From Pseudoalteromonas sp. EB27 (GTDB taxonomy: Bacteria; Pseudomonadota; Gammaproteobacteria; Enterobacterales; Alteromonadaceae): DNA of 64,000 nucleotides. The translations under genes were made by a program, and so were the position numbers. The stretch covers positions 1 to 64,000 of the forward strand of contig NZ_MTQD01000006.1 of the NCBI RefSeq assembly GCF_001974875.1, given 5' to 3'. A model generated the notes under the pieces. It was not told the origin of the DNA. It made no database searches and saw only the letters and a program-made list of their open reading frames with translations. Position 1 is the first letter of the stretch. Every line of letters begins with the position of its first letter. Shown piece by piece: positions 1 through 64,000 of the stretch.

Positions 1-280
1 CTTCTAATGGCTTTAGTGAAATTATAGAGCCTTGGCTAATAGCACTAGCAAACAAATTACATTCAGGCCAAGTTTCAACATAAAACTCACTGTTGCTAGT
101 GCCAATAGTCTCAAAAAATCTAGATTTATTTTTTTTAAGAATAATACAATCTTTATATTTCATCATTGGCTGAATTAGTGCTGCTATTGATTTAATTATA
201 TCTACCTCATCATCGCAGGTAGATAAATTATCTAAATGAATTTGTAAATCAATTATTGATATTGGTTCTTTACTTTTCAT
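1..280 (-). CDS. Partial protein with GAF-like N-terminus, cut by window start
   Basis: An open frame runs from ATG at 280-278 on the minus strand to the window edge without a stop, giving 93 codons. The N-terminus begins MKSKEPISIIDLQIHL and continues with a segment (DIIKSIAALIQPMM, KDCIILKK) that looks like the first helix and strand of a GAF sensory domain, as in many diguanylate cyclases and sensor kinases. That assignment is an inference from pattern only; the catalytic part, if any, is outside the window. A GAGAG stretch about 6 nt upstream of the ATG can serve as ribosome binding site. It diverges from the yvcK-like gene, and a perfect TTGCA-W3-TGCAA box lies 22 bp upstream of its start. 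No -24/-12 element is visible on its own strand. Confidence 0.5.
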   Translation of the reverse strand, partial: MKSKEPISIIDLQIHLDNLSTCDDEVDIIKSIAALIQPMMKYKDCIILKKNKSRFFETIGTSNSEFYVETWPECNLFASAISQGSIISLKPLE

Positions 281-301
281 ATTGCTCTCGAAGAGGCTAT
301 T

Positions 302-314
302 TTGCATTATGCAA
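302..314. promoter_or_regulatory. LuxO/SypG-type activator box (perfect TTGCA-W3-TGCAA)
   Basis: TTGCATTATGCAA is an exact match to the palindromic form TTGCA-W3-TGCAA described for LuxO operators in Vibrio. It is centred about 135 bp upstream of the start predicted from the sigma-54 promoter at 417-432. A related half-site pair with 4-nt spacing (TTGCA-AAAT-TGCA, minus strand) lies at about 350-362. A LuxO/SypG-like activator is encoded at 2745-4157, so self-contained regulation is inferred. Confidence 0.6.
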
Positions 315-416
315 ATAATTTTCTATTAATGCGAATAATAGTCTATTAATGCAATTTTGCAATATTAGTAATTATAAAAAACATTTAAAATCATTGTCTT
401 AAATATAATTTCAAGT

Positions 417-432
417 TGGAATAAATTCTGCT
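417..432 (+). promoter_or_regulatory. Sigma-54 (-24/-12) promoter of the yvcK-like gene
   Basis: TGGAATAAATTCTGCT keeps the invariant GG and GC dinucleotides exactly 10 nt apart and resembles TGGCACGN4TTGCW. The predicted transcript start is near 443, 25 nt before the chosen ATG at 468. The activator box at 302-314 lies at an enhancer-like distance. Confidence 0.6.
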
Positions 433-467
433 TAAGTTACGGTATCTTGAGGTGTCTAGGTTCAATA

Positions 468-1334
468 ATGAAAATAGTCTGTATTGGTGGTGGACATGGA
501 TTAGCACAAGTACTAAGTGCTATTAAACCTATGTGTAAGGAGCTTACTGCTATTGTTGCTACAACAGATAATGGTGGCAGTACTGGTCGCATAAGAGAAG
601 AATATGGTTGTATTGCTTTAGGCGATATTCGTCGTTGTTGTATCCAGCTTGCTAAAAATAATACTAATAATGCCGCTATTTACGATCATCGCTTTGAAGG
701 AGGAGATTTGGATGGACATAGTTTAGGTAACTTGACTTTACTTGCTTTTTTACAATCTAATAAATGTGCCAGCGAAGCAATTTATAGTTTCAATAAAATG
801 CTGGGAAACAATGAAACCGTTTTACCCATGTCAGATTTTCCAACTGATATTATTGCGGAGCTTCATAATGGGGAGCATGTTTTTGGTGAGTGTGCTATAG
901 ATGCATTAGGTGAGCTTCCAAAAAAAATATTTCTTTCTCACGATGTTCCAGCTTCTTCTAAAGCAGTCGAAGCCATCTTGAGTGCAGATTTTATAATCAT
1001 GGGTCCAGGTAGTATTATATCAAGTGTAATGCCTAGCTTTTTAGTTAAAGAACTAGGCGATGCCATACATAAAACATCGGCATGTAGATTGTTCATCGAA
1101 AACAGTGCAGATGAAAATAGTGTTATGAAAACGCTAAAGTGTGCTGGTATAGATTGGTTACAAGAACAATTAGGTCAAAAAATTTACGATTTAAGTATAT
1201 CACCACGAGCCATGCAAGAAATTTTATACAATGGCGAAAAAGTAGAAAATCAAAATAGCCATTTACACGATATTAGTGAGCTTAAGATGATTTTCTCAGA
1301 ACTATTAAAAAACCCTTTTATTGATAGTGATTAA
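468..1334 (+). CDS. YvcK/YbhK-like (CofD superfamily) protein
   Basis: A 288-residue protein of the YvcK/YbhK family, related to CofD phospholactate transferase but without a proven enzymatic role. Bacillus YvcK affects cell-wall and carbon metabolism and binds UDP-sugars. Visible signatures are the N-terminal nucleotide-binding motif MKIVCIGGGHGL, TDNGGSTGRIR, GDIRR, a GHSLGNL segment and a late IMGPGSI motif, all matching Escherichia YbhK in order. I start at ATG 468 because it places GGGHGL at the N-terminus; an in-frame TTG at 447 would add seven unconserved residues. The gene sits behind a -24/-12 promoter and an activator box, and ends convergently with the Hpt gene, their stop codons sharing TTAA. 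Its place in a polysaccharide locus suggests a link to nucleotide-sugar supply, which is inference. Confidence 0.85.
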   Translation: MKIVCIGGGHGLAQVLSAIKPMCKELTAIVATTDNGGSTGRIREEYGCIALGDIRRCCIQLAKNNTNNAAIYDHRFEGGDLDGHSLGNLTLLAFLQSNKCASEAIYSFNKMLGNNETVLPMSDFPTDIIAELHNGEHVFGECAIDALGELPKKIFLSHDVPASSKAVEAILSADFIIMGPGSIISSVMPSFLVKELGDAIHKTSACRLFIENSADENSVMKTLKCAGIDWLQEQLGQKIYDLSISPRAMQEILYNGEKVENQNSHLHDISELKMIFSELLKNPFIDSD

Positions 1335-1669
1335 ATACTTTGACTTACAATTATAGAAGTAAGTTGGTTAAATGTTTTGTCGCTTTGTTTTGCTGCGAGT
1401 TGTAGTAGTGTTATTAACTCTATATCTAACTCTTCATCTTTGGCCTTAGTTTCAATTAATTGACATGTATGTGCTAAGTTGATGGCTCCAAAACTAGAGC
1501 TACTACTCTTTAAGCCATGTGCATTAATGGCTATAGAGCTTACAGAAGAAGCTACGAGCATATCTGCTATTGTTTTTTTTGATTCCTCTACAAAAATACC
1601 AAGTAATTGAATCGCTAAGTCTTCGCCGACATCGTGTTTCAATTGTTCTATTATTAATTTATCTATCAT
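1331..1669 (-). CDS. Stand-alone histidine phosphotransfer (Hpt) protein
   Basis: A 112-residue single-domain Hpt protein that would relay phosphate between a hybrid kinase and a response regulator. The phosphoacceptor is the His at about residue 51 in NAHGLKSSSSSFGA, the classical AHxLKSSS signature, on a predicted four-helix bundle. The start at 1669 avoids overlap with the divergent glycosyltransferase; a longer frame to 1768 adds 33 residues unlike Hpt domains. The two start codons are only 23 bp apart, so each promoter must lie inside the other gene. In V. fischeri the Hpt domain of SypF feeds SypG. Here no SypF hybrid kinase is present in the locus, so this protein is the natural candidate donor for the sigma-54 regulator at 2745-4157. 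That link is inferred. Confidence 0.8.
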   Translation of the reverse strand: MIDKLIIEQLKHDVGEDLAIQLLGIFVEESKKTIADMLVASSVSSIAINAHGLKSSSSSFGAINLAHTCQLIETKAKDEELDIELITLLQLAAKQSDKTFNQLTSIIVSQSI

Positions 1670-1692
1670 ATTTTTTACTTCGGAGTTGATTA

Positions 1693-2703
1693 ATGGATTA
1701 TCGTGTAATTTTATTCGTAGACTCGTCCATGATTGGCGGTATTGAAACTCACTTAATAGAGATCTCAAAGTTATTAGCTAAAAATAACGTGCCAAGCATA
1801 ATACTATTTTATAAAGATCACGGTAATAAGGCATTTTATACATTACTAGATAATGAAAGTATAAAGTATGACTTTGCGCAAGGTAATGTTGGAAATTTTT
1901 TAAAAAAATTAAGACAATACAATGAGAAAATTGTGATCCATACTCATGGTTATAAAGCAGGTATCGTTGCTAGGGTAGTATGTAAATTGTATAGGTACCA
2001 TTGCGTAAGTACTTATCATGCTGGGGAAACGGGAGAAGGTCGTGTTAGGTTTTATAATAAAATAGACAAGCTGCTATCATTCTTATCAATTAACTTCGCA
2101 GTATCAGACAATATTGCAAAGAGTATTAAAAACTCAACCCTGTTAGAAAACTTCATCAGTATTCCTAGTGAAACTAAACCTAAACAAATTACAAAGGCAT
2201 TAAAAGTTGGGTTTGTGGGTCGTTTATCTCACGAGAAAGGGCCAGATATTTTTTGTAAACTATCTTCAATGATGCAAGCTGATGCTAGAATTCAGTTTCA
2301 TGTTTTTGGCGATGGTCCACTTAAAAATGATGTTACTAATAGTCAAAATATTAAATATCATGGTTTAACAAATCGGAATAATATTTGGGAGCACTTAGAT
2401 GTATTATTAATTTGTTCAAGAGAGGAAGGATTACCTATGACACTTTTAGAGGCTATATCTGAAAATACATTAATAGTAAGCAGCCCCGTGGGGGCTATTC
2501 CAACTATAATTAAGAATAAAAAAAATGGTTTTTTAATGACAAAAGGAAATATTGAGGATTGTAAGCATAACTTGGATTTAATTCTTAAAATGACTCCACA
2601 GCAGAAAGTAATAATGTTAGAAACGGCTAAAAAAATGTTGGAAGAACGATTTTCCGGTAAAAAGCAATTCGCTCTTTTAGATAAAGCTTATCGAAAAGAG
2701 TAA
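1693..2703 (+). CDS. GT4-family glycosyltransferase
   Basis: A 336-residue GT-B glycosyltransferase, probably adding one sugar to the lipid-linked repeat unit at the inner face of the cytoplasmic membrane. The N-terminal acceptor domain begins with a VDSSMIGGIETH loop typical of GT4 enzymes. The C-terminal donor domain shows GFVGRLSHEKG (about 173-183), a FGDGPL turn, and the E-x7-E motif REEGLPMTLLEA with Glu245 and Glu253. The ATG at 1693 has a good GGAG ribosome binding site. It is one of two biosynthetic genes transcribed against the main operon, and could supply a role played by SypH or SypI in Vibrio. The sugar specificity cannot be read from sequence. Confidence 0.85.
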   Translation: MDYRVILFVDSSMIGGIETHLIEISKLLAKNNVPSIILFYKDHGNKAFYTLLDNESIKYDFAQGNVGNFLKKLRQYNEKIVIHTHGYKAGIVARVVCKLYRYHCVSTYHAGETGEGRVRFYNKIDKLLSFLSINFAVSDNIAKSIKNSTLLENFISIPSETKPKQITKALKVGFVGRLSHEKGPDIFCKLSSMMQADARIQFHVFGDGPLKNDVTNSQNIKYHGLTNRNNIWEHLDVLLICSREEGLPMTLLEAISENTLIVSSPVGAIPTIIKNKKNGFLMTKGNIEDCKHNLDLILKMTPQQKVIMLETAKKMLEERFSGKKQFALLDKAYRKE

Positions 2704-2744
2704 GCTTTATCTAATTTTTGAAAGTGTATTAATTTATAACGTAG

Positions 2745-4157
2745 CTATACTTCAACTTTTTCCATTTCTTCCCACCCTTTAATTTTTCGATACAAGGTTG
2801 AGGGGCTTACATCTAATAGCGATGCTGCTTTTGGGATATTAGTAGCACATAAATTTAAAACTCGTTCTATATAATCTTTCTCTGCTAACCATAATGCTTT
2901 TACGTCCTCTTCTTTAAATGGAAGGTCTTCAATATCAGTTGAGACTAACTCGTTAGCTTGTCGATGCTCATTTTCATCATTTGTAGATTTAGTCTTTCTA
3001 GGTAATGAAGGGAGCATGCTAGCATCAACCCATTCACTTTGGTTTAGTACTAAAATATTGCGAATTACGTTTTCTAATTGCCTTACATTTCCAGGCCATT
3101 GATAACTATTAAGCAAGTTTCGAACATCATCTGATAAACCTAGGTAAGGGTGTTCTTCTTCTTTTGCAATTTTGATGAATAAAGCTTCGGCAATTTCAAT
3201 GATGTCATTACCACGATCTCTTAAGGGAGGCATCTCTATCGGAATTACATGAAGACGGTAATAAAGATCTTCTCTAAAACGTCCAGCTTCGACTTCAGCA
3301 AGAGGGTCTTTATTGGTTGCACAAATAAAGCGTACGTTGGCTTTTATTTCTTTTTCACTTCCAACTTGTTGGTAGTTTCCTGTTTGAATAAACCGTAGTA
3401 ATTTACTTTGTAAATTAATATCCATTTCACAAAGCTCATCTAAAAACAAAGTACCGCCATCAGCTTGTCCTGCTGCACCTGCACGGTTAGATATAGCACC
3501 AGTAAAAGCCCCCTTAAGATGACCAAAAATTTCACTTTCGATTAAATCTCTTGGTATAGCTGCACAGTTAAGAGCAACAAAAGGTTTACCAGCACGGTTA
3601 GATGCTAAATGAACAGCCCTCGCGCACAATTCTTTACCTGTTCCACTCTCGCCTGTTATAAATACAGTAGCTTTACTTACAGCAGCTGAACTAATTATTT
3701 GATATACAGCTCGCATTTGTTCTGAACTGCCGACTAAATCATAGTATTTTCCATTTTCATATTTATTTTTATATTTAGTGACTGTTTGCTTTAAATTCTT
3801 TATTTTCAGAGCATTATGCACAGTGATTCTAAACCGGTCAGCCTCAACAGGTTTCTCTATAAAGTCGCTTGCACCCAACTTTATAGCCCGAATCGCCATT
3901 TCTTTAGTGGCGTTACCCGTTAGTACTATTACTTGAGGGCAAGAATCTGAACTTAGTGATTCTAAAATTTCTAGCCCATTAATATCAGGTAAAACCACGT
4001 CTAAAATAATTAAATCTAACTTAGTGTTACCTATAATTTTTTTAGCCTCTGCGCCATTATGGGCTACTAGAGTATTAACACCCGTTGGCATTAGATAAGA
4101 CTGATAAAGCATGGCTAAAGAATGTGTATCTTCAACAATTAATACAGTTGGTGGCAT
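2745..4157 (-). CDS. LuxO/SypG-like sigma-54-dependent response regulator
   Basis: A 470-residue NtrC-type activator. The receiver domain (1-120) has phosphoacceptor Asp53 in ILDVVLPD and Lys102 in IEKPV. The AAA+ domain (about 140-375) has Walker A GESGTGKE, the sigma-54 contact loop GAFTGA, Walker B GGTLFLDEL and an arginine-finger region FREDLYYRL. A Fis-type helix-turn-helix (NIPKAASLLDVSPSTLYRKI) closes the protein. The AAA+ and receiver sequence, including SSKA/ITGESGTGKE and LADGGTLFLDELCEMD-like stretches, resembles Vibrio LuxO and SypG rather than general NtrC proteins. It follows the SypE-like gene after an 87-bp gap. It is the obvious candidate to bind the TTGCA-W3-TGCAA boxes in this locus and activate the four sigma-54 promoters. 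Signal input probably comes through the Hpt protein at 1331-1669. Confidence 0.9.
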   Translation of the reverse strand: MPPTVLIVEDTHSLAMLYQSYLMPTGVNTLVAHNGAEAKKIIGNTKLDLIILDVVLPDINGLEILESLSSDSCPQVIVLTGNATKEMAIRAIKLGASDFIEKPVEADRFRITVHNALKIKNLKQTVTKYKNKYENGKYYDLVGSSEQMRAVYQIISSAAVSKATVFITGESGTGKELCARAVHLASNRAGKPFVALNCAAIPRDLIESEIFGHLKGAFTGAISNRAGAAGQADGGTLFLDELCEMDINLQSKLLRFIQTGNYQQVGSEKEIKANVRFICATNKDPLAEVEAGRFREDLYYRLHVIPIEMPPLRDRGNDIIEIAEALFIKIAKEEEHPYLGLSDDVRNLLNSYQWPGNVRQLENVIRNILVLNQSEWVDASMLPSLPRKTKSTNDENEHRQANELVSTDIEDLPFKEEDVKALWLAEKDYIERVLNLCATNIPKAASLLDVSPSTLYRKIKGWEEMEKVEV

Positions 4158-4244
4158 AGTTCATTCCCTTAAGCCTTCTTAATATATCGAATAAAAAACT
4201 AAACTTTTATCTTAGTTAAGTATATATTAAGAATTAAATCAAAT

Positions 4245-5705
4245 TCAATTGATTATAATTAACGAGGCATCGTCTAATTCTTTTGATAAAATAACTTGAG
4301 AGTTTTTCCAGAGTAGATGAGCAAATGCTTCTTTAGTATATTTCTGAGATGGAATTATTTTCTCAAGTTCAGTTATTTCATCTTTATCAACATAACGATT
4401 ATCTGTCCATCCATCGGTGTAGAGTAGAGTGTGGTGAATATCTGTCAGGCTCGTTTGATACAAATTATAATTATGATTTTTAGATAACCCAAGTAATGGG
4501 CCTGTGCCATTTAACTGTTTAACCTTCCCACTTTGATTTATTACAACCGGAGCAGGATGACCAGCATTTAGCCAAAATAGGGTATCTTCATTTATGTAGC
4601 AAATTATTAATGTTACTAGGCTTGATTTACATAATTGCTGATTATACAACGCATTGTTTAATGCTTTGAGCATATCTTGATAAGGTAATCCTGTAGCTAG
4701 AAAGCCACTTATAAATCCCTTAATAGCAAAGCTCTCTTTTAAAGCTTGCAAACCATGCCCCATCATGTCACCTAGTACAAATGCAGTACCTTCTTCGTTG
4801 ATAGGCATAAAAAAGTCGCCTCCATTTCCTAGGCATATTGAGCCAAAGACATGGGCAAGCCTGTCATTTCCTAACGGTATTTTTGATGGGGTAGATTCAA
4901 AAGCAGTCTGGTAGGATAAATAGGCAAACCGATGAGTCACTCTCTCAAAACTTTGTAGAATTTTATTCTTTTGTACGGGCTTTATTAAATAGTCATCAAC
5001 ACCTAGGCGATTTATTTTACTTATAACTTCTTCGCTATCATCACCTGTAAGCATTATTACTGATAATTGAGATTTTAAATTAGACTTATTAAGTTTCTCA
5101 AGTAGCGGCTCACATGTACCATTTTTTAACTGATGATCTAGCAATAATATACTAGCATCTGATGTTAAAATTGCCTGCCAGCCAGACTCAATATTTTCGC
5201 ACTGAATTACTTGAAATTTATCTTTTAGGTATGCATTCATTAGAGCCAATTGGACAGGGTCATCGTCTACATATATAACAGTAGGGCGTTTATCTATTTG
5301 GTTTAAGGTAAAAGAAAAATAGTTTTTATTATCTTTTGTTATGTAAGTGGCACTACTAAAATAATGACGTATTAGCTCTACACCCATACCACCTTCAACA
5401 AGCTCCCAAGAGTCTAATGTCCATTGAGAGTCATTTTTCTTGAATAAATTATATGCCTTTAGTTCATCAATGATGGTTAGTTCATATTCTTGAGAGGTAA
5501 CTTGGCTGATACGCAAAATGATGCTATGTTCGGAGCCTTCGTTATGCCGAATTAAATTAGTAAGATACTCTGTTGCAGCCAAACCAGCAGCATCAACTTC
5601 TTCGCGTTTAACAGATAGTGCGCCAAGAACATGTTTCAATACTTGTCTAATTTCAGTTAATGTGGGCCATAAAAGTTCAAAGCGTCTTTCAAATAATATA
5701 TCCAT
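4245..5705 (-). CDS. SypE-like RsbW-kinase / receiver / PP2C phosphatase
   Basis: A 486-residue protein with the rare domain order of V. fischeri SypE. An RsbW-like serine kinase ATPase domain (about 1-135) has N-box Glu46 and Asn50 and a GGMGVELI segment. A receiver domain (141-260) has Asp190 in ILLLDHQL and Lys242 in LIKPV. A SpoIIE/PP2C phosphatase domain (280-486) has metal-binding Asp313 in GDMMGHG, NAGHPAP and LLYTDGWTD. In V. fischeri this protein phosphorylates or dephosphorylates the STAS protein SypA, depending on its receiver. All three catalytic centres look intact here, and a STAS partner is encoded at 9381-9689. It starts 7 nt after the SypD-like gene and is clearly in the same operon. 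A weak AT-rich hairpin lies downstream near 4190. Confidence 0.88.
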   Translation of the reverse strand: MDILFERRFELLWPTLTEIRQVLKHVLGALSVKREEVDAAGLAATEYLTNLIRHNEGSEHSIILRISQVTSQEYELTIIDELKAYNLFKKNDSQWTLDSWELVEGGMGVELIRHYFSSATYITKDNKNYFSFTLNQIDKRPTVIYVDDDPVQLALMNAYLKDKFQVIQCENIESGWQAILTSDASILLLDHQLKNGTCEPLLEKLNKSNLKSQLSVIMLTGDDSEEVISKINRLGVDDYLIKPVQKNKILQSFERVTHRFAYLSYQTAFESTPSKIPLGNDRLAHVFGSICLGNGGDFFMPINEEGTAFVLGDMMGHGLQALKESFAIKGFISGFLATGLPYQDMLKALNNALYNQQLCKSSLVTLIICYINEDTLFWLNAGHPAPVVINQSGKVKQLNGTGPLLGLSKNHNYNLYQTSLTDIHHTLLYTDGWTDNRYVDKDEITELEKIIPSQKYTKEAFAHLLWKNSQVILSKELDDASLIIIN

Positions 5706-5712
5706 ATTAGCC

Positions 5713-6417
5713 TCAATGATGTTGAAATAACCATTTTTGTTTATTGATTTTATTTTTTAAGATTTTGCTAAAGCGGGGCCATTTATGTGCACGCTTATCT
5801 ATTGCTTTAACCATACGCTCTCCTAGAGGTGCAAAATTATTTTGGCTAATTAGAATTTGAATATTTTTATGTCCTGCTTGTTTAAGCTCGCTAACACCTT
5901 TACATAGTTCTTCTTCGTCGTTAATACCTAAGGCGACTGTTAACAATGTTAGCTCAGTACACAAACTCAGTGAATGAAGAGGAACATTATTACGGTTTAG
6001 TTTTAAGGCTGGAGACATATCCAAAAGGATATAGTCATATTCTTGTTTCAATCTTAAAATAGCGTCATTTAAAATATGCTTATTTTTAGCTGTTTCTATA
6101 GATTCTATATTGCTTATTGGCAGAATATTAATCCCTTGATAAGCTATTACACCTAATTGGCAAGAGATATCATCGAAGCGCCATTCACCTTGAGTTTTAG
6201 GTAATTGTCCATCTAATTTAAAAGAGTTAAGGGGATTTAAATCAATGACAAGTACAGTTTTATTTTGTGATTGAAGTCGTTTTGCTACGCTCGCACAAGC
6301 AGTTGATGAGCCTTCTGAGCCCATCAGTGAAATGAAAGTGACACAGCGGGCGTTATTATCAATCAGTGTGTTGCAAATGATTTCAAGCTCATGATATTGC
6401 TCAGGAATTAGATTCAT
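5713..6417 (-). CDS. SypD/CpsD-like P-loop ATPase with degenerate Walker A
   Basis: A 234-residue protein in the position of SypD, a cytoplasmic tyrosine-kinase-like partner of Wzz. The fold is that of CpsD/MinD ATPases: an N-terminal phosphate loop at 33-39 reading GSEGSST, a Walker A'-like VLVIDLNP and a Walker B-like YDYILLDMSP. The loop lacks the lysine required for nucleotide hydrolysis in this family (GEGKT in active kinases). The C-terminus (KQKWLFQHH) lacks the tyrosine cluster used for autophosphorylation. It may therefore be a pseudokinase or bind nucleotide differently. Its ATG overlaps the end of the SypC-like gene by 4 nt, showing translational coupling. Confidence 0.75.
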   Translation of the reverse strand: MNLIPEQYHELEIICNTLIDNNARCVTFISLMGSEGSSTACASVAKRLQSQNKTVLVIDLNPLNSFKLDGQLPKTQGEWRFDDISCQLGVIAYQGINILPISNIESIETAKNKHILNDAILRLKQEYDYILLDMSPALKLNRNNVPLHSLSLCTELTLLTVALGINDEEELCKGVSELKQAGHKNIQILISQNNFAPLGERMVKAIDKRAHKWPRFSKILKNKINKQKWLFQHH

Positions 6418-8498
6418 AATCCTACCACTATCGCAATGATTGTTATAAAATCTACAAAATTATCTTTAAATTGACTAAGTAAATCTTGACCTTTATCTGG
6501 TACAAATAATGTATCACCTGCACGTAATACTGGTAAATTAGCTGAATTAGGTGATTTAATAAATTCTTCTAAATCAAAGATACGTGATTGCTCCTTACAA
6601 CAGGAGTGATTAACAACAACTATTTTATCAATTAATGCTGAGCTAGAAGGGCCGCCAGCTTCAGCTAATACGTCTAAAATTGACATGGTATCATCAAAAC
6701 TATATCGCCCTGGCTTTTGAACAGCTCCCATAATACGAACAACACGCTCCTTTGGTGTACGTAACCAGTCTTTATCTTTTTCTGGAACAAAAATAGTATC
6801 TCCTGGTAACACGTTAGGGAATAGTGTTTCATCACCAGTTTCAAAGTACATAGATAGGTTCAGTTTACTTACTTTAGCCTTTTGTCCATTGCGATGAGTT
6901 ATGCGTATGTTTCTAATATCAGCACTTTCATTAGGACCATCAGCGGCAGATAAAATATCCAAAAAGTGCATGTTATCATTAAATGCGTAGCGCCCAGGAG
7001 AACCAACCTGACCCATAATATAAATTGATTTACTCGACTCTTGACGGATCCATTGTGATTTATTGTTTCCGGGATCAACAGGAAGCTCTTCTACAATTAT
7101 CGTATCGCCAGCTAAAAGTTGAGGTAACTGTATTTGGCCATCAGTAATCGTGTACTTTTCAAGGTCGAAACGCTTCGTCACGTCACCATTTCGTACAATT
7201 TTGATGTCATTAATATTTGCACCTTTAGTAGGGCCTCCAGCATGAGCAAGTAAGTCAGTAAAGTCCATTTCACTACTCCATTCGTACCTACCAGGTGACT
7301 GAATAGCGCCTATTATTTTGATTGCTCTTTTAGTTGGGATCTTTAACCAACTTTTCTCATTAACATCTGTTTTCTCAGGTACAAAAATAACATCACCTGG
7401 GTTTAAATCTGGTACTTTAGCTGTTGTAGTGCCTTCACTATAGCTTTGTAAATCAAACAAAATGCTCTCACCTTCCGGAGTGAGTATTTTTATTTGACGA
7501 GTTTCGGCAAAGCGAGTTGGGCCTCCAGCGTTAGCCAATATATCTAAAAAATTAGTACTATCTGCTGCCTCATATGCTCCTGGCTTTTGTACTTCTCCCA
7601 TAATATAAACTGTACGTGAAGTTGTATTTACATCATCGACCATTATTGGTACATAAATAGTAGAGCCTGCTTTTAGCTCAGGCATATTGCTATTAGTAGG
7701 TGTATCTAAGTAAGCTTTTAGATCAAAAATAACAGGTTTTTTATCCACTATAACCCTTATTTTTGTTACATCAGCATAGCGTGTTACGCCTTCTGAACGC
7801 ATAAGTGCGTCTAATATAGACATGTTATCCTTATACGAAAAACTACCTGGATTGTGGACTTCACCTAAAATTGTAATAGCAGTATCATCACTAGCATCAC
7901 CAGTAGCACTAAGTGTTTGTGCGTCAAAGTCAATTTGTACATTACCTAGTAATGGCGAGACAGGAACAAATACAGTATCACCGCTTTTAAGGGGAGGTAA
8001 TAATGTAATATTGCCTGTGTCTAAATAAGCTTTGTAGTTAAACTCTATAACTTCATTACTTCTTCGGATTTGTAAGCGGTCTAATTGTGCACCAGGTTTC
8101 AAACCGTCGGCCTTAGCGATAACCATTTGAATGTTGCCATCGTCAGGTATACTTACTTGAGATGGGTTATTCACGTAGCCTAATATTTTTATAAATATGT
8201 CGCGGCTACTTATCTCAACATAGAAATCATCTATAGCAATAAAAAATTGACCCAATATAGGTCTAAGCTCTAAGGTGATTTGTGCTGTGGTTTTACCTAC
8301 GACATCAAAACGACCAATTTCTGGAATATTGATTTGTCCATTTTTATCAACTTCGAATGGTTTATCAAATTCAGCTTCTCCTGGAACATATAATAAGAGC
8401 TTATTACCAACTTGTACCTCAAAGTCGCTGTCAGATACTAAACCAGCAGCTTGTGAGCTAAAGATAAAAAAGATAAAAAAGATAAAAATACTTTTCAT
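6414..8498 (-). CDS. SypC-like polysaccharide export protein with tandem SLBB domains
   Basis: A 694-residue periplasmic or outer-membrane export component. The N-terminal hydrophobic segment (about 1-18) is a signal peptide without a lipobox cysteine. A Poly_export domain follows (about 25-95, QVGNKLLLYVPGE ... VDKNGQINIPEIG). Then come six SLBB units, each marked by a G-x-V-x-x-PG motif and an L-x-x-AGG-like turn. They start near residues 105, 210, 297, 393, 493 and 587. Typical Wza-like proteins have two to three SLBB units, so this one is long. It ends with a hydrophobic tail (FITIIAIVVGL) rather than the Wza amphipathic helix. It starts 3 nt after the OmpA-like lipoprotein gene and should form the exit channel with it. 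Confidence 0.85.
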   Translation of the reverse strand: MKSIFIFFIFFIFSSQAAGLVSDSDFEVQVGNKLLLYVPGEAEFDKPFEVDKNGQINIPEIGRFDVVGKTTAQITLELRPILGQFFIAIDDFYVEISSRDIFIKILGYVNNPSQVSIPDDGNIQMVIAKADGLKPGAQLDRLQIRRSNEVIEFNYKAYLDTGNITLLPPLKSGDTVFVPVSPLLGNVQIDFDAQTLSATGDASDDTAITILGEVHNPGSFSYKDNMSILDALMRSEGVTRYADVTKIRVIVDKKPVIFDLKAYLDTPTNSNMPELKAGSTIYVPIMVDDVNTTSRTVYIMGEVQKPGAYEAADSTNFLDILANAGGPTRFAETRQIKILTPEGESILFDLQSYSEGTTTAKVPDLNPGDVIFVPEKTDVNEKSWLKIPTKRAIKIIGAIQSPGRYEWSSEMDFTDLLAHAGGPTKGANINDIKIVRNGDVTKRFDLEKYTITDGQIQLPQLLAGDTIIVEELPVDPGNNKSQWIRQESSKSIYIMGQVGSPGRYAFNDNMHFLDILSAADGPNESADIRNIRITHRNGQKAKVSKLNLSMYFETGDETLFPNVLPGDTIFVPEKDKDWLRTPKERVVRIMGAVQKPGRYSFDDTMSILDVLAEAGGPSSSALIDKIVVVNHSCCKEQSRIFDLEEFIKSPNSANLPVLRAGDTLFVPDKGQDLLSQFKDNFVDFITIIAIVVGL

Positions 8499-8501
8499 AA
8501 A

Positions 8502-9362
8502 TTACTCCTTTTTCCTTTCTATCACTTTAGTCCAATTCATTAGGGCTTTAACTTTTTTGTTTTGCTGGATACTCTCGTTTGCATCAAGAACTATAGCCTC
8601 CACACGTCTATCTGAGTGGTGAGTTGTCGTACTGTTTGACTCATCGCTATAAGGTTTGAGGCTCCCTTGGGTGAGTGTTGTAAGGCTCTGATTGGGGACT
8701 CCGTATACTTCTAGCCAATGTTTTACAGTATCAGCTCGTTTTAAAGCCAGCTCGTAATTGTTATTGACTTCGCCGAGTGAGTCAGTGTGACCAATCAACA
8801 AGATAGTAACTGAGCTTACCTGTTTTACTAAATCAGCAGCCTGAGCCAAGCGGGTGGCATATTTAGGAGTTATCTCAAACTCATTGAAAGCAAATTGATT
8901 ATCGCTATTAAGAAGATCTGAAACTTGTTTTTTTACAGAAAGAGTGGCTTCTGCAGATGTACTTTCTTCTGCGCAATGAGTGGCTTGTCTAACTAAGCTA
9001 AAGTGATTAGTCAGTTGATTTAAACCATGATAATGGATTAATAAATCATGTTCAGCATCTTCCCACATTTGTGCAGCTATTAATCGACGAATACGGTTCT
9101 CATATATTTGAGATTTAAGCAATTGGGCAGGCATACATGATTGAATATCTTGTGATTTTAAAAGCTCTAGTTTTAAAACAAGGTGTTCGAATTCACTACG
9201 AATAACCTCTTCGGGCTGTGTATAGTTACTGTCTTCTTGTTCATCGTCTAGGGGGTAGTTCTGATACTTTTCAGCCCAGCCACCTTGTCCTTCATCCGGC
9301 CATGAAGCACACCCTCCTAATAATAAAATTAGAGCCGCAAAAAAAATATTGTGTGCTTTCAT
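8502..9362 (-). CDS. SypB-like OmpA-domain lipoprotein
   Basis: A 286-residue outer-membrane lipoprotein. The signal peptide ends in LLGGC with Cys18 as the lipidation site. A helical middle region (about 50-150) follows. The C-terminal OmpA peptidoglycan-binding domain (about 180-265) contains LIGHTDSLG, NYELALKRAD and a late DRRVEAIV, with the Asp and Arg that contact diaminopimelate. SypB holds the same position between SypA and SypC in V. fischeri. It presumably anchors the export channel to the cell wall. The gap to the STAS gene upstream is 18 bp, so they are cotranscribed. Confidence 0.85.
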   Translation of the reverse strand: MKAHNIFFAALILLLGGCASWPDEGQGGWAEKYQNYPLDDEQEDSNYTQPEEVIRSEFEHLVLKLELLKSQDIQSCMPAQLLKSQIYENRIRRLIAAQMWEDAEHDLLIHYHGLNQLTNHFSLVRQATHCAEESTSAEATLSVKKQVSDLLNSDNQFAFNEFEITPKYATRLAQAADLVKQVSSVTILLIGHTDSLGEVNNNYELALKRADTVKHWLEVYGVPNQSLTTLTQGSLKPYSDESNSTTTHHSDRRVEAIVLDANESIQQNKKVKALMNWTKVIERKKE

Positions 9363-9380
9363 ATAGCCTCCATTATGCTA

Positions 9381-9689
9381 TTAAATTGAATCTACGAAAG
9401 GAATGGTTTTATCAACTCTAAGTAGAGTCATTAGTTTATATGGTTGCCCAGTAACATTTAATAACATAAGTTTATGATTTTTCTTCTCTATTCTTTTGTA
9501 TAGAAAAACAATAGCACCTATTCCTGAAGAGTCGATAAATTCTGTCTTAGATAAATCAAGAACAATTGATTTACTATCGGTTTCTACTAACTTTTCAAAT
9601 TCATCCTTAAAACCATCAACTGTAAAACCTGAGAAATCAGATGGGATCACAAAGACTTTATGCTCAGCGTCATTAAGTGGATTAGTCAT
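9381..9689 (-). CDS. SypA-like STAS-domain protein
   Basis: A 102-residue single STAS domain, like anti-sigma-factor antagonists. The motif FIDSSGIGAIVFLYKR holds Ser54, the residue phosphorylated by RsbW-type kinases in this family (Ser56 in SypA). It is the expected substrate of the kinase/phosphatase at 4245-5705. ATG 9689 is preferred to an in-frame GTG at 9698 because an AGGTG ribosome binding site sits 6 nt before it. It is the first gene of the A-E operon and lies about 28 nt downstream of the start predicted from the sigma-54 promoter at 9728-9743. In V. fischeri unphosphorylated SypA permits biofilm formation; the same logic is inferred here. Confidence 0.88.
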   Translation of the reverse strand: MTNPLNDAEHKVFVIPSDFSGFTVDGFKDEFEKLVETDSKSIVLDLSKTEFIDSSGIGAIVFLYKRIEKKNHKLMLLNVTGQPYKLMTLLRVDKTIPFVDSI

Positions 9690-9727
9690 GGCATTCACCT
9701 ATTAAAATTTAAATTCATACAAGTTAA

Positions 9728-9743
9728 TACAAGAAGGATGCCA
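9728..9743 (-). promoter_or_regulatory. Sigma-54 (-24/-12) promoter of the sypA-E-like operon
   Basis: On the minus strand TGGCATCCTTCTTGTA matches TGGCACGN4TTGCW closely. GG and the -12 G are correctly spaced (10 nt); the -12 C is replaced by T. The predicted start is near 9717. Two activator boxes lie about 93 and 125 bp upstream. Confidence 0.7.
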
Positions 9744-9803
9744 GTTTTAAGGGTATGTATGCAGTAAGTTTTATGTGGTCACAAAGAGTGTGCGCAATGA
9801 AAT

Positions 9804-9848
9804 AGGCATAATGCAATTGCTTTTTGAACATACAATTGCATTATGCAA
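9804..9848. promoter_or_regulatory. Pair of LuxO/SypG-type activator boxes upstream of sypA-like gene
   Basis: TTGCATTATGCAA at 9836-9848 is a perfect TTGCA-W3-TGCAA palindrome. A second copy at 9804-9816 matches at 11 of 13 positions (AGGCATAATGCAA). Their centres are 32 bp apart, three helical turns, so both face the same side of the DNA. They lie between the fused glycosyltransferase gene and sypA-like. Confidence 0.65.
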
Positions 9849-9856
9849 AAAAGTTG

Positions 9857-11659
9857 TTATTGGCCTTTCCCAGTAAAAATAACAACAAAGGTTCTAATTA
9901 ATATATCAATTTCCATTTTACACCAGCTAGTTGCTGATGATGTACTAAGCATATATGCGTAATCCCAACCAATCTTGTTTCTTGCGTCGTCAATGGTTTC
10001 GTCGTACCCATTCATAACTTGTGCTAGACCTGAAATACCTGGTTTTATACCGTAGGTGCGTTGAGAAAAATAAGGGATATCTTTTTCAAGCTTTGAATAA
10101 AAAATAGGGCGCTCCGGGCGAGGGCCAATTAGCGACATATCTCCCATTAAAACATTCCAAAGCTGTGGTAGTTCATCAATACGTGTTTTTCTCATAAAGC
10201 GCCCTATAGGAGTTATTCTCGGGTCATCTTTACTTGCCCAAACTGCGCCGCTTTTAAGTTCTGCATCAACCACCATAGAACGAAATTTTAATACATGAAA
10301 TAAGGCGACAAAATCATCACTGCTTTCGCCCACACGTAATTGTTTAAATAAAACAGGGCCTTCGGAAGTAAACTTAATGAGTATGCTTACAATGACCATT
10401 AGTGGAGTTAGTAGAACCAAACCTATTGCAGAGCCAAAAATATCTACAACTCGTTTAATTATTTTGATGGAGTTTACGCGTTTAGTTGGAGCATTTTTTA
10501 CGCGTCTCCAGTGCTCGTTGTAATCACCGCGTTCATATTTAAATATTCCCCATAGAGATAAAAAATACGCATTCAATATATATATAATTTTATCAACTAC
10601 AGGAATTTTTATTTTTATTTTTAGTACTCGCTTTGTTAAATCTACTACATGTACTAAAGCGATACCCAAGGCTAAAAATTGAGCCCATATGAAACTTGAA
10701 AAGAGAGCTAATGTAAGAATTAAAACATAAATGAGGGCCAATAGAATCGGCATAACACCACGCAAAACTTTGTGAGAAAAATAATTAAAACTTACCCATC
10801 CTAATTTAGGATTAAGTAATCCAAATAACACTTTTATCTGTTGCCAATTGCCAGCACCTAGCCGTATGCGCCTTGCATAATCTTGGCTTTGTTCATCACA
10901 GTCACGTTCTAATATATTTATTTCTTCATCTACAAGTGCTTTACCTCCCTCATTCAATGCTTGCATTGAAAGTATAAAATCATCGTTTATTACGCTTTCA
11001 TCTAATAGCTCTGCAAATACTGACTTAATAGCGAACATGGCTCCAGGTACACCTATAACTGCTCCTAAAGTTGACTCCATACTCTTAACTTTGTTTTGAT
11101 ACTGCCAATAATGTTGCTGTTCAGCGGTAGCATCATCATCAAGGATATACACTCCGGTAATTACATTTACTTTTGGATCTTTGAAGCCTTTATCAATTCT
11201 CTTGAGTACGTCAATACTTAATAAGGCACTGACATCAGTGAACAGAAGTACATCATAATTACTTTTTGTTAGCTTTATAAGTTCATTAACGCCATGTGCT
11301 TTACCTTGATTTGTATTGTTGACGTGAAGGTGACATATCACGTTTTGTTCAGCTAGTTTTGACTGTGCAATAATTGCTTCTTCATAAGTATTGTCAGTGC
11401 AACCATCTAAGTAAACATGAATTGCATACATCTCAGTTTCATATAAAAGGGCACCAAGATTATAAAGCTTGTCTTTAATATGCTCTTGTTCATTATAGGC
11501 ACACATTAAAATCCCAAAGTAAGCCGGTACTTGTGCATCATACTCATTGTCAGGGGATATTTCTTTTTTACTAACTAATTTAAGTAATGCGACATAGCCT
11601 ACATGATGATATACAACTAAAAATACCAAAATAGTTAGAATAATCAGAATAATAGTCAT
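9857..11659 (-). CDS. Fused GT2 glycosyltransferase and undecaprenyl-phosphate sugar-1-phosphate transferase
   Basis: A 600-residue bifunctional membrane protein. After an N-terminal membrane segment (1-20) comes a GT2 domain (about 47-275) with MCAYNEQEH, YLDGCTDN, FTDVS as the DxD-type site, NDDFIL and RRIRLGAGNW. Two or three membrane helices occupy about 300-340 and 357-372. The C-terminal part (about 400-600) is a complete bacterial sugar transferase of the WbaP/WcaJ type. It has an initial membrane-embedded hairpin, KFRSM (458-462), and a DELPQLWNVLMGDMSLIGPRPE-type signature spanning 495-516. In V. fischeri these are the separate genes sypQ and sypR. The C-terminal enzyme would start the repeat unit on undecaprenyl phosphate and the GT2 domain would add or polymerise another sugar. 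No frameshift is involved; the frame is continuous. Confidence 0.88.
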   Translation of the reverse strand: MTIILIILTILVFLVVYHHVGYVALLKLVSKKEISPDNEYDAQVPAYFGILMCAYNEQEHIKDKLYNLGALLYETEMYAIHVYLDGCTDNTYEEAIIAQSKLAEQNVICHLHVNNTNQGKAHGVNELIKLTKSNYDVLLFTDVSALLSIDVLKRIDKGFKDPKVNVITGVYILDDDATAEQQHYWQYQNKVKSMESTLGAVIGVPGAMFAIKSVFAELLDESVINDDFILSMQALNEGGKALVDEEINILERDCDEQSQDYARRIRLGAGNWQQIKVLFGLLNPKLGWVSFNYFSHKVLRGVMPILLALIYVLILTLALFSSFIWAQFLALGIALVHVVDLTKRVLKIKIKIPVVDKIIYILNAYFLSLWGIFKYERGDYNEHWRRVKNAPTKRVNSIKIIKRVVDIFGSAIGLVLLTPLMVIVSILIKFTSEGPVLFKQLRVGESSDDFVALFHVLKFRSMVVDAELKSGAVWASKDDPRITPIGRFMRKTRIDELPQLWNVLMGDMSLIGPRPERPIFYSKLEKDIPYFSQRTYGIKPGISGLAQVMNGYDETIDDARNKIGWDYAYMLSTSSATSWCKMEIDILIRTFVVIFTGKGQ

Positions 11660-11668
11660 TATTTTTCC

Positions 11669-12757
11669 TTATGCTGATATAGCATTGTAAAAGTTGTCAT
11701 AGGCATCGCTCATTGTCTTAGCATCAGCTAGTGCAATGATATAGTTTCTAATACTGTCTTTATCCTCTAAGTTGATCGCATCTAATAGGGCTAATTTTAA
11801 TGCCTCGTTGTCACCGAAATTCACGAGCACACCTTGTTTACTACTTACAACTTCGCTAATACCACCAACATCTGTTGCTACAATGGCTTTACCGCAAGCC
11901 ATTGCTTCCAATATAGATAAAGGCAAGCCTTCTCTTTCTGAGTACAGGCACATAATATTTATAGCTGAGTAAAAGTAGTGCATTTCTTGTACATTACCTA
12001 AAAAGTTAATGCGCTCAAGTACTTCTAGATTAAGTGCATGCTCCATTAATGATGAAATTAAGCTCCCGCTTCCAGCAAATACAAAATTTATATTTTGCGG
12101 TAATGAAGGTAATAAATTAATTAACTCTAAATGCCCCTTACCGGGCTCCAGCCTTGCTGCACAACCTATCAATATTTTATCTGAAGGCAGATGAAACTTT
12201 GTACGTGCATGTTGCATATCAACACCGGTGAATTGTTCAAAGTCAATTCCGTTTAATATGGTTTTATCGGCTGATATTGAGGTCATATTATAAAAGTCAT
12301 TGGCAACTACTTTAGCATCCGCAACCCAATGTATTTTAGTCAATATATTTAACCCTTTGGTGATCAAGCGTTGTTTGAAGTCTTGTAAATACCAAGCATC
12401 GTGAATAGTAGATACATGCTTAACTTGCTTGTTTCTTATACATGCTAGTCCGGCATATAGCATAGGACCAATATGGTGGCTATGAATAACCTGTATATTA
12501 TTCTCATCGATAATATCGCTGAGCTGCTTTATAACGTTACGATCAAATTTTGGAGCTTTATTTAAACAAATTAATTTTTGTTTAAATAATGAAAGTGCAG
12601 GCCACTGCTCAATTGCCTCTTGATCATTCCCTTCAAGCGAAACAATTAAGCTGGTATTGGCATAGCGACTTTTTTGCATTAGTGTCACTGCCATTTTTTC
12701 AAGGCCACCAATCTTAAAATGTTGGACTAAGTGTAAAATGTTCATATTATTTCCTCT
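11669..12757 (-). CDS. GT4-family glycosyltransferase (SypP position)
   Basis: A GT-B glycosyltransferase of about 360 residues. The N-terminus shows LHLVQHFKIGGLEKMAV, the GGxE acceptor loop of GT4 enzymes. The donor domain has GCAARLEPGKGH, VFAGSGSL and the E-x7-E motif EREGLPLSILEAMACGKAIVATDVGG. I prefer one of the starts near 12745-12757 over the longest frame, since the reading frame overlaps the end of the Wzz gene slightly in every case. The operon position between Wzz and the sugar transferase matches SypP. The start choice is uncertain by a few codons (candidates at 12763, 12757 and 12745). Confidence 0.8.
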   Translation of the reverse strand, partial: RGNNMNILHLVQHFKIGGLEKMAVTLMQKSRYANTSLIVSLEGNDQEAIEQWPALSLFKQKLICLNKAPKFDRNVIKQLSDIIDENNIQVIHSHHIGPMLYAGLACIRNKQVKHVSTIHDAWYLQDFKQRLITKGLNILTKIHWVADAKVVANDFYNMTSISADKTILNGIDFEQFTGVDMQHARTKFHLPSDKILIGCAARLEPGKGHLELINLLPSLPQNINFVFAGSGSLISSLMEHALNLEVLERINFLGNVQEMHYFYSAINIMCLYSEREGLPLSILEAMACGKAIVATDVGGISEVVSSKQGVLVNFGDNEALKLALLDAINLEDKDSIRNYIIALADAKTMSDAYDNFYNAISA

Positions 12758-14240
12758 TCGCAAAAGGGGGCGTTTTTTTGTTTAAAACAGTTCTTAAATT
12801 GTTGTTGCCAACAATAGGTAAAATTGTGACCACCTCCAGCGAAGATAATTTCTCAATGGTTTGAATATCTTTTAAGTGGCTATCAAATAGAGTTGCGATA
12901 AATACCGCTGTAGCACTAGCAAATATGCCAAGTACAATTCCTAAAAAAATAGAAACAACAAGGGATGTGTTTATTGGTTGAGTCGGGCTATATGCACGTT
13001 CAATTGTTTTTACTTTATCCGGGCCTTCGTACTTAACTAGTTTTCCAGTAACCTTGGCCATTTCATAACGGCCAAGCATATCTTTATAGAGCGATTGTTT
13101 TACATCATAATCACGTTCAAGCTTTCTCAATTGCTTTTCTACATCACTTGTAATAAGCAATCGTTCGCTCACATCATTAACTTGTTCTTCTAATATTATA
13201 AGTTCTTGTTCGTGTTGAGATACTTCATTTTTTGCTTCTTCTAAAGCCAAAATTTGCGAGACTAACATACTAGTTTCGTTATCTTTTCCGCTAGGCAAAG
13301 TATTTGCCATTTGCCAAAGTTGATCGAGGTTCTTTATATCAATATCTTTACTATTTTCTATTAAGGCCTGTTGCCGTGTCTTTAGATTTACCAACTCTCT
13401 TTTTTTAGAGATAACTTTGCTATGCTTGTCGGTATACCGAGTTTTCAGAAAACTGAATTCAGATTCTACTGTTATAATACGCTCTTCCAATTTTCCTAGA
13501 ATTGGATTGGCTTGCCCCATTTTATTTGTAAGTGAACTCAGCCTTGCTTTAGCTCCTGAAAGTGTTATCAGTTTTTGTTGTTTATCACTTAGTAACTTAT
13601 CAAATGTTTGGCGATTACTATGTAAAACAGTAGGTAAAGTATTTCGATTGTGGGTTTTAAAATTTGCTAATTCTTCTTCGGATATTTCTAATTCTTCTCT
13701 TAAACTAACAAGTTGCTGATAAAAAAATTGTTCAGAAGTATCTAATGAGGCTTTAGTTGGCGCCAATAAGCTTTCAATAAATTTTTCAACAATTTTTTCA
13801 AGTACAAGTTTCATTTGTGATTGTTCATGCCAAATAAAATTTACTCTTACTAGTTCATCGCCGACTAAGGAAAGCGATAATGCTTTAGATAATTTTTGAT
13901 GTATTTCTTCTATATCGGCAGGTGGTGCATCAGCGGCAACTAACCCTGTATCTCTAGCTACAGCAATTAAAACTTTGCGGCTAATTACCAACGTTCTTAA
14001 TGCCGCCATGCGGTTTGATAAGTCAAACGAGAAAGATAAATCATCTAAATAAGGGTTAAGTAATGCTGACTCTTCAATTAAAATTGTGGCATGGTTGGTA
14101 TATTGTTTTTCAGCTGTTGCGGCTAAAAAAGTAATTACAATAGGTACAACAATAAGCGGTAAAATAAATAGCTTTATTCGCATGTACACAGCATACAACG
14201 CTAAATAAAGTAATCTTTTTATTTGCTCTCTAACCAACAT
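12747..14240 (-). CDS. Wzz-family chain-length / co-polymerase protein (SypO-like)
   Basis: About 498 residues with the layout of a polysaccharide co-polymerase. A membrane helix follows the N-terminus (LFILPLIVVPIVITFLA, about residues 25-41), then a long periplasmic region rich in coiled coil, then a second helix near the C-terminus (VVSIFLGIVLGIFASA) preceded by a Pro-rich segment ERAYSPTQP. It regulates chain length during Wzy-dependent polymerisation. ATG 14240 is chosen because the upstream extension (to 14321) is not Wzz-like. No cytoplasmic kinase domain is attached, fitting a separate SypD-like partner. The 128-bp gap to the preceding gene contains an imperfect activator-type box (12 of 13) at 14257-14269. 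Confidence 0.85.
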   Translation of the reverse strand: MLVREQIKRLLYLALYAVYMRIKLFILPLIVVPIVITFLAATAEKQYTNHATILIEESALLNPYLDDLSFSFDLSNRMAALRTLVISRKVLIAVARDTGLVAADAPPADIEEIHQKLSKALSLSLVGDELVRVNFIWHEQSQMKLVLEKIVEKFIESLLAPTKASLDTSEQFFYQQLVSLREELEISEEELANFKTHNRNTLPTVLHSNRQTFDKLLSDKQQKLITLSGAKARLSSLTNKMGQANPILGKLEERIITVESEFSFLKTRYTDKHSKVISKKRELVNLKTRQQALIENSKDIDIKNLDQLWQMANTLPSGKDNETSMLVSQILALEEAKNEVSQHEQELIILEEQVNDVSERLLITSDVEKQLRKLERDYDVKQSLYKDMLGRYEMAKVTGKLVKYEGPDKVKTIERAYSPTQPINTSLVVSIFLGIVLGIFASATAVFIATLFDSHLKDIQTIEKLSSLEVVTILPIVGNNNLRTVLNKKTPPFAKRK

Positions 14241-14368
14241 AATCCAACCTGTGCATTTGCATATTGCTACGCGAGATCCAAGATTATTTGCAAAATAAAA
14301 ATTAAATCTGCAAATAACCAATTCTAATAAGTTAGTTGCAGAAGTTGAGCCAATATTAAAAATTTAGC

Positions 14369-15487
14369 TCAGAAAGTTTTTTCTACCGATAATGCCTTAG
14401 AGGACCAACTATGCTGTTTAGCAAGATCGCTTTGAGAAGTTTTAAGTGCGCTTAATGTTGGCTCATCTAGGTTAATTGCTTTATCAATGTGGGCAATAAA
14501 CTCATCTTGCGTTTTAGCTATAAAAATTTGTGGTTGAAACCTTTCTACAGCGGGAAACCTAGTTGCAACAATTGGTTTTCCAACGGCTAAATATTCTTTT
14601 AACTTAAGAGGGTCACAGGCTCTGATTTGTTGGTTGTTAACAAAAGGTAAAATTGAAACATCCCAATGAGAAGAAAACTCCACAAGCCTATTGTGATTAA
14701 CTGCAGGTATGTGTATTACATTTTTAAATTGTAATAACTGGGGAATAGGGATGGTTAAATCGCCAATTAAAACTATTTTATATTGCGGGCGAGAAGCGGC
14801 TAATGCCGTTAGTAAAGCAATATCTAACCACGCATTTATACTTCCATAAAAGCCAATGATGGGCTCATTTATCGTACTGATTTCAGGTGCTTTAGCGACA
14901 TTTGAGGAAAATAAATCAAAGTTCACACCGTGCGTAAGCATTTTAGTTTTGTGAGCAGGCATTTTATTTTTTAATAACTGACTTATAACGTAAATAAGGT
15001 GGGCTTTTTTAATTAGTGATTGCTCAAAAGGCGCCACCATTTTTGCATCAACACCAGCTAGGGCGCTAAAGTCATCACCACAATAATAAATTAACTTATC
15101 GGCACTTTTAAGGGTAATTAAATATTCAGCTACTGGTACGCTTAGCCAATAAGTTATTGGTTCTTGTATGTTTGTATCTTTGAGATATTTAGCAAATACA
15201 CGTTTGTTAAATGCCCTAACTAAGGCATTATCGTGCCAAGGGAGAATAGGCAGTTTAAATACCTGCATATTGTTAGGAAGTTTATTTTTAGCTTCACTGT
15301 TAGAGCGATTAAATATTTGCATCACCTTATTAAATACACGCTTTAGGTCGTTAAGTCTAAATGTAGGTTTGCGCATACCTATAGAGTTTATCCATAAAAT
15401 ATGGTTATTTTTTGCGAGCTCTTTGAATAAGTGCTGTGTGCTACTTGGGTGGCTTCCCCAATCCTCTGCAAAAACAATAAACTTCAT
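14369..15487 (-). CDS. Glycosyltransferase, GT4-like (SypN position)
   Basis: A 372-residue GT-B-type protein. The N-terminus MKFIVFAEDWGSHPSSTQHL is typical of proteins annotated as glycosyltransferase family 1 in exopolysaccharide loci. The C-terminal half has IIGFYGSINAWLDIALL, KIVLIGDL and LKLKEYLAVGKPIVATRFP, the nucleotide-sugar region, although the E-x7-E motif is less classical. It follows the acetyltransferase by 4 nt and is in the same operon. It fits the SypN slot. Donor and acceptor are unknown. Confidence 0.78.
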   Translation of the reverse strand: MKFIVFAEDWGSHPSSTQHLFKELAKNNHILWINSIGMRKPTFRLNDLKRVFNKVMQIFNRSNSEAKNKLPNNMQVFKLPILPWHDNALVRAFNKRVFAKYLKDTNIQEPITYWLSVPVAEYLITLKSADKLIYYCGDDFSALAGVDAKMVAPFEQSLIKKAHLIYVISQLLKNKMPAHKTKMLTHGVNFDLFSSNVAKAPEISTINEPIIGFYGSINAWLDIALLTALAASRPQYKIVLIGDLTIPIPQLLQFKNVIHIPAVNHNRLVEFSSHWDVSILPFVNNQQIRACDPLKLKEYLAVGKPIVATRFPAVERFQPQIFIAKTQDEFIAHIDKAINLDEPTLSALKTSQSDLAKQHSWSSKALSVEKTF

Positions 15488-15491
15488 ATTA

Positions 15492-16199
15492 TTAGTCTTC
15501 CTTTATTTTTTTTACTACTTTTGCAGGGTTTCCTGCTGCAATAGTAAAGGGCGGAATATTCTTAGTTACAACACTGCCTGCGCCAATAATAGCGCCTTCA
15601 CCAATTGTTACACCACCTAAAATAGTAGAACCGGTACCAATCCAAGCACCACGTTTAATAATAATATCTCCAATTTGACTATCATCATCGAGGTCGCCTT
15701 TTGCGCGTCGCTTGCAATCAATTGGGTGTCCAGGAAATCCAGCTAAGAATATACGCCCTGCAAGACGTACATCATCTTCTAGTATTATTTTATCCCCTAC
15801 AGAAAATGCATTTTGCCAACCAATATCAACATTACTTCCTATAGTAAGGGTTGCTTCACGATGAGTGCTTACGCGGCCGCAAAATGTACTAATGCCTGAC
15901 ATTCGCACATTATCAGCACATTCTATATTAAGATTCCCCAGAATTTGTGGCATACCCGAGTATAAATATAAGCCTTTCTTAGTCCCTTTAATTTGGCTTT
16001 TGAATAACGGTGTATAATATAAAATTCGTCCTAATTCACTAATTATAAACTTAACTAAATGGTGCAAACTAAATAGTGTGCTGTGCACATATGGAATAAC
16101 GATCATTTGCGGATTGCGAATATTTTTTGCAAATTGAAATATATTTGCTGCTAAGGGGCTTTCACTGGTTTTTAGCCACCGTTTAAATTTCATCAGCAT
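15492..16199 (-). CDS. Left-handed beta-helix acyltransferase (SypM-like)
   Basis: A 235-residue acyltransferase of the hexapeptide-repeat class. The C-terminal half (about 85-225) is a series of [LIV]-G-x4 rungs, ending in WIGTGSTILGGVTIGEGAIIGAGSVVTKNIPPFTIAAGNPAKVV, typical of CoA-dependent sugar O- or N-acetyltransferases. The N-terminal 75 residues are not conserved in a way I recognise. It probably decorates the repeat unit with acetyl groups. It is one base from the O-antigen ligase/polymerase gene, in the SypM position. Confidence 0.83.
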   Translation of the reverse strand: MLMKFKRWLKTSESPLAANIFQFAKNIRNPQMIVIPYVHSTLFSLHHLVKFIISELGRILYYTPLFKSQIKGTKKGLYLYSGMPQILGNLNIECADNVRMSGISTFCGRVSTHREATLTIGSNVDIGWQNAFSVGDKIILEDDVRLAGRIFLAGFPGHPIDCKRRAKGDLDDDSQIGDIIIKRGAWIGTGSTILGGVTIGEGAIIGAGSVVTKNIPPFTIAAGNPAKVVKKIKED

Positions 16200-16200
16200 T

Positions 16201-17556
16201 TTATTTCTCCTTACTACTATCTACTGCCAATTTTTCGAGTGCGATAGTCAGTGCTAAAATTATATATAAAGGCCATGTAAAGGCTTGTGTTAAAAACGTG
16301 CCAGATACCATAAAACCAATTAATCCCGCTTTTAGAGCATTAGCATTTATGATCACATCTTTATTGTAGTTAACCTTATTTATCGAATATATTCGGGATA
16401 AACTACGATAGATACTGGCAATAAATAATAAAAAAATAAATAAACCTACAAATCCTGTTTCACCTAAAACTTGAAACCAGGTACTGTGTACTGCATGATT
16501 CTTGCCATCCCAATGAGGACTATAAAAATAATAGTTAACAAAAAAATTATTAATACCTACGCCTGTTAATGGGTTAGCAACCCCCATATTTATAGCTGCA
16601 TGCCATGCATAAATACGGCCCATTGCGGATTCATCAACTCCACTTTCTTCTGCTCCACCACTTTGTCTGTCTGAAATGCCTGCAAAGACCATCATAGCCA
16701 TCATGGCTACTGCACCACAAATGCCAACTACCAGAGGATTCTTGACCTTTTGATATAAGAAGAAACTTAAAATAGCTGCAATGCCTAATAGCCCACCACG
16801 ACTTTGTGTTGCAATAACTCCTGATATAGCCAAAATTAAGCCAAATGCAGCAAAGGCTCGGCGAAATTTATGCGTGTTACTGTCAAATAACTCTGCGGCT
16901 AAAAAAGACACAGGAAACATAAGTACTAATGATAGGTCATTAGGATCGCCAAGCTGAGAGCGAATATCGCGAGAAATAGTGACTCTAGATCCTTCAACTA
17001 GGCCTATGCCATTCATTTTGTTACTAAGTGCGACAAGCGCTATGCTTATACCTGAGATCATTATTCCAATTCGAACATAGCTAAAGTGTGAGAAACGAGT
17101 AAGCCACCAACTAATAGCAAATACCATTATAAACACTTTAACGAGCACACCAGACCAGTATTCGATAGCCATGCCACGGTTAGTTGCTGCAAATACACAG
17201 ACCGTTAGCCACACAAACCATATTACAAACACTAAATGTGTTTGGTTCCAATGTGGCCTTAGCTTTTTAGAAATAAATAAATGCCAAAAAATGCCAAAAA
17301 TACTCGCAAGTGCAAGTAATTTTGGAATCTTCAAGGGCATCAAAAATACAAATGCTTCATGTAGCCTAAAGTAACTAAATAAAATGAACAAAATAACAAA
17401 AGCAGTGCTAACTCGAACGGCTAAATAACCGGCAAAAGGGAGTAGTAATAAGGCAAATGCTGCGATGGGCCCAAACATGACATATAAAGCCAAAATGGTA
17501 GTAGTTAATAAGAGGCCATTAATAATAAGGTAATGCTGCTTATACCAGTTAATCAT
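16201..17556 (-). CDS. Wzy/O-antigen-ligase-like membrane protein (SypL position)
   Basis: A 451-residue polytopic inner-membrane protein with about 11-12 hydrophobic helices. A long periplasmic loop carries the Wzy_C signature (PLTGVGINNFFVNYY ... HAVHSTWFQVLGETGFVGL), including the conserved His and Glu of O-antigen ligases and polymerases. It should polymerise the repeat units on the periplasmic side or ligate the chain. Its start overlaps the flippase stop by 8 nt. Whether it acts as polymerase or ligase cannot be decided from sequence. Confidence 0.82.
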   Translation of the reverse strand: MINWYKQHYLIINGLLLTTTILALYVMFGPIAAFALLLLPFAGYLAVRVSTAFVILFILFSYFRLHEAFVFLMPLKIPKLLALASIFGIFWHLFISKKLRPHWNQTHLVFVIWFVWLTVCVFAATNRGMAIEYWSGVLVKVFIMVFAISWWLTRFSHFSYVRIGIMISGISIALVALSNKMNGIGLVEGSRVTISRDIRSQLGDPNDLSLVLMFPVSFLAAELFDSNTHKFRRAFAAFGLILAISGVIATQSRGGLLGIAAILSFFLYQKVKNPLVVGICGAVAMMAMMVFAGISDRQSGGAEESGVDESAMGRIYAWHAAINMGVANPLTGVGINNFFVNYYFYSPHWDGKNHAVHSTWFQVLGETGFVGLFIFLLFIASIYRSLSRIYSINKVNYNKDVIINANALKAGLIGFMVSGTFLTQAFTWPLYIILALTIALEKLAVDSSKEK

Positions 17557-18988
17557 GGGCAGACCTTTCGAACAATGTGTTTAGGGCTGTTCGGATAGGT
17601 GATTTGTACTTTTTAAATAGTGCAGCTGTATAAATTGTAAAAAAGGCTACTTGCCACAATAATAAGTGTTCAAGTTGGCTAATACTCAGTAAGTAAATTG
17701 TGCTAAAACCAACCCAAGATGGTATTAAGCGTTTAATACTATATGGAAGCTTTTCAAGCTTTTGGCTGATGAAAAAAAACAATAAAGTTTTAATTAATTG
17801 TGCAATAAACAGTGCAATAACAGCGCCCAGTATGCCTTTTAAGGGTACCAGTATTACCAATAAGATTAGTGCAGTTAAAGCGCTTATTCCATTGACTGCA
17901 CTCACATAAAACCCATTACGATGTATGTAACATCCAATATTTAGTAAGTCACTGTGATGTCTTAGCACCACAATGCAAATAAGAGAGGGTAGTAACCAGC
18001 TATTTAATAGATAGTTACTAGGCAGAACAAGGGTAAAAACAAAGGGAGTAAGTACAAGCATAATTGTGCAGAGTAATATGCCGATATCTAAACTCAATTC
18101 ACATAAATACACGTAGTTTTTAGGGCAGGCAGAAAGCTCTTTAAAGCGCCTTGAAAACCACCACATTCTGATAGGTTCAAATGTAAATGAGGTCATAATA
18201 GCAAACTGTAATGCTACATAATACTGAGCTAGTTTTTCTTTGCCTACACTTTCGACGATGAACCAGTTTTCTGCGCCATTATTGGTATAAACAAATAATG
18301 AGGACATAATAATACTGCATAAAAACAGGGTATCTTTGTAGCTAATTGTCCATTTTATTACGTTAAAGCTAATTGTTATATTTTTAAGGACAATTGACGT
18401 TGTTACCACTAGTGTAAGTAAACTGGCTAAGATTCCAGAAGCCATAACTCCAGTAACGCCATACCCTAAATACAAAAAAGTAATTGTTATCGTTGTTTGG
18501 CTAATTCCTTGTAAAAGGGCTAGCCATAAGAAATGTTTTGCCATTTCGTAATATCTTAAATAACAAAAAAGAATGGTTAAAGCTGAAGATAAAACTAAAT
18601 TAATTGCTAAAAATTTAATATCAATAGGATTTAAAGCAACAGGTAATAAAGATAGCAAAGGCTCAGTAAACATCAGAGTAGTAATCAAAAATAAACCATT
18701 AATGAGAATACTGAGTAAGATTGAATCCCTAAAGAGTGCAAGTTTTTGCTTTGGGTTAGCTGATTGTTGTTTAAATATTAACTCAGGAAGGCCTAAACAA
18801 AGTAATAGAGACAGGACAGCTGAGATAGAAACCAAAAAATTTAATTCACCAAATTGGCTTTGTGTTAATAGACGAGTAGATATAGGTAATAAAGCAAACC
18901 CGAGCCCTTTAAGGGCTAGTGTAGAGAATCCAAAATATAATACTTGCTTCATTGCGTTCATATCGTTTCCTAGATACTTTGGATCCAA
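17549..18988 (-). CDS. Wzx-type oligosaccharide flippase (SypK position)
   Basis: A 479-residue MOP-superfamily transporter. The N-terminal half has the family pattern LYFGFSTLALKGLGFALLPISTRLLTQSQFGELNFLVS, and about 12-14 membrane helices follow. It would flip the undecaprenyl-linked repeat unit to the periplasm before polymerisation by the neighbouring Wzy-like protein. An alternative in-frame ATG ten codons downstream (MNAMKQ, 18961 or 18952) is possible because the longest frame overlaps the preceding glycosyltransferase by 19 nt. The operon order matches SypK. Confidence 0.82.
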   Translation of the reverse strand: MDPKYLGNDMNAMKQVLYFGFSTLALKGLGFALLPISTRLLTQSQFGELNFLVSISAVLSLLLCLGLPELIFKQQSANPKQKLALFRDSILLSILINGLFLITTLMFTEPLLSLLPVALNPIDIKFLAINLVLSSALTILFCYLRYYEMAKHFLWLALLQGISQTTITITFLYLGYGVTGVMASGILASLLTLVVTTSIVLKNITISFNVIKWTISYKDTLFLCSIIMSSLFVYTNNGAENWFIVESVGKEKLAQYYVALQFAIMTSFTFEPIRMWWFSRRFKELSACPKNYVYLCELSLDIGILLCTIMLVLTPFVFTLVLPSNYLLNSWLLPSLICIVVLRHHSDLLNIGCYIHRNGFYVSAVNGISALTALILLVILVPLKGILGAVIALFIAQLIKTLLFFFISQKLEKLPYSIKRLIPSWVGFSTIYLLSISQLEHLLLWQVAFFTIYTAALFKKYKSPIRTALNTLFERSAHD

Positions 18989-20121
18989 CCAGATAGTTTT
19001 TTAGCTTGCGAATTCGCATTAAAATTACTGGCAACCCAATGCTTGGCATTTGAACCTTTCTCGTAGCGTTCGTAAGGGTTTAACTTACAGAAATCAATTA
19101 ACATATTTTCTAGGCCGCTTATACTCGAAGGTTCACATTTAAAACCTACTTTGTTGTTTACTATTTCTTTCGTACCCATTAATTCAGTTGTAAGCACAGG
19201 TATACCACTTGCCATTGCTTCTTTAAGTACTAGTGGGCCAGTATCTTTGTCACCGTTCTTTGAGATACAAAATGGAGCTATAAGTGCAGAATATTTACTT
19301 GTATTTTTAGCAAGCCAAAGAGGGGCTCTGTGACCTAAAAATCTTACATATTTTTCTATGTTAAGCTCTTCACATAAATATTTGAGGTCGTTTAACATTG
19401 GACCATCACCCACAATATCTAATGAAATTGGGTATGTTTTACTTATTTTCTTCAAAGCAGGAAGAAGGAAGTGCAACCCTTTTTTCTCAACTAAACGACC
19501 AATAAATAATAGTTTCACAGCTTCATTTAAGCGGGTAGGGCTAGAATTAAATAAACTTAAATCAACACCACAGTGAAGAAGCTTTATTTGTCCGACTTTG
19601 TATTTTTTTAGGAAATATTCCATATCTTCGCAAACGGCAACCGAAAAATTACATAAAGAAACCTTTAGCTTCAAATCTGAATCATTGACGTATACATCAT
19701 GACCGTGACCAATTGATGAAATACTAATCTGTGCCAGTCGACTTGCTACTATTGCATAGGCAAGAGGGGCGTGCATAAAATGGCAATGTAAGTGTTCAAT
19801 CTTATGGAGATTAATCACCTCAGCAATATTTAACCCATAACCTAATAATGAAACAATGGAGATGACAGAAAATTTATTTGCTAAAAACCCTCCTTTGATA
19901 GTAGTAAAAGGCTTTTTTAGAGCATATCTTAGTGCTGCAGATATTGATTTATTGATAATAATAATTTCAACACTATTATCTAGATTTGGGCAATCATTAA
20001 GGTTGTCGAAAGTAACTACGCTTACTTTATGTCCAGCTTTAACTAAAGCATTTATTTCAGTTACAACAAAGGTTTCTGATTGAATATGAAAAGTAGGTAC
20101 AACAATCCCAATATGTTTCAT
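18970..20121 (-). CDS. GT4-family glycosyltransferase (SypJ position), first gene of the biosynthetic operon
   Basis: A 383-residue GT-B enzyme. The acceptor domain begins MKHIGIVVPTFHIQSETFV and has a HLHCHFMHAP segment. The donor domain has LLFIGRLVEKKGLHFLL, DIVGDGPML, RFLGHRAP and KEAMASGIPVLTTELMGTKEIV. It is preceded by a 208-bp divergent intergenic region shared with the GT2 gene at 20330. That region holds a perfect activator box at 20220-20232 and, on this strand, a -24/-12-like element with an 11-nt rather than 10-nt spacer. The operon then continues without clear terminators to 9857. Confidence 0.85.
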   Translation of the reverse strand: MKHIGIVVPTFHIQSETFVVTEINALVKAGHKVSVVTFDNLNDCPNLDNSVEIIIINKSISAALRYALKKPFTTIKGGFLANKFSVISIVSLLGYGLNIAEVINLHKIEHLHCHFMHAPLAYAIVASRLAQISISSIGHGHDVYVNDSDLKLKVSLCNFSVAVCEDMEYFLKKYKVGQIKLLHCGVDLSLFNSSPTRLNEAVKLLFIGRLVEKKGLHFLLPALKKISKTYPISLDIVGDGPMLNDLKYLCEELNIEKYVRFLGHRAPLWLAKNTSKYSALIAPFCISKNGDKDTGPLVLKEAMASGIPVLTTELMGTKEIVNNKVGFKCEPSSISGLENMLIDFCKLNPYERYEKGSNAKHWVASNFNANSQAKKLSGWIQSI

Positions 20122-20152
20122 TTAAAGTCTCCGTATGAATCTTTTACTAACT

Positions 20153-20169
20153 TAGCAAGATTTATGCCT
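20153..20169 (-). promoter_or_regulatory. Sigma-54-like element with 11-nt spacer before the biosynthetic operon
   Basis: The minus strand reads AGGCATAAAATCTTGCT. The -24 GGCA and -12 TTGC blocks are well conserved, but GG and GC are 11 nt apart instead of 10. Known sigma-54 promoters do not usually tolerate this, so the element may be inactive, weak, or altered by a base insertion. Confidence 0.3.
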
Positions 20170-20219
20170 ATAAAATAAAGCTAATATCAGTTCATAAAAA
20201 TTCAAATTGCGACGATAAA

Positions 20220-20232
20220 TTGCATAATGCAA
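20220..20232. promoter_or_regulatory. LuxO/SypG-type activator box in divergent region
   Basis: TTGCATAATGCAA is a perfect TTGCA-W3-TGCAA palindrome. It lies about 73 bp upstream of the start predicted for the plus-strand GT2 gene and about 65 bp from the minus-strand sigma-54-like element, so it could serve both directions. Confidence 0.6.
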
Positions 20233-20272
20233 ATGAATGGTTAAAAACCTCGCTAAAAGCCATAAAAAAAAC

Positions 20273-20288
20273 TGGCTCTTAAATTGCG
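20273..20288 (+). promoter_or_regulatory. Sigma-54 (-24/-12) promoter of the GT2 gene
   Basis: TGGCTCTTAAATTGCG has intact TGGC and TTGC blocks with GG and GC 10 nt apart. The predicted start near 20299 leaves a 31-nt leader before ATG 20330. Confidence 0.65.
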
Positions 20289-20329
20289 TATACAAAGTTA
20301 CTTAATTTTAAACGTGTAGGGAGTTAGCT

Positions 20330-21259
20330 ATGAGCATTGAGATAAGTGTTATAATACCCAACTATAACTGTAAGGCATATCTAGCAAAAGCTATTACGAG
20401 TGTCGTTAAACAAACAAAGGTGCAATTGGAGATAATTGTGATTGATGACGGCTCAACCGATGGAAGTGTAGAGTGGTTAGAAGATGCACAAGCGACATTT
20501 GGACAGTTACGAATTATCCAGCAAAGTAACTCAGGTGTCGCTAACGTTAGAAATGAAGCGATAAAAGCTGCTATTGGGGATTATATTGCATTTTTAGATG
20601 CAGATGATTACTGGAGCGATGATAAACTACATGAGCAGCTTCAATACATGCAAACAAAAAAAGACTGTGTTCTAAGCTTTACAAACTATATGCATGTTGA
20701 CGAAAATTACAATCCCATTGTAGATTGTTACTCTTATTGGCCTGAGTTCTCAGAAAAAATAGACACAGGGGTTATAGGCTTTCAAAACCTCGAAGCGCCT
20801 TTGGGCTTTTTATTATTCGCTAATGTTATAGGAACTTCATCAGTAATGGTTAAGCGGACTGCTATAAACTATGTAAATCGTTTTGATAGTTCATTAAAAA
20901 GTGCAAGTGATTGGGATTGTTGGTTAAAACTAGCCCGAATCGGAAATGTTGGTTTCTCAACAAAAATTTCAATGGACTATTTAATGCGTTCAGATTCTAT
21001 TACTGCGAACAGAACGAACCGCCTTAATGCTATGAAAGAAATAGTGTCCCGTTTTAAAAAAGATGTAAATATAAATACACGATTTAAAGCACAAGCGAGG
21101 ATCCTCGAGTGCTATGCTGAATATTATCGTGAGTTAGGGAAAAAGTTTAAAGCTCTACCTATTGCGCTTACTGCATTTGTGATGTTTCCTCATAAACGAA
21201 ATTTGAGAAGCTTATTACACGATATAAAAAATACTCTTACTTTTTTAATACAGAAATGA
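20330..21259 (+). CDS. GT2-family glycosyltransferase
   Basis: A 309-residue GT-A enzyme with the classic N-terminus ISVIIPNYNCKAYLAKAI, IVIDDGSTDGS, and the DxD-type metal site in AFLDADDYW (about residues 86-94). A later SASDWDCWLKLAR segment corresponds to the acceptor-side ED/DW motif. A strong AGGGAG ribosome binding site precedes ATG 20330. It has its own sigma-54 promoter and activator box and is read away from the main operon, so it is probably induced with it. It ends 3 bp from the convergent EEP-family gene. It may supply a sugar-transfer step performed by SypH or SypI in Vibrio. Confidence 0.87.
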   Translation: MSIEISVIIPNYNCKAYLAKAITSVVKQTKVQLEIIVIDDGSTDGSVEWLEDAQATFGQLRIIQQSNSGVANVRNEAIKAAIGDYIAFLDADDYWSDDKLHEQLQYMQTKKDCVLSFTNYMHVDENYNPIVDCYSYWPEFSEKIDTGVIGFQNLEAPLGFLLFANVIGTSSVMVKRTAINYVNRFDSSLKSASDWDCWLKLARIGNVGFSTKISMDYLMRSDSITANRTNRLNAMKEIVSRFKKDVNINTRFKAQARILECYAEYYRELGKKFKALPIALTAFVMFPHKRNLRSLLHDIKNTLTFLIQK

Positions 21260-21262
21260 TGC

Positions 21263-22216
21263 TTATTTAATGTTAATCGTAAAACTCAATAACTGATGAT
21301 CACTACCTTTAAAGTCACTTACTTGGACATTATCTATTTCTGAGCTGGCGTCAACAATACAATGGTCAATAGCAAAGCTTGTAAAAGTAGAACGTATAAA
21401 ACCTAAGGGCGAATAAGTTACATACCCAGGTAACGTGTTATAGCAGCTATTATGACTTTGCCAATAGTAAAAATGCGACCATGGAACGGTATTTAAATCC
21501 CCCGATATGAACCAAGGTGAAGGCGTTTTATTTACTACATTTTTGAGATTATTTAATATTAAATTTCTATTCTGCCATTTTTGTTCAGTTCGTGGTGACG
21601 GCGGGTGAGCAATAAACCCCGTAATAATTTTCTCTGCAATTAAAAATTGCAGCTTTATATAGCCTAGCCTGTCTCCATCAATTCTTACCTGCTGCTTTAG
21701 CAAGATAGGCAACCGTGAAACAACGACTATGCCATATGGGCTTCCTTCAACTTCTTTATACCCAAATAAATGTGCACGTTTCAAAAAAGGCTGAAGTAAG
21801 TTTCGGTTACGGTCATTAAACTCTTGAAGAATTAAAATATCCCATTGCTGCGTTATAATATCTTTAAATTGATTCTCAACATGTTGATTCGAATAGCTTA
21901 AGTTTATCTGTTTGATATTTATTTGAGTGCTATAATTTGTTTTTCTATCAGTTGCAATATTAGAGTTTGAGTACCAAGGGTGTAAACATAGACCGCTCAT
22001 TATCAATATGATTAGTGAAAGCTTTAGTGCGCGTAATAACAGTAACGTTATACCTAATAATAAACAGATAGCTAGTAGCTGAAAACGAAAAGAACGAATT
22101 AAATCTGCTGCATAATTTTGTATTGGATTGAAAGCAAGAATTAATAAAACAAGCGAAATTATAAACAAGCAATAACCAATAATATGCTTAGCCTTATGCG
22201 CATGTATTTTTTGCAT
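21263..22216 (-). CDS. Membrane-anchored endonuclease/exonuclease/phosphatase (EEP) family protein
   Basis: A 317-residue protein with two or three N-terminal membrane helices (about 12-80) and a periplasmic EEP domain. The catalytic motifs are LILQEF (metal-binding Glu), SGDLNTVPWS (Asp/Asn), AIDHCIV and the terminal GSDHQLLSF (Asp-His). The fold serves nucleases, phosphatases and lipid phosphatases, so the substrate is unknown. A periplasmic location makes a phosphodiester in polymer or lipid carrier more likely than chromosomal DNA; that is inference. A CGGAG ribosome binding site precedes the ATG. It lies after the terminator of the LruC operon and has its own start region. Confidence 0.8.
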   Translation of the reverse strand: MQKIHAHKAKHIIGYCLFIISLVLLILAFNPIQNYAADLIRSFRFQLLAICLLLGITLLLLRALKLSLIILIMSGLCLHPWYSNSNIATDRKTNYSTQINIKQINLSYSNQHVENQFKDIITQQWDILILQEFNDRNRNLLQPFLKRAHLFGYKEVEGSPYGIVVVSRLPILLKQQVRIDGDRLGYIKLQFLIAEKIITGFIAHPPSPRTEQKWQNRNLILNNLKNVVNKTPSPWFISGDLNTVPWSHFYYWQSHNSCYNTLPGYVTYSPLGFIRSTFTSFAIDHCIVDASSEIDNVQVSDFKGSDHQLLSFTINIK

Positions 22217-22300
22217 TTTAGCTCCGTAGATTTTTATTGAGTATAAAATAATGCAGTCTAAATAATATTATCTTTATTATGTACTAGGACCGTTATAACG

Positions 22301-22333
22301 AAAGAAAAAAGGAATATAAAAACTATATTCCTT
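22301..22333 (-). terminator. Rho-independent terminator of the LruC/lipoprotein operon
   Basis: On the minus strand a perfect 10-bp stem AAGGAATATA/TATATTCCTT with a 5-nt loop is followed by a T-rich tract (22308-22301). It lies 35 bp after the lipoprotein stop codon. Confidence 0.85.
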
Positions 22334-22367
22334 ACAAGGGGGAAAATGAATTAAGGTTTTGCAATCA

Positions 22368-22823
22368 TTATCTCATTTCAAAAAGCTGTTGCTCTTTAGT
22401 ATCGTCGAATACCCAAGTAAAAGATAAAGGTTGTGTGCTGTTGTCATAAAACCAAATTTCTGCAACTAATTCGATATCTTGTCGGCTCATAGTAAGCGCA
22501 GTATTTATAGCACTTTGAGATAATGGCGACCTAAATAAGCAATTATTGTAGTCAGCCCTAAGGGAGTCGGTTTTTTTCTGACATATATTTAAATAAGCAC
22601 GGACATCACCAAGACCCAAATTTACATCTACATCTAAATCAAATTTAGTAGAGAGATCAAAGCCTTCTGCAACCTCTAAGCTGGCCATACCAGCAGGTTC
22701 TTCTGATGTGACAGGATCACTTGTTGGGTTATCAGCTACTGTTGGTGTGGTTGTTTCGCTATCGCCACCACCACAGGCAGCCAAATACATTGATAAAGCT
22801 ATGATTAATATTGTCTTGTTCAT
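22368..22823 (-). CDS. Small predicted lipoprotein co-transcribed with the LruC protein
   Basis: A 151-residue lipoprotein of unknown function. The signal peptide ends in YLAAC with Cys17 followed by GGG, so outer-membrane sorting is expected. A Thr/Pro/Glu-rich linker (about 22-45) leads to a small globular part with two cysteines (in NICQKK and NNCLF). The final residues look like a beta-sandwich edge. The start is 2 bp after the LruC-protein stop, so the two are made together. A role as a surface anchor or partner of the larger secreted protein is plausible but inferred. Confidence 0.72.
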   Translation of the reverse strand: MNKTILIIALSMYLAACGGGDSETTTPTVADNPTSDPVTSEEPAGMASLEVAEGFDLSTKFDLDVDVNLGLGDVRAYLNICQKKTDSLRADYNNCLFRSPLSQSAINTALTMSRQDIELVAEIWFYDNSTQPLSFTWVFDDTKEQQLFEMR

Positions 22824-22825
22824 AA

Positions 22826-25021
22826 TTATTCCCCTTTTTCAACAACGCTATTTGCGTTGAATTTATTAAACCATTGTGAGCTTTGTTTACCTGATGATTC
22901 AGCAAATTCGGCAAAGCTTTCATAAGCTTGGGTGATATCTATTCCTTCAAGCGGGTGTTGCCACTGCATACCAATTTCAAGGGCCCAAGGCAGACCATTT
23001 TCAGTTAAAAAATATAGGCCATCTCCGCTCTCGCTTTTGTCATCAGAACCATCTAATGCTAAAAAGCTAGAATTGAAAGCCTCTGTAGGTACTTGATTCT
23101 TAATATGCACCTCCCAGCCTCGTGCTTCTTGGTCAATTAAAAAATCGCCGTGATAAAAACCCTCAGAAGCAAAAATAAATGGGTCTAGCAGCGTACCTGG
23201 TGATGTTGATACCGATTTAGCCGTATTAAGAGGAATTGTCATGCTAAATGGTACGAGGCTATTTTTGTTGCATCCGCTTTCTGTTCTGAAATAACTGCAT
23301 CCAGAGTCGGTTGAAACATAATCCCAAGTATCTTGCATAAAGATTAAAATAGCGTCATTTCTGTCGGCTTCTAAAAAGTCACCGCTTTGTACTTGACCAT
23401 CAATTACTAATGAAATTTTTTGCTCATCGACTTCACTGCGTAAAATTGACTTAGTTTCACCACTATTTAGCGTTTCCTGAAGCCTTACTGCAAACCCGTT
23501 ATGATAAGTTGCGCCTATTCCAACGAGTTGGCCGTCTATTTTGTATCCAATAATAGCGCCACCTTCTATTAGTTGGGTAGTTCTGTAATTTAGTACAACA
23601 TCGTTAAAGTCATAATCGCCGGCATAAGGCCATTTATCTTCAAAGGCAAGTGTTACCCAGTCACTTTCCCCCGGGTATACTGCGCTTGCATATGTTGTTA
23701 TTTGATAATCTTCTACTTCTCCACCTAGCACGCCACCCGTGGCTGTAATTAGTGATGCTTCTGAACCATCTGTAACTCTGAAGCGAGCCCAGGTTTCACC
23801 TGATTTAGTATTCTCTGGCACTGAAATGACAATACTGTTATCACCAGCATTTAGTTGTAGCTTAGTAACTGTGCGCTCATCTTCGGTAAACGCACCGTTT
23901 TGATCCCAATCGAACCATGCGTATAAATAACCTTCAGCCGATGCATTAACAATTATTTGTGAATCTTGCCCTGCGGAAATTGCAGTAACAAAGCTTACGC
24001 CATCATCTGAACTATCAATTGGGGAGTCTTCTAAGTCAGTTTCGAAATTAATATTTTCACCATCAACTGTTGCACCTAAATAAATTAAATTGGCATTGGT
24101 GTTGTCAGGAGCAAATAAGTGACGTGCGCCACTTTTTTCTAAACTTGTATTATATGGGCTTGGTGCATCTCCAAAATCAATTGAGCTATCCGTAACTTTA
24201 ACTTCTGCTATAGCACAACGGGCCCCATCGTTTTGGCTAGATTTTGGGCCAGAGGTAAATACATTTGCTACTGGGGTATACCCTACAACTGGGCTTACAC
24301 TTAAATCAACTTTATGAATTTTACCGCTGCTATTATTACTAAAATAAAACTGACCATTAATATCAAAGTAGGCTGCACCAAATGCACCAGAGTCATCTCC
24401 AATATCTAATTGAGTAATAAACTTTGTGGTGTTGGTAGTTACATTAACTTCATGTAAGTCACCGTTGCTTTCAACAGCATACAATAGGTTGCTAGTCGGG
24501 TGAAAAGCAAAATCGAAAATACCTAGCTTCCAACTGTTACTGCCATTAGCAAGTTTGGCAGTAATTGTTTCATTTAAATCGCCATCAAGATTAACTGAAT
24601 ACAAGCCAAAACTAGGTGTATAAACATAGTAAGTTGCACTTTGATTACCATCCTCGCCTGTAACCTGAATATCACCAACGTAAAAGTTTGTATCTGGCAA
24701 ACCTTCTACTGTAAGGCGTTTCATTTCATAATCGCTACCAATTTGTACAACACTTTTAGGTGATTGACGGCTGAACCCATACATGTACTGGTCTTTATAG
24801 TTAAACCCGACGGCATTTACGCTCTCACCATTTGCTTCATCTTCAAATGTAAGGCTTGAAGCAAGTACAGTTGGTTTAGCTGACACTAGATCGATACCGT
24901 AAAGTTGTGCGTTAGAATTTTGCATTAGAAAGGCTTGGCTCGGACATTCATCAAATGCTTGTCCAAAAGCTGTGCATGGAATTAAAGCTATGCAGACTTT
25001 AGCTAGTTGGATGAGTTTCAT
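22826..25021 (-). CDS. Secreted LruC-domain protein (matrix-protein candidate)
   Basis: A 731-residue secreted protein. A signal peptide (MKLIQLAKVCIALIPCTAFG) is followed by a beta-propeller-like region of about 260 residues resembling DUF6923-type repeats. A domain ending in the GEVEDY motif (about 434-439) is next, then a C-terminal LruC/DUF4842 domain marked by GDYDFNDVVLNYR (about 468-480). GEVEDY and LruC domains are common in large surface or secreted proteins of marine bacteria. ATG 25021 (or 25024) follows a GAGGG site; the longest frame, to 25060, would begin upstream of the predicted transcription start. It has its own sigma-54 promoter and two activator boxes, which ties it to the polysaccharide regulon. 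Confidence 0.82.
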   Translation of the reverse strand: MKLIQLAKVCIALIPCTAFGQAFDECPSQAFLMQNSNAQLYGIDLVSAKPTVLASSLTFEDEANGESVNAVGFNYKDQYMYGFSRQSPKSVVQIGSDYEMKRLTVEGLPDTNFYVGDIQVTGEDGNQSATYYVYTPSFGLYSVNLDGDLNETITAKLANGSNSWKLGIFDFAFHPTSNLLYAVESNGDLHEVNVTTNTTKFITQLDIGDDSGAFGAAYFDINGQFYFSNNSSGKIHKVDLSVSPVVGYTPVANVFTSGPKSSQNDGARCAIAEVKVTDSSIDFGDAPSPYNTSLEKSGARHLFAPDNTNANLIYLGATVDGENINFETDLEDSPIDSSDDGVSFVTAISAGQDSQIIVNASAEGYLYAWFDWDQNGAFTEDERTVTKLQLNAGDNSIVISVPENTKSGETWARFRVTDGSEASLITATGGVLGGEVEDYQITTYASAVYPGESDWVTLAFEDKWPYAGDYDFNDVVLNYRTTQLIEGGAIIGYKIDGQLVGIGATYHNGFAVRLQETLNSGETKSILRSEVDEQKISLVIDGQVQSGDFLEADRNDAILIFMQDTWDYVSTDSGCSYFRTESGCNKNSLVPFSMTIPLNTAKSVSTSPGTLLDPFIFASEGFYHGDFLIDQEARGWEVHIKNQVPTEAFNSSFLALDGSDDKSESGDGLYFLTENGLPWALEIGMQWQHPLEGIDITQAYESFAEFAESSGKQSSQWFNKFNANSVVEKGE

Positions 25022-25055
25022 CATGTTACCCTCATTGGTTAAGTAGTGATACGGT

Positions 25056-25071
25056 TGCATGCTTCATTCCA
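25056..25071 (-). promoter_or_regulatory. Sigma-54 (-24/-12) promoter of the LruC operon
   Basis: The minus strand reads TGGAATGAAGCATGCA, with GG and GC exactly 10 nt apart. The predicted start near 25045 is about 24 nt upstream of the chosen ATG. Confidence 0.6.
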
Positions 25072-25122
25072 TAATTTAATCATTTGATTTATATGACTTT
25101 TATTTTAACTTCAGTTTGAATA

Positions 25123-25156
25123 GTGCAATTTGCAATCGATATATTGCAAATTGCAA
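25123..25156. promoter_or_regulatory. Pair of LuxO/SypG-type activator boxes upstream of the LruC operon
   Basis: TTGCAAATTGCAA at 25144-25156 is a perfect TTGCA-W3-TGCAA palindrome. GTGCAATTTGCAA at 25123-25135 matches at 12 of 13. Centres are 21 bp apart, two helical turns, and about 84 and 105 bp upstream of the predicted start. The remaining sequence up to 25410 shows no gene. Confidence 0.65.
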
Positions 25157-25410
25157 AGCTTAAAGCGATAAGAAAGGAGTGTTGATTGATAGTGGTTGAC
25201 TAAAAAACTTTATTAGTCGAAAGAAACGGTTAAAAGAAGACTTAAATCTAAATAGTATTATAATAAAATTACGGCTAAATCCTTTGATTTTATTTTAATG
25301 TTTTAGATAAGTTTGGGGGAAAAATTATTACAAGTTATTTTTTGGTGGTGGAAAAATATGAACCTAAACGTTTATTAAGAGAAAAATGAATCAAGAAAGA
25401 TAATTTAAAC

Positions 25411-27330
25411 TCAATCAGTTGGAAAAGTAATTGTAAACCGTGTTTTAAATTTTTCGGTGCTTTCAGGGTTAGAGTCTAGCTCTAGTTTGGCGTTAAGTAT
25501 TTGTGTTACCCATTGCATCACCATGAACAATCCAAGACCTGTGTTACCCTCGCCACGAGCCGTGGTGTAAAACGGCTCAAATATTGAAATTTGCTTTTCT
25601 TTATTTATACCAATACCAGTGTCTGAAATTATTATTTTAATTTTTTTATCTACATTTATAGCTTTTATCTCTATTTCTCCTTTTTGGTTTTTTATAAAGG
25701 CGTGATTAAATGCGTTCATTACGAGATTTTCAATAACTTGCGATATGATACCAGGTCGGGTTTTTATATTAATATTTCCAATGAATTGAGTCTTTACATT
25801 TATTTTTGAATTTTTTAGTCGTGAGTGAAATGCAATTAATAAATCGTTAATTACGTCCTTGAGGTCACAATCAATAAAGTCTTCATTATTTCTATCAATA
25901 GCCATCTTCTTAAAGCTTTTTACAATTACTGCAGCCTTATCTAAATTGACCTTAGCTAGCTCTAAATTATCTTTAATGCTATATGTATCATTCTCAAGCT
26001 GAGATTTGGTTAAGCCTATTTTTATTGACTCAGATAACCGCTTAATAACTGACTCTGCATTTGACACAGAAATGATAGCTCCACCTATTGGAGTATTCAT
26101 TTCGTGCGCAACACCGGCAACAAGTAAGCCTAACGAAGAAAGCCTTTGTGCTTCAATAAGATTCTTTTGTAGCAACTGTTGTTGTTTAATGGTTTTTGAA
26201 AGTGTCTTATTGACGTGCTTTAGTTCTATTTTCTCAGTCTTTAAAGCATCAAATAAATTGTTTATAGTATTATTAGATCGGTGTTCCCTATATAAGAAAA
26301 AAGTTGAAATAATAATAAACCCAAATGCACAGACCGATGCATACAAGAATGCAGATAAGCTTACCCTTGCTATAGCTTGCTCCCCGCTTTTAATATATAC
26401 ATAAATAGTTTCGTTTAATGCTTCTTTATGCTTTTTTGAGTAGAGAACAGGCAGCTTTCCTATTGTGTACATATCGGTGTCTAAATACCTTATCGTATGG
26501 TCACTTTGGGATGTTAGAATCTGCCACAATTTTGGATTCATATTTTTAAGATTATAGTGAGGCTTTTTCAATATAATGCCCCATTCTTTTGAAGGATCGT
26601 TGTTAAACAACCAATGGCTACTGCTATTAATAATGTTTATTTGATTATCTTTGGATGATATATCTCTTATCTTTTTAAAAAATTCAGTTAGATTAAAGTT
26701 TATTACTATTAACCCATCCACAATATAGTCGTTTTCACTCGTTCTGTGGGTTACCCTTATCGTTGGCTCTATCGGGGTCGTAATAGCTCCATACTCCATA
26801 TTCAAATCTATTTTAGATAGAAAAGAATCTGGTGAATTTATAGCAATACCTTGCCTGAAATAATAACGCGACATTTTATTTTGCAAATTTTCAGGCTTAA
26901 CAACTTGAGCTTGACCATCTTTAAAGTTAACTCTAAAGCGTTCATTCCCAACTATATCAATCCAACGTATTTGAGATATATTGGGGGACATAAGACCAAA
27001 ATCTAAAAAGTACTTATTAATCTTTTTCAGAGATTGGGGATCTCTATACTCAAACCTTGATGAAGAGCCTCTTTTTAAATTGTTATTATTAGCTAAAATT
27101 TTTGTAAGCTTTTTTATACTACTTAACTCTCTAGCAAACTCAGTATTGACTAATGCTAATTTTTCATCTTGATAGCCCTGCATAACCATGAGCTTCGATT
27201 GTAGTATTTGCATGTAGACTAAATAACAAATCAATACCGCAATAAAAATAACAAAAAATACCTTCATCAGTATATTTTTTTTACTTACCAAAGGGGAATT
27301 ATTTACGTAATTAATATCATGGTTGTTCAT
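25411..27330 (-). CDS. Membrane sensor histidine kinase
   Basis: A 639-residue two-component kinase. Membrane helices at about 22-44 and 325-347 enclose a periplasmic sensor region of about 280 residues that looks like a double Cache (dCache) domain. A coiled coil (about 355-400) leads to the HisKA domain, with His409 in VAGVAHEMNTPIGG. The ATPase domain has the N box ENLVMNAFNHAF, G1 ISDTGIGIN and G2 GNTGLGLFMV. The HEMNTPIG variant is typical of kinases that pair with DUF3369 regulators. Its start overlaps the upstream regulator gene by 14 nt, so the two form one operon and very likely a cognate pair. The ligand is unknown. Confidence 0.88.
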   Translation of the reverse strand: MNNHDINYVNNSPLVSKKNILMKVFFVIFIAVLICYLVYMQILQSKLMVMQGYQDEKLALVNTEFARELSSIKKLTKILANNNNLKRGSSSRFEYRDPQSLKKINKYFLDFGLMSPNISQIRWIDIVGNERFRVNFKDGQAQVVKPENLQNKMSRYYFRQGIAINSPDSFLSKIDLNMEYGAITTPIEPTIRVTHRTSENDYIVDGLIVINFNLTEFFKKIRDISSKDNQINIINSSSHWLFNNDPSKEWGIILKKPHYNLKNMNPKLWQILTSQSDHTIRYLDTDMYTIGKLPVLYSKKHKEALNETIYVYIKSGEQAIARVSLSAFLYASVCAFGFIIISTFFLYREHRSNNTINNLFDALKTEKIELKHVNKTLSKTIKQQQLLQKNLIEAQRLSSLGLLVAGVAHEMNTPIGGAIISVSNAESVIKRLSESIKIGLTKSQLENDTYSIKDNLELAKVNLDKAAVIVKSFKKMAIDRNNEDFIDCDLKDVINDLLIAFHSRLKNSKINVKTQFIGNINIKTRPGIISQVIENLVMNAFNHAFIKNQKGEIEIKAINVDKKIKIIISDTGIGINKEKQISIFEPFYTTARGEGNTGLGLFMVMQWVTQILNAKLELDSNPESTEKFKTRFTITFPTD

Positions 27331-29539
27331 ACTGCTTTAGCCATAAAATTAATTCATTAATAAATAAAGGCTTTGAAAAAAAATAACCTTGAGCGACATT
27401 ACAGCCCAACTTCCTAGCCCAATTACACTGTTCCACCGTTTCAATACCTTCTATAATAATCGAAAAATCAAAACGTTTAGCAAGCTTTACAATCATTTCA
27501 AGGATATATTGATTATCAGGATTATCCTCAATATCACCAATAAAACAACGATCTATTTTTAGGACATTTGCAGGAATTTTAGTAATATGAGAAATAGATG
27601 AATATCCGGTTCCAAAATCATCAATACCGACTTTTATACCTAGAGCCATAAATCTTTCTAATGACTCTCTAATTAGTTCATAGTTACTAATAGCTTGAGT
27701 TTCTGTTATTTCAAGCTCTAACATAGATGGGTCTAAATTTATTTCACGTAACTTTTTAGAGATATACTCAAAATACTTTGGGTTGGCTAAATCATATGCA
27801 GATGCATTAAAAGCAATTGGTAGATTAACACCTTCGCCTTTCAGTTGTTGTATTATAACTAATATTTTATCAAATATGGCGCTGTCTAATTCACTTATTA
27901 AACCTGCCGTCTCAGCTAATTCTATAAATATTTCTGGACTGACGAAACTTCCGTCTTTTAATTGCCACCTTGCAAGTGCTTCAAAACCAATAGGGGTAAA
28001 ATTTCTTAAGTCCATTTTAGGTTGTAAAGCAACTTGTAAAGAGCCTGAACCAATCGCTTTTCTTAACTTAGCCATCAAACTATATCGCTTTGTAAGCTCC
28101 TGAGTTTTTAAATGATTATGTTCTATATATTTTAAAGAAATAGTATTGCTATCACTTAAGCTTGACTCTGCTAGACTAATTATTTTTTCAGGTGAGAAAT
28201 TCAAAACTGAGCTTAATGCTAATTCTAGTATACGTATATCAGCGTACTGTCTCACCATTTCTACTTCACACATTTGCCTATTAAGCCCAGTAATAATCTC
28301 TTGAGGCATATTGCTATCGGTACTAACAATTAAGCCAAAGCTACTCTTATTGATAATGGCTATCCGTGGAGTAGTATGCGCAAAGGCACCCTTAATGTTG
28401 TTATAAACTTCTTTTAATAATTTTTGGCAAAAGTCATGACCAAAAGTAAATGCTTTTTCTTCAAATTGTTCAACTTCAAATACTATTAATTTCGTTTGAT
28501 ACTGCTCATGCAAATTCATATTTCTAATTTCGCGGGTTAGCCAATTTCGATTATGTAAGTTTAATGAAATATCTGTATAAGCCAATTCCGTTAGTTTATT
28601 AAGTAAAGCCATATTAGCAAAGCCAGTGTTAACATTTTCGCTAAATACTTTGAGTAAGTACTCATTTTGCTCGCAAATGGCATTATCAGATTTTACAATC
28701 GTTAAATAGCTTTTTTTATCTAGTTCTGTAGTCTGGAAGTAGAAGACAGTATGATGCTTTGAGAAAACATGACGTTTTTCAGCTGTTGCAAGCTCAAAAT
28801 CATCATAAATATCAGCACTTAATATTTCCTGTTCAATTAATTTTCCTTCAAAACCGTCAAAGCAACCATTAGCAGTCGATATTAGCGCTTCTTTGTTTAT
28901 TTCACCACTGGAGCACATAATTCCACCACCATCAGTTATATTTAATATATTACTGATTTCTTCTAAAACAGCTTTAGAAAAGGAGCGGATATCGTGTTTA
29001 CTATTAATACTTCTAGATGCATCTAGAACTAATTGAAGACCTTTTCGTGCTGATGAAATTTGAGATATGTACTGCCAAGTTCTTAGATTACTTTTAACTA
29101 TAGACTGTAATTTCCCTACTGAAACATCAGATTTGTTCCAGTATTCGTCGATGTCTAGAGATTTCATTATATGTTGCTCTGGTGCAAAGCCGGGTTGCCC
29201 TGTAAGTAAAACAATGCGCATTTCTGAATTACCTATTACTTCTCTTATAGTGCTTATCAGCCGCAGCCCAGAGTCATCTTCTTCCATCACAACATCAATA
29301 AATGTTAATGCGATATCAGCATGTAAGCTTAGAACTAGCGCTGCTTGAGGCACAGAGTTTGCAGTATGAATTTCTATTTCATACCCATTATCTATTTTTA
29401 TTTCTTTTAAGCTATTAGTTAACGCGTTTTGATAGTTAATATCGTCTTCAACAGTTAAAATCTTGATAATTTTTTTATTTAGATTATCTACTTTTTGTTC
29501 TTCTTCATTAAATACAAAGAGCTCATTATTGTCAGACAT
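27317..29539 (-). CDS. Response regulator with REC-DUF3369-degenerate GGDEF-EAL (c-di-GMP phosphodiesterase)
   Basis: A 740-residue cytoplasmic regulator. The receiver (about 25-150) has Asp82 in LTFIDVVM. A DUF3369 segment (about 155-310, ISSARKGLQLVLDASRSIN) follows. A GGDEF-like region (about 320-470) has lost its signature, with NKSSFGLIV where GGDEF should be, so it should not make c-di-GMP. The EAL domain (about 495-740) keeps FEALARW, ELEITETQ, DDFGTGYSS, KIDRCFI, EGIET and QGYFFSKP, so it should be an active phosphodiesterase. It is the first gene of a two-gene operon with the histidine kinase. Lowered c-di-GMP would oppose biofilm formation, so its placement next to the polysaccharide locus is suggestive. 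Confidence 0.88.
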   Translation of the reverse strand: MSDNNELFVFNEEEQKVDNLNKKIIKILTVEDDINYQNALTNSLKEIKIDNGYEIEIHTANSVPQAALVLSLHADIALTFIDVVMEEDDSGLRLISTIREVIGNSEMRIVLLTGQPGFAPEQHIMKSLDIDEYWNKSDVSVGKLQSIVKSNLRTWQYISQISSARKGLQLVLDASRSINSKHDIRSFSKAVLEEISNILNITDGGGIMCSSGEINKEALISTANGCFDGFEGKLIEQEILSADIYDDFELATAEKRHVFSKHHTVFYFQTTELDKKSYLTIVKSDNAICEQNEYLLKVFSENVNTGFANMALLNKLTELAYTDISLNLHNRNWLTREIRNMNLHEQYQTKLIVFEVEQFEEKAFTFGHDFCQKLLKEVYNNIKGAFAHTTPRIAIINKSSFGLIVSTDSNMPQEIITGLNRQMCEVEMVRQYADIRILELALSSVLNFSPEKIISLAESSLSDSNTISLKYIEHNHLKTQELTKRYSLMAKLRKAIGSGSLQVALQPKMDLRNFTPIGFEALARWQLKDGSFVSPEIFIELAETAGLISELDSAIFDKILVIIQQLKGEGVNLPIAFNASAYDLANPKYFEYISKKLREINLDPSMLELEITETQAISNYELIRESLERFMALGIKVGIDDFGTGYSSISHITKIPANVLKIDRCFIGDIEDNPDNQYILEMIVKLAKRFDFSIIIEGIETVEQCNWARKLGCNVAQGYFFSKPLFINELILWLKQYEQP

Positions 29540-30176
29540 CCCATACCACCATATTTTAATAAGCCTAAAGAGTTAATGATGTGCATAGCACCCTTGAAGT
29601 AAATATTAATTTCATCTTTTAACATCATATACATAGATATTAGGATAGAGCTCAAGTTTAGTCTAATTTATAAGTGTATTAACTATGTACCTTTAAACTA
29701 AAAGCTCAGATCTATATGATGTAAAACTAATGAACCTAGCTTTGCTAATAAGAAGAGCATTATGGTATTTATGAACATTTTGTATCCAGTTGTTTATCTT
29801 TATAAAAGTTAAACAGTACGACACCTTAAAGTTATCATCCGTAGTAACCAGTTAGCTGATATTTGATAATAGACACTGAAATTATAATTTGCATATAGTG
29901 CTTAAAGCCACTCAATTTTAAATGGAAGAATAGTGCCTTGATAAGGGTAGGGGTCTAATTCTGAGGTAGTAGAAGATTGTTTTGGGCACTTGGGCACAAG
30001 TTTGGGCACAAATATATAAAAATATAATTTCCATAAGAATTATGGGGAAATGGTTTTGGCTATTTTATAAATTATGAGTACAGAATAATAAAAATTCTGA
30101 AATTTAATTTAGAATATTAGAATCTAAATACTACAATTAGAAAATCTATTTAATATATTGAAAAATTTGGAGTAAT
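29540..30176. other. Gene-poor 637-bp region between the phosphodiesterase and tRNA-Val
   Basis: I see no convincing gene. The sequence is AT-rich. Near 29975-30012 the heptamer TGGGCAC occurs three times in about 35 bp (TTGGGCAC, TTGGGCAC, TTTGGGCAC). This lies downstream of the 3' end of a tRNA gene, a usual target for integrating elements, so it may be a scar; no integrase or matching attachment core is visible. Confidence 0.4.
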
Positions 30177-30253
<77 letters not shown>

Positions 30254-30279
30254 ACAATTTTTTTAGGATTCTTAAATGT

Positions 30280-30356
30280 TGGTACGACTGAGTGGATTCG
30301 AACCACCGACCCCTACCATGTCAAGGTAGTGCTCTAACCAACTGAGCTACAGTCGT
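30280..30356 (-). tRNA. tRNA-Val (anticodon GAC), first tandem copy
   Basis: A 77-nt tRNA nearly identical to the copy at 30177-30253, again with loop TTGACAT and encoded CCA. The acceptor stem has the compensated pair change ACGACTG/CAGTCGT. The copies are 26 bp apart and share the promoter at 30401-30429. Confidence 0.95.
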
Positions 30357-30400
30357 ATTACTTTATTTAAGTAGGTGTTAATTGCTTAACAACGGCGGCT

Positions 30401-30429
30401 AATATATAGCGTGGCGGTTGGTGAATCAA
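30401..30429 (-). promoter_or_regulatory. Sigma-70 promoter of the tRNA-Val operon
   Basis: On the minus strand TTGATT and TATATT are separated by exactly 17 bp. A G+C-rich discriminator (GCCGCC) follows, typical of stable-RNA promoters under stringent control. The start would be near 30394, about 38 nt before the first tRNA. Confidence 0.75.
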
Positions 30430-30469
30430 GCAAGTTTGTTGTTTTTGAGTTTATTTGCCGTTTTTTTAT

Positions 30470-31513
30470 TCATATTGGGCTTATTTCGCACGTTTTATAA
30501 AAACCTTGCCACCAAACCACATGTTTTTTAGCTGAGCTTTTTAGTAAGTTCAGTAAGTTACTTGTCGAGCCCGTTTTGACTAAGTTATTAATTTGTGGAC
30601 TTGAGATACTTTCGTTGAACCAAAGCTCATTATAAAGCGGTTGTAGTGCCTCTAGATAACCAGTTAATTGCGCTTGATAGGGCTGAATTTGTTTTAGGTA
30701 AAACTTTTGGAATACGTTGCTTATAATTTTTGCATTTTTATTATTTTTACCTTGAGGACACAACGTATTAAAGTTTAGTGTTTTTACTAACTGTGTGGCG
30801 TTGTTATTTAACACTACCTGCTTGCGGACTGATTGAATGAGTGCTTGGTTAAATTGAAATTTATTAAGCTGCTCGAGTGCACTAAAAATAGAATCGCTAT
30901 TAATTTTATTAAATTCTTTAGCGTTAATTTGCTGCTTAATAAGTACAAGTTGTTTGAGCGCCTGCAAGGTATCACTGAAGCCAGCGGGTTCGCTACTTAG
31001 CTCGTTTGATGTTAACAGCCATGTTTTATTAAGCTCTGGCTCTTTAAATAACATGGCGTTAAAAGAGTGCATTAGGTGTATTTGTTTGTAGTTTTTGGCT
31101 GCGAGTATTTTTGTGTAACTAGGACTATTTTTATCAAGGCTGTTTAAGCAAACCTGCGCACTTTTAATAAAGTTTATTTGATATTTTAATTGCCCAGCAG
31201 CGCTGGCGGTTTTTCCTAATTGGTTATTGTGCTCACTTATAAGCACGTTTAGCTTACATTGGCTAATGCCTGCAAGCTCAACAATACTCAGTGTTAGGTC
31301 GCTTTGTGCTATTGGGGGAGGCTGCAGTAAGGGGAGTTGCTTGAGTGGCGCAGGCTCTGTGGTGCTTGTATCAACTGTGCTACTTAAGCGTTCAATATAA
31401 GTAGCGTTTATACTACTTTGTGGTTTGCTGCAGCCAGTAAGCGTTAAAAAACACATTACCAACATTGCAGTTGGTAATGTTTTAAGGCTGAGTTTATTAG
31501 TTTTGATTGAGTG
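30470..31513 (-). CDS. DUF3080-type lipoprotein
   Basis: About 347 residues; a lipoprotein with the lipobox LTLTGC (Cys28 from this start, followed by Ser-Lys). It resembles the DUF3080 family found beside norM in marine gammaproteobacteria; this is a recognition from general pattern and could be wrong. It is Leu- and Gln-rich with mainly helical content. The reading frame extends to ATG 31534, but that overlaps the MATE gene by 38 nt; ATG 31513 overlaps by 17. Function is unknown. It is translated directly after the MATE transporter gene. Confidence 0.65.
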   Translation of the reverse strand, partial: HSIKTNKLSLKTLPTAMLVMCFLTLTGCSKPQSSINATYIERLSSTVDTSTTEPAPLKQLPLLQPPPIAQSDLTLSIVELAGISQCKLNVLISEHNNQLGKTASAAGQLKYQINFIKSAQVCLNSLDKNSPSYTKILAAKNYKQIHLMHSFNAMLFKEPELNKTWLLTSNELSSEPAGFSDTLQALKQLVLIKQQINAKEFNKINSDSIFSALEQLNKFQFNQALIQSVRKQVVLNNNATQLVKTLNFNTLCPQGKNNKNAKIISNVFQKFYLKQIQPYQAQLTGYLEALQPLYNELWFNESISSPQINNLVKTGSTSNLLNLLKSSAKKHVVWWQGFYKTCEISPI

Positions 31514-32867
31514 CATCAATTTTAAAAAATTCATATTTTAAACGTTTTTTTACCGTTAGCATTAATAAAATAGCAGCGACACTAAGTCCCACTATTATCC
31601 CAGCCCAGAAACCGTGTGGCCCCATAGCTGGCACTATTATATCTGTTCTTGCCAATACGTAACCTAAACAAAAGCCGATTAACCAATACGATATAAACGT
31701 TATATACGATATAGGCGTGGTGTATTTTAACCCACGAAGTATGCCATTTGCTGCAACTTGCAATGCATCAGGTAATTGGTAAATACACGCTAAAATCATA
31801 ATTGATGAAGCCAATGCCATAACAGCGGGGCTGTCGGTATACAGTTGGCTAATTAAATCACGACCGGTGAACGTAATAAGCGCTAAAAATAACGCCACAG
31901 CAATGGCTAAAATATAGCTGGTAGAAACCGCAACTTTTAATTGAGTCATGTTCTTTTGGCCGTATAAGTTACCTATACGAATGCTGATAGCGATTGATAG
32001 GCTCAGCGGCATCATAAACAGCAATGTAGTTACACTGGCTGCTATTTGATGTCCAGATATAGCTACTGCACCTAAATGCGCTATAAATAGCGGTATACAC
32101 GCAAATAAAGTGACTTCAAAAAAGGTGGCGAGTGAAATTGGTATACCTAACTTAGTAATAATACCAATGGTAGTGAAATTAGGTTTTTCGAATGATGAAA
32201 GCAGGCCTTTAGCATCTACTTTTTTACTCATTTGGCAGTAAGTGACTTGTGCTATTGCCATAACAGATAAAACAATGGCTGTTGCAATACCACAGCCCGC
32301 GCCGCCATAAGCAGGAAAACCAAATAAGCCATTTATGAAAATATAATTTACCGGAATATTAACAGCTAAACCTAATAGGCTTATGTAAAACGCGGGCTTG
32401 GTCATTCCCATGCCTTCGGTAACGTTTCTGTATACCGTAAAAATTAAAAATCCAAATACACCCCATTTCACAAAGTGGATGTAGTCAATAGCAAGGCTTG
32501 CAATAGCAGGCGTTGTATCGAGCTTAAAAATAATAGCATCCGCTAAATGGGCAATTCCAAAGCCTGTAAAGCTCAAAATAGCGGTTAAATAAAGCGCTTG
32601 TTGAAAATAGTGGCTAATGCCTTTGCGGTCATCACTGCCCGAAAACTGCGCAATAATACCAGTAAGCGCTAATAAAATACCTTGAAGGCCAAGTAATAAT
32701 GGGTTCCATATTCCTGTTGCAATAGAAAGTGCCGCTAAGTCAGTAGGGCTAACTTGGCCTGCCATAATTGTGTCGACGACCGACATTAAAATAAGTGTAA
32801 CTTGCGCTAAAAAAACAGGTAAAGCGAGGGAAAGTAAACGCTTGGCTTCCCAATTGCAAAAGGTCAT
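31497..32867 (-). CDS. norM: MATE-family efflux transporter (NorM-like)
   Basis: A 456-residue multidrug/sodium antiporter of the MATE family with 12 predicted helices in two halves. The N-terminal LALPVFLAQVTLILMSVVDTIMAG and the segment PTDLAALSIATGIWNPLLLGLQGIL are typical of the NorM subgroup. It would export cationic drugs and flavin-like compounds using sodium or protons. It is divergent from riboflavin synthase, an order often seen in Vibrio and Pseudoalteromonas, with a 128-bp region between. Confidence 0.85.
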   Translation of the reverse strand: MTFCNWEAKRLLSLALPVFLAQVTLILMSVVDTIMAGQVSPTDLAALSIATGIWNPLLLGLQGILLALTGIIAQFSGSDDRKGISHYFQQALYLTAILSFTGFGIAHLADAIIFKLDTTPAIASLAIDYIHFVKWGVFGFLIFTVYRNVTEGMGMTKPAFYISLLGLAVNIPVNYIFINGLFGFPAYGGAGCGIATAIVLSVMAIAQVTYCQMSKKVDAKGLLSSFEKPNFTTIGIITKLGIPISLATFFEVTLFACIPLFIAHLGAVAISGHQIAASVTTLLFMMPLSLSIAISIRIGNLYGQKNMTQLKVAVSTSYILAIAVALFLALITFTGRDLISQLYTDSPAVMALASSIMILACIYQLPDALQVAANGILRGLKYTTPISYITFISYWLIGFCLGYVLARTDIIVPAMGPHGFWAGIIVGLSVAAILLMLTVKKRLKYEFFKIDALNQN

Positions 32868-32995
32868 AAAAACAGCTAGTTGATAAAATAGGGCGTAATT
32901 GTAATCTATTGGGGTTTAAATAAAAATCACAGTAGTGAATGATTTTATGAGTTGATACGTTAAACTAGCACTTTGTAATAATTTAAAGTGATTTT

Positions 32996-33622
32996 ATGTT
33001 TACAGGAATAGTGCAAACGCAAGCTACCGTGGTCTCAAAAACTCAAACAGACGGTGTTTTACGCTTAGTTGTATCGGTAAGCGATGAGTACGTTAAGCAT
33101 TTAGATTTAGGCGCAAGCATTGCTATTAATGGCTGTTGTTTAACAGTTGTGCAAGTTGAGCTAAGTAATCACGATGTGGTGGCGCAAGTTCATTTTGATG
33201 TGATTGACGAAACTCTAAAGCTAACTAATTTAGGGCTGCTTGAGCTAGGTAGTTTAGTTAATTACGAACGCTCTGTTACGTTTGGTACTGAGCTAGGTGG
33301 GCATATAGTGTCTGGGCATATTCATTGTACGTCACAAATTTCTCAATTAGTGAAGCTTGAGAATAATTGTAAAATTCAGTTAAGCCTGCCAAAAGAATGG
33401 CAAAAGTATGTGTTGTATAAAGGGTTTGTTGCGATAAATGGCGCAAGCTTAACCGTGGGCGAAGTTGATGAACAAGGTTTTTGGTTACACCTAATTCCGG
33501 AAACGCTCGCCATTACAAACATTGGTGCAGCGCAAGTGGGTGACAAGTTTAATATTGAAGTTGATCAGCAAACTTACACTATTGTAAATACGGTAGAAAA
33601 CTACTTACGCCATCAGGCTTAA
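32996..33622 (+). CDS. ribE: Riboflavin synthase alpha subunit
   Basis: A 208-residue enzyme that dismutates two 6,7-dimethyl-8-ribityllumazines to riboflavin. The hallmark N-terminus MFTGIVQ and the duplicated beta-barrel (Lum_binding) halves are clear: LGASIAINGCCLTVV in the first, FVAINGASLTVGEV in the second, with GGHIVSGHI between. It is monocistronic, with no FMN riboswitch upstream; a TTGATA/TAATAA promoter with 18-bp spacing lies at 32952-32981. It meets the CPXCG gene tail to tail. Confidence 0.95.
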   Translation: MFTGIVQTQATVVSKTQTDGVLRLVVSVSDEYVKHLDLGASIAINGCCLTVVQVELSNHDVVAQVHFDVIDETLKLTNLGLLELGSLVNYERSVTFGTELGGHIVSGHIHCTSQISQLVKLENNCKIQLSLPKEWQKYVLYKGFVAINGASLTVGEVDEQGFWLHLIPETLAITNIGAAQVGDKFNIEVDQQTYTIVNTVENYLRHQA

Positions 33623-33623
33623 G

Positions 33624-33827
33624 TTAAAATATTTGTTCGTCATCACTGTCTACGTGTAGCTCTAATTTATTGTTAGCATGGTCTATATGCATATTTAAAT
33701 GAATTGGGTTACAGCAGGCAGTGCAATCTTCTATATAGTCTTGATCGCCGCTGCTAGCGTCTAGGTCTAAATGAATATGGTGTCCGCAGTGTGGGCACGT
33801 TATTCGTTGTGATAAAAAATCTTTCAT
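33624..33827 (-). CDS. CPXCG-motif zinc-ribbon-like protein
   Basis: A 67-residue cysteine-rich protein. CPHCGH near the N-terminus and CTACC in the middle provide four or five thiols for one zinc site. The tail is acidic. It matches the small CPXCG-motif family widespread in gammaproteobacteria, of unknown function. ATG 33827 follows a GGAG site 5 nt upstream; an in-frame GTG two codons earlier is less likely. Confidence 0.8.
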   Translation of the reverse strand: MKDFLSQRITCPHCGHHIHLDLDASSGDQDYIEDCTACCNPIHLNMHIDHANNKLELHVDSDDEQIF

Positions 33828-33930
33828 AATCACTCCAGTTATAAATAATTAAGTTAGGCTCAACTTAATCGCTTACAGATGAACGTCTACTTACTCATTA
33901 AATATAGTGCTGAAATGCAGCTTATGACAC

Positions 33931-34803
33931 TTATTTTATACCTTCAAATACCAGCTTTTCTATATGTTGTTTAGCTTCAGTAAGATAGTGACCGGCAAAG
34001 ATGTTAGCGTGATTTAAAATAGGGTATAGCTGGTATATTAACTTACGTTTTTCGTAATTTTGAGAAAGCGGGTAGTGCGCGTTATAGGCGCTATAAAAGT
34101 CTTTTGGCAGTGGCGCAAATAGTTCGCTCATTGCAATATCGATTTCCCGATCACCATAATAACAAGCTGGGTTAAATACCGTAGGCTCTGCTTTTAAAAA
34201 GCCCATATTTCCACGCCAAAAATCGCCATGCAGTAATGATGGCTCAACTTGATGACTGTGCAGCTGTTCTTTAACGGCATTAATTAAGCGCTCGGGTTCA
34301 ATAAAGTTAATGCCTTTTTCAGCGAGTAGCTGTAATTGCCACCCTATACGTTCTTCGGCGTAAAATACATCCCATTTTTTGTGCCATCGGTTGGGTTGTA
34401 TGGTAGTGGCTATGTAATTGTCTACATCAAAGCCAAACATGGCTTGGTCGTGTTTTTGATGCATTTTAGCGAGGCTGCTTCCCATAGTTGCCCACGTGTT
34501 GTGGGGTTGTTTATCTAAAATAAGCCACTGTAAAACAATAAATGAAAACTCTATATTTGCACCGGTTGTAATACATTCAGGGACTTTAAAATTACTATTT
34601 TGCGCCAAAAGCTTTAAGCCAATAAATTCACTTTCTAAACGCTCGAGTTCGCTTTTTAATGCTATTTTAACGAAGAAGTTATGCGTACCATTGGTAATAT
34701 GAAATAGTTTGTCGGTATTTGTACTTTGTAATTGGCGTTTATAGGTGTGTTTAAAGTCAAAATTAATAGCTTGGCTGATGTGCTCATTTACTGTTTTCCA
34801 CAT
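33931..34803 (-). CDS. Fructosamine-kinase family protein (YniA-like)
   Basis: A 290-residue aminoglycoside-phosphotransferase-fold kinase. Visible signs are the lysine-bearing strand FFVKIAL, the catalytic loop LLHGDFWRGNMG (Asp as base) and the metal-binding segment PACYYGDREIDIAMSELF. Family members phosphorylate fructosamines or ribulosamines on glycated protein and so remove the sugar. The length is normal for YniA. It is transcribed alone and its start is divergent from the DUF445 gene. Confidence 0.87.
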   Translation of the reverse strand: MWKTVNEHISQAINFDFKHTYKRQLQSTNTDKLFHITNGTHNFFVKIALKSELERLESEFIGLKLLAQNSNFKVPECITTGANIEFSFIVLQWLILDKQPHNTWATMGSSLAKMHQKHDQAMFGFDVDNYIATTIQPNRWHKKWDVFYAEERIGWQLQLLAEKGINFIEPERLINAVKEQLHSHQVEPSLLHGDFWRGNMGFLKAEPTVFNPACYYGDREIDIAMSELFAPLPKDFYSAYNAHYPLSQNYEKRKLIYQLYPILNHANIFAGHYLTEAKQHIEKLVFEGIK

Positions 34804-34930
34804 AATAATTGTTCACCTTTTAAACAGATACTTAAACTATGGCAAAAAGAGATTAATTTAACAATCTAATCGTTGTAAAATTGGCGGCTAGGTTTAAATA
34901 AATAATTACAACGACTGTAATGGAGTAAAA

Positions 34931-35623
34931 ATGAACAAAAGTTTAATAACCAATTTGCTAGCGGGTTTATGTGTTGTTGTTGGTTTTATGTTTAACCAAG
35001 CAATTGTGTTATCTGTTGGTTTATTTGCACTTTCTGGCGCGGTAACTAATTTATTAGCTATTCATATGTTATTCGAAAAAGTCCCGTTTTTATATGGCTC
35101 AGGCGTTATAGCGCTTAAGTTTGAAAGCTTTAAAGTCGCTATACGAAACCTAATATTAACGGAGTTTTTTTCAGAGCAAAAAATTAATAATTTACTCAAT
35201 AAAGCGCAGCCTAATATCGATTTTGAGCCAATAATTAGTAATGTTGATTTAAACCCTGCATTCGACAATTTACTTGTCGTTATTGAAGAATCTCAGTTTG
35301 GTAGCATGTTAGGTATGTTTGGCGGCACAGCGGCAATAGAGCCAATGCGTGAAAAGTTTATTGAAAAAATGCAATTGTCGCTTGGTGAAATCTCTCAAAC
35401 TGACGACTTTAAAACATTAGTAACCCAAACACTTTCACAAGGTAATAGTGCTGAGAGTTTACATAAAACGGTACTTAAATTAGTAGATGAGCGCCTAGAT
35501 GAGCTTACCCCTAAAATGGTTAAAGAGATTATTCAAACCATGATCCGCGAGCACCTAGGCTGGCTTGTAGTATGGGGTGGTGTGTTTGGTGGTTTGTTTG
35601 GTTTAATTGCAGCGCTTATTTAA
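34931..35623 (+). CDS. DUF445 family membrane protein
   Basis: A 230-residue protein with an N-terminal hydrophobic hairpin (about 5-45, with the family phrase GAVTNLLAIHMLFEKVPFLYGSG), a soluble helical middle and a C-terminal membrane helix (VVWGGVFGGLFGLIAAL). The layout matches short DUF445 proteins (YheB/YjiN relatives). Function is unknown. It has its own short upstream region and no close operon partner. Confidence 0.8.
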   Translation: MNKSLITNLLAGLCVVVGFMFNQAIVLSVGLFALSGAVTNLLAIHMLFEKVPFLYGSGVIALKFESFKVAIRNLILTEFFSEQKINNLLNKAQPNIDFEPIISNVDLNPAFDNLLVVIEESQFGSMLGMFGGTAAIEPMREKFIEKMQLSLGEISQTDDFKTLVTQTLSQGNSAESLHKTVLKLVDERLDELTPKMVKEIIQTMIREHLGWLVVWGGVFGGLFGLIAALI

Positions 35624-35746
35624 GCGCTGTTTTGTGTTAAGTGATATCTGTAAAATAATTAAATTAAATGCTTTTTTGCGGCTGACATATTTTTTCAGGC
35701 TGTTATTATCGCCCCCATAATTTAGTCGTGTTTTTTAGGAGCAACG

Positions 35747-36532
35747 GTGAGCAAAACGTTAGCCAGTTATTATCAGCAAGCATACGCGTGCGATCAGCAG
35801 CACTTTAATCAGTGTTTTTATTGTGGCTGTGAAGCGACAGAGCGCGACCATTGTCCGCCGCTGCATATGCTACAAAGCATTGTTGATTTAGGTGAAGAGG
35901 CTGACTTTATATCTATTGCGGCTTGTTATGAGTGCCATGCACTTTTACATAACGAAAGGCTGATGACGATTGATGAGCGCTTTAGTAAAATGAAAAAAAA
36001 GCTTGCCACTAAATATGCAAAACCACTGCGTGTTTATAACATGTGGGAAGAAAACGAACTTGGCGATATGAGCGATGAGTTTGCGCATAGTATTGCTGCG
36101 GGTATGAAATTAGGAAAAGAAGCCGCTGAGCGTTTAGCGTTTACGGGTTTTAGTTATGCCACAGAAGATGCCAAAGTCGCGGTGCGTGAAAAAACGAAAG
36201 AGTTTGATGTAGAGGGCATGATATTTACCGACTTTAAAGAGGCGCTAAATTATTGCATTAACGATTTAAACGTACAAAAAAGTGACTTTTATAAAATCTT
36301 GGTTGAAGACTACCAAGGTGATTTTAATAAAGCATTGAGCCAGTATCGCCACCGACATGACAAAGTAACTGCAGCTAAAGACGGTAATACACTTATTAAA
36401 GATTTTTCTAAGCTACATAAGCAAAACTCTGATTTTGTAACGCGTACGGTTAAGCACTTTATTAGCAAAGATCCATCGCTTACAACCGAAGGTGCGCTTG
36501 AAAAGTTGTATAACAATTATATAAAGAAATAA
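35747..36532 (+). CDS. Hypothetical protein with HNH-like Cys4 zinc module
   Basis: A 261-residue protein of unrecognised family. The N-terminal 75 residues hold CFYCGC, then RDHCPP, then CYECHALLHN. This arrangement of CxxC, a DH pair and a second CxxCH with a distal His resembles an HNH endonuclease or zinc-bound relative, but the catalytic His context is not clear enough to claim nuclease activity. The rest is helical and charged, without membrane segments. GTG 35747 is chosen because an AGGAG site lies 5 nt upstream. It stands alone between the DUF445 gene and the amidohydrolases. Confidence 0.6.
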   Translation: MSKTLASYYQQAYACDQQHFNQCFYCGCEATERDHCPPLHMLQSIVDLGEEADFISIAACYECHALLHNERLMTIDERFSKMKKKLATKYAKPLRVYNMWEENELGDMSDEFAHSIAAGMKLGKEAAERLAFTGFSYATEDAKVAVREKTKEFDVEGMIFTDFKEALNYCINDLNVQKSDFYKILVEDYQGDFNKALSQYRHRHDKVTAAKDGNTLIKDFSKLHKQNSDFVTRTVKHFISKDPSLTTEGALEKLYNNYIKK

Positions 36533-36632
36533 TCACAGAAATTCATCTTAATTAACTGCGTTTTCACCTGTTTTTTTGGCTTTATTCCTTAGCTTTCGCT
36601 AAAGTAGCAAAAAAACAGGAGATCCAAACAAC

Positions 36633-38015
36633 ATGCAAAAATTTGCACCTTCTTTATTAGCGGTTGGCTTAGCTGCCGCACTTGTGGGTTGCCAAGAAAA
36701 TGGCCCGCAAGACGATAAAATAACAATCAACAAAAATCCTTATCCAAGTACTTATCAGCCCGTTTCTACATCAAGCACACTTATTACAAATGCAACAGTA
36801 CTTACAGGTACTGGTGAGCGTTTAGATGATGCTGATGTATTACTTGTTGGCGGCAAAGTACAACAAGTCGGTAAAGACTTAACTGCGACTGCTGATATTA
36901 CAATTGATGCACAAGGCAAATGGGTAACACCAGGTATTATCGACGTACATTCACATTTAGGCGCTTACCCAAGCCCATCGGTTGAGTCGCATCAAGATGG
37001 TAACGAAATGACAAGCCCTAACACTGCAGAAGTGTGGGTTGAGCATTCTGTTTGGCCACAAGATCCAGGCTTTAATCGTGCACGTGAAGGCGGTATTACT
37101 TCTCTACAAATTTTACCAGGATCAGCTAATTTATTTGGTGGACGCGGTGTTACGCTTAAAAATGTCCCTGCACATACTATGCAAGGTATGAAGTTTCCTG
37201 ATGCGCCATACGGTTTAAAAATGGCGTGTGGTGAAAACCCTAAACGTGTTTATGGTCGTCAAGGTGTATTGCCTTCAACCCGTATGGGTAATATGGCTGG
37301 TTACCGTATGGCGTGGGCTGAAGCCGCTGAATACAAACGCGCGTGGGATAAATACGATGCAGATTATGAAGCCGGTTTAAACCCAGAAGCACCAGTACGT
37401 GACATTAAACACGATACACTTCGCGGTGTGCTTGAGGGCGAAGTACGTATCCATAATCATTGTTATAAAGCTGAAGAAATGGCAATGATGATTGACCTGT
37501 CAAAAGAATTTAATTACGACGCGGGCACATTCCATCACGGTGTAGAAGCATATAAAATTGCTGACCTACTAGCCCAAAATGGTTCGTGTGCTGCACTTTG
37601 GCCAGACTGGTGGGGTTTTAAAATGGAAGCCTACGACATGGTTCAAGAAAACGTAGCTATTGTTGATGCGGTTAAAAACTCGTGTGCGGTTGTTCACTCA
37701 GATTCAGATACTACTATTCAGCGCTTAAACCAAGAAGCTGGCAAGGTTATGTACCGTGCTAACGAAAACGGTTTTGATATTTCTGAGCAACACGCTATTA
37801 AATGGATAACGGCTAACGCTGCTAAATCGTTAGGTATTGATGACAAAACAGGTTCACTAGAAGCGGGTAAGCAGGGCGATGTGGTTATTTGGAATCAAAG
37901 CCCATTTAGTGTTTATGCTAAAGCTGAACAAGTGTTTGTTGATGGTGCAAAAGTTTACGATAGAAACGACAGCGCATATCAAGCAACAAGTGATTTTATG
38001 TTAGGTCAACAATAA
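36633..38015 (+). CDS. Amidohydrolase-family lipoprotein, metal site intact
   Basis: A 460-residue exported amidohydrolase. The signal peptide ends in LVGC with Cys20, so it is a lipoprotein. The TIM-barrel metal ligands are present: HxH in DVHSHLG (His106, His108), later histidines in IHNHCYK and FHHGVEAYK, and the aspartate in VHSDSDTT. C-terminal ITANAAKSLGIDDKTGSLEAGKQGDVVIW is typical of imidazolonepropionase/dihydroorotase-like enzymes. The substrate cannot be told; a peptide, cyclic amide or nucleobase derivative in the periplasm is possible. It sits 12 bp upstream of a paralogue, so the two are co-expressed. Confidence 0.83.
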   Translation: MQKFAPSLLAVGLAAALVGCQENGPQDDKITINKNPYPSTYQPVSTSSTLITNATVLTGTGERLDDADVLLVGGKVQQVGKDLTATADITIDAQGKWVTPGIIDVHSHLGAYPSPSVESHQDGNEMTSPNTAEVWVEHSVWPQDPGFNRAREGGITSLQILPGSANLFGGRGVTLKNVPAHTMQGMKFPDAPYGLKMACGENPKRVYGRQGVLPSTRMGNMAGYRMAWAEAAEYKRAWDKYDADYEAGLNPEAPVRDIKHDTLRGVLEGEVRIHNHCYKAEEMAMMIDLSKEFNYDAGTFHHGVEAYKIADLLAQNGSCAALWPDWWGFKMEAYDMVQENVAIVDAVKNSCAVVHSDSDTTIQRLNQEAGKVMYRANENGFDISEQHAIKWITANAAKSLGIDDKTGSLEAGKQGDVVIWNQSPFSVYAKAEQVFVDGAKVYDRNDSAYQATSDFMLGQQ

Positions 38016-38027
38016 GGAGCACCCAGA

Positions 38028-39269
38028 ATGAAAAATTTATCACGTTCGTTTTCGCTTTCTCTGGTTGCTGCAGGATTATTAGCATCTGGTGCTGTAAGCG
38101 CACAATCGCTAGCAATTATTAATGCAACATTGCACACGTCTTCTGATCAAGGTGTATTAGAAGCGGCAAGCATTGTAATGACAGATGGCAAAATTACAGC
38201 GATTAACCCAACTGAAATTAAAGTAGATGAAATTATTGATGCAAAGGGCCAAATTGTAACCCCAGGCTTTATTGCAAGTATTAATCAACTTGGTTTAGTT
38301 GAAGTAAGTGCAGTTGCAGGCTCTCGCGATGCAGGCGAAGAAAAAGCAGGTATTGATTTTGACGTAAGCCTTGCTTACAACGCACATTCAAGCTTAGTTC
38401 CTTATGCTCGTAAAGGCGGTGTAACACGCGATGTAATTACCCCTCATGGTGGTGATAGCATCTTTTCGGGCCTAGCGAGTGTTGTTGATTTAAGTGGTAG
38501 TTTTGATAGCGACATGCAAAAACAAGCAGCTCTAATTGTTTACTTAGGTGAGCGTAGTAAAGGTTCTCGTGCTTTTACTTTGCAAACACTTATTAATAAG
38601 CTTGATGAGCACAAAACTAAAGCCGGTAAAAAAGCTAAAAAAGATGACGACAAGCCAAGTACTGAAGATAAAGTAATGGCAAAAGTACTCAGTGGCGAAA
38701 TGCCATTAGTGGTTGGCGTATCTCGTGCGGCAGATATTATTGAGCTTATTAAAGTAAAAGAGCAATTTGGTATTAACTTGGTACTTAATGGCGCACAAGA
38801 CGCTGTTGTAGTAAAAGAGCGAGTTGCTAAAGCAAATATCCCAGTGATCGTTAGTGCAATGGATAGCTTACCAGCAAGTTTTGATTCGCTTCATGCGAGT
38901 TTAGATAATGCAGGTGTGCTTGAAAAAGCAGGGGTTAAAGTATTATTAACGGTAGGTGGCGATGCAAGCCACAATATTTATCAGCTGCGTTTTGATGCTG
39001 GTAATGCTGTATCGTATGGTATGAGCCAAGAAGGTGCGTTAAAAGCGGTTACATCAAACGTTGCAGATGTATTTGGTATCAATGCCGGTAGTCTTGAAGT
39101 AGGTAAAGCCGCTGATGTAGTAATGTGGAGTAATGACCCGTTTGAACTAAGCAGCCACGTGAGCAAAATGTTTATAAATGGCGTTGAGGTATCTACACAA
39201 TCTCGCCAAGATAAACTGCGTGACCGTTATACAACTGATTCAAAAATGCCACGCGCCTATACAAAATAG
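38028..39269 (+). CDS. Amidohydrolase-like periplasmic protein lacking metal ligands
   Basis: A 413-residue exported protein with a type I signal peptide ending about residue 25 (SGAVSAQ). The amidohydrolase frame is kept: KGQIVTPGFIAS, then the C-terminal ALKAVTSNVADVFGINAGSLEVGKAADVVMW. However, HxH is replaced by SINQ, and the later His and Asp positions read NGAQD and GGDASHN. It is therefore probably a non-catalytic partner of the preceding enzyme. An AAGGAGC site precedes the ATG. A hairpin terminator follows 28 bp after the stop. Confidence 0.82.
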   Translation: MKNLSRSFSLSLVAAGLLASGAVSAQSLAIINATLHTSSDQGVLEAASIVMTDGKITAINPTEIKVDEIIDAKGQIVTPGFIASINQLGLVEVSAVAGSRDAGEEKAGIDFDVSLAYNAHSSLVPYARKGGVTRDVITPHGGDSIFSGLASVVDLSGSFDSDMQKQAALIVYLGERSKGSRAFTLQTLINKLDEHKTKAGKKAKKDDDKPSTEDKVMAKVLSGEMPLVVGVSRAADIIELIKVKEQFGINLVLNGAQDAVVVKERVAKANIPVIVSAMDSLPASFDSLHASLDNAGVLEKAGVKVLLTVGGDASHNIYQLRFDAGNAVSYGMSQEGALKAVTSNVADVFGINAGSLEVGKAADVVMWSNDPFELSSHVSKMFINGVEVSTQSRQDKLRDRYTTDSKMPRAYTK

Positions 39270-39297
39270 TATTGCCTACTATTTTTATTTAGGTAAA

Positions 39298-39327
39298 AGA
39301 AAAGGCTGCAACTGCAGCCTTTTTTTA
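39298..39327 (+). terminator. Terminator after the amidohydrolase pair
   Basis: A G+C-rich hairpin AGGCTGCA/TGCAGCCT is followed by seven T residues on the plus strand. Confidence 0.8.
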
Positions 39328-39336
39328 TGGTTACAA

Positions 39337-39370
39337 AAAAGCCGCTTACTTTTACAAGTAAGCGGCTTTT
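39337..39370 (-). terminator. Terminator of icd (probably bidirectional)
   Basis: A 13-bp stem AAGCCGCTTACTT/AAGTAAGCGGCTT with a 4-nt loop is flanked by A and T tracts, 17 bp downstream of the icd stop on the minus strand. It can also act on the plus strand. Confidence 0.82.
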
Positions 39371-39386
39371 AAATTTAAACCAATAT

Positions 39387-42134
<2,748 letters not shown>

Positions 42135-42353
42135 TCACTCAATAATGTCACCATCTGGGGCAATATTTTTAGCGTGTAGACCTTTAGGTCCTTGTTCTAA
42201 TTCGAATGTTACATCTTGACCAGCTTTAAGCGTTTTATAACCGTCCATTACAATTGTTGAGTAATGAGCGAAAATATCATTCTCGCAGCCGTCTTCCACG
42301 ATGAAACCAAAACCTTTAGCGTTGTTGAACCATTTAACTTTACCGCAAGCCAT
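42135..42353 (-). CDS. cspD: CspD-like cold-shock-domain protein
   Basis: A 72-residue OB-fold protein with RNP1 KGFGFI and RNP2 DIFAHYS. It begins GKVKWFNNAKGFGFI. The divergent position next to clpS-clpA is the conserved cspD place, where the protein binds single-stranded DNA and inhibits replication in stationary phase. It may be a substrate of nearby proteases. Its own short upstream region is shared with clpS. Confidence 0.9.
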   Translation of the reverse strand: MACGKVKWFNNAKGFGFIVEDGCENDIFAHYSTIVMDGYKTLKAGQDVTFELEQGPKGLHAKNIAPDGDIIE

Positions 42354-42553
42354 ACTTCTACATCCTTCAATAAGTTGACTAATTTAGTTATTCTAAATTG
42401 TATTATTTGCTAGACTGACTAAGGTTTAATCAATCTACGTTTGACTGTAGTTTATTTAGCCAACCAGTCAAGTGTTTTGAGTTATTTTTTTAACATTTTA
42501 TTTATTTTTTATTCAAGTTTGCTTGAGTTACAAAGACAAGACTATATTTAATT

Positions 42554-42871
42554 ATGAGTGGTATGAAAGATTCAGGTGTTATCGACACAGTTCGCGACAG
42601 TGAAAAGCAAAAGCTACAGCCGCCGCGAAAATATAAAGTTGTTTTAAATAACGACGACTACACGCCGATGGACTTTGTAATAGAAGTTTTAACGACGTTT
42701 TTTAATATGGATAGCGATAGAGCAACCGACGTGATGCTTCAGGTTCATGAAAAAGGTAAGGGTATATGCGGTGTTTATAGCGCCGATGTAGCCCACACCA
42801 AAGCTGAACAAGTTAACCGCTACGCGCGTGATAACGAGCATCCACTGCTTTGTAGTTGTGAGCAGGAATAA
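42554..42871 (+). CDS. clpS: ClpS adaptor protein
   Basis: A 105-residue N-recognin adaptor that delivers N-degron substrates to Clp[23 protein letters not shown] and EVLTTFF are the core; [24 protein letters not shown] carries residues lining the N-degron pocket and the ClpA interface. The neighbouring aat-bpt pair encodes the enzymes that create N-degrons, so the whole N-end-rule set is within 5 kb. Confidence 0.95.
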
Positions 42872-42905
42872 TACCAATTTAATACAATTGGTATAAATAC
42901 CAATT
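42871..42905. repeat. ATACCAATT/AATTGGTAT palindromic repeat between clpS and clpA
   Basis: ATACCAATT at 42871-42879 pairs with AATTGGTAT at 42886-42894, with a 6-nt loop. A third ATACCAATT copy follows at about 42897-42905. This short palindrome is typical of alteromonad intergenic repeats. Its first base is in the clpS stop codon. Confidence 0.7.
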
Positions 42906-42961
42906 AGGGTGATCAAACATCCGATTGTTGTGGTATAAATTATTATCTCAGTAAGGGGTTG

Positions 42962-45226
42962 CCAATGCTAAACAAAGACTTAGAACTCACATTAAATGCC
43001 GCGTTTCGTGAAGCGCGCACTCGCCGTCATGAGTTTATGACCGTAGAGCACCTTTTACTTGCGCTGTTAGATAATCCTTCTGCAGGAGAAGCCCTAAACG
43101 CGTGTGGTGTTAATATTTCTGGTTTAAAAACCGAATTATTAGAATTTATTGACGAAACAACACCCGTCATTCCAGATCTAGAAGAAGAGCGTGAAACCCA
43201 GCCAACACTTGGTTTTCAACGTGTATTACAACGCGCTGTATTTCATGTGCAATCGTCAGGTAAAAATGAAGTTACTGGCGTGAATGTGCTAGTTGCTATT
43301 TTTTCTGAGCAAGAAAGCCAAGCTGTATATTTACTTAAAAAGCATGATGTATCGCGTTTAGATATCGTTAACTTTATTTCGCACGGTATTTCTAAAGCAG
43401 ATGATGATTTAGGCAACGACAGCGACGATATTCATGATGAAGTGCAAGAAGTTCAAAATGAAGAAGCAAGCAAGCTAGACAGCTTTACAACTAACTTAAA
43501 CGTTCAAGCAAGTGAAGGTAACATTGACCCACTGATCGGGCGCGACAGCGAAGTGGAGCGCACGGTACAAGTATTGTGTCGTCGTAAAAAGAATAACCCA
43601 TTACTTGTTGGTGAAGCGGGCGTTGGTAAAACAGCAATTGCTGAAGGCTTAGCGTATCGTATTGTTAATAAGCAAGTACCAGAAGTAATTGCAGACGCTG
43701 TTGTGTACTCGCTAGATATGGGGGCGTTACTTGCGGGTACTAAATACCGCGGCGACTTTGAAAAGCGCTTTAAAAGCTTACTTAAAGAGCTGCAAGCTGA
43801 GCCAGGCTCTATTTTATTTATTGATGAGATACATACCATAATCGGTGCCGGCGCGGCGTCTGGTGGTGTTATGGACGCATCAAACTTGCTTAAACCACTC
43901 CTTTCAAGTGGTAAGCTACGTTGTATGGGTTCAACCACTTACAATGAGTATAAAAATATTTTTGAGAAAGACCGTGCATTAGTTCGTCGCTTTCAAAAAA
44001 TTGATGTACTTGAGCCAAGTGTTGCCGATACCACTAAAATATTAAACGGCTTAAAAGAGCGTTACGAAGAGCACCATGGTATTCGTTACACTCAAAAAGC
44101 ATTAAAAGCAGCTGCAGAACTGAGTGCTAAATACATTAATGAGCGTCACTTGCCAGATAAAGCAATAGATGTAATTGATGAAGCCGGTGCAAGTCAGCGT
44201 CTGCAACCTAGCTCTAAACGTAAAAAAACCATTGGTGTGGCAGATATAGAACTAATTATATCTAAAATGGCACGTATTCCTGCGCAAAGCGTCTCGTCAA
44301 CAGATAAAGAAACGCTTAAAAACCTAGACCGTAACCTTAAAATGCTCGTGTTTGGGCAAGATCAATCTATTGACGCGCTTACATCAGCGATCCGTTTATC
44401 TCGCTCTGGTTTATCGAGCGAAGAGAAACCTGTAGGTTCGTTTTTGTTTGCAGGGCCTACCGGTGTGGGTAAAACAGAAGTAACTAAGCAACTTGCTAAA
44501 TGCATGGGGGTTGAGTTTATTCGTTTTGATATGTCGGAGTATGTAGAGCGCCACGCAATCAGCCGACTAATTGGTGCACCACCAGGGTATGTTGGTTTTG
44601 AGCAAGGCGGTTTATTAACAGAAGCCGTTATTAAAAACCCACATGCGGTTGTACTTTTAGATGAGATTGAGAAAGCGCATCCTGACATTTACAACATTTT
44701 GCTACAGGTTATGGATCACGGTACGTTAACCGATAACAATGGTCGTAAAGCTGATTTTAGAAATGTAGTGGTTGTAATGACTACCAATGCGGGTGTACAA
44801 GAAACTACACGTAAGTCGATTGGTTTTACAGAGCAAGACCATACACATGATGCAATGGGCGAAATTAATAAAGTATTCTCGCCTGAATTTAGAAACCGTT
44901 TAGATAACATCATTTGGTTTAATCACCTTGAACGTGAAGTTATTTTACTGGTGGTTGATAAATTTATTGTGGAACTGCAAGCGCAGCTTGATAAAAAATC
45001 GGTTAACCTTGAGCTTACGTCCAAAGCACGTGAGTGGTTAGCAGATAAAGGCTACGATAAAGCGATGGGTGCACGTCCAATGGCACGTGTTATTCAAGAA
45101 GAGCTTAAAAAGCAATTAGCGAACGAAATATTATTTGGTGAACTTGTTGATGGCGGTACGGTTAAAGTATCGGTTAAAGATAAGAAGATTCGCTTTGATT
45201 ACGAGAGTGATTTAACACCAGCTTAA
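42962..45226 (+). CDS. clpA: ClpA ATPase subunit of the ClpAP protease
   Basis: A 754-755-residue Hsp100 unfoldase. The N domain (about 1-145, two Clp_N repeats) binds ClpS. D1 has Walker A GEAGVGKT and Walker B FIDEIH; D2 has GPTGVGKT and LLDEIEKAHPD. Sensor and arginine-finger regions are intact, and the IGL-type ClpP loop lies in D2. The longest frame begins at 42959 and the obvious start is MLNKDLELT at 42965 or one codon earlier; a GGGGTTGCC stretch precedes it. A terminator follows the stop at 45254-45290. Confidence 0.95.
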   Translation, partial: PMLNKDLELTLNAAFREARTRRHEFMTVEHLLLALLDNPSAGEALNACGVNISGLKTELLEFIDETTPVIPDLEEERETQPTLGFQRVLQRAVFHVQSSGKNEVTGVNVLVAIFSEQESQAVYLLKKHDVSRLDIVNFISHGISKADDDLGNDSDDIHDEVQEVQNEEASKLDSFTTNLNVQASEGNIDPLIGRDSEVERTVQVLCRRKKNNPLLVGEAGVGKTAIAEGLAYRIVNKQVPEVIADAVVYSLDMGALLAGTKYRGDFEKRFKSLLKELQAEPGSILFIDEIHTIIGAGAASGGVMDASNLLKPLLSSGKLRCMGSTTYNEYKNIFEKDRALVRRFQKIDVLEPSVADTTKILNGLKERYEEHHGIRYTQKALKAAAELSAKYINERHLPDKAIDVIDEAGASQRLQPSSKRKKTIGVADIELIISKMARIPAQSVSSTDKETLKNLDRNLKMLVFGQDQSIDALTSAIRLSRSGLSSEEKPVGSFLFAGPTGVGKTEVTKQLAKCMGVEFIRFDMSEYVERHAISRLIGAPPGYVGFEQGGLLTEAVIKNPHAVVLLDEIEKAHPDIYNILLQVMDHGTLTDNNGRKADFRNVVVVMTTNAGVQETTRKSIGFTEQDHTHDAMGEINKVFSPEFRNRLDNIIWFNHLEREVILLVVDKFIVELQAQLDKKSVNLELTSKAREWLADKGYDKAMGARPMARVIQEELKKQLANEILFGELVDGGTVKVSVKDKKIRFDYESDLTPA

Positions 45227-45253
45227 ACGTTAATTAAATAATTTAGTTAAATA

Positions 45254-45290
45254 AAATGGCCCGCTACATAATAGCGGGCCATTTTTTTTG
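45254..45290 (+). terminator. Terminator of clpA
   Basis: A 13-bp stem AAATGGCCCGCTA/TAGCGGGCCATTT with a 5-nt loop and a run of T residues follows the clpA stop. Confidence 0.85.
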
Positions 45291-45308
45291 CCCTTTTTAT
45301 AGGCAACA

Positions 45309-45336
45309 AAAAACCCAGTAAAAACTGGGCTTTTTG
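45309..45336 (-). terminator. Terminator downstream of infA, bidirectional
   Basis: CCCAGT/ACTGGG with a 4-nt A loop is flanked by A on the left and T on the right, so it can stop transcription from both infA and clpA. Confidence 0.65.
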
Positions 45337-45385
45337 TTTATTAAATGTAATTGCTAGTCAATGTCTATCAATTACATTTAATAAA
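45337..45385. repeat. 17-bp perfect inverted repeat near the end of infA
   Basis: TTTATTAAATGTAATTG at 45337-45353 is the exact reverse complement of 45369-45385, with 15 nt between. The arms are AT-rich and there is no T-tract, so a transcript hairpin or a protein-binding site are both possible. Confidence 0.55.
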
Positions 45386-45439
45386 CGCTTAAAGCTAGTT
45401 AAATACTAGCCAAAAACTAAATCTCGTTTACGCACTTAC

Positions 45440-45676
<237 letters not shown>

Positions 45677-45748
45677 TTAATAGTTAAACGCTGCAGATTT
45701 TGCCCAAAATACACCAATAAGTAAAGGCGCAGGGGCTATATTTGCAAA

Positions 45749-46453
45749 TTAAATAGCCACCCACTCATCATTGAGCTGTTTTTGAGCAGGTAAAAACTGA
45801 GTTTTGTACTTCATTTTGTCGCATTCATCAATTTGATAGCCCAAGTACACGTATTGTTTATTTTGTTCTTTAGCAAACTTTAGCTGCTCTAATATCATCA
45901 CAGAGCCTAAACTATAGTGTTCAAAGTCGGGGTCAAAAAAGGTGTAAATTGCAGAAATAGCGCTATTCATACAATCGGTTACAGCAACTGCGACTAAAGT
46001 ATCTTGGTGCCACAGTTCAATAAATGTGATCTTAAGCCAACTGCAAAGCAAAAAACTTTGAAACTGTTCTTTTTCAGGAGGATACATACTTCCATCCTGA
46101 TGACGCATCGTTATGTACTTGCTATAAAGCGGATAGTACTCAGGTCGCTCTTGCGTTGAATATTTTACCTCAAACTGTGTTTTTGCTTTGTTTAGTTTAC
46201 GTTTTTGCGATTTTGAGGGCATAAAGTCTTGTGCTAATACACGTACAGAACTACATGCGCTGCATATTGGACAGTGCGGACGGTAGATTTGATTACCACT
46301 GCGACGAAATCCTAAACCTAATAAAGACTCAAATTTGTCGGTGCTGTAGCAACTGGGATCAAGAATAACTAAAAGTTGTTCTTGTCTGTTGGGTAAATAG
46401 CTACAGTCAAACTCTTGGGTTAAACCAACACGTGCAGGAAGTTGTTCATTCAT
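45749..46453 (-). CDS. bpt: Leucyltransferase Bpt (aspartate/glutamate leucyltransferase)
   Basis: A 234-residue N-end-rule enzyme of the ATE family, which joins Leu from Leu-tRNA to proteins with N-terminal Asp or Glu. CPICSACSSVRV supplies the conserved cysteines and IYTFFDPDFEHYSLGSVMILEQ is the catalytic-core signature, with YLGYQIDECDKMKYK near the end. ATG 46453 overlaps the aat stop by 8 nt (ATGAATGA), indicating translational coupling. Its product feeds ClpS-ClpA encoded nearby. Confidence 0.92.
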   Translation of the reverse strand: MNEQLPARVGLTQEFDCSYLPNRQEQLLVILDPSCYSTDKFESLLGLGFRRSGNQIYRPHCPICSACSSVRVLAQDFMPSKSQKRKLNKAKTQFEVKYSTQERPEYYPLYSKYITMRHQDGSMYPPEKEQFQSFLLCSWLKITFIELWHQDTLVAVAVTDCMNSAISAIYTFFDPDFEHYSLGSVMILEQLKFAKEQNKQYVYLGYQIDECDKMKYKTQFLPAQKQLNDEWVAI

Positions 46454-47162
46454 AGATTGCGTCAAGTTCTTGTGGCTCCCACATAATAGGGTTAACGGTA
46501 TAGTTATGTGCAGCTTTTAGTTTAGTCAAAAATGTGGAACGGGGGATTACTTGTGCACCCAGAGTCATTAAATAAGGGTTTTCTAACTGGCAATCAATAA
46601 AATGCGCATTATGACGTTTAAGCCAATTTACAAGTGCCCACATAGCAAGCTTAGAGCAATTTGTTTGATGATGAAACATCGACTCACCACAAAAAACACC
46701 GTTTTGCATAATGCCGTATAAGCCACCTGCAAGCTCCCCGTTACTCCACACCTCTAAACTATGTGCAATGCCAGCTTTGTGTGCATTAACGTAAGCGTCG
46801 AGCATGTCAGAGGTGATCCAAGTGCCATCGGTATCAAGGCGTTGATCGCGACAGGCTTCTATCACCTCTTCGAAGGCATTATTAATGGTTACTCTTACAG
46901 GATGCTTTTTTAAATGCTTACGCAGGCTCTTACTTATATGAAAATCATTAAGCTCAAAAATGCCTCGCTCGCTAGGCGACCACCACATAATAGGCTCATC
47001 TTCGCTAAACCAAGGGAATATTCCGCTTTTGTAGGCATTACTTAGGCGAGGTAAACTCAAATCTCCGCCAATTGCCAGTAAGCCATCAGGGGATTCTAAT
47101 GCGTATTCCGGATTGGGGAATGCTATATCGGTTTCACTTAATTGGTATAGCTGATTGCTCAT
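46446..47162 (-). CDS. aat: Leucyl/phenylalanyl-tRNA--protein transferase
   Basis: A 238-residue transferase that adds Leu or Phe to N-terminal Arg or Lys. GGDLSLPRLSNAYKSGIFPWFSEDEPIMWWSP is the family signature, followed by GLYGIMQNGVFCGESMFH and DCQLENPYLMTLGAQVIPR. It is first in an aat-bpt operon and completes the bacterial N-end-rule route with bpt, clpS and clpA. The upstream trxB terminator separates it from trxB. Confidence 0.96.
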   Translation of the reverse strand: MSNQLYQLSETDIAFPNPEYALESPDGLLAIGGDLSLPRLSNAYKSGIFPWFSEDEPIMWWSPSERGIFELNDFHISKSLRKHLKKHPVRVTINNAFEEVIEACRDQRLDTDGTWITSDMLDAYVNAHKAGIAHSLEVWSNGELAGGLYGIMQNGVFCGESMFHHQTNCSKLAMWALVNWLKRHNAHFIDCQLENPYLMTLGAQVIPRSTFLTKLKAAHNYTVNPIMWEPQELDAIYE

Positions 47163-47213
47163 ACAGTACTTATTTTATAATTGATCGTAAAAGTGTAACT
47201 ATATTTTAGACAT

Positions 47214-47238
47214 AAAAAAAGGGCTGAATAATCAGCCC
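47214..47238 (-). terminator. Terminator of trxB
   Basis: GGGCTGA/TCAGCCC with a 4-nt loop is followed, on the minus strand, by seven T residues (47220-47214). It lies about 22 bp after the trxB stop. Confidence 0.85.
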
Positions 47239-47259
47239 TATTATAATTTATTTAATTGC

Positions 47260-48360
<1,101 letters not shown>

Positions 48361-48508
48361 TTACAGCTAATATGTCAAAGTAGCTCAATAAATAGACTAA
48401 CAGGCAATAAAACAGCGTTAATTCATGACCCCTTTGATTTTTTTTGTTATGTTTTACCTAATTTTATTTGTCACTGATAGATTATGTGACCTAAGCAAAT
48501 AGGCAACT

Positions 48509-49834
48509 ATGTTATTTTGGCAGGAAAAACCCGCATTCGGGTTGACTTCAAAAGACGTTAACGTCTTAACCAATGCGCAAGATTACCGAACGCAATTGCT
48601 ACGTTTGATAGCTAACGCAAAAAAACGAATTTATATTACAGCGTTGTATTTACAAGATGACGAAGCAGGCCGCGAAATTTTAGAAGCGCTGCATCGTGTG
48701 TCATTGGCAAACCCCGCACTTGAAGTAAAAGTGCTGGTGGATTTTCATCGTGCGCAACGTGGTTTAATTGGCGCTGATAAGTCAGACGGCAACGCAAGTT
48801 TATACTGTGACGATTTAGAAAAGTTTAAATCGAACGTACAAGTATATGGCGTACCTGTAAAAGCTAAAGAGTTATTTGGCGTATTGCATTTAAAAGGTTT
48901 TGTAATTGACGACACCTTACTTTACAGCGGCGCAAGCTTAAATAATGTGTACTTGCAATACAGCGAGCGCTACAGACTCGATCGCTACTTTTTAATAACG
49001 CAGAGCGAGCTGTGTGACTCGGTGGTTGATTTTATTGAGACTAAGCTGCTTAGTTCAGTTGCTGTACCGCGCATAGACACTCGACCGCTTAAGCGTTTGC
49101 ACGACTTTAAGCTAGATCAAAAGCAATTAATGCGTGATTTAAAAGTCGCAAGTTATAACGCAGCAGAGCAGCTAAATACCAAAGCATTAGGTATTCGCTT
49201 GTTTTTAGGGCTCGGGCGTCGTAACAACGAACTGAACAGACTAATAAAAGCGTTATTTGATACCACAGAACAAGAGCTTGTGTTGTATACGCCATACTTT
49301 AATTTTCCGGCACCGCTTATGCGATCACTGCGCCGATTATTAAAGCAAGGTAAGCAAGTGACTATTGTAGTAGGGGATAAAACAGCAAATGACTTTTATT
49401 TACCGCCAAGCGAGCCGTTTAGTAAAATAGGGGCATTACCTTATTTGTACGAAACTATTTTGCATAAGTTTGTAAAAACGCAAAAGCGCCATATCGATAA
49501 CGGTAATTTAAATGTGTATCTGTGGAAAGATGGAAGTAATTCGTTTCATTTAAAAGGTATATGTTCAGATAGAACAAAGCATTTACTAAGCGGGCATAAT
49601 TTAAATCCGCGTGCATGGGGTCTTGATATCGAAAACGGTATTTTAATAGAAGATCCAGAGCAAACAATTATGGATGCTATTGATAACGAAAAGCAGGAAA
49701 TTTTACAACACTGCCGACGTTTAACAGGCCCAGATGATTTAGAGACGATGGATGATTATCCGCAGCCAGTTAAAAAACTACTTGGCCAAGCTAAGCGCGT
49801 AAAAGTAGATTTTATAATTAAGCGTTTTATCTAA
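48509..49834 (+). CDS. pssA: CDP-diacylglycerol--serine O-phosphatidyltransferase (PLD type)
   Basis: A 441-residue enzyme that makes phosphatidylserine, precursor of phosphatidylethanolamine. Two phospholipase-D HxK motifs are present: HLKGFVIDDTLLYSGASLNN and FHLKGICSDRTKHLLSGHNLN. Length and order match the E. coli PssA class. It acts at the ribosome or membrane surface rather than as an integral membrane protein. It ends at a hairpin shared with the convergent ald gene. Confidence 0.95.
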   Translation: MLFWQEKPAFGLTSKDVNVLTNAQDYRTQLLRLIANAKKRIYITALYLQDDEAGREILEALHRVSLANPALEVKVLVDFHRAQRGLIGADKSDGNASLYCDDLEKFKSNVQVYGVPVKAKELFGVLHLKGFVIDDTLLYSGASLNNVYLQYSERYRLDRYFLITQSELCDSVVDFIETKLLSSVAVPRIDTRPLKRLHDFKLDQKQLMRDLKVASYNAAEQLNTKALGIRLFLGLGRRNNELNRLIKALFDTTEQELVLYTPYFNFPAPLMRSLRRLLKQGKQVTIVVGDKTANDFYLPPSEPFSKIGALPYLYETILHKFVKTQKRHIDNGNLNVYLWKDGSNSFHLKGICSDRTKHLLSGHNLNPRAWGLDIENGILIEDPEQTIMDAIDNEKQEILQHCRRLTGPDDLETMDDYPQPVKKLLGQAKRVKVDFIIKRFI

Positions 49835-49879
49835 ACTATTTTATTTAAACCAGTTTATATAAATCTGAAATTTAAATAC

Positions 49880-49909
49880 AAAAAAAGCAGCTAATTAGCT
49901 GCTTTTTTT
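49880..49909. terminator. Bidirectional terminator between pssA and ald
   Basis: AAAAAGCAGCTAA/TTAGCTGCTTTTT forms a near-continuous stem with A and T tracts on both sides, so it serves both convergent genes. Confidence 0.85.
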
Positions 49910-49967
49910 GTGGGTTGTAGTTAGGTCGCTACATTACTAAATAATAGCCTAACTACAAAACGCTAAA

Positions 49968-51089
49968 TTATGCGTTTTCTACCGCTGTGCGTGGGTCAAC
50001 ATATTCCATGTTGAACGCTTCAGCTACTTCTTTGTAAGTTACTTGGCCTTTAATTACGTTTAAGCCTTTTAAGAAGTGAGCGTCATCTAGTAATGCCTTT
50101 TTATAACCTTTGTTTGCAAGGTTAATGATGAAAGGCAATGTTGCATTGTTAAGTGCAAACGTAGATGTGCGTGGAACAGCACCTGGCATGTTAGCAACAC
50201 AGTAGTGAACAACTTCATCAACGATGAAAGTAGGATCAGCATGCGTCGTTGCTTTAGAAGTAGCAATACAGCCACCTTGGTCGATTGCAACGTCAACAAT
50301 TGCAGAACCAGGTTTCATTGCTTTAATGTGCGCAGCAGTTACTAATTTAGGTGCAGCTGCACCTGGGATTAGTACGCCACCAATTACTAAGTCAGCTTCT
50401 AGTACGTGTTTTTCTAATGCATCAGCAGTTGAGTAAATAGCTTTTACTTTATTACCAAATTGCGCATCTAGTGCACGTAATACGTCGATGTTACGATCAA
50501 GCACTACAACTTCAGCACCAAGGCCAACAGCCATTTGAGCTGCGCTACGACCAACCATGCCGCCGCCAATAACAACAACTTTAGCAGCTTCAACGCCTGG
50601 TACGCCACCTAGTAGCATGCCACGACCGTGGTTAGATTTTTCAAGCGCTTGTGCACCAGCTTGAATAGACATACGACCAGCAACTTCGCTCATAGGAGCT
50701 AGAAGCGGTAAACCACCGCGAGAGTCAGTTACAGTTTCGTATGCAATACAAATAGCTTTGCTTTTTACAAGGTCTTCAGTTTGTGGAAGATCAGGTGCAA
50801 GGTGTAAGTAAGTGAAAAGAATTTGGTCTTCACGTAGCATTGCACGCTCAACAGCTTGTGGCTCTTTTACTTTTACAATCATGTCTGCTTTAGCGAAAAC
50901 GTCAGCAGCAGTTGCTAAAATTTCAGCACCCGCTAGCGTGTAATCTTCGTTAGTAAAACCAATACCCATGCCTGCATCAGTTTCTACAATCACTTGGTGA
51001 CCGTGGTTTACTAATTCACGAACACTTGCAGGAACCATACCTACACGGTATTCATGGTTTTTAATTTCTTTAGGAACACCAATAATCAT
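49968..51089 (-). CDS. ald: Alanine dehydrogenase
   Basis: A 373-residue NAD enzyme that interconverts alanine and pyruvate with ammonia. MIIGVPKEIKNHEYRVGMVPASV, the substrate-binding VKVKEPQ, and the Rossmann motif VVIGGGMVGRSAAQMAVGLGA are typical, as is the histidine in TYLHLAPD. It is divergent from lrp, with 142 bp between the starts. Lrp proteins commonly control ald, so regulation by the neighbour is likely. Confidence 0.95.
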   Translation of the reverse strand: MIIGVPKEIKNHEYRVGMVPASVRELVNHGHQVIVETDAGMGIGFTNEDYTLAGAEILATAADVFAKADMIVKVKEPQAVERAMLREDQILFTYLHLAPDLPQTEDLVKSKAICIAYETVTDSRGGLPLLAPMSEVAGRMSIQAGAQALEKSNHGRGMLLGGVPGVEAAKVVVIGGGMVGRSAAQMAVGLGAEVVVLDRNIDVLRALDAQFGNKVKAIYSTADALEKHVLEADLVIGGVLIPGAAAPKLVTAAHIKAMKPGSAIVDVAIDQGGCIATSKATTHADPTFIVDEVVHYCVANMPGAVPRTSTFALNNATLPFIINLANKGYKKALLDDAHFLKGLNVIKGQVTYKEVAEAFNMEYVDPRTAVENA

Positions 51090-51231
51090 ATCATTTGCCT
51101 TATTAAGAACGGATTAACATTTTCCACTATTATATTCATCATAAGCCCGTGTGTCTCACCTTTTTTAAAGTCAAATCTAGTGTTATCATCTATATAATAA
51201 AAATAAACAGTATAAAAAACTAGTTGGTACT

Positions 51232-51711
51232 ATGCATCAATTGTTAGATAGAATTGACCGTAAAATTTTAATGGAATTACAACACGATGGGCGCTTGTCA
51301 AATGTTGAACTGGCCAGACGAGTTGGCCTAAGCGCCACGCCCTGTCTGGAGCGAGTGAAAAAGCTAGAACGAGAAGGCTACATACTTGGCTATAAAGCAG
51401 TGGTCGATCCAGCTAAGCTTGGGCAAGGTTTATCGGTGTATGTAGAAGTAACAATTACTAAAACCTCTCCCGACGTATTTGATGAGTTTAGCGCAGCCGT
51501 TAAAAAGCATGAAGAAATTATAGAATGTCATTTGGTATCGGGTAATTTTGATTTTTTACTTAAAACGCGCGTAAATGATATGTCAGAATACCGTGGCGTA
51601 TTAGGCGACATATTATTAAAATTGCCTAATGTTAGTGAAAGCCGAACTTATGTAGTAATGGAAGAAGTAAAAGGTGAAGAAGGCGTAATTATTCGCCCCT
51701 ATATTACTTAA
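51232..51711 (+). CDS. lrp: Leucine-responsive regulator, Lrp/AsnC family
   Basis: A 159-residue regulator. The N-terminal helix-turn-helix (DRKILMELQHDGRLSNVELARRVGLSATPCLERVKKLEREGYI) and the C-terminal RAM/AsnC ligand domain (SGNFDFLLKTRVNDMSEYR) are clear. Its place upstream of ftsK and its sequence fit global Lrp. It probably controls the divergent ald gene and senses Leu or Ala. Confidence 0.92.
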   Translation: MHQLLDRIDRKILMELQHDGRLSNVELARRVGLSATPCLERVKKLEREGYILGYKAVVDPAKLGQGLSVYVEVTITKTSPDVFDEFSAAVKKHEEIIECHLVSGNFDFLLKTRVNDMSEYRGVLGDILLKLPNVSESRTYVVMEEVKGEEGVIIRPYIT

Positions 51712-51885
51712 GGTTATTTATATTAGCTTGTGCCATTTGCTTATATAAGCTCAAATTATAAAAACTTGTTCATAATCAGGCCATCAAGGTTAAGATAAAG
51801 TGCAACAAATTGCATTTCCTGCTAAGGTATTTCACTGCTAAGTAAGTGTGAATAAAAATAGAATAATAAAGAGGAATAGGGAACT

Positions 51886-54384
51886 ATGCGCCTAAACGGT
51901 GTGCAAAGACTATTAGAAACAGGGCTGATTATCAGCACCTTTACGGCAATATTTATTTTATGTGCCTTGATCAGCTTTGATCCAGCAGATGCTGCATGGT
52001 CGCAAACTAGTTTTAGCGAAGTAAGCAACATTACAGGAGCTGCCGGTGCATGGATAGCCGACATTTTATTACTTACCTTTGGTTGGTTGGCTTACTTAGT
52101 GCCTGCGGCCATTCAGCTATTTGGCTATTTGTTATTTAAACAACCTCACCGCATTTTACAGCTTGATTACACCACCTTAGCGCTGCGTGTTATTGGTTTT
52201 GCTTTATTTATTACCTCAGCTACCGCTATTAGTAGTATTAATTTTGACGATATTTATAACTTTTCTTCTGGTGGGGTAGTGGGCGATGTTATTGCATCAG
52301 CGATGATGCCTGCGTTTAACTTTACCGGTACATCTATATTATTGCTGTGTTTCTTTTTTGCCGGGCTTACTTTATTAACGGGTGTATCGTGGGTTGATTT
52401 TGTGGATTATCTTGGCGATTTAATGGTTAGGTTTTACCGCTTTATTGTATCGTACGCAAAAGGCTGGATGCACCGAGAGCATGCTGCGGGCAAAGTAAAT
52501 GATCACGATGAAGAAGACGCCCATTTTGAAGACGATAAGAAAGAGCAAATAGAGCTGTCTACATCATCTAAAAAAGCAGATAAACAAAAAGCAATTAATG
52601 AACCACAAACGCCATTTAGTGAGCCACAAATTAGTGACGACTTTATGTCGTTTGATGAACTTGACGACATACTCGATCAAGAAATTGGCTTTAGCGCCAT
52701 AGACGACGAGCCAATGGATACAGAAGCTGCATTAAATGCGCTGGACCAAAGCCAAGTTGTAGAGCCTGAAAAACCAGTGACTACGGTGGTATCACCAGCT
52801 AGGCCAATGCCTAAACCAAAACCTGCATATCAACCGCCGCCAACGGCAAAAGAGAAGTTTGAGCAATTATTAACACAAGAGCCACCTCCGGGCCCGTTAC
52901 CGTCGCTTGATTTACTCGACAGACCAGACAAAGCCAAAAACCCAATTTCGCAAGAAGAGCTCGATACAGTATCGCGCTTAGTAGAGACAAAACTACTCGA
53001 CTTTAACGTACAGGCAAAGGTTGTAGCAGTGTACCCAGGCCCTGTTGTTACGCGTTTTGAACTCGATTTAGCACCGGGTATAAAAGTGTCTAAAATTACA
53101 GGCTTAGCTAAAGATTTAGCCCGCTCGCTTTCGGCAATTAGTGTGCGTGTTGTAGAAGTTATACCAGGTAAAACGTACGTAGGTATTGAGCTTCCTAATA
53201 AACACCGTGAAATAGTACGTTTGTCAGAAGTAATAAACGCGCCTAAATTTGAGCAAAATCCGTCGCCGCTTACCATGGTGCTAGGTAAAGATATTGCTGG
53301 TCAGCCGGTATGTGCTGATTTAGGTAAAATGCCACACTTACTAGTAGCCGGTACAACCGGTTCAGGTAAATCAGTGGGCGTTAATGTCATGATAGTAAGC
53401 TTGTTGTACAAATCGGGTCCTGACGATGTACGTATGATCATGATTGACCCTAAAATGCTTGAGCTATCAGTATACGAAGGCATTCCGCATTTATTGTGTG
53501 AAGTAGTCACCGATATGAAAGAAGCTGCTAACGCACTGCGTTGGTGTGTAGGCGAAATGGAACGTCGTTATAAATTAATGTCAGCATTGGGTGTGCGTAA
53601 CTTAAAAGGTTACAACCAAAAAGTGCTTGATGCCAATGAAGCGGGTTACCCGATTCTAGACCCATTATTTAAAGACACCGATGGCATGAAAGAAGGCCCA
53701 GACGAGCTAGGAAAATTACCAAGCATTGTTGTAGTAATAGACGAATTTGCCGACATGATGATGATTGTAGGTAAAAAAGTAGAAGAGCTAATTGCACGTA
53801 TTGCCCAAAAAGCACGTGCGGCAGGTATTCACTTAGTGCTTGCTACGCAGCGCCCATCGGTTGATGTAATTACAGGTTTAATTAAAGCAAATATACCAAC
53901 GCGTATGGCGTTTCAGGTATCAAGCAAAATAGATTCGCGCACAATACTTGACCAACAAGGCGCTGAAAATCTACTGGGTATGGGCGACATGCTTTATTTA
54001 CCGCCAGGTACTAGTGTACCAGAGCGTGTGCATGGCGCGTTTGTAGACGACCATGAAGTACACGCTGTAGTAAACGATTGGAAAGCGCGTGCTAAACCAA
54101 ATTATATTGATGAAATATTAAATGGCGATGCCAGCGAAGATATTTTATTGCCAGGCGAAGCAAGCGAAAATGCAGACGAAGAAAACGATCCGTTATACGA
54201 CGAAGCTGTATCGTTTGTAATAGAAACTGGCAAAGTATCGGTATCGTCAGTGCAACGTAAATTACGTGTTGGCTATAACCGCGCAGCACGTTTAGTAGAG
54301 CAAATGGAAACATCGGGTATCGTGAGTTCACCAGGTCATAACGGTGCTCGCGATGTATTAGTACCTAATGGAGCAAATTCATGA
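51886..54384 (+). CDS. ftsK: DNA translocase FtsK
   Basis: An 832-residue septal DNA pump. Four N-terminal membrane helices (about 10-180) anchor it to the divisome. An acidic, Pro-rich linker (about 195-330) follows and is short compared with the E. coli protein. The motor has Walker A GTTGSGKS, Walker [12 protein letters not shown] and the [21 protein letters not shown] segment. The C-terminal winged-helix gamma domain (about 765-830) reads KOPS sites and activates XerCD. Its stop overlaps the lolA start (ATGA). Confidence 0.95.
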
Positions 54385-55007
54385 AAAAAGTTAACGCCTT
54401 ATTATTAGTGTTAGGCAGCGTACTTGCCGCACCAAGCTTTGCTGACGACAGCCAAGCATTACAAGACAGACTTGCCACTTTAAAAAGCTTTAAAGCGCAG
54501 TTTGCACAACAAGTAACAGACAAAGAAGGCCAAGCAGTTATGCAAGGCGAGGGCACAATAGCCCTTCAACAGCCTATGATGATTCGCTGGCAGCAAACAA
54601 ACCCAGACGATACGTTATTTGTATCAAACGGTGATAAAACATATTACTTCGACAGCTTTGCTGAGCAAGTAACTATTATGAAAACCAGCAGCCTAATTGA
54701 TTCAACACCATTTGTGCTACTTACATCAAAAGACCCAGCACAGTGGGAAAAATACAGCGTACTTGCAACAAATACAGGTTTTAGCGTAACGCCAAATAAA
54801 GGCGTAGAAAGCCAAGTAGAACAACTTGATATAGCGTTTGCAGATAACGAGCAAGGCCTTGCTAAACTAGTCGTTACCGACAACTCAGGGCAGCTATCGT
54901 CATTTACGTTTAACAATGCACAAGTTAATACGCAGCTTGATAAAAGCACTTTTGAATTTACGCCTCCTGAAGGTGTTGAAATAGACGATCAGAGTAACGG
55001 TGAGTAA
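54381..55007 (+). CDS. lolA: Outer-membrane lipoprotein carrier LolA
   Basis: A 208-residue periplasmic chaperone that takes lipoproteins from LolCDE to LolB. The signal peptide ends in PSFA-DD at about residue 21. [16 protein letters not shown] and [20 protein letters not shown] are family features lining the hydrophobic cavity. It starts inside the ftsK stop (ATGA) and its tail overlaps rarA by 8 nt, so all three are co-translated. Confidence 0.94.
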
Positions 55008-56343
55008 TTTAGGTTTTAACTTTGGGCCCGATGTACGGCCACTTGCCGCGCGTATGCGCCCTACAACGCTTGATGAATACATTGGTCAGCAGCACTTATT
55101 AAGCGGTGATAAACCACTGCATCAAGCCATTGTAGCGGGGCGCTGCCATAGTTTAATTTTGTGGGGCCCGCCGGGTGTAGGTAAAACAACACTTGCGCAA
55201 ATAATTGCCAACCACGCTGATGCCTCACTAATTCAAATGTCGGCGGTAACCGCAGGCGTAAAAGATATACGCGACAGCGTAACGCAAGCGCGGGACAACC
55301 TAGAAAACCGTGGCCAACGCACCCTTATGTTTGTTGACGAGGTGCACCGCTTTAATAAATCTCAGCAAGATGCGTTTTTACCGCACATAGAAGACGGCAC
55401 CTTTATATTTGTAGGTGCAACCACCGAAAACCCATCATTTGCCCTTAACAACGCTATATTGTCGCGAGCACGCGTGTATGTTTTGAAATCGCTTGCCGAC
55501 ACCGACTTATACAGCGTTATAGAGCGCGCACTTAAACAAGACGAACAATTAAGCCAAAAACACATCACTATTGCCGAGAATGCTAAAAAGGCACTATGCC
55601 AAGCAAGTGGCGGCGATGCGCGTAAAGTACTTAATTTACTTGAACAAGCGGTTGATTTAACAATCGAGCAAAACGGGCAATACAACGTAGACGAGCACGT
55701 ACTTAGCCAAGTATTACCAACTCATTTAGCCAAGTACGATAAAGGCGGCGATGAATTTTACGATTTAATATCAGCCTTTCACAAATCAGTACGTGGTAGT
55801 TCCCCCGATGGTGCGCTGTATTGGTATTGCCGTATTTTAGCCGGTGGTGGCGACCCTCTATATGTAGCAAGGCGATTACTTGCCATTGCAACAGAAGATA
55901 TTGGTAACGCCGATCCGCGTGCGATGGAAGTGGCCTTAAACGCATGGGATATATTTCAGCGAGTAGGCCCAAGCGAGGGCGAACGTGCAATTGCACAAGC
56001 TACATTGTACTTAGCCAGCGCACCTAAAAGTAATGCGGTGTATATGGCGTTTAATCAAGCCAAAGCAGATGCTCAAAACGAGCCAAGTTACCCCGTGCCA
56101 GAGCACCTGCGTAATGCGCCAACCAACTTAATGAAAGACTTAGGCTACGGCGCTGAGTACCGTTATGCGCATAACGAAGAAGGCGCATTTGCCGCAGGTG
56201 AAAAATATTTACCGCCAGAAATGGACGGCAAAGAATATTACTTACCGAGCGAGCGCGGCCTTGAGCAAAAAATTAAACAAAAACTCGATTACCTAAAAGA
56301 GCGCGATGCGCAAAGCCCACTTAAACGGTACGAAAATGATTAA
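55000..56343 (+). CDS. rarA: Replication-associated recombination protein RarA (MgsA)
   Basis: A 447-residue AAA+ ATPase related to clamp loaders, acting at stalled forks. [22 protein letters not shown], Walker [10 protein letters not shown], Walker [11 protein letters not shown] and sensor [10 protein letters not shown] are all present, followed by the oligomerisation domain with [23 protein letters not shown]. The start is GTG, overlapping the lolA stop. The chain ends 8 nt inside crcB. Confidence 0.94.
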
Positions 56344-56716
56344 ACTTTATATGATGATCGCCCTTGGCGGAGCCTCAGGTGCGTGTTTACGGTTTTTTAT
56401 TAGCGAAAGCATGCTAAAACTCCTCGGTAGGGGATTCCCTTTTGGCACGTTGACGGTTAATATTCTGGGTTCATTGTTAATGGGCATTTTGTACGGTTTG
56501 ATAGATAAAGAAATTATCACCGCAAGCCCCGCTAAAACCCTTATCGGTATTGGCTTTTTAGGTGCATTAACCACCTTTTCAACATTCTCAATGGACTCGT
56601 TGTTGTTATTACAACAAGGTCACTTTATTAAAATGGCCCTCAATATCATCTTAAACGTGATGGTGTGTATTTTTATGGCTTGGCTGGGCCTTCAGCTAGT
56701 AATGCAAAAAGGTTAA
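56336..56716 (+). CDS. crcB: Fluoride channel CrcB/Fluc
   Basis: A 126-residue fluoride exporter with four membrane helices that works as an antiparallel dimer. [13 protein letters not shown], the NILGSLLMG helix and [13 protein letters not shown], which includes the Phe/Ser/Thr residues of the pore, are visible. ATG 56336 is used; the longer frame (56306) lies inside rarA. No fluoride riboswitch can be expected here since it is inside an operon. Confidence 0.93.
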
Positions 56717-58030
<1,314 letters not shown>

Positions 58031-58080
58031 AAATCAACTTTAAGTTAAGCACGCTTTAAGCTTGTAAATCTTAAGACGAA

Positions 58081-58112
58081 AGCCGCTGTTTGTAATAAAC
58101 AGCGGCTTTTTT
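58081..58112 (+). terminator. Terminator of serS
   Basis: An 11-bp stem AGCCGCTGTTT/AAACAGCGGCT with a 5-nt loop is followed by a T-rich tract. Confidence 0.88.
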
Positions 58113-58404
58113 GTTTTAGGTTAAAAGTAAAAAGGTTCAGCTAATATGTAGGGCGTGCTTTAGTGCTTTATAGTTCTTAGCCAAAAATATGCGCCTGTCC
58201 TTTTATCTGTTACGGGGTCAAGTGAATGAGCAATGGCAACTGTATTGCCTTGTTCATAATATATAAAAGATGCAAAACACGATGCATTAAGAAGGATAAG
58301 CGCTTTTAACCTAAATAAAAACCACTTAAACACCCGTAATATCTTCCAAAATGCCAATTAAAACAACACCAAACACTTTTTATATGCTACGTAAAAGTAC
58401 AGTA

Positions 58405-58492
58405 ATAGATTGAACCAAAATAGGAACTCAGCTATGGTTTGTTTATCAATAAAAATAAATAAAAACGAATTAATCTACAGGCTCGTTATATC
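58405..58492 (+). repeat. Direct repeat copy A, upstream of dgt, with promoter
   Basis: This stretch matches 60441-60522 with a few mismatches and gaps. The shared core GCTATGGTTTGTTTATCAA and the end TACAGGYTCGTTATRTC are the best conserved. Both copies contain TTGWAC and TATGGT separated by 17 bp (here 58410-58415 and 58433-58438), a plausible sigma-70 promoter. The segment ends 17 bp before the dgt start codon. The remaining 58113-58404 stretch holds no supported gene. Confidence 0.75.
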
Positions 58493-58509
58493 AATATTCA
58501 AGGAGTATT

Positions 58510-59985
58510 ATGAACTATCAAGAAAAGCTTAAAGTTAATAGGTTTAGAAAGTCTTCAATTGAGGGGCGATCTTTCAATGACGAGATGGAAAGCGATCGAG
58601 GTAGATCTATAAACTCCGCTGCGGTTAGGCGTTTACAGCAAAAAACTCAAGTATTCCCACTAGAAGCAAATGCAGCGGTTAGAAGCCGATTAACACATTC
58701 ATTAGAAGTACAACAAGTTGGTCGTTATATAAGTAAACTCATCCTAAAAAAGCTTAATGATCAAGGTATGGAAACTAATGAATACTCAGAGGGCTTTGTG
58801 AGTGCAGTTGAAGTTGCCTGTTTATTGCATGACATTGGAAACCCTCCCTTTGGGCACTTTGGAGAGGAAGCAATCAATTTGTGGACAGAATCGTTTTTGT
58901 CTGGAGTTATTCATGATTTATATAGTGATGAGAACGACTGTGAAAAATTAATTAAAGATCTGTGTAACTTTGAAGGTAATGCTCAAGGCATAAGGTTGCT
59001 TCATCACATTCAAGAATTGAACTTGACCTATACACAGTTGGCTTGCTTAATTAAATATACGCGCTCTGCTTATGAGGATAAACCAAACGAAGATACTCCA
59101 GAAGGAAAACGATCTCAGTATAGAAAAAAGAAGCCTGGTTATTATTTTTCTGAAGAATATTTATACAAAAAAATACAAGATAAATTATCTATAAGCAGTG
59201 GCTGTCGCTTCCCTTTAACATATATTATGGAAGCCGCTGATGATATTTCTTACTGTATTGCAGACGTAGAGGATGCTGTGGATAAAGGTATTCTGTCGAT
59301 AGAAAAGTTACACTCAGAAATTACGAGAATATGGAATTCTTTTCGAGGAAACGAAGGGGTCAAGGATTCAGTAGTCGATGAAGGTTACTTGCTCAATATT
59401 GCAGATATCGCAATGAAGAAAGCTGTTAAAGAAAAATTTAATAGTAGTCATGTATATACATTAACTTTAAGAACAATTTTAGTTAATGATTTATCAAAAT
59501 ATGCAGCAAATCGCTATGTCGAAAATCATGAATCAGCTTTTAATGGAACATTAGATGAATCCCTACTAGATGGTTCTGATAAATATAACTTAGCTACGGA
59601 AACACTAAGATACCTTTCTGTAGATAATGTTTTTAACCACAGTGAAGTAGAAAATTTAGAGCTTAAAGGGTATGCAGTTATATCTGGTTTATTAAAGATA
59701 TACTCCCCATTGATGACGCTTACATATGAAAATTTTAAAGATTTGATTGAAAAAAACAGATTGAAGAATAAGCCAATTGAAACTCGACTCTTTCATAAGC
59801 TATCGAGTAAGCATAAAGCAACTTACTTAGCATCTGTTTGTACTTTACATGATCAAAGTGAGTTAACGAATGCAGATAAACTCCATGAACTTTATTATCG
59901 TTCAAGACTTCTTATAGATTACATAAGTGGAATGACCGATGGTTTTGCTCTTGAAGAGTATCAAAATCTTAGCGCATCTACGTAA
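58510..59985 (+). CDS. dgt: dGTP triphosphohydrolase (dGTPase)
   Basis: A 491-residue HD-domain enzyme that cleaves dGTP to deoxyguanosine and triphosphate. SDRGRSINSAAVRRLQQKTQVFPLE, the HD ligands His63, His107 and Asp108 in CLLHDIGNPPFGHFGEEAI, NAQGIRLLHHI and MEAADDISYCIADVEDAV agree closely with E. coli Dgt along the whole length. A GGAG site precedes ATG 58510. Base composition is clearly more AT-rich than serS next door. It is flanked by direct repeats and a gene remnant, suggesting a later arrival. Enzymes of this family can also act as phage defence by draining dNTPs; whether this one does is unknown. Confidence 0.93.
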   Translation: MNYQEKLKVNRFRKSSIEGRSFNDEMESDRGRSINSAAVRRLQQKTQVFPLEANAAVRSRLTHSLEVQQVGRYISKLILKKLNDQGMETNEYSEGFVSAVEVACLLHDIGNPPFGHFGEEAINLWTESFLSGVIHDLYSDENDCEKLIKDLCNFEGNAQGIRLLHHIQELNLTYTQLACLIKYTRSAYEDKPNEDTPEGKRSQYRKKKPGYYFSEEYLYKKIQDKLSISSGCRFPLTYIMEAADDISYCIADVEDAVDKGILSIEKLHSEITRIWNSFRGNEGVKDSVVDEGYLLNIADIAMKKAVKEKFNSSHVYTLTLRTILVNDLSKYAANRYVENHESAFNGTLDESLLDGSDKYNLATETLRYLSVDNVFNHSEVENLELKGYAVISGLLKIYSPLMTLTYENFKDLIEKNRLKNKPIETRLFHKLSSKHKATYLASVCTLHDQSELTNADKLHELYYRSRLLIDYISGMTDGFALEEYQNLSAST

Positions 59986-59991
59986 ATTGAT

Positions 59992-60125
59992 ATAACAACA
60001 CGCCCTGAGGTGGACAGCAAGCACTAAAGCTCACTTTCCACCGCAAATTTTAACAGCGGTGATCCCTTACTTTTCAATGCGGTTAAGTAAGTTAATTGAA
60101 AAGTAAGGGCGTATGTGTTTTCCAG
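59992..60125. repeat. Nested inverted repeats after dgt
   Basis: A 15-bp perfect inverted repeat CCCTTACTTTTCAAT (60064-60078) / ATTGAAAAGTAAGGG (60095-60109) lies inside a larger imperfect pairing (ACACGCCCT near 60000 and AGGGCGTATGTGT near 60106-60118). A small GGTGGA/TCCACC pair sits between. The left end TAACAACACGCCCTGAGG recalls the left end of integron attC sites, but no matching right-hand GTTRRRY core is seen. Confidence 0.45.
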
Positions 60126-60228
60126 CACCTAAATAGTATTCGTGTCCACTTAAACGTCAATGATTTGATGATGGTATTATGGGGCTTTCCTTTTGCCATT
60201 AGCTTTATTGTTGGTTATTTCATGTAAA

Positions 60229-60379
60229 TTAATTCGGTATCACCAACATAAGCTTTGAATCTTCCCCATCGGTTAATATAACTATATTTTCCTCAGTTGT
60301 TACAAACACATCTCTTAGTCGTCCTGCGGTCTCTAGGAATATGTGAGACTTCGTAAACTCACCATTAGCCAGATTAATT
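60229..60379 (-). pseudogene. 3' remnant of a PQQ-type sugar dehydrogenase gene
   Basis: The minus strand encodes about 50 residues (INLANGEFTKSHIF, GRLRDVFVTTEENIV, LTDGEDSKLMLVIPN, stop). These align with the C-terminus of the intact dehydrogenase at 61709, which reads VNLANGEFTQTHVF, GRLRDVFVTAEGNVA, LTDGKEAKLMLMTSN. Only the last 50 of about 400 codons remain, with no start. The similarity stops abruptly near 60379. It marks a broken second copy of the gene. Confidence 0.85.
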
Positions 60380-60440
60380 TACAATTGGAGTGGCTGTCTA
60401 GTTTAATGCGAGCTTTGATATCACGCGTAAACATTCAACA

Positions 60441-60522
60441 ATCGATTGTACCCAGTTAGAAACCCGGCTATGGTTTGTTTATCAAGATAAATAAACCAGT
60501 TAATTTACAGGTTCGTTATGTC
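60441..60522 (+). repeat. Direct repeat copy B, upstream of small membrane protein gene, with promoter
   Basis: The partner of 58405-58492. TTGTAC (60446-60451) and TATGGT (60469-60474) are 17 bp apart, as in copy A. It ends 21 bp before ATG 60544, so both copies supply the start region of the next gene. Confidence 0.75.
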
Positions 60523-60543
60523 TCTCGGAGGTTTTATCGCTCT

Positions 60544-60963
60544 ATGAATGTTTTTCTAATAATTGCAGGTACATTAAGTGCTGTTGTAGCAACTTTGCAT
60601 TTAGGTTGTATCTATTTTGGAGGTTCTTGGTATCGGTTCTTCGGTGCAGGAGAGCAAATGGCATTACTTTCTGAGCAAGGAAGTATTCAACCAACTCTTA
60701 TTACTAGTGTAATTGTTCTGATCCTATCAACTTGGTCATTGTATGCATTTTCAGCCGCAGGTGTGATTTTTAAACTTCCATTCATTCGCCTAGCTCTTGT
60801 ACTAATAACTTTTATTTATTTAGCCCGCGGTGTTGCTGGATTTTTTTTAATAAATAACCCTATGGGGCGTTCGCCTGAGTTTTGGGTTTGGAGTTCTATT
60901 ATTTGTTTATTTTTTGGTATTGTTCACTTTGTTGGTTTAAAACAACAATGGGCAAGCTTGTGA
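60544..60963 (+). CDS. Small four-helix membrane protein, unknown function
   Basis: A 139-residue integral membrane protein of a family I cannot name. Four hydrophobic helices are predicted at about 3-25, 50-75, 80-98 and 112-132. Between the first two is FGGSWYRFFGAGEQMALLSEQGS, a conserved-looking polar loop. ATG 60544 follows a CGGAGG site at 60526-60531, 12 nt upstream. A longer frame from 60475 would start inside the direct repeat and promoter. It has no close operon partner. Confidence 0.7.
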   Translation: MNVFLIIAGTLSAVVATLHLGCIYFGGSWYRFFGAGEQMALLSEQGSIQPTLITSVIVLILSTWSLYAFSAAGVIFKLPFIRLALVLITFIYLARGVAGFFLINNPMGRSPEFWVWSSIICLFFGIVHFVGLKQQWASL

Positions 60964-61080
60964 GTAAAGTGTAATCTAATAAAGAATCAAACAAGGGCTA
61001 TTACACTTGGCTTTTAGTAAAGCATTATATTTATAGTAAACTACTTCTCGCCAATAATTAACGGAACAAGGAATATTAAA

Positions 61081-61512
61081 ATGGATAAAATGTCAGTTCA
61101 CATAACCCCTAAACCTTTAGAAACTTACCCGCAAAAACAAACTTTAAAGGTGGTAGCTGATGGCGTAACCGAAAAAGCGACTATGCACAAAGCAGCGGAC
61201 CAAAGTGACCAAGTGGATATATCTGAAGAAGGAAAAGAAAAAAGTCTGGAAGATCAAAATCGAGAGGCGTTACGTAAATTATCAGGCAATGAAGATGTAA
61301 GCCAGGCATCGCAATCTGAAGAAGACCCACTTGATGAACAGATTGCTGAAATACAAGAAAAGATAGAAAAACTACTACAGGAAACTGCATTATTACGCAG
61401 TAAAGAAGATGAAGAGTCACAAGCTAAAGTGAAGGTGCTAGAAGCCGAAATTACAGGGCTTAACACTCAACTGATTGAGTTATTGAAACAGCAATTAGAA
61501 TCGGGTAAATAA
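61081..61512 (+). CDS. Coiled-coil hypothetical protein
   Basis: A 143-residue soluble protein of unknown function. The first half is hydrophilic and probably disordered, with SDQVDISEEGKE. Residues about 88-138 form heptads (EIQEKIEKLLQETALL, VKVLEAEITGLNTQLIELL), so a two-stranded coiled coil is expected. It lacks a signal peptide, cysteines and membrane helices. The DQVDIS phrase and the coiled coil recall FlxA-like or flagellum-associated small proteins, but this is not strong enough to name it. Confidence 0.65.
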   Translation: MDKMSVHITPKPLETYPQKQTLKVVADGVTEKATMHKAADQSDQVDISEEGKEKSLEDQNREALRKLSGNEDVSQASQSEEDPLDEQIAEIQEKIEKLLQETALLRSKEDEESQAKVKVLEAEITGLNTQLIELLKQQLESGK

Positions 61513-61708
61513 CAAGCACAGTAAGTATATGCTAAGGTAATTGGAGACAAGAACGTTATTAATAACATAATAAAGACGCTCATCTTAATTTTAAAACTAA
61601 AGGGGTTAACCCCTGATCTTACTAATCAAATTACTTAATTAACCAAAGTGGCTTATTGAAAGCCGCTACTTACTTTAAAAGCGCAGCGGCTCTTATCCCC
61701 TTTGTAAA

Positions 61709-62914
61709 TTAATTTGATGTCATCAACATTAGCTTTGCCTCTTTACCATCGGTTAATACCGCAACATTACCTTCAGCTGTTACAAACACATCCCGTAATC
61801 TACCTGTCGCCTCTGGGAATACGTGAGTTTGCGTAAATTCACCATTGGCCAGATTAACGCTGTACAGCTTTTTATCGACTAGTGTTGTGATTAGTACATG
61901 TTGTTGCAATGAAGGATAAGCGGCATGTTTAGAGCCGTAATACGCCATGCCTGATGGCGCTATTGATGGCGTCCAATTAACACTTGGTTTTTGCATGCCT
62001 TTATATTCGGTAAATGGTGAAATACGCGCTTGCGAGTAATCTTTACCGTAGGTGATTACCGGCCATCCGTAATTAGTGCCAGCGGTTAAGTAGTTTAGCT
62101 CGTCACCGCCTGCAGGGCCGTGTTCGTTGCTAACAATTTGCTGCGTATCGTAATCATAAACTAAGCCTTGAGGGTTACGGTGACCAAGTGAGTAAACAGC
62201 ATGTGCATTTTGGTTTTCGTGATTAATAAATGGATTATCTTTTGGGATGGTGCCATCTAGGTTTATACGTAATATTTTACCAAGTTGGCTGGTGATAACC
62301 TGTGCTTGCTCTCTAAAATCAAACCCATCGCCTGTTGAAACTAATAACGTATTGTCGGGTAGGACAAGGGCGCGTCCTGCGTAATGTTGCGGTGTGTTTT
62401 TATCAGTCGCTACTTTATAAATAACGTTAGGCTTTGAAAAGTCAGTGCCATTAAACGTGGCTTTGGCAACAACAAGCCTGTTTGCGCTTGCATCACCTTG
62501 GGCATAAGTAAAAATAACTTCTTTTGAGTCGTTATAATCTGGTGATAATACAATGTCGAGTAAACCACCTTGGCCTGCAACGTATAAACCTGTTAGGTTT
62601 AATTTTACTCTTGATTGCACGTTGTTTTTAACTATAACTATGTGGCCATCACGCTCTGTAATTAACCATGTGCCGTTTGGTAGTTTAACCATGCTCCACG
62701 GAGACTGCAGATGCGTAGCCAGTGTTTTTGTACTGTATTGCTCCTTTGGTAATGCGGCTTGTGCATTAACAGAAAACGAAAAAAGCGAAAGCAGAGTAAA
62801 AATAGAGATACATTGTTTACCGGGCAAGCCTTTGCTAGCATGACTAGTATAAGAGAAAAGCTTTATTTTAAGTTGAGATAACCATGTCGTTTTTAACACG
62901 TATGTTGCCTTCAT
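61709..62914 (-). CDS. PQQ-dependent sugar (aldose/sorbosone) dehydrogenase-like protein
   Basis: A six-bladed beta-propeller of the soluble GDH-B/Asd family, about 350 residues after the signal. LQSPWSMVKLPNGTWLITERDGHI, GLLDIVLSPDY, HYAGRALVLPDNTLLVSTGDG, LGHRNPQGLVYD and NEHGPAGGDELNYLTAGTNYGWP are classical, including the catalytic His of the HxGR/HYAG region. It would oxidise aldoses in the periplasm. The signal peptide (IFTLLSLFSFSVNAQA) lies about residues 37-52 from the longest start at 62914; no better ATG exists between, so the true start is uncertain and may be a TTG near 62826. The longest frame overlaps the divergent membrane gene by 31 nt. Confidence 0.85.
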   Translation of the reverse strand: MKATYVLKTTWLSQLKIKLFSYTSHASKGLPGKQCISIFTLLSLFSFSVNAQAALPKEQYSTKTLATHLQSPWSMVKLPNGTWLITERDGHIVIVKNNVQSRVKLNLTGLYVAGQGGLLDIVLSPDYNDSKEVIFTYAQGDASANRLVVAKATFNGTDFSKPNVIYKVATDKNTPQHYAGRALVLPDNTLLVSTGDGFDFREQAQVITSQLGKILRINLDGTIPKDNPFINHENQNAHAVYSLGHRNPQGLVYDYDTQQIVSNEHGPAGGDELNYLTAGTNYGWPVITYGKDYSQARISPFTEYKGMQKPSVNWTPSIAPSGMAYYGSKHAAYPSLQQHVLITTLVDKKLYSVNLANGEFTQTHVFPEATGRLRDVFVTAEGNVAVLTDGKEAKLMLMTSN

Positions 62915-63336
62915 TTTTAGTTTCTTGGTTACTTACATTCACACTTGCTAGCTTGTTTCATAGCCAATACGTTGTCAATGAATTAGTTAATGTAGGTGTA
63001 GTGGTGGGCTTTAGTGATCGGGTTAGTTTAACGCTTGATGATTGGCTAGGCCTATTACCTACCTACGGGGCTATTATTGCTGTGGCACTTGCCATCGCTT
63101 TTTTTGCTACAACAAAGCTTAATAAAAAGGTTCAAAAATACAGTACTCAGCTATTTGTTATTGCTGGCATTGTGGCATTTGCTATTGTGTTAATTGCCAT
63201 TGAATCAATTATGAATATTCATATTATAGCGGGCGCAAGAGGCTGGGGTTTTTATGCTCAACTGCTTGCAGGCGCGGTAGGTGGTTTTGCGTTTTCGCAA
63301 TTATTTAAGGCAGCTAAAATACAAAAAGCGTGTTGA
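62884..63336 (+). CDS. Small four-helix membrane protein, unknown function
   Basis: A 150-residue inner-membrane protein with four hydrophobic helices (about 7-30, 55-78, 88-108 and 120-142). LDDWLGLLPTYGAIIAVALAIAFF and the final GARGWGFYAQLLAGAVGGFAFSQLF have the look of a conserved family, which I cannot name. It starts back to back with the sugar dehydrogenase, whose longest frame overlaps it. An Na+ or proton-linked role cannot be inferred. Confidence 0.72.
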   Translation: MSFLTRMLPSFLVSWLLTFTLASLFHSQYVVNELVNVGVVVGFSDRVSLTLDDWLGLLPTYGAIIAVALAIAFFATTKLNKKVQKYSTQLFVIAGIVAFAIVLIAIESIMNIHIIAGARGWGFYAQLLAGAVGGFAFSQLFKAAKIQKAC

Positions 63337-63383
63337 TGTGTGAATATAAGTACGGTTGATACGTTATTTGATGATTAACAAAT

Positions 63384-63416
63384 AAAGGCTGCTGTTTATT
63401 GTAAACAGCGGCCTTT
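63384..63416. terminator. Terminator between the convergent membrane-protein and Nramp genes
   Basis: AAAGGCTGCTGTTTA pairs with TAAACAGCGGCCTTT (one mismatch) around a 3-nt loop. A-rich and T-rich flanks suggest action in both directions. Confidence 0.7.
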
Positions 63417-63438
63417 AAATATGATTTTTAGAGTTTAA

Positions 63439-64000
63439 TTAAAAAATTAAACTAATTAGTTTGTAGCTACTTAGCCCAAAAATTAGGATTAAAACGGGTA
63501 GGGTGACTAGGTTTAAAGCCAAAGAGTTAGTGTAGTTTCCCATAACCCCTTTTTGATTAACCAGCCATACAAGGTAGGTGCTAACAATAGGGAGTAATAA
63601 CCCGTTAGCCGCTTGTGCGAATATAATCACCGCTACTGGGTCTAAACCTAATGAGGCCACCGCAGCACCAAACAATAAAATAACAATAGCAACGCCTTTA
63701 AAGCGTAAGTTACCCATATCGTTTGACCAACCTAACATGCCGCATACGGCGTAAGCACCGGCAAGTGGCGCTGTAATAGCGCTTGTTAAACCTGCAGCAA
63801 ATAAACCAATAGCAAAAAAGTAATGAGCGGCGTCGCCAAGCAATGGCTCTAGCTGTACGGCCATGTTGGCCGCACTAATTTGCCCTGCATCTGTGCCATA
63901 AAAGGCAACTGATGCAGTAGATAAAATAGCTAACGTGATGACACCGCCTAAAGTGATTGATAGGCCTGTATCAACATTTGTTTCTTTAATCATTTTTTGC
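63439..64000 (-). CDS. Nramp-family metal transporter, C-terminal part, cut by window end
   Basis: The C-terminal 187 residues of an Nramp-type divalent-metal transporter; the frame stays open to the window edge, so the apparent ATG at 63993 is internal. FAAGLTSAITAPLAGAYAVCGMLG is the transmembrane-6-like helix-break region with the conserved Ala/Thr residues near the substrate site. AANGLLLPIVSTYLVWLVNQKGVMG is the next helix and loop. At least five helices are seen. The substrate (manganese, iron or other) cannot be told from this half. A shared terminator follows the gene. Confidence 0.82.
   Translation of the reverse strand, partial: QKMIKETNVDTGLSITLGGVITLAILSTASVAFYGTDAGQISAANMAVQLEPLLGDAAHYFFAIGLFAAGLTSAITAPLAGAYAVCGMLGWSNDMGNLRFKGVAIVILLFGAAVASLGLDPVAVIIFAQAANGLLLPIVSTYLVWLVNQKGVMGNYTNSLALNLVTLPVLILIFGLSSYKLISLIF

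Follow-up and report, generated by a model that had tools for sequence, protein, structure and literature searches.

The window analysed here is a 64,000-nucleotide stretch of the Pseudoalteromonas sp. EB27 genome, which contains a syp-type polysaccharide locus. Its features are as follows (positions in the window; boxes without strand; sigma-54 elements predicted by pattern score).

302..314: box 1 (TTGCATTATGCAA), perfect LuxO-type, 5' of the yvcK-like gene
416..431, + strand: predicted sigma-54 element TTGGAATAAATTCTGC, yvcK-like gene
447..1334, + strand: YvcK/CofD-like protein (PF01933; TIGR01826 240 bits, cut-off 196)
2745..4157, - strand: EBP-A, LuxO/SypG-like activator (response regulator, sigma-54 AAA+ with GAFTGA, Fis-type HTH)
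4245..5705, - strand: SypE-like protein (HATPase-REC-SpoIIE)
5713..6417, - strand: SypD-like ATPase
6414..8498, - strand: SypC-like polysaccharide export protein (SLBB)
8502..9362, - strand: SypB-like OmpA-domain protein
9381..9698, - strand: SypA-like STAS protein, opening the sypA-E-EBP operon
9729..9744, - strand: predicted sigma-54 element CTGGCATCCTTCTTGT (GG-N10-GT), sypA
9804..9816: degenerate second box at sypA, two mismatches, read directly from the sequence
9836..9848: box 2, perfect, 5' of the sypA operon
9857..20121, - strand: large operon of eight genes
14257..14269: Wzz leader box, one mismatch; perfect in the four relatives read (L165, L173, L186, L194)
14338..14353, - strand: predicted sigma-54 element TTGGCTCAACTTCTGC within the large operon, for Wzz, with the 14257 box downstream of it
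20155..20170, - strand: predicted leftward sigma-54 element TAGGCATAAATCTTGC, large operon
20220..20232: box 3, perfect, common to two divergent predicted sigma-54 promoters
20272..20287, + strand: predicted sigma-54 element CTGGCTCTTAAATTGC, GT2
20330..21259, + strand: GT2 glycosyltransferase
22826..25060, - strand: LruC-domain protein
25057..25072, - strand: predicted sigma-54 element ATGGAATGAAGCATGC, LruC
25123..25135: second box at LruC, one mismatch
25144..25156: box 4, perfect, 5' of LruC

The syp genes lie in the order STAS, OmpA, SLBB, ATPase, HATPase-REC-SpoIIE, which relatives retain. In SypG-type loci the hybrid kinase gene sypF stands between sypE and sypG; here, in contrast, the EBP-A gene follows the sypE-like gene directly after a gap of 87 bp, with no sypF between them. 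The large operon encodes GT1, Wzx, Wzy, a hexapeptide transferase, a second GT1 (weak match), a Wzz-like protein, a further GT1 and a GT2-sugar transferase. From the sequence, the likely true start of the YvcK-like gene is the ATG at 468 and that of the LruC gene 25024 or 25021, the N-terminus of LruC being signal-peptide-like by eye. The genome has one rpoN gene.

The sequence-only reading of this DNA had reported four perfect TTGCA-W3-TGCAA boxes between genes, near copies beside two of them, and a number beyond what AT-richness could produce, all of which our counts bear out. The four are intergenic and lie at 302-314, 9836-9848, 20220-20232 and 25144-25156, and the near copies carry one (25123-25135) and two mismatches (9804-9816). 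Against the four perfect boxes in the window, 100 dinucleotide-preserving shuffles give an expectation of 0.11 (largest value 2), and for boxes with up to one mismatch seven are seen against 1.9 expected. The genome-wide scan that the same reading had proposed returned only seven perfect boxes in 4,525,005 bases, four of them in the window (P = 1.4e-6 for at least four of the seven falling within 64 kb), and two perfect matches to a reversed control pattern. When one mismatch is allowed, 54 box sites compare with 53 control-pattern sites, a background level, and such sites, considered as additional members of the regulon, were discarded as mostly background. Outside the window there are 44 of them, of which 41 were read and 13 are intergenic; a sigma-54 element (score at least 17) accompanies two of these 13, both in the locus of a second activator, EBP-B.

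A -24/-12 element lies beside each of the four perfect boxes, within one base of the place first described. Three boxes fall in the reported range of 70-135 bp from their elements, but the third is only about 42 bp away (box-to-GG distances of about 104, 94, 42 and 74 bp for boxes 1-4). At sypA the element reads GG-N10-GT instead of GG-N10-GC; GC is missing at that place in related loci as well. Where a single promoter had been assigned to box 20220, we find a second: the leftward element at 20155-20170, which scores higher than the rightward element on the other flank, would drive the large glycosyltransferase/Wzx/Wzy operon and makes control of the whole locus more plausible. On its own, a loose sigma-54 pattern is not significantly enriched in the window (4 matches, with 2.68 expected), so that significance rests on its pairing with boxes and on conservation. 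Across 16 regulator-bearing genomes, 33 of 54 intergenic boxes have a sigma-54 element (score at least 17.5 out of 21.5; distance to the box 30-140 bp; 5' of a gene) and 21 have none by that score, compared with 88 of 2760 random intergenic points (3.2%); 15 of 69 boxes lie within genes. That the boxes belong to a regulator independent of sigma-54, with nearby elements by coincidence, would agree with the lack of enrichment of sigma-54-like strings alone and with boxes that have no element by score, such as the one at C35:9807 and its orthologue in L204. We consider this very unlikely in view of the pairing frequency, the conservation of element sequence and spacing at orthologous promoters, and the same box-element pair beside Qrr genes. 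By sequence, the predicted arrangement is that of a sigma-54 enhancer (UAS), in which the site for the activator precedes a -24/-12 promoter.

The arrangement is retained among relatives. With the window included, all 21 sypA loci have an upstream box that deviates at no more than one base (16 are perfect), as do 15 of 19 yvcK-like loci and 11 of 14 LruC orthologues; such boxes occur in none of 82 control upstream regions, which are mostly coding sequence, and at 2-3% in shuffles. Of 19 loci, 17 have the yvcK element (score at least 16.5) between -27 and -34 (not L042 or L056; L046 was left out as too short). For sypA, 19 of the 21 Pseudoalteromonas rows, window included, have an element of equal score between -44 and -55, the exceptions being L041 and L057. 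For L057, a sypA element was found in a separate locus reading. In eight other A-type genomes, a perfect box was found at sypA in seven and at GT1/GT2 in six, the two with no perfect box at the position of box 3 being G041 and G054; all six relatives with a perfect box there (L161, L164, L170, L180, L185, L195) have elements on both flanks. The arm itself is specific: near the regulators, TTGCA yields 23 boxes, spread over 17 of the 22 Pseudoalteromonas loci, and the next best of its 59 other letter permutations yields 2; in other regulator loci the figures are 19 boxes in 15 of 58 loci and 3. Of the five Pseudoalteromonas loci lacking a perfect box (L040, L043, L045, L059, L070), four have a one-mismatch site 5' of sypA and L059 has no sypA match. 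Among 108 genomes (73 with a regulator, 35 without), box number is associated with regulator presence (Mann-Whitney p = 2.4e-9; control pattern p = 0.02), with p-values overstated because the genomes are related. B-only genomes show no excess (3.33 boxes, 4.33 for the control pattern), and the nine lowest-scoring of 24 C-type genomes hold just 0-2 boxes.

EBP-A resembles Vibrio LuxO in its activator architecture (REC, GAFTGA AAA+ and Fis HTH), in its predicted TTGCAW3TGCAA box and in a near-identical recognition helix (SPSTLYRK, with SPSTIYRK in LuxO). The LuxO model (NCBIfam NF041946) is its best profile match, but at 610 bits it falls below the cut-off of 800, seven LuxO proteins above that cut-off score 852-867, and no luxU-like gene adjoins EBP-A at the locus. 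Its encoding together with sypA-E is a trait of SypG, ScvE and RbdG. The tree resolves neither grouping (with SypG, AU p 0.221; with LuxO, support 37), and although a joint clade of EBP-A, SypG, Oceanospirillaceae and 'Other' was rejected (p 0.0001), Shewanella-like proteins among the 'Other' rows make that test uninformative.

As in the Vibrio LuxO-qrr system, to judge from the available parts of PMC11443567, PMC3352281 and PMC10162802, the same 13-bp box stands about 60-100 bp from a sigma-54 promoter. Our positive control agrees, with a perfect box and a sigma-54 element of score 20.5 at 61-63 bp in six of seven above-cut-off LuxO loci and Qrr in four of the five scanned. Whereas that system acts on Qrr RNAs, polysaccharide and surface-protein genes are the predicted targets in EB27: Qrr (RF00378) as a hidden target of the boxes was dismissed, having no match in the EB27 genome, and it exceeds the cut-off in none of 21 genomes, with one sub-threshold match (G003, 36 bits). 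In the available text of PMC6275029, a luxO found in Pseudoalteromonas isolates is handled as a gene of quorum sensing, and quorum input may thus still play a part. The sources that spell out the box, PMC8911003 among them, are all Vibrio by title or content in the parts available, and in the literature searched we found no report of the box controlling a syp-type locus or being used outside Vibrio. To this extent the earlier suggestion that the pairing of site and regulator may be undescribed holds, but V. fischeri SypG is known to activate qrr1 through TTGCAWWWTGCAA sites (PMC10162802, in the part available).

The locus shares with V. fischeri SypG-syp a regulator gene placed after sypA-E and, by prediction here, sigma-54 control of syp operons, with counterparts in ScvE-scv of V. 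parahaemolyticus and RbdG-rbd of V. vulnificus (available text of PMC8941931 and PMC10162802). The operator differs: in place of the SypG-type TTCTCANNNTGMDWN, a form taken from the accessible part of PMC10162802, the TTGCA type stands 5' of sypA, and exact TTCTCAW3TGAGAA has no occurrence in the EB27 genome and is absent from 19 of 19 Pseudoalteromonas genomes searched. Six Vibrio-type loci have TTCTCA-W3-TGAGAA or near forms 5' of sypA together with a changed helix-turn-helix (NVLNAA... in Vibrio SypG, NIPKAA... here). Oceanospirillaceae have both TCGCA and TCTCA half-sites with a nearly identical HTH; HTH residues thus do not explain that step, and the idea that they alone determine the operator type was rejected. 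The locus also recalls PrsK/PrsR, a sigma-54 response regulator system with dispersed genes for exopolysaccharide-associated (PEP-CTERM) proteins and a conserved upstream motif, for which TTTACA is mentioned (PMC1569441, in the portion available). EBP-A, however, belongs to a different activator family, the PEP_resp_reg model giving it 357 bits against 610 for the LuxO model.

EBP-B, a LuxO-like activator on contig C35, lies behind an HPt gene and is 45% identical to EBP-A, and its locus has its own perfect boxes at the EAL and HPt-EBP genes. As EBP-B has boxes of the same form and would read those of the window, cross-talk is expected, and the earlier claim that the 2745-4157 protein drives the whole locus is backed by comparison as to mechanism but not as to sole control. 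EBP-B could even be the main reader of the boxes, given its own boxes and similar helix (SASTIYRK). We find this unlikely, since EB27 is the only genome among 108 with both types and 36 of 37 A-type genomes are without B, the perfect boxes at sypA and GT1/GT2 persist in most of the eight other A-type genomes read, and, in the four B-only genomes that were read, boxes accompany the targets of B itself. A repressor or autoregulatory role of the boxes for a LuxO-like protein might be seen in the boxes without sigma-54 element 5' of the HPt-EBP-B operon and in the Wzz boxes, which sit between promoter and start codon; it is most unlikely as their main function, because at sypA, GT1/GT2, LruC and yvcK the box precedes the -24 element, where a sigma-54 enhancer is normally found.

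LruC extends the system beyond the locus. In G001, G056 and G059 more than 100 kb separates LruC from the regulator gene, yet LruC retains both box and promoter, which indicates that the link acts in trans. At more than 400 bits, LruC was found in 14 of the 15 genomes that encode an A-, C- or other high-scoring LuxO-like regulator, and all 16 without such a regulator lack it; both the 400-bit limit and the regulator class limits were chosen after the scores were known. G003 has regulator A and no LruC, and LruC is absent from all four B-only genomes surveyed. LruC is likely a secreted partner and a matrix protein tied to the system.

We therefore favor, at a probability of roughly 85%, the reading that the four boxes are enhancers through which EBP-A activates sigma-54 polymerase at five predicted promoters, making the whole locus one switch; a LuxO-like HTH and the box and element kept at sypA, yvcK, LruC and GT1/GT2 across species support this mechanism well. 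A signal arriving through a histidine kinase or HPt would phosphorylate EBP-A, whose oligomer would bind the boxes, loop to the promoter, hydrolyse ATP and so open that promoter. One phosphorylation signal would thus reach the syp-type polysaccharide locus, the yvcK-like gene, the GT2 gene and the LruC-domain protein, and EBP-A may activate its own operon, because its gene is the last in the sypA operon.

A broader reading is offered tentatively and as a whole, at somewhat less than even odds. Syp-type loci would have in common a single sigma-54 activator family, its DNA site having changed one base at a time about an invariant CA-W3-TG core, with the half-site TTGCA in Pseudoalteromonas and Vibrio qrr, TCGCA or TCTCA in Oceanospirillaceae and TCTCA in Vibrio syp. 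In Vibrio, where LuxO and SypG occur together, the change of operator and HTH would insulate syp from LuxO, a question left unanswered in the available text of PMC10162802. In Pseudoalteromonas, without LuxO-Qrr, the LuxO box would persist as a switch for the biofilm matrix in general, with the likely secreted LruC as its core target outside the locus, and EB27, with activators A and B, may be a natural case of uninsulated cross-talk. If the favored reading of the four boxes is true, the LuxO box would serve, beyond quorum sensing, biofilm activators of a broader family in marine Gammaproteobacteria; the locus provides a list of targets, a candidate matrix protein in LruC and a comparison for the separation of syp and LuxO in Vibrio.

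All four perfect copies of the LuxO-type box TTGCA-W3-TGCAA claimed by the sequence-only reading are present at the positions it gave, where shuffled sequence leads one to expect 0.11. The window opens the 242-kb contig C33, of which it covers the initial 64 kb, and a scan of the whole genome (4,525,005 bases in 36 contigs) finds seven perfect boxes: four here, two on contig C35 and one on C13. All results rest on sequence, genes were called and promoters scored by simple heuristic rules, and the genomes surveyed are related. Predicted -24/-12 sigma-54 promoters (elements) were scored by the pattern TGGCAYR-N4-TTGCW, for which the maximum is 21.5.

Perfect boxes of the window, the genes they face and the element scores
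302-314: faces the yvcK-like gene; 18.5
9836-9848: faces sypA; 18.0, with GG-N10-GT
20220-20232, one side: faces the GT2 gene; 18.0
20220-20232, other side: faces the large leftward operon 20121-9857; 20.5
25144-25156: faces LruC; 18.5

The sequence-only reading gave the GT2-side element of box 20220 but overlooked the leftward element scoring 20.5. With this predicted leftward promoter, both long operons lie behind boxes, including the gene for EBP-A, the LuxO/SypG-like activator (2745-4157, minus strand). In six relatives (L161, L164, L170, L180, L185, L195) the orthologue of box 20220 also has an element on either side, at a distance of about 42-52 bp. Eight other genomes carrying a regulator of the same class, A, were read, and two of them (G041, G054) have no perfect box at the equivalent position. 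Upstream of Wzz, an element (14338-14353) is followed downstream, in the leader, by a one-mismatch box (14257-14269), a pair conserved in relatives, with the leader box perfect in four of them (L165, L173, L186, L194). The sypA promoters of Pseudoalteromonas with an element (9729-9744 in the window, and relatives) have TTGT or another non-GC form at -12, unlike six Vibrio-type sypA promoters, which have TGC. Elsewhere, at 30084-30215, an Rfam HPnc0260 match barely above cut-off lies antisense to a tRNA gene and is probably spurious.

The pairing of box and promoter was compared with chance using 69 perfect boxes listed for 16 regulator-bearing genomes of the genus (one of the two boxes of G061 being left out), 54 of which are intergenic. 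An element scoring at least 17.5, 30-140 bp away and before a gene, accompanies 33 of these 54, versus 88 of 2760 intergenic points drawn at random. In seven genomes lacking a regulator of this kind, an element accompanies 2 of 8 intergenic boxes, both in G043, a genome that carries the EBP-B locus (see below) with a truncated regulator. With the window included, a box with at most one mismatch stands upstream of sypA in 21/21 cases (16 perfect), of yvcK in 15/19 and of LruC in 11/14, where shuffles give 2-3%; control regions from the same loci, mostly coding sequence (upstream of sypB, sypC, sypE and the GT2-transferase gene), gave 0/82.

The LruC-domain gene adjoins the locus in the window; in G001, G056 and G059 over 100 kb separate it from the regulator gene, and box and element are retained despite the distance. 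Among 31 genomes, an orthologue (above 400 bits) occurs in 14 of the 15 that have a LuxO-like regulator of type A or C or another that scores high, the exception being G003, and in none of the remaining 16, four of them B-only (one weak match, 58 bits, in G017); Fisher's test gives 5.7e-8, counting genomes as independent despite their kinship. All 14 LruC upstream regions, from five families and including our own genome, contain a box with 0-2 mismatches, as do 17% of shuffles at up to two mismatches, and 13/14 have an element of at least 16.5.

EBP-A comprises REC, sigma-54 AAA+ (with GAFTGA) and Fis-type HTH domains. Of the NCBIfam models, LuxO fits it best (610 bits, cut-off 800); LuxO 5EP0 is its top sequence match among proteins of known structure, and its nearest named relatives are from Pseudoalteromonas. 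Trees do not distinguish a place nearer SypG from one nearer LuxO. Judged by its place in the gene order, EBP-A is the SypG of this syp-type locus, with no sypF next to its gene.

HTH sequences of the regulators
EBP-A: NIPKAASLLDVSPSTLYRK
LuxO: NIPRAAGFLDVSPSTIYRK
EBP-B: NIPLAAAYLGVSASTIYRK
Vibrio SypG: NVLNAAVLLELSPSTVYRK
Oceanospirillaceae regulator: NIPTAAHYLQISAATIYRK

EBP-B, on contig C35, is the second LuxO-like activator of this genome. Across 108 genomes of the genus, mean box counts versus the reversed control pattern are 3.97 versus 1.95 with the A type (n=37), 3.33 versus 4.33 with B (n=12), 3.54 versus 1.29 with C (n=24; the nine lowest-scoring have 0-2 boxes) and 1.20 versus 1.31 without a regulator (n=35). 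The three types are nearly mutually exclusive in these genomes; A and B occur together in our genome only (chance of at most one overlap, 0.026). All five B and five C proteins checked (EBP-B, class C; L009, L143-L150, L260) have GAFSGA, not GAFTGA, as the sigma-54 contact loop. The four B-only genomes read carry boxes at orthologous B targets, the set varying by genome.

B targets with boxes
receiver/sensor operon
96-aa and 141-aa small proteins
EAL protein
HPt-EBP-B
secretin operon

From these boxes, the two activators of our genome probably use one common site. On C35 (L038, 2968-11676) an HPt gene precedes EBP-B, accompanied by an EAL protein, a hybrid kinase operon and the 96-aa protein; each has an upstream box that is either perfect or has TCGCA as one of its halves. 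On C13 (L039, 6204-9598) boxes precede the secretin operon and the 141-aa protein gene, the latter with a near-consensus element, TTGGCACG-N4-TCGC. Neither small protein has a Pfam match.

The sequence-only reading had thought the pairing of site and regulator possibly undescribed. Its parts are already known in Vibrio, where the box and this type of activator have been described and syp/scv loci are under sigma-54 control; our literature search found no report of the box at a syp-type locus, nor outside Vibrio. Passages of PMC8941931 describe scv/syp-like loci beyond Vibrio, with Pseudoalteromonas among the genera, and luxO of Pseudoalteromonas is named a quorum-sensing regulator in PMC6275029, in whose main text "sigma" and "Qrr" do not occur.

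Six Vibrio-type SypG loci (L096 named Vibrio, the other five assigned to it by a LuxO above cut-off) carry TTCTCA-W3-TGAGAA upstream of sypA in four cases and a near form in two, with elements scoring 20.5; no perfect LuxO box was found in them. The eight Oceanospirillaceae-type loci have TTCGCA forms (4), TTCTCA (2) or neither (2; L099, L112), and TTCTCAW3TGAGAA is absent from all 19 Pseudoalteromonas genomes searched. Loci with LuxO above cut-off have a perfect box in 6/7 cases and Qrr, the small RNAs driven by LuxO in Vibrio, in 4/5 scanned. According to PMC10162802, SypG and LuxO of V. fischeri each act on TTGCAWWWTGCAA at qrr1, and the syp promoters answer to SypG only, the cause being left open there. 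Our comparison of operators across loci suggests that operator divergence may be the cause of this SypG-only response of the Vibrio syp promoters.
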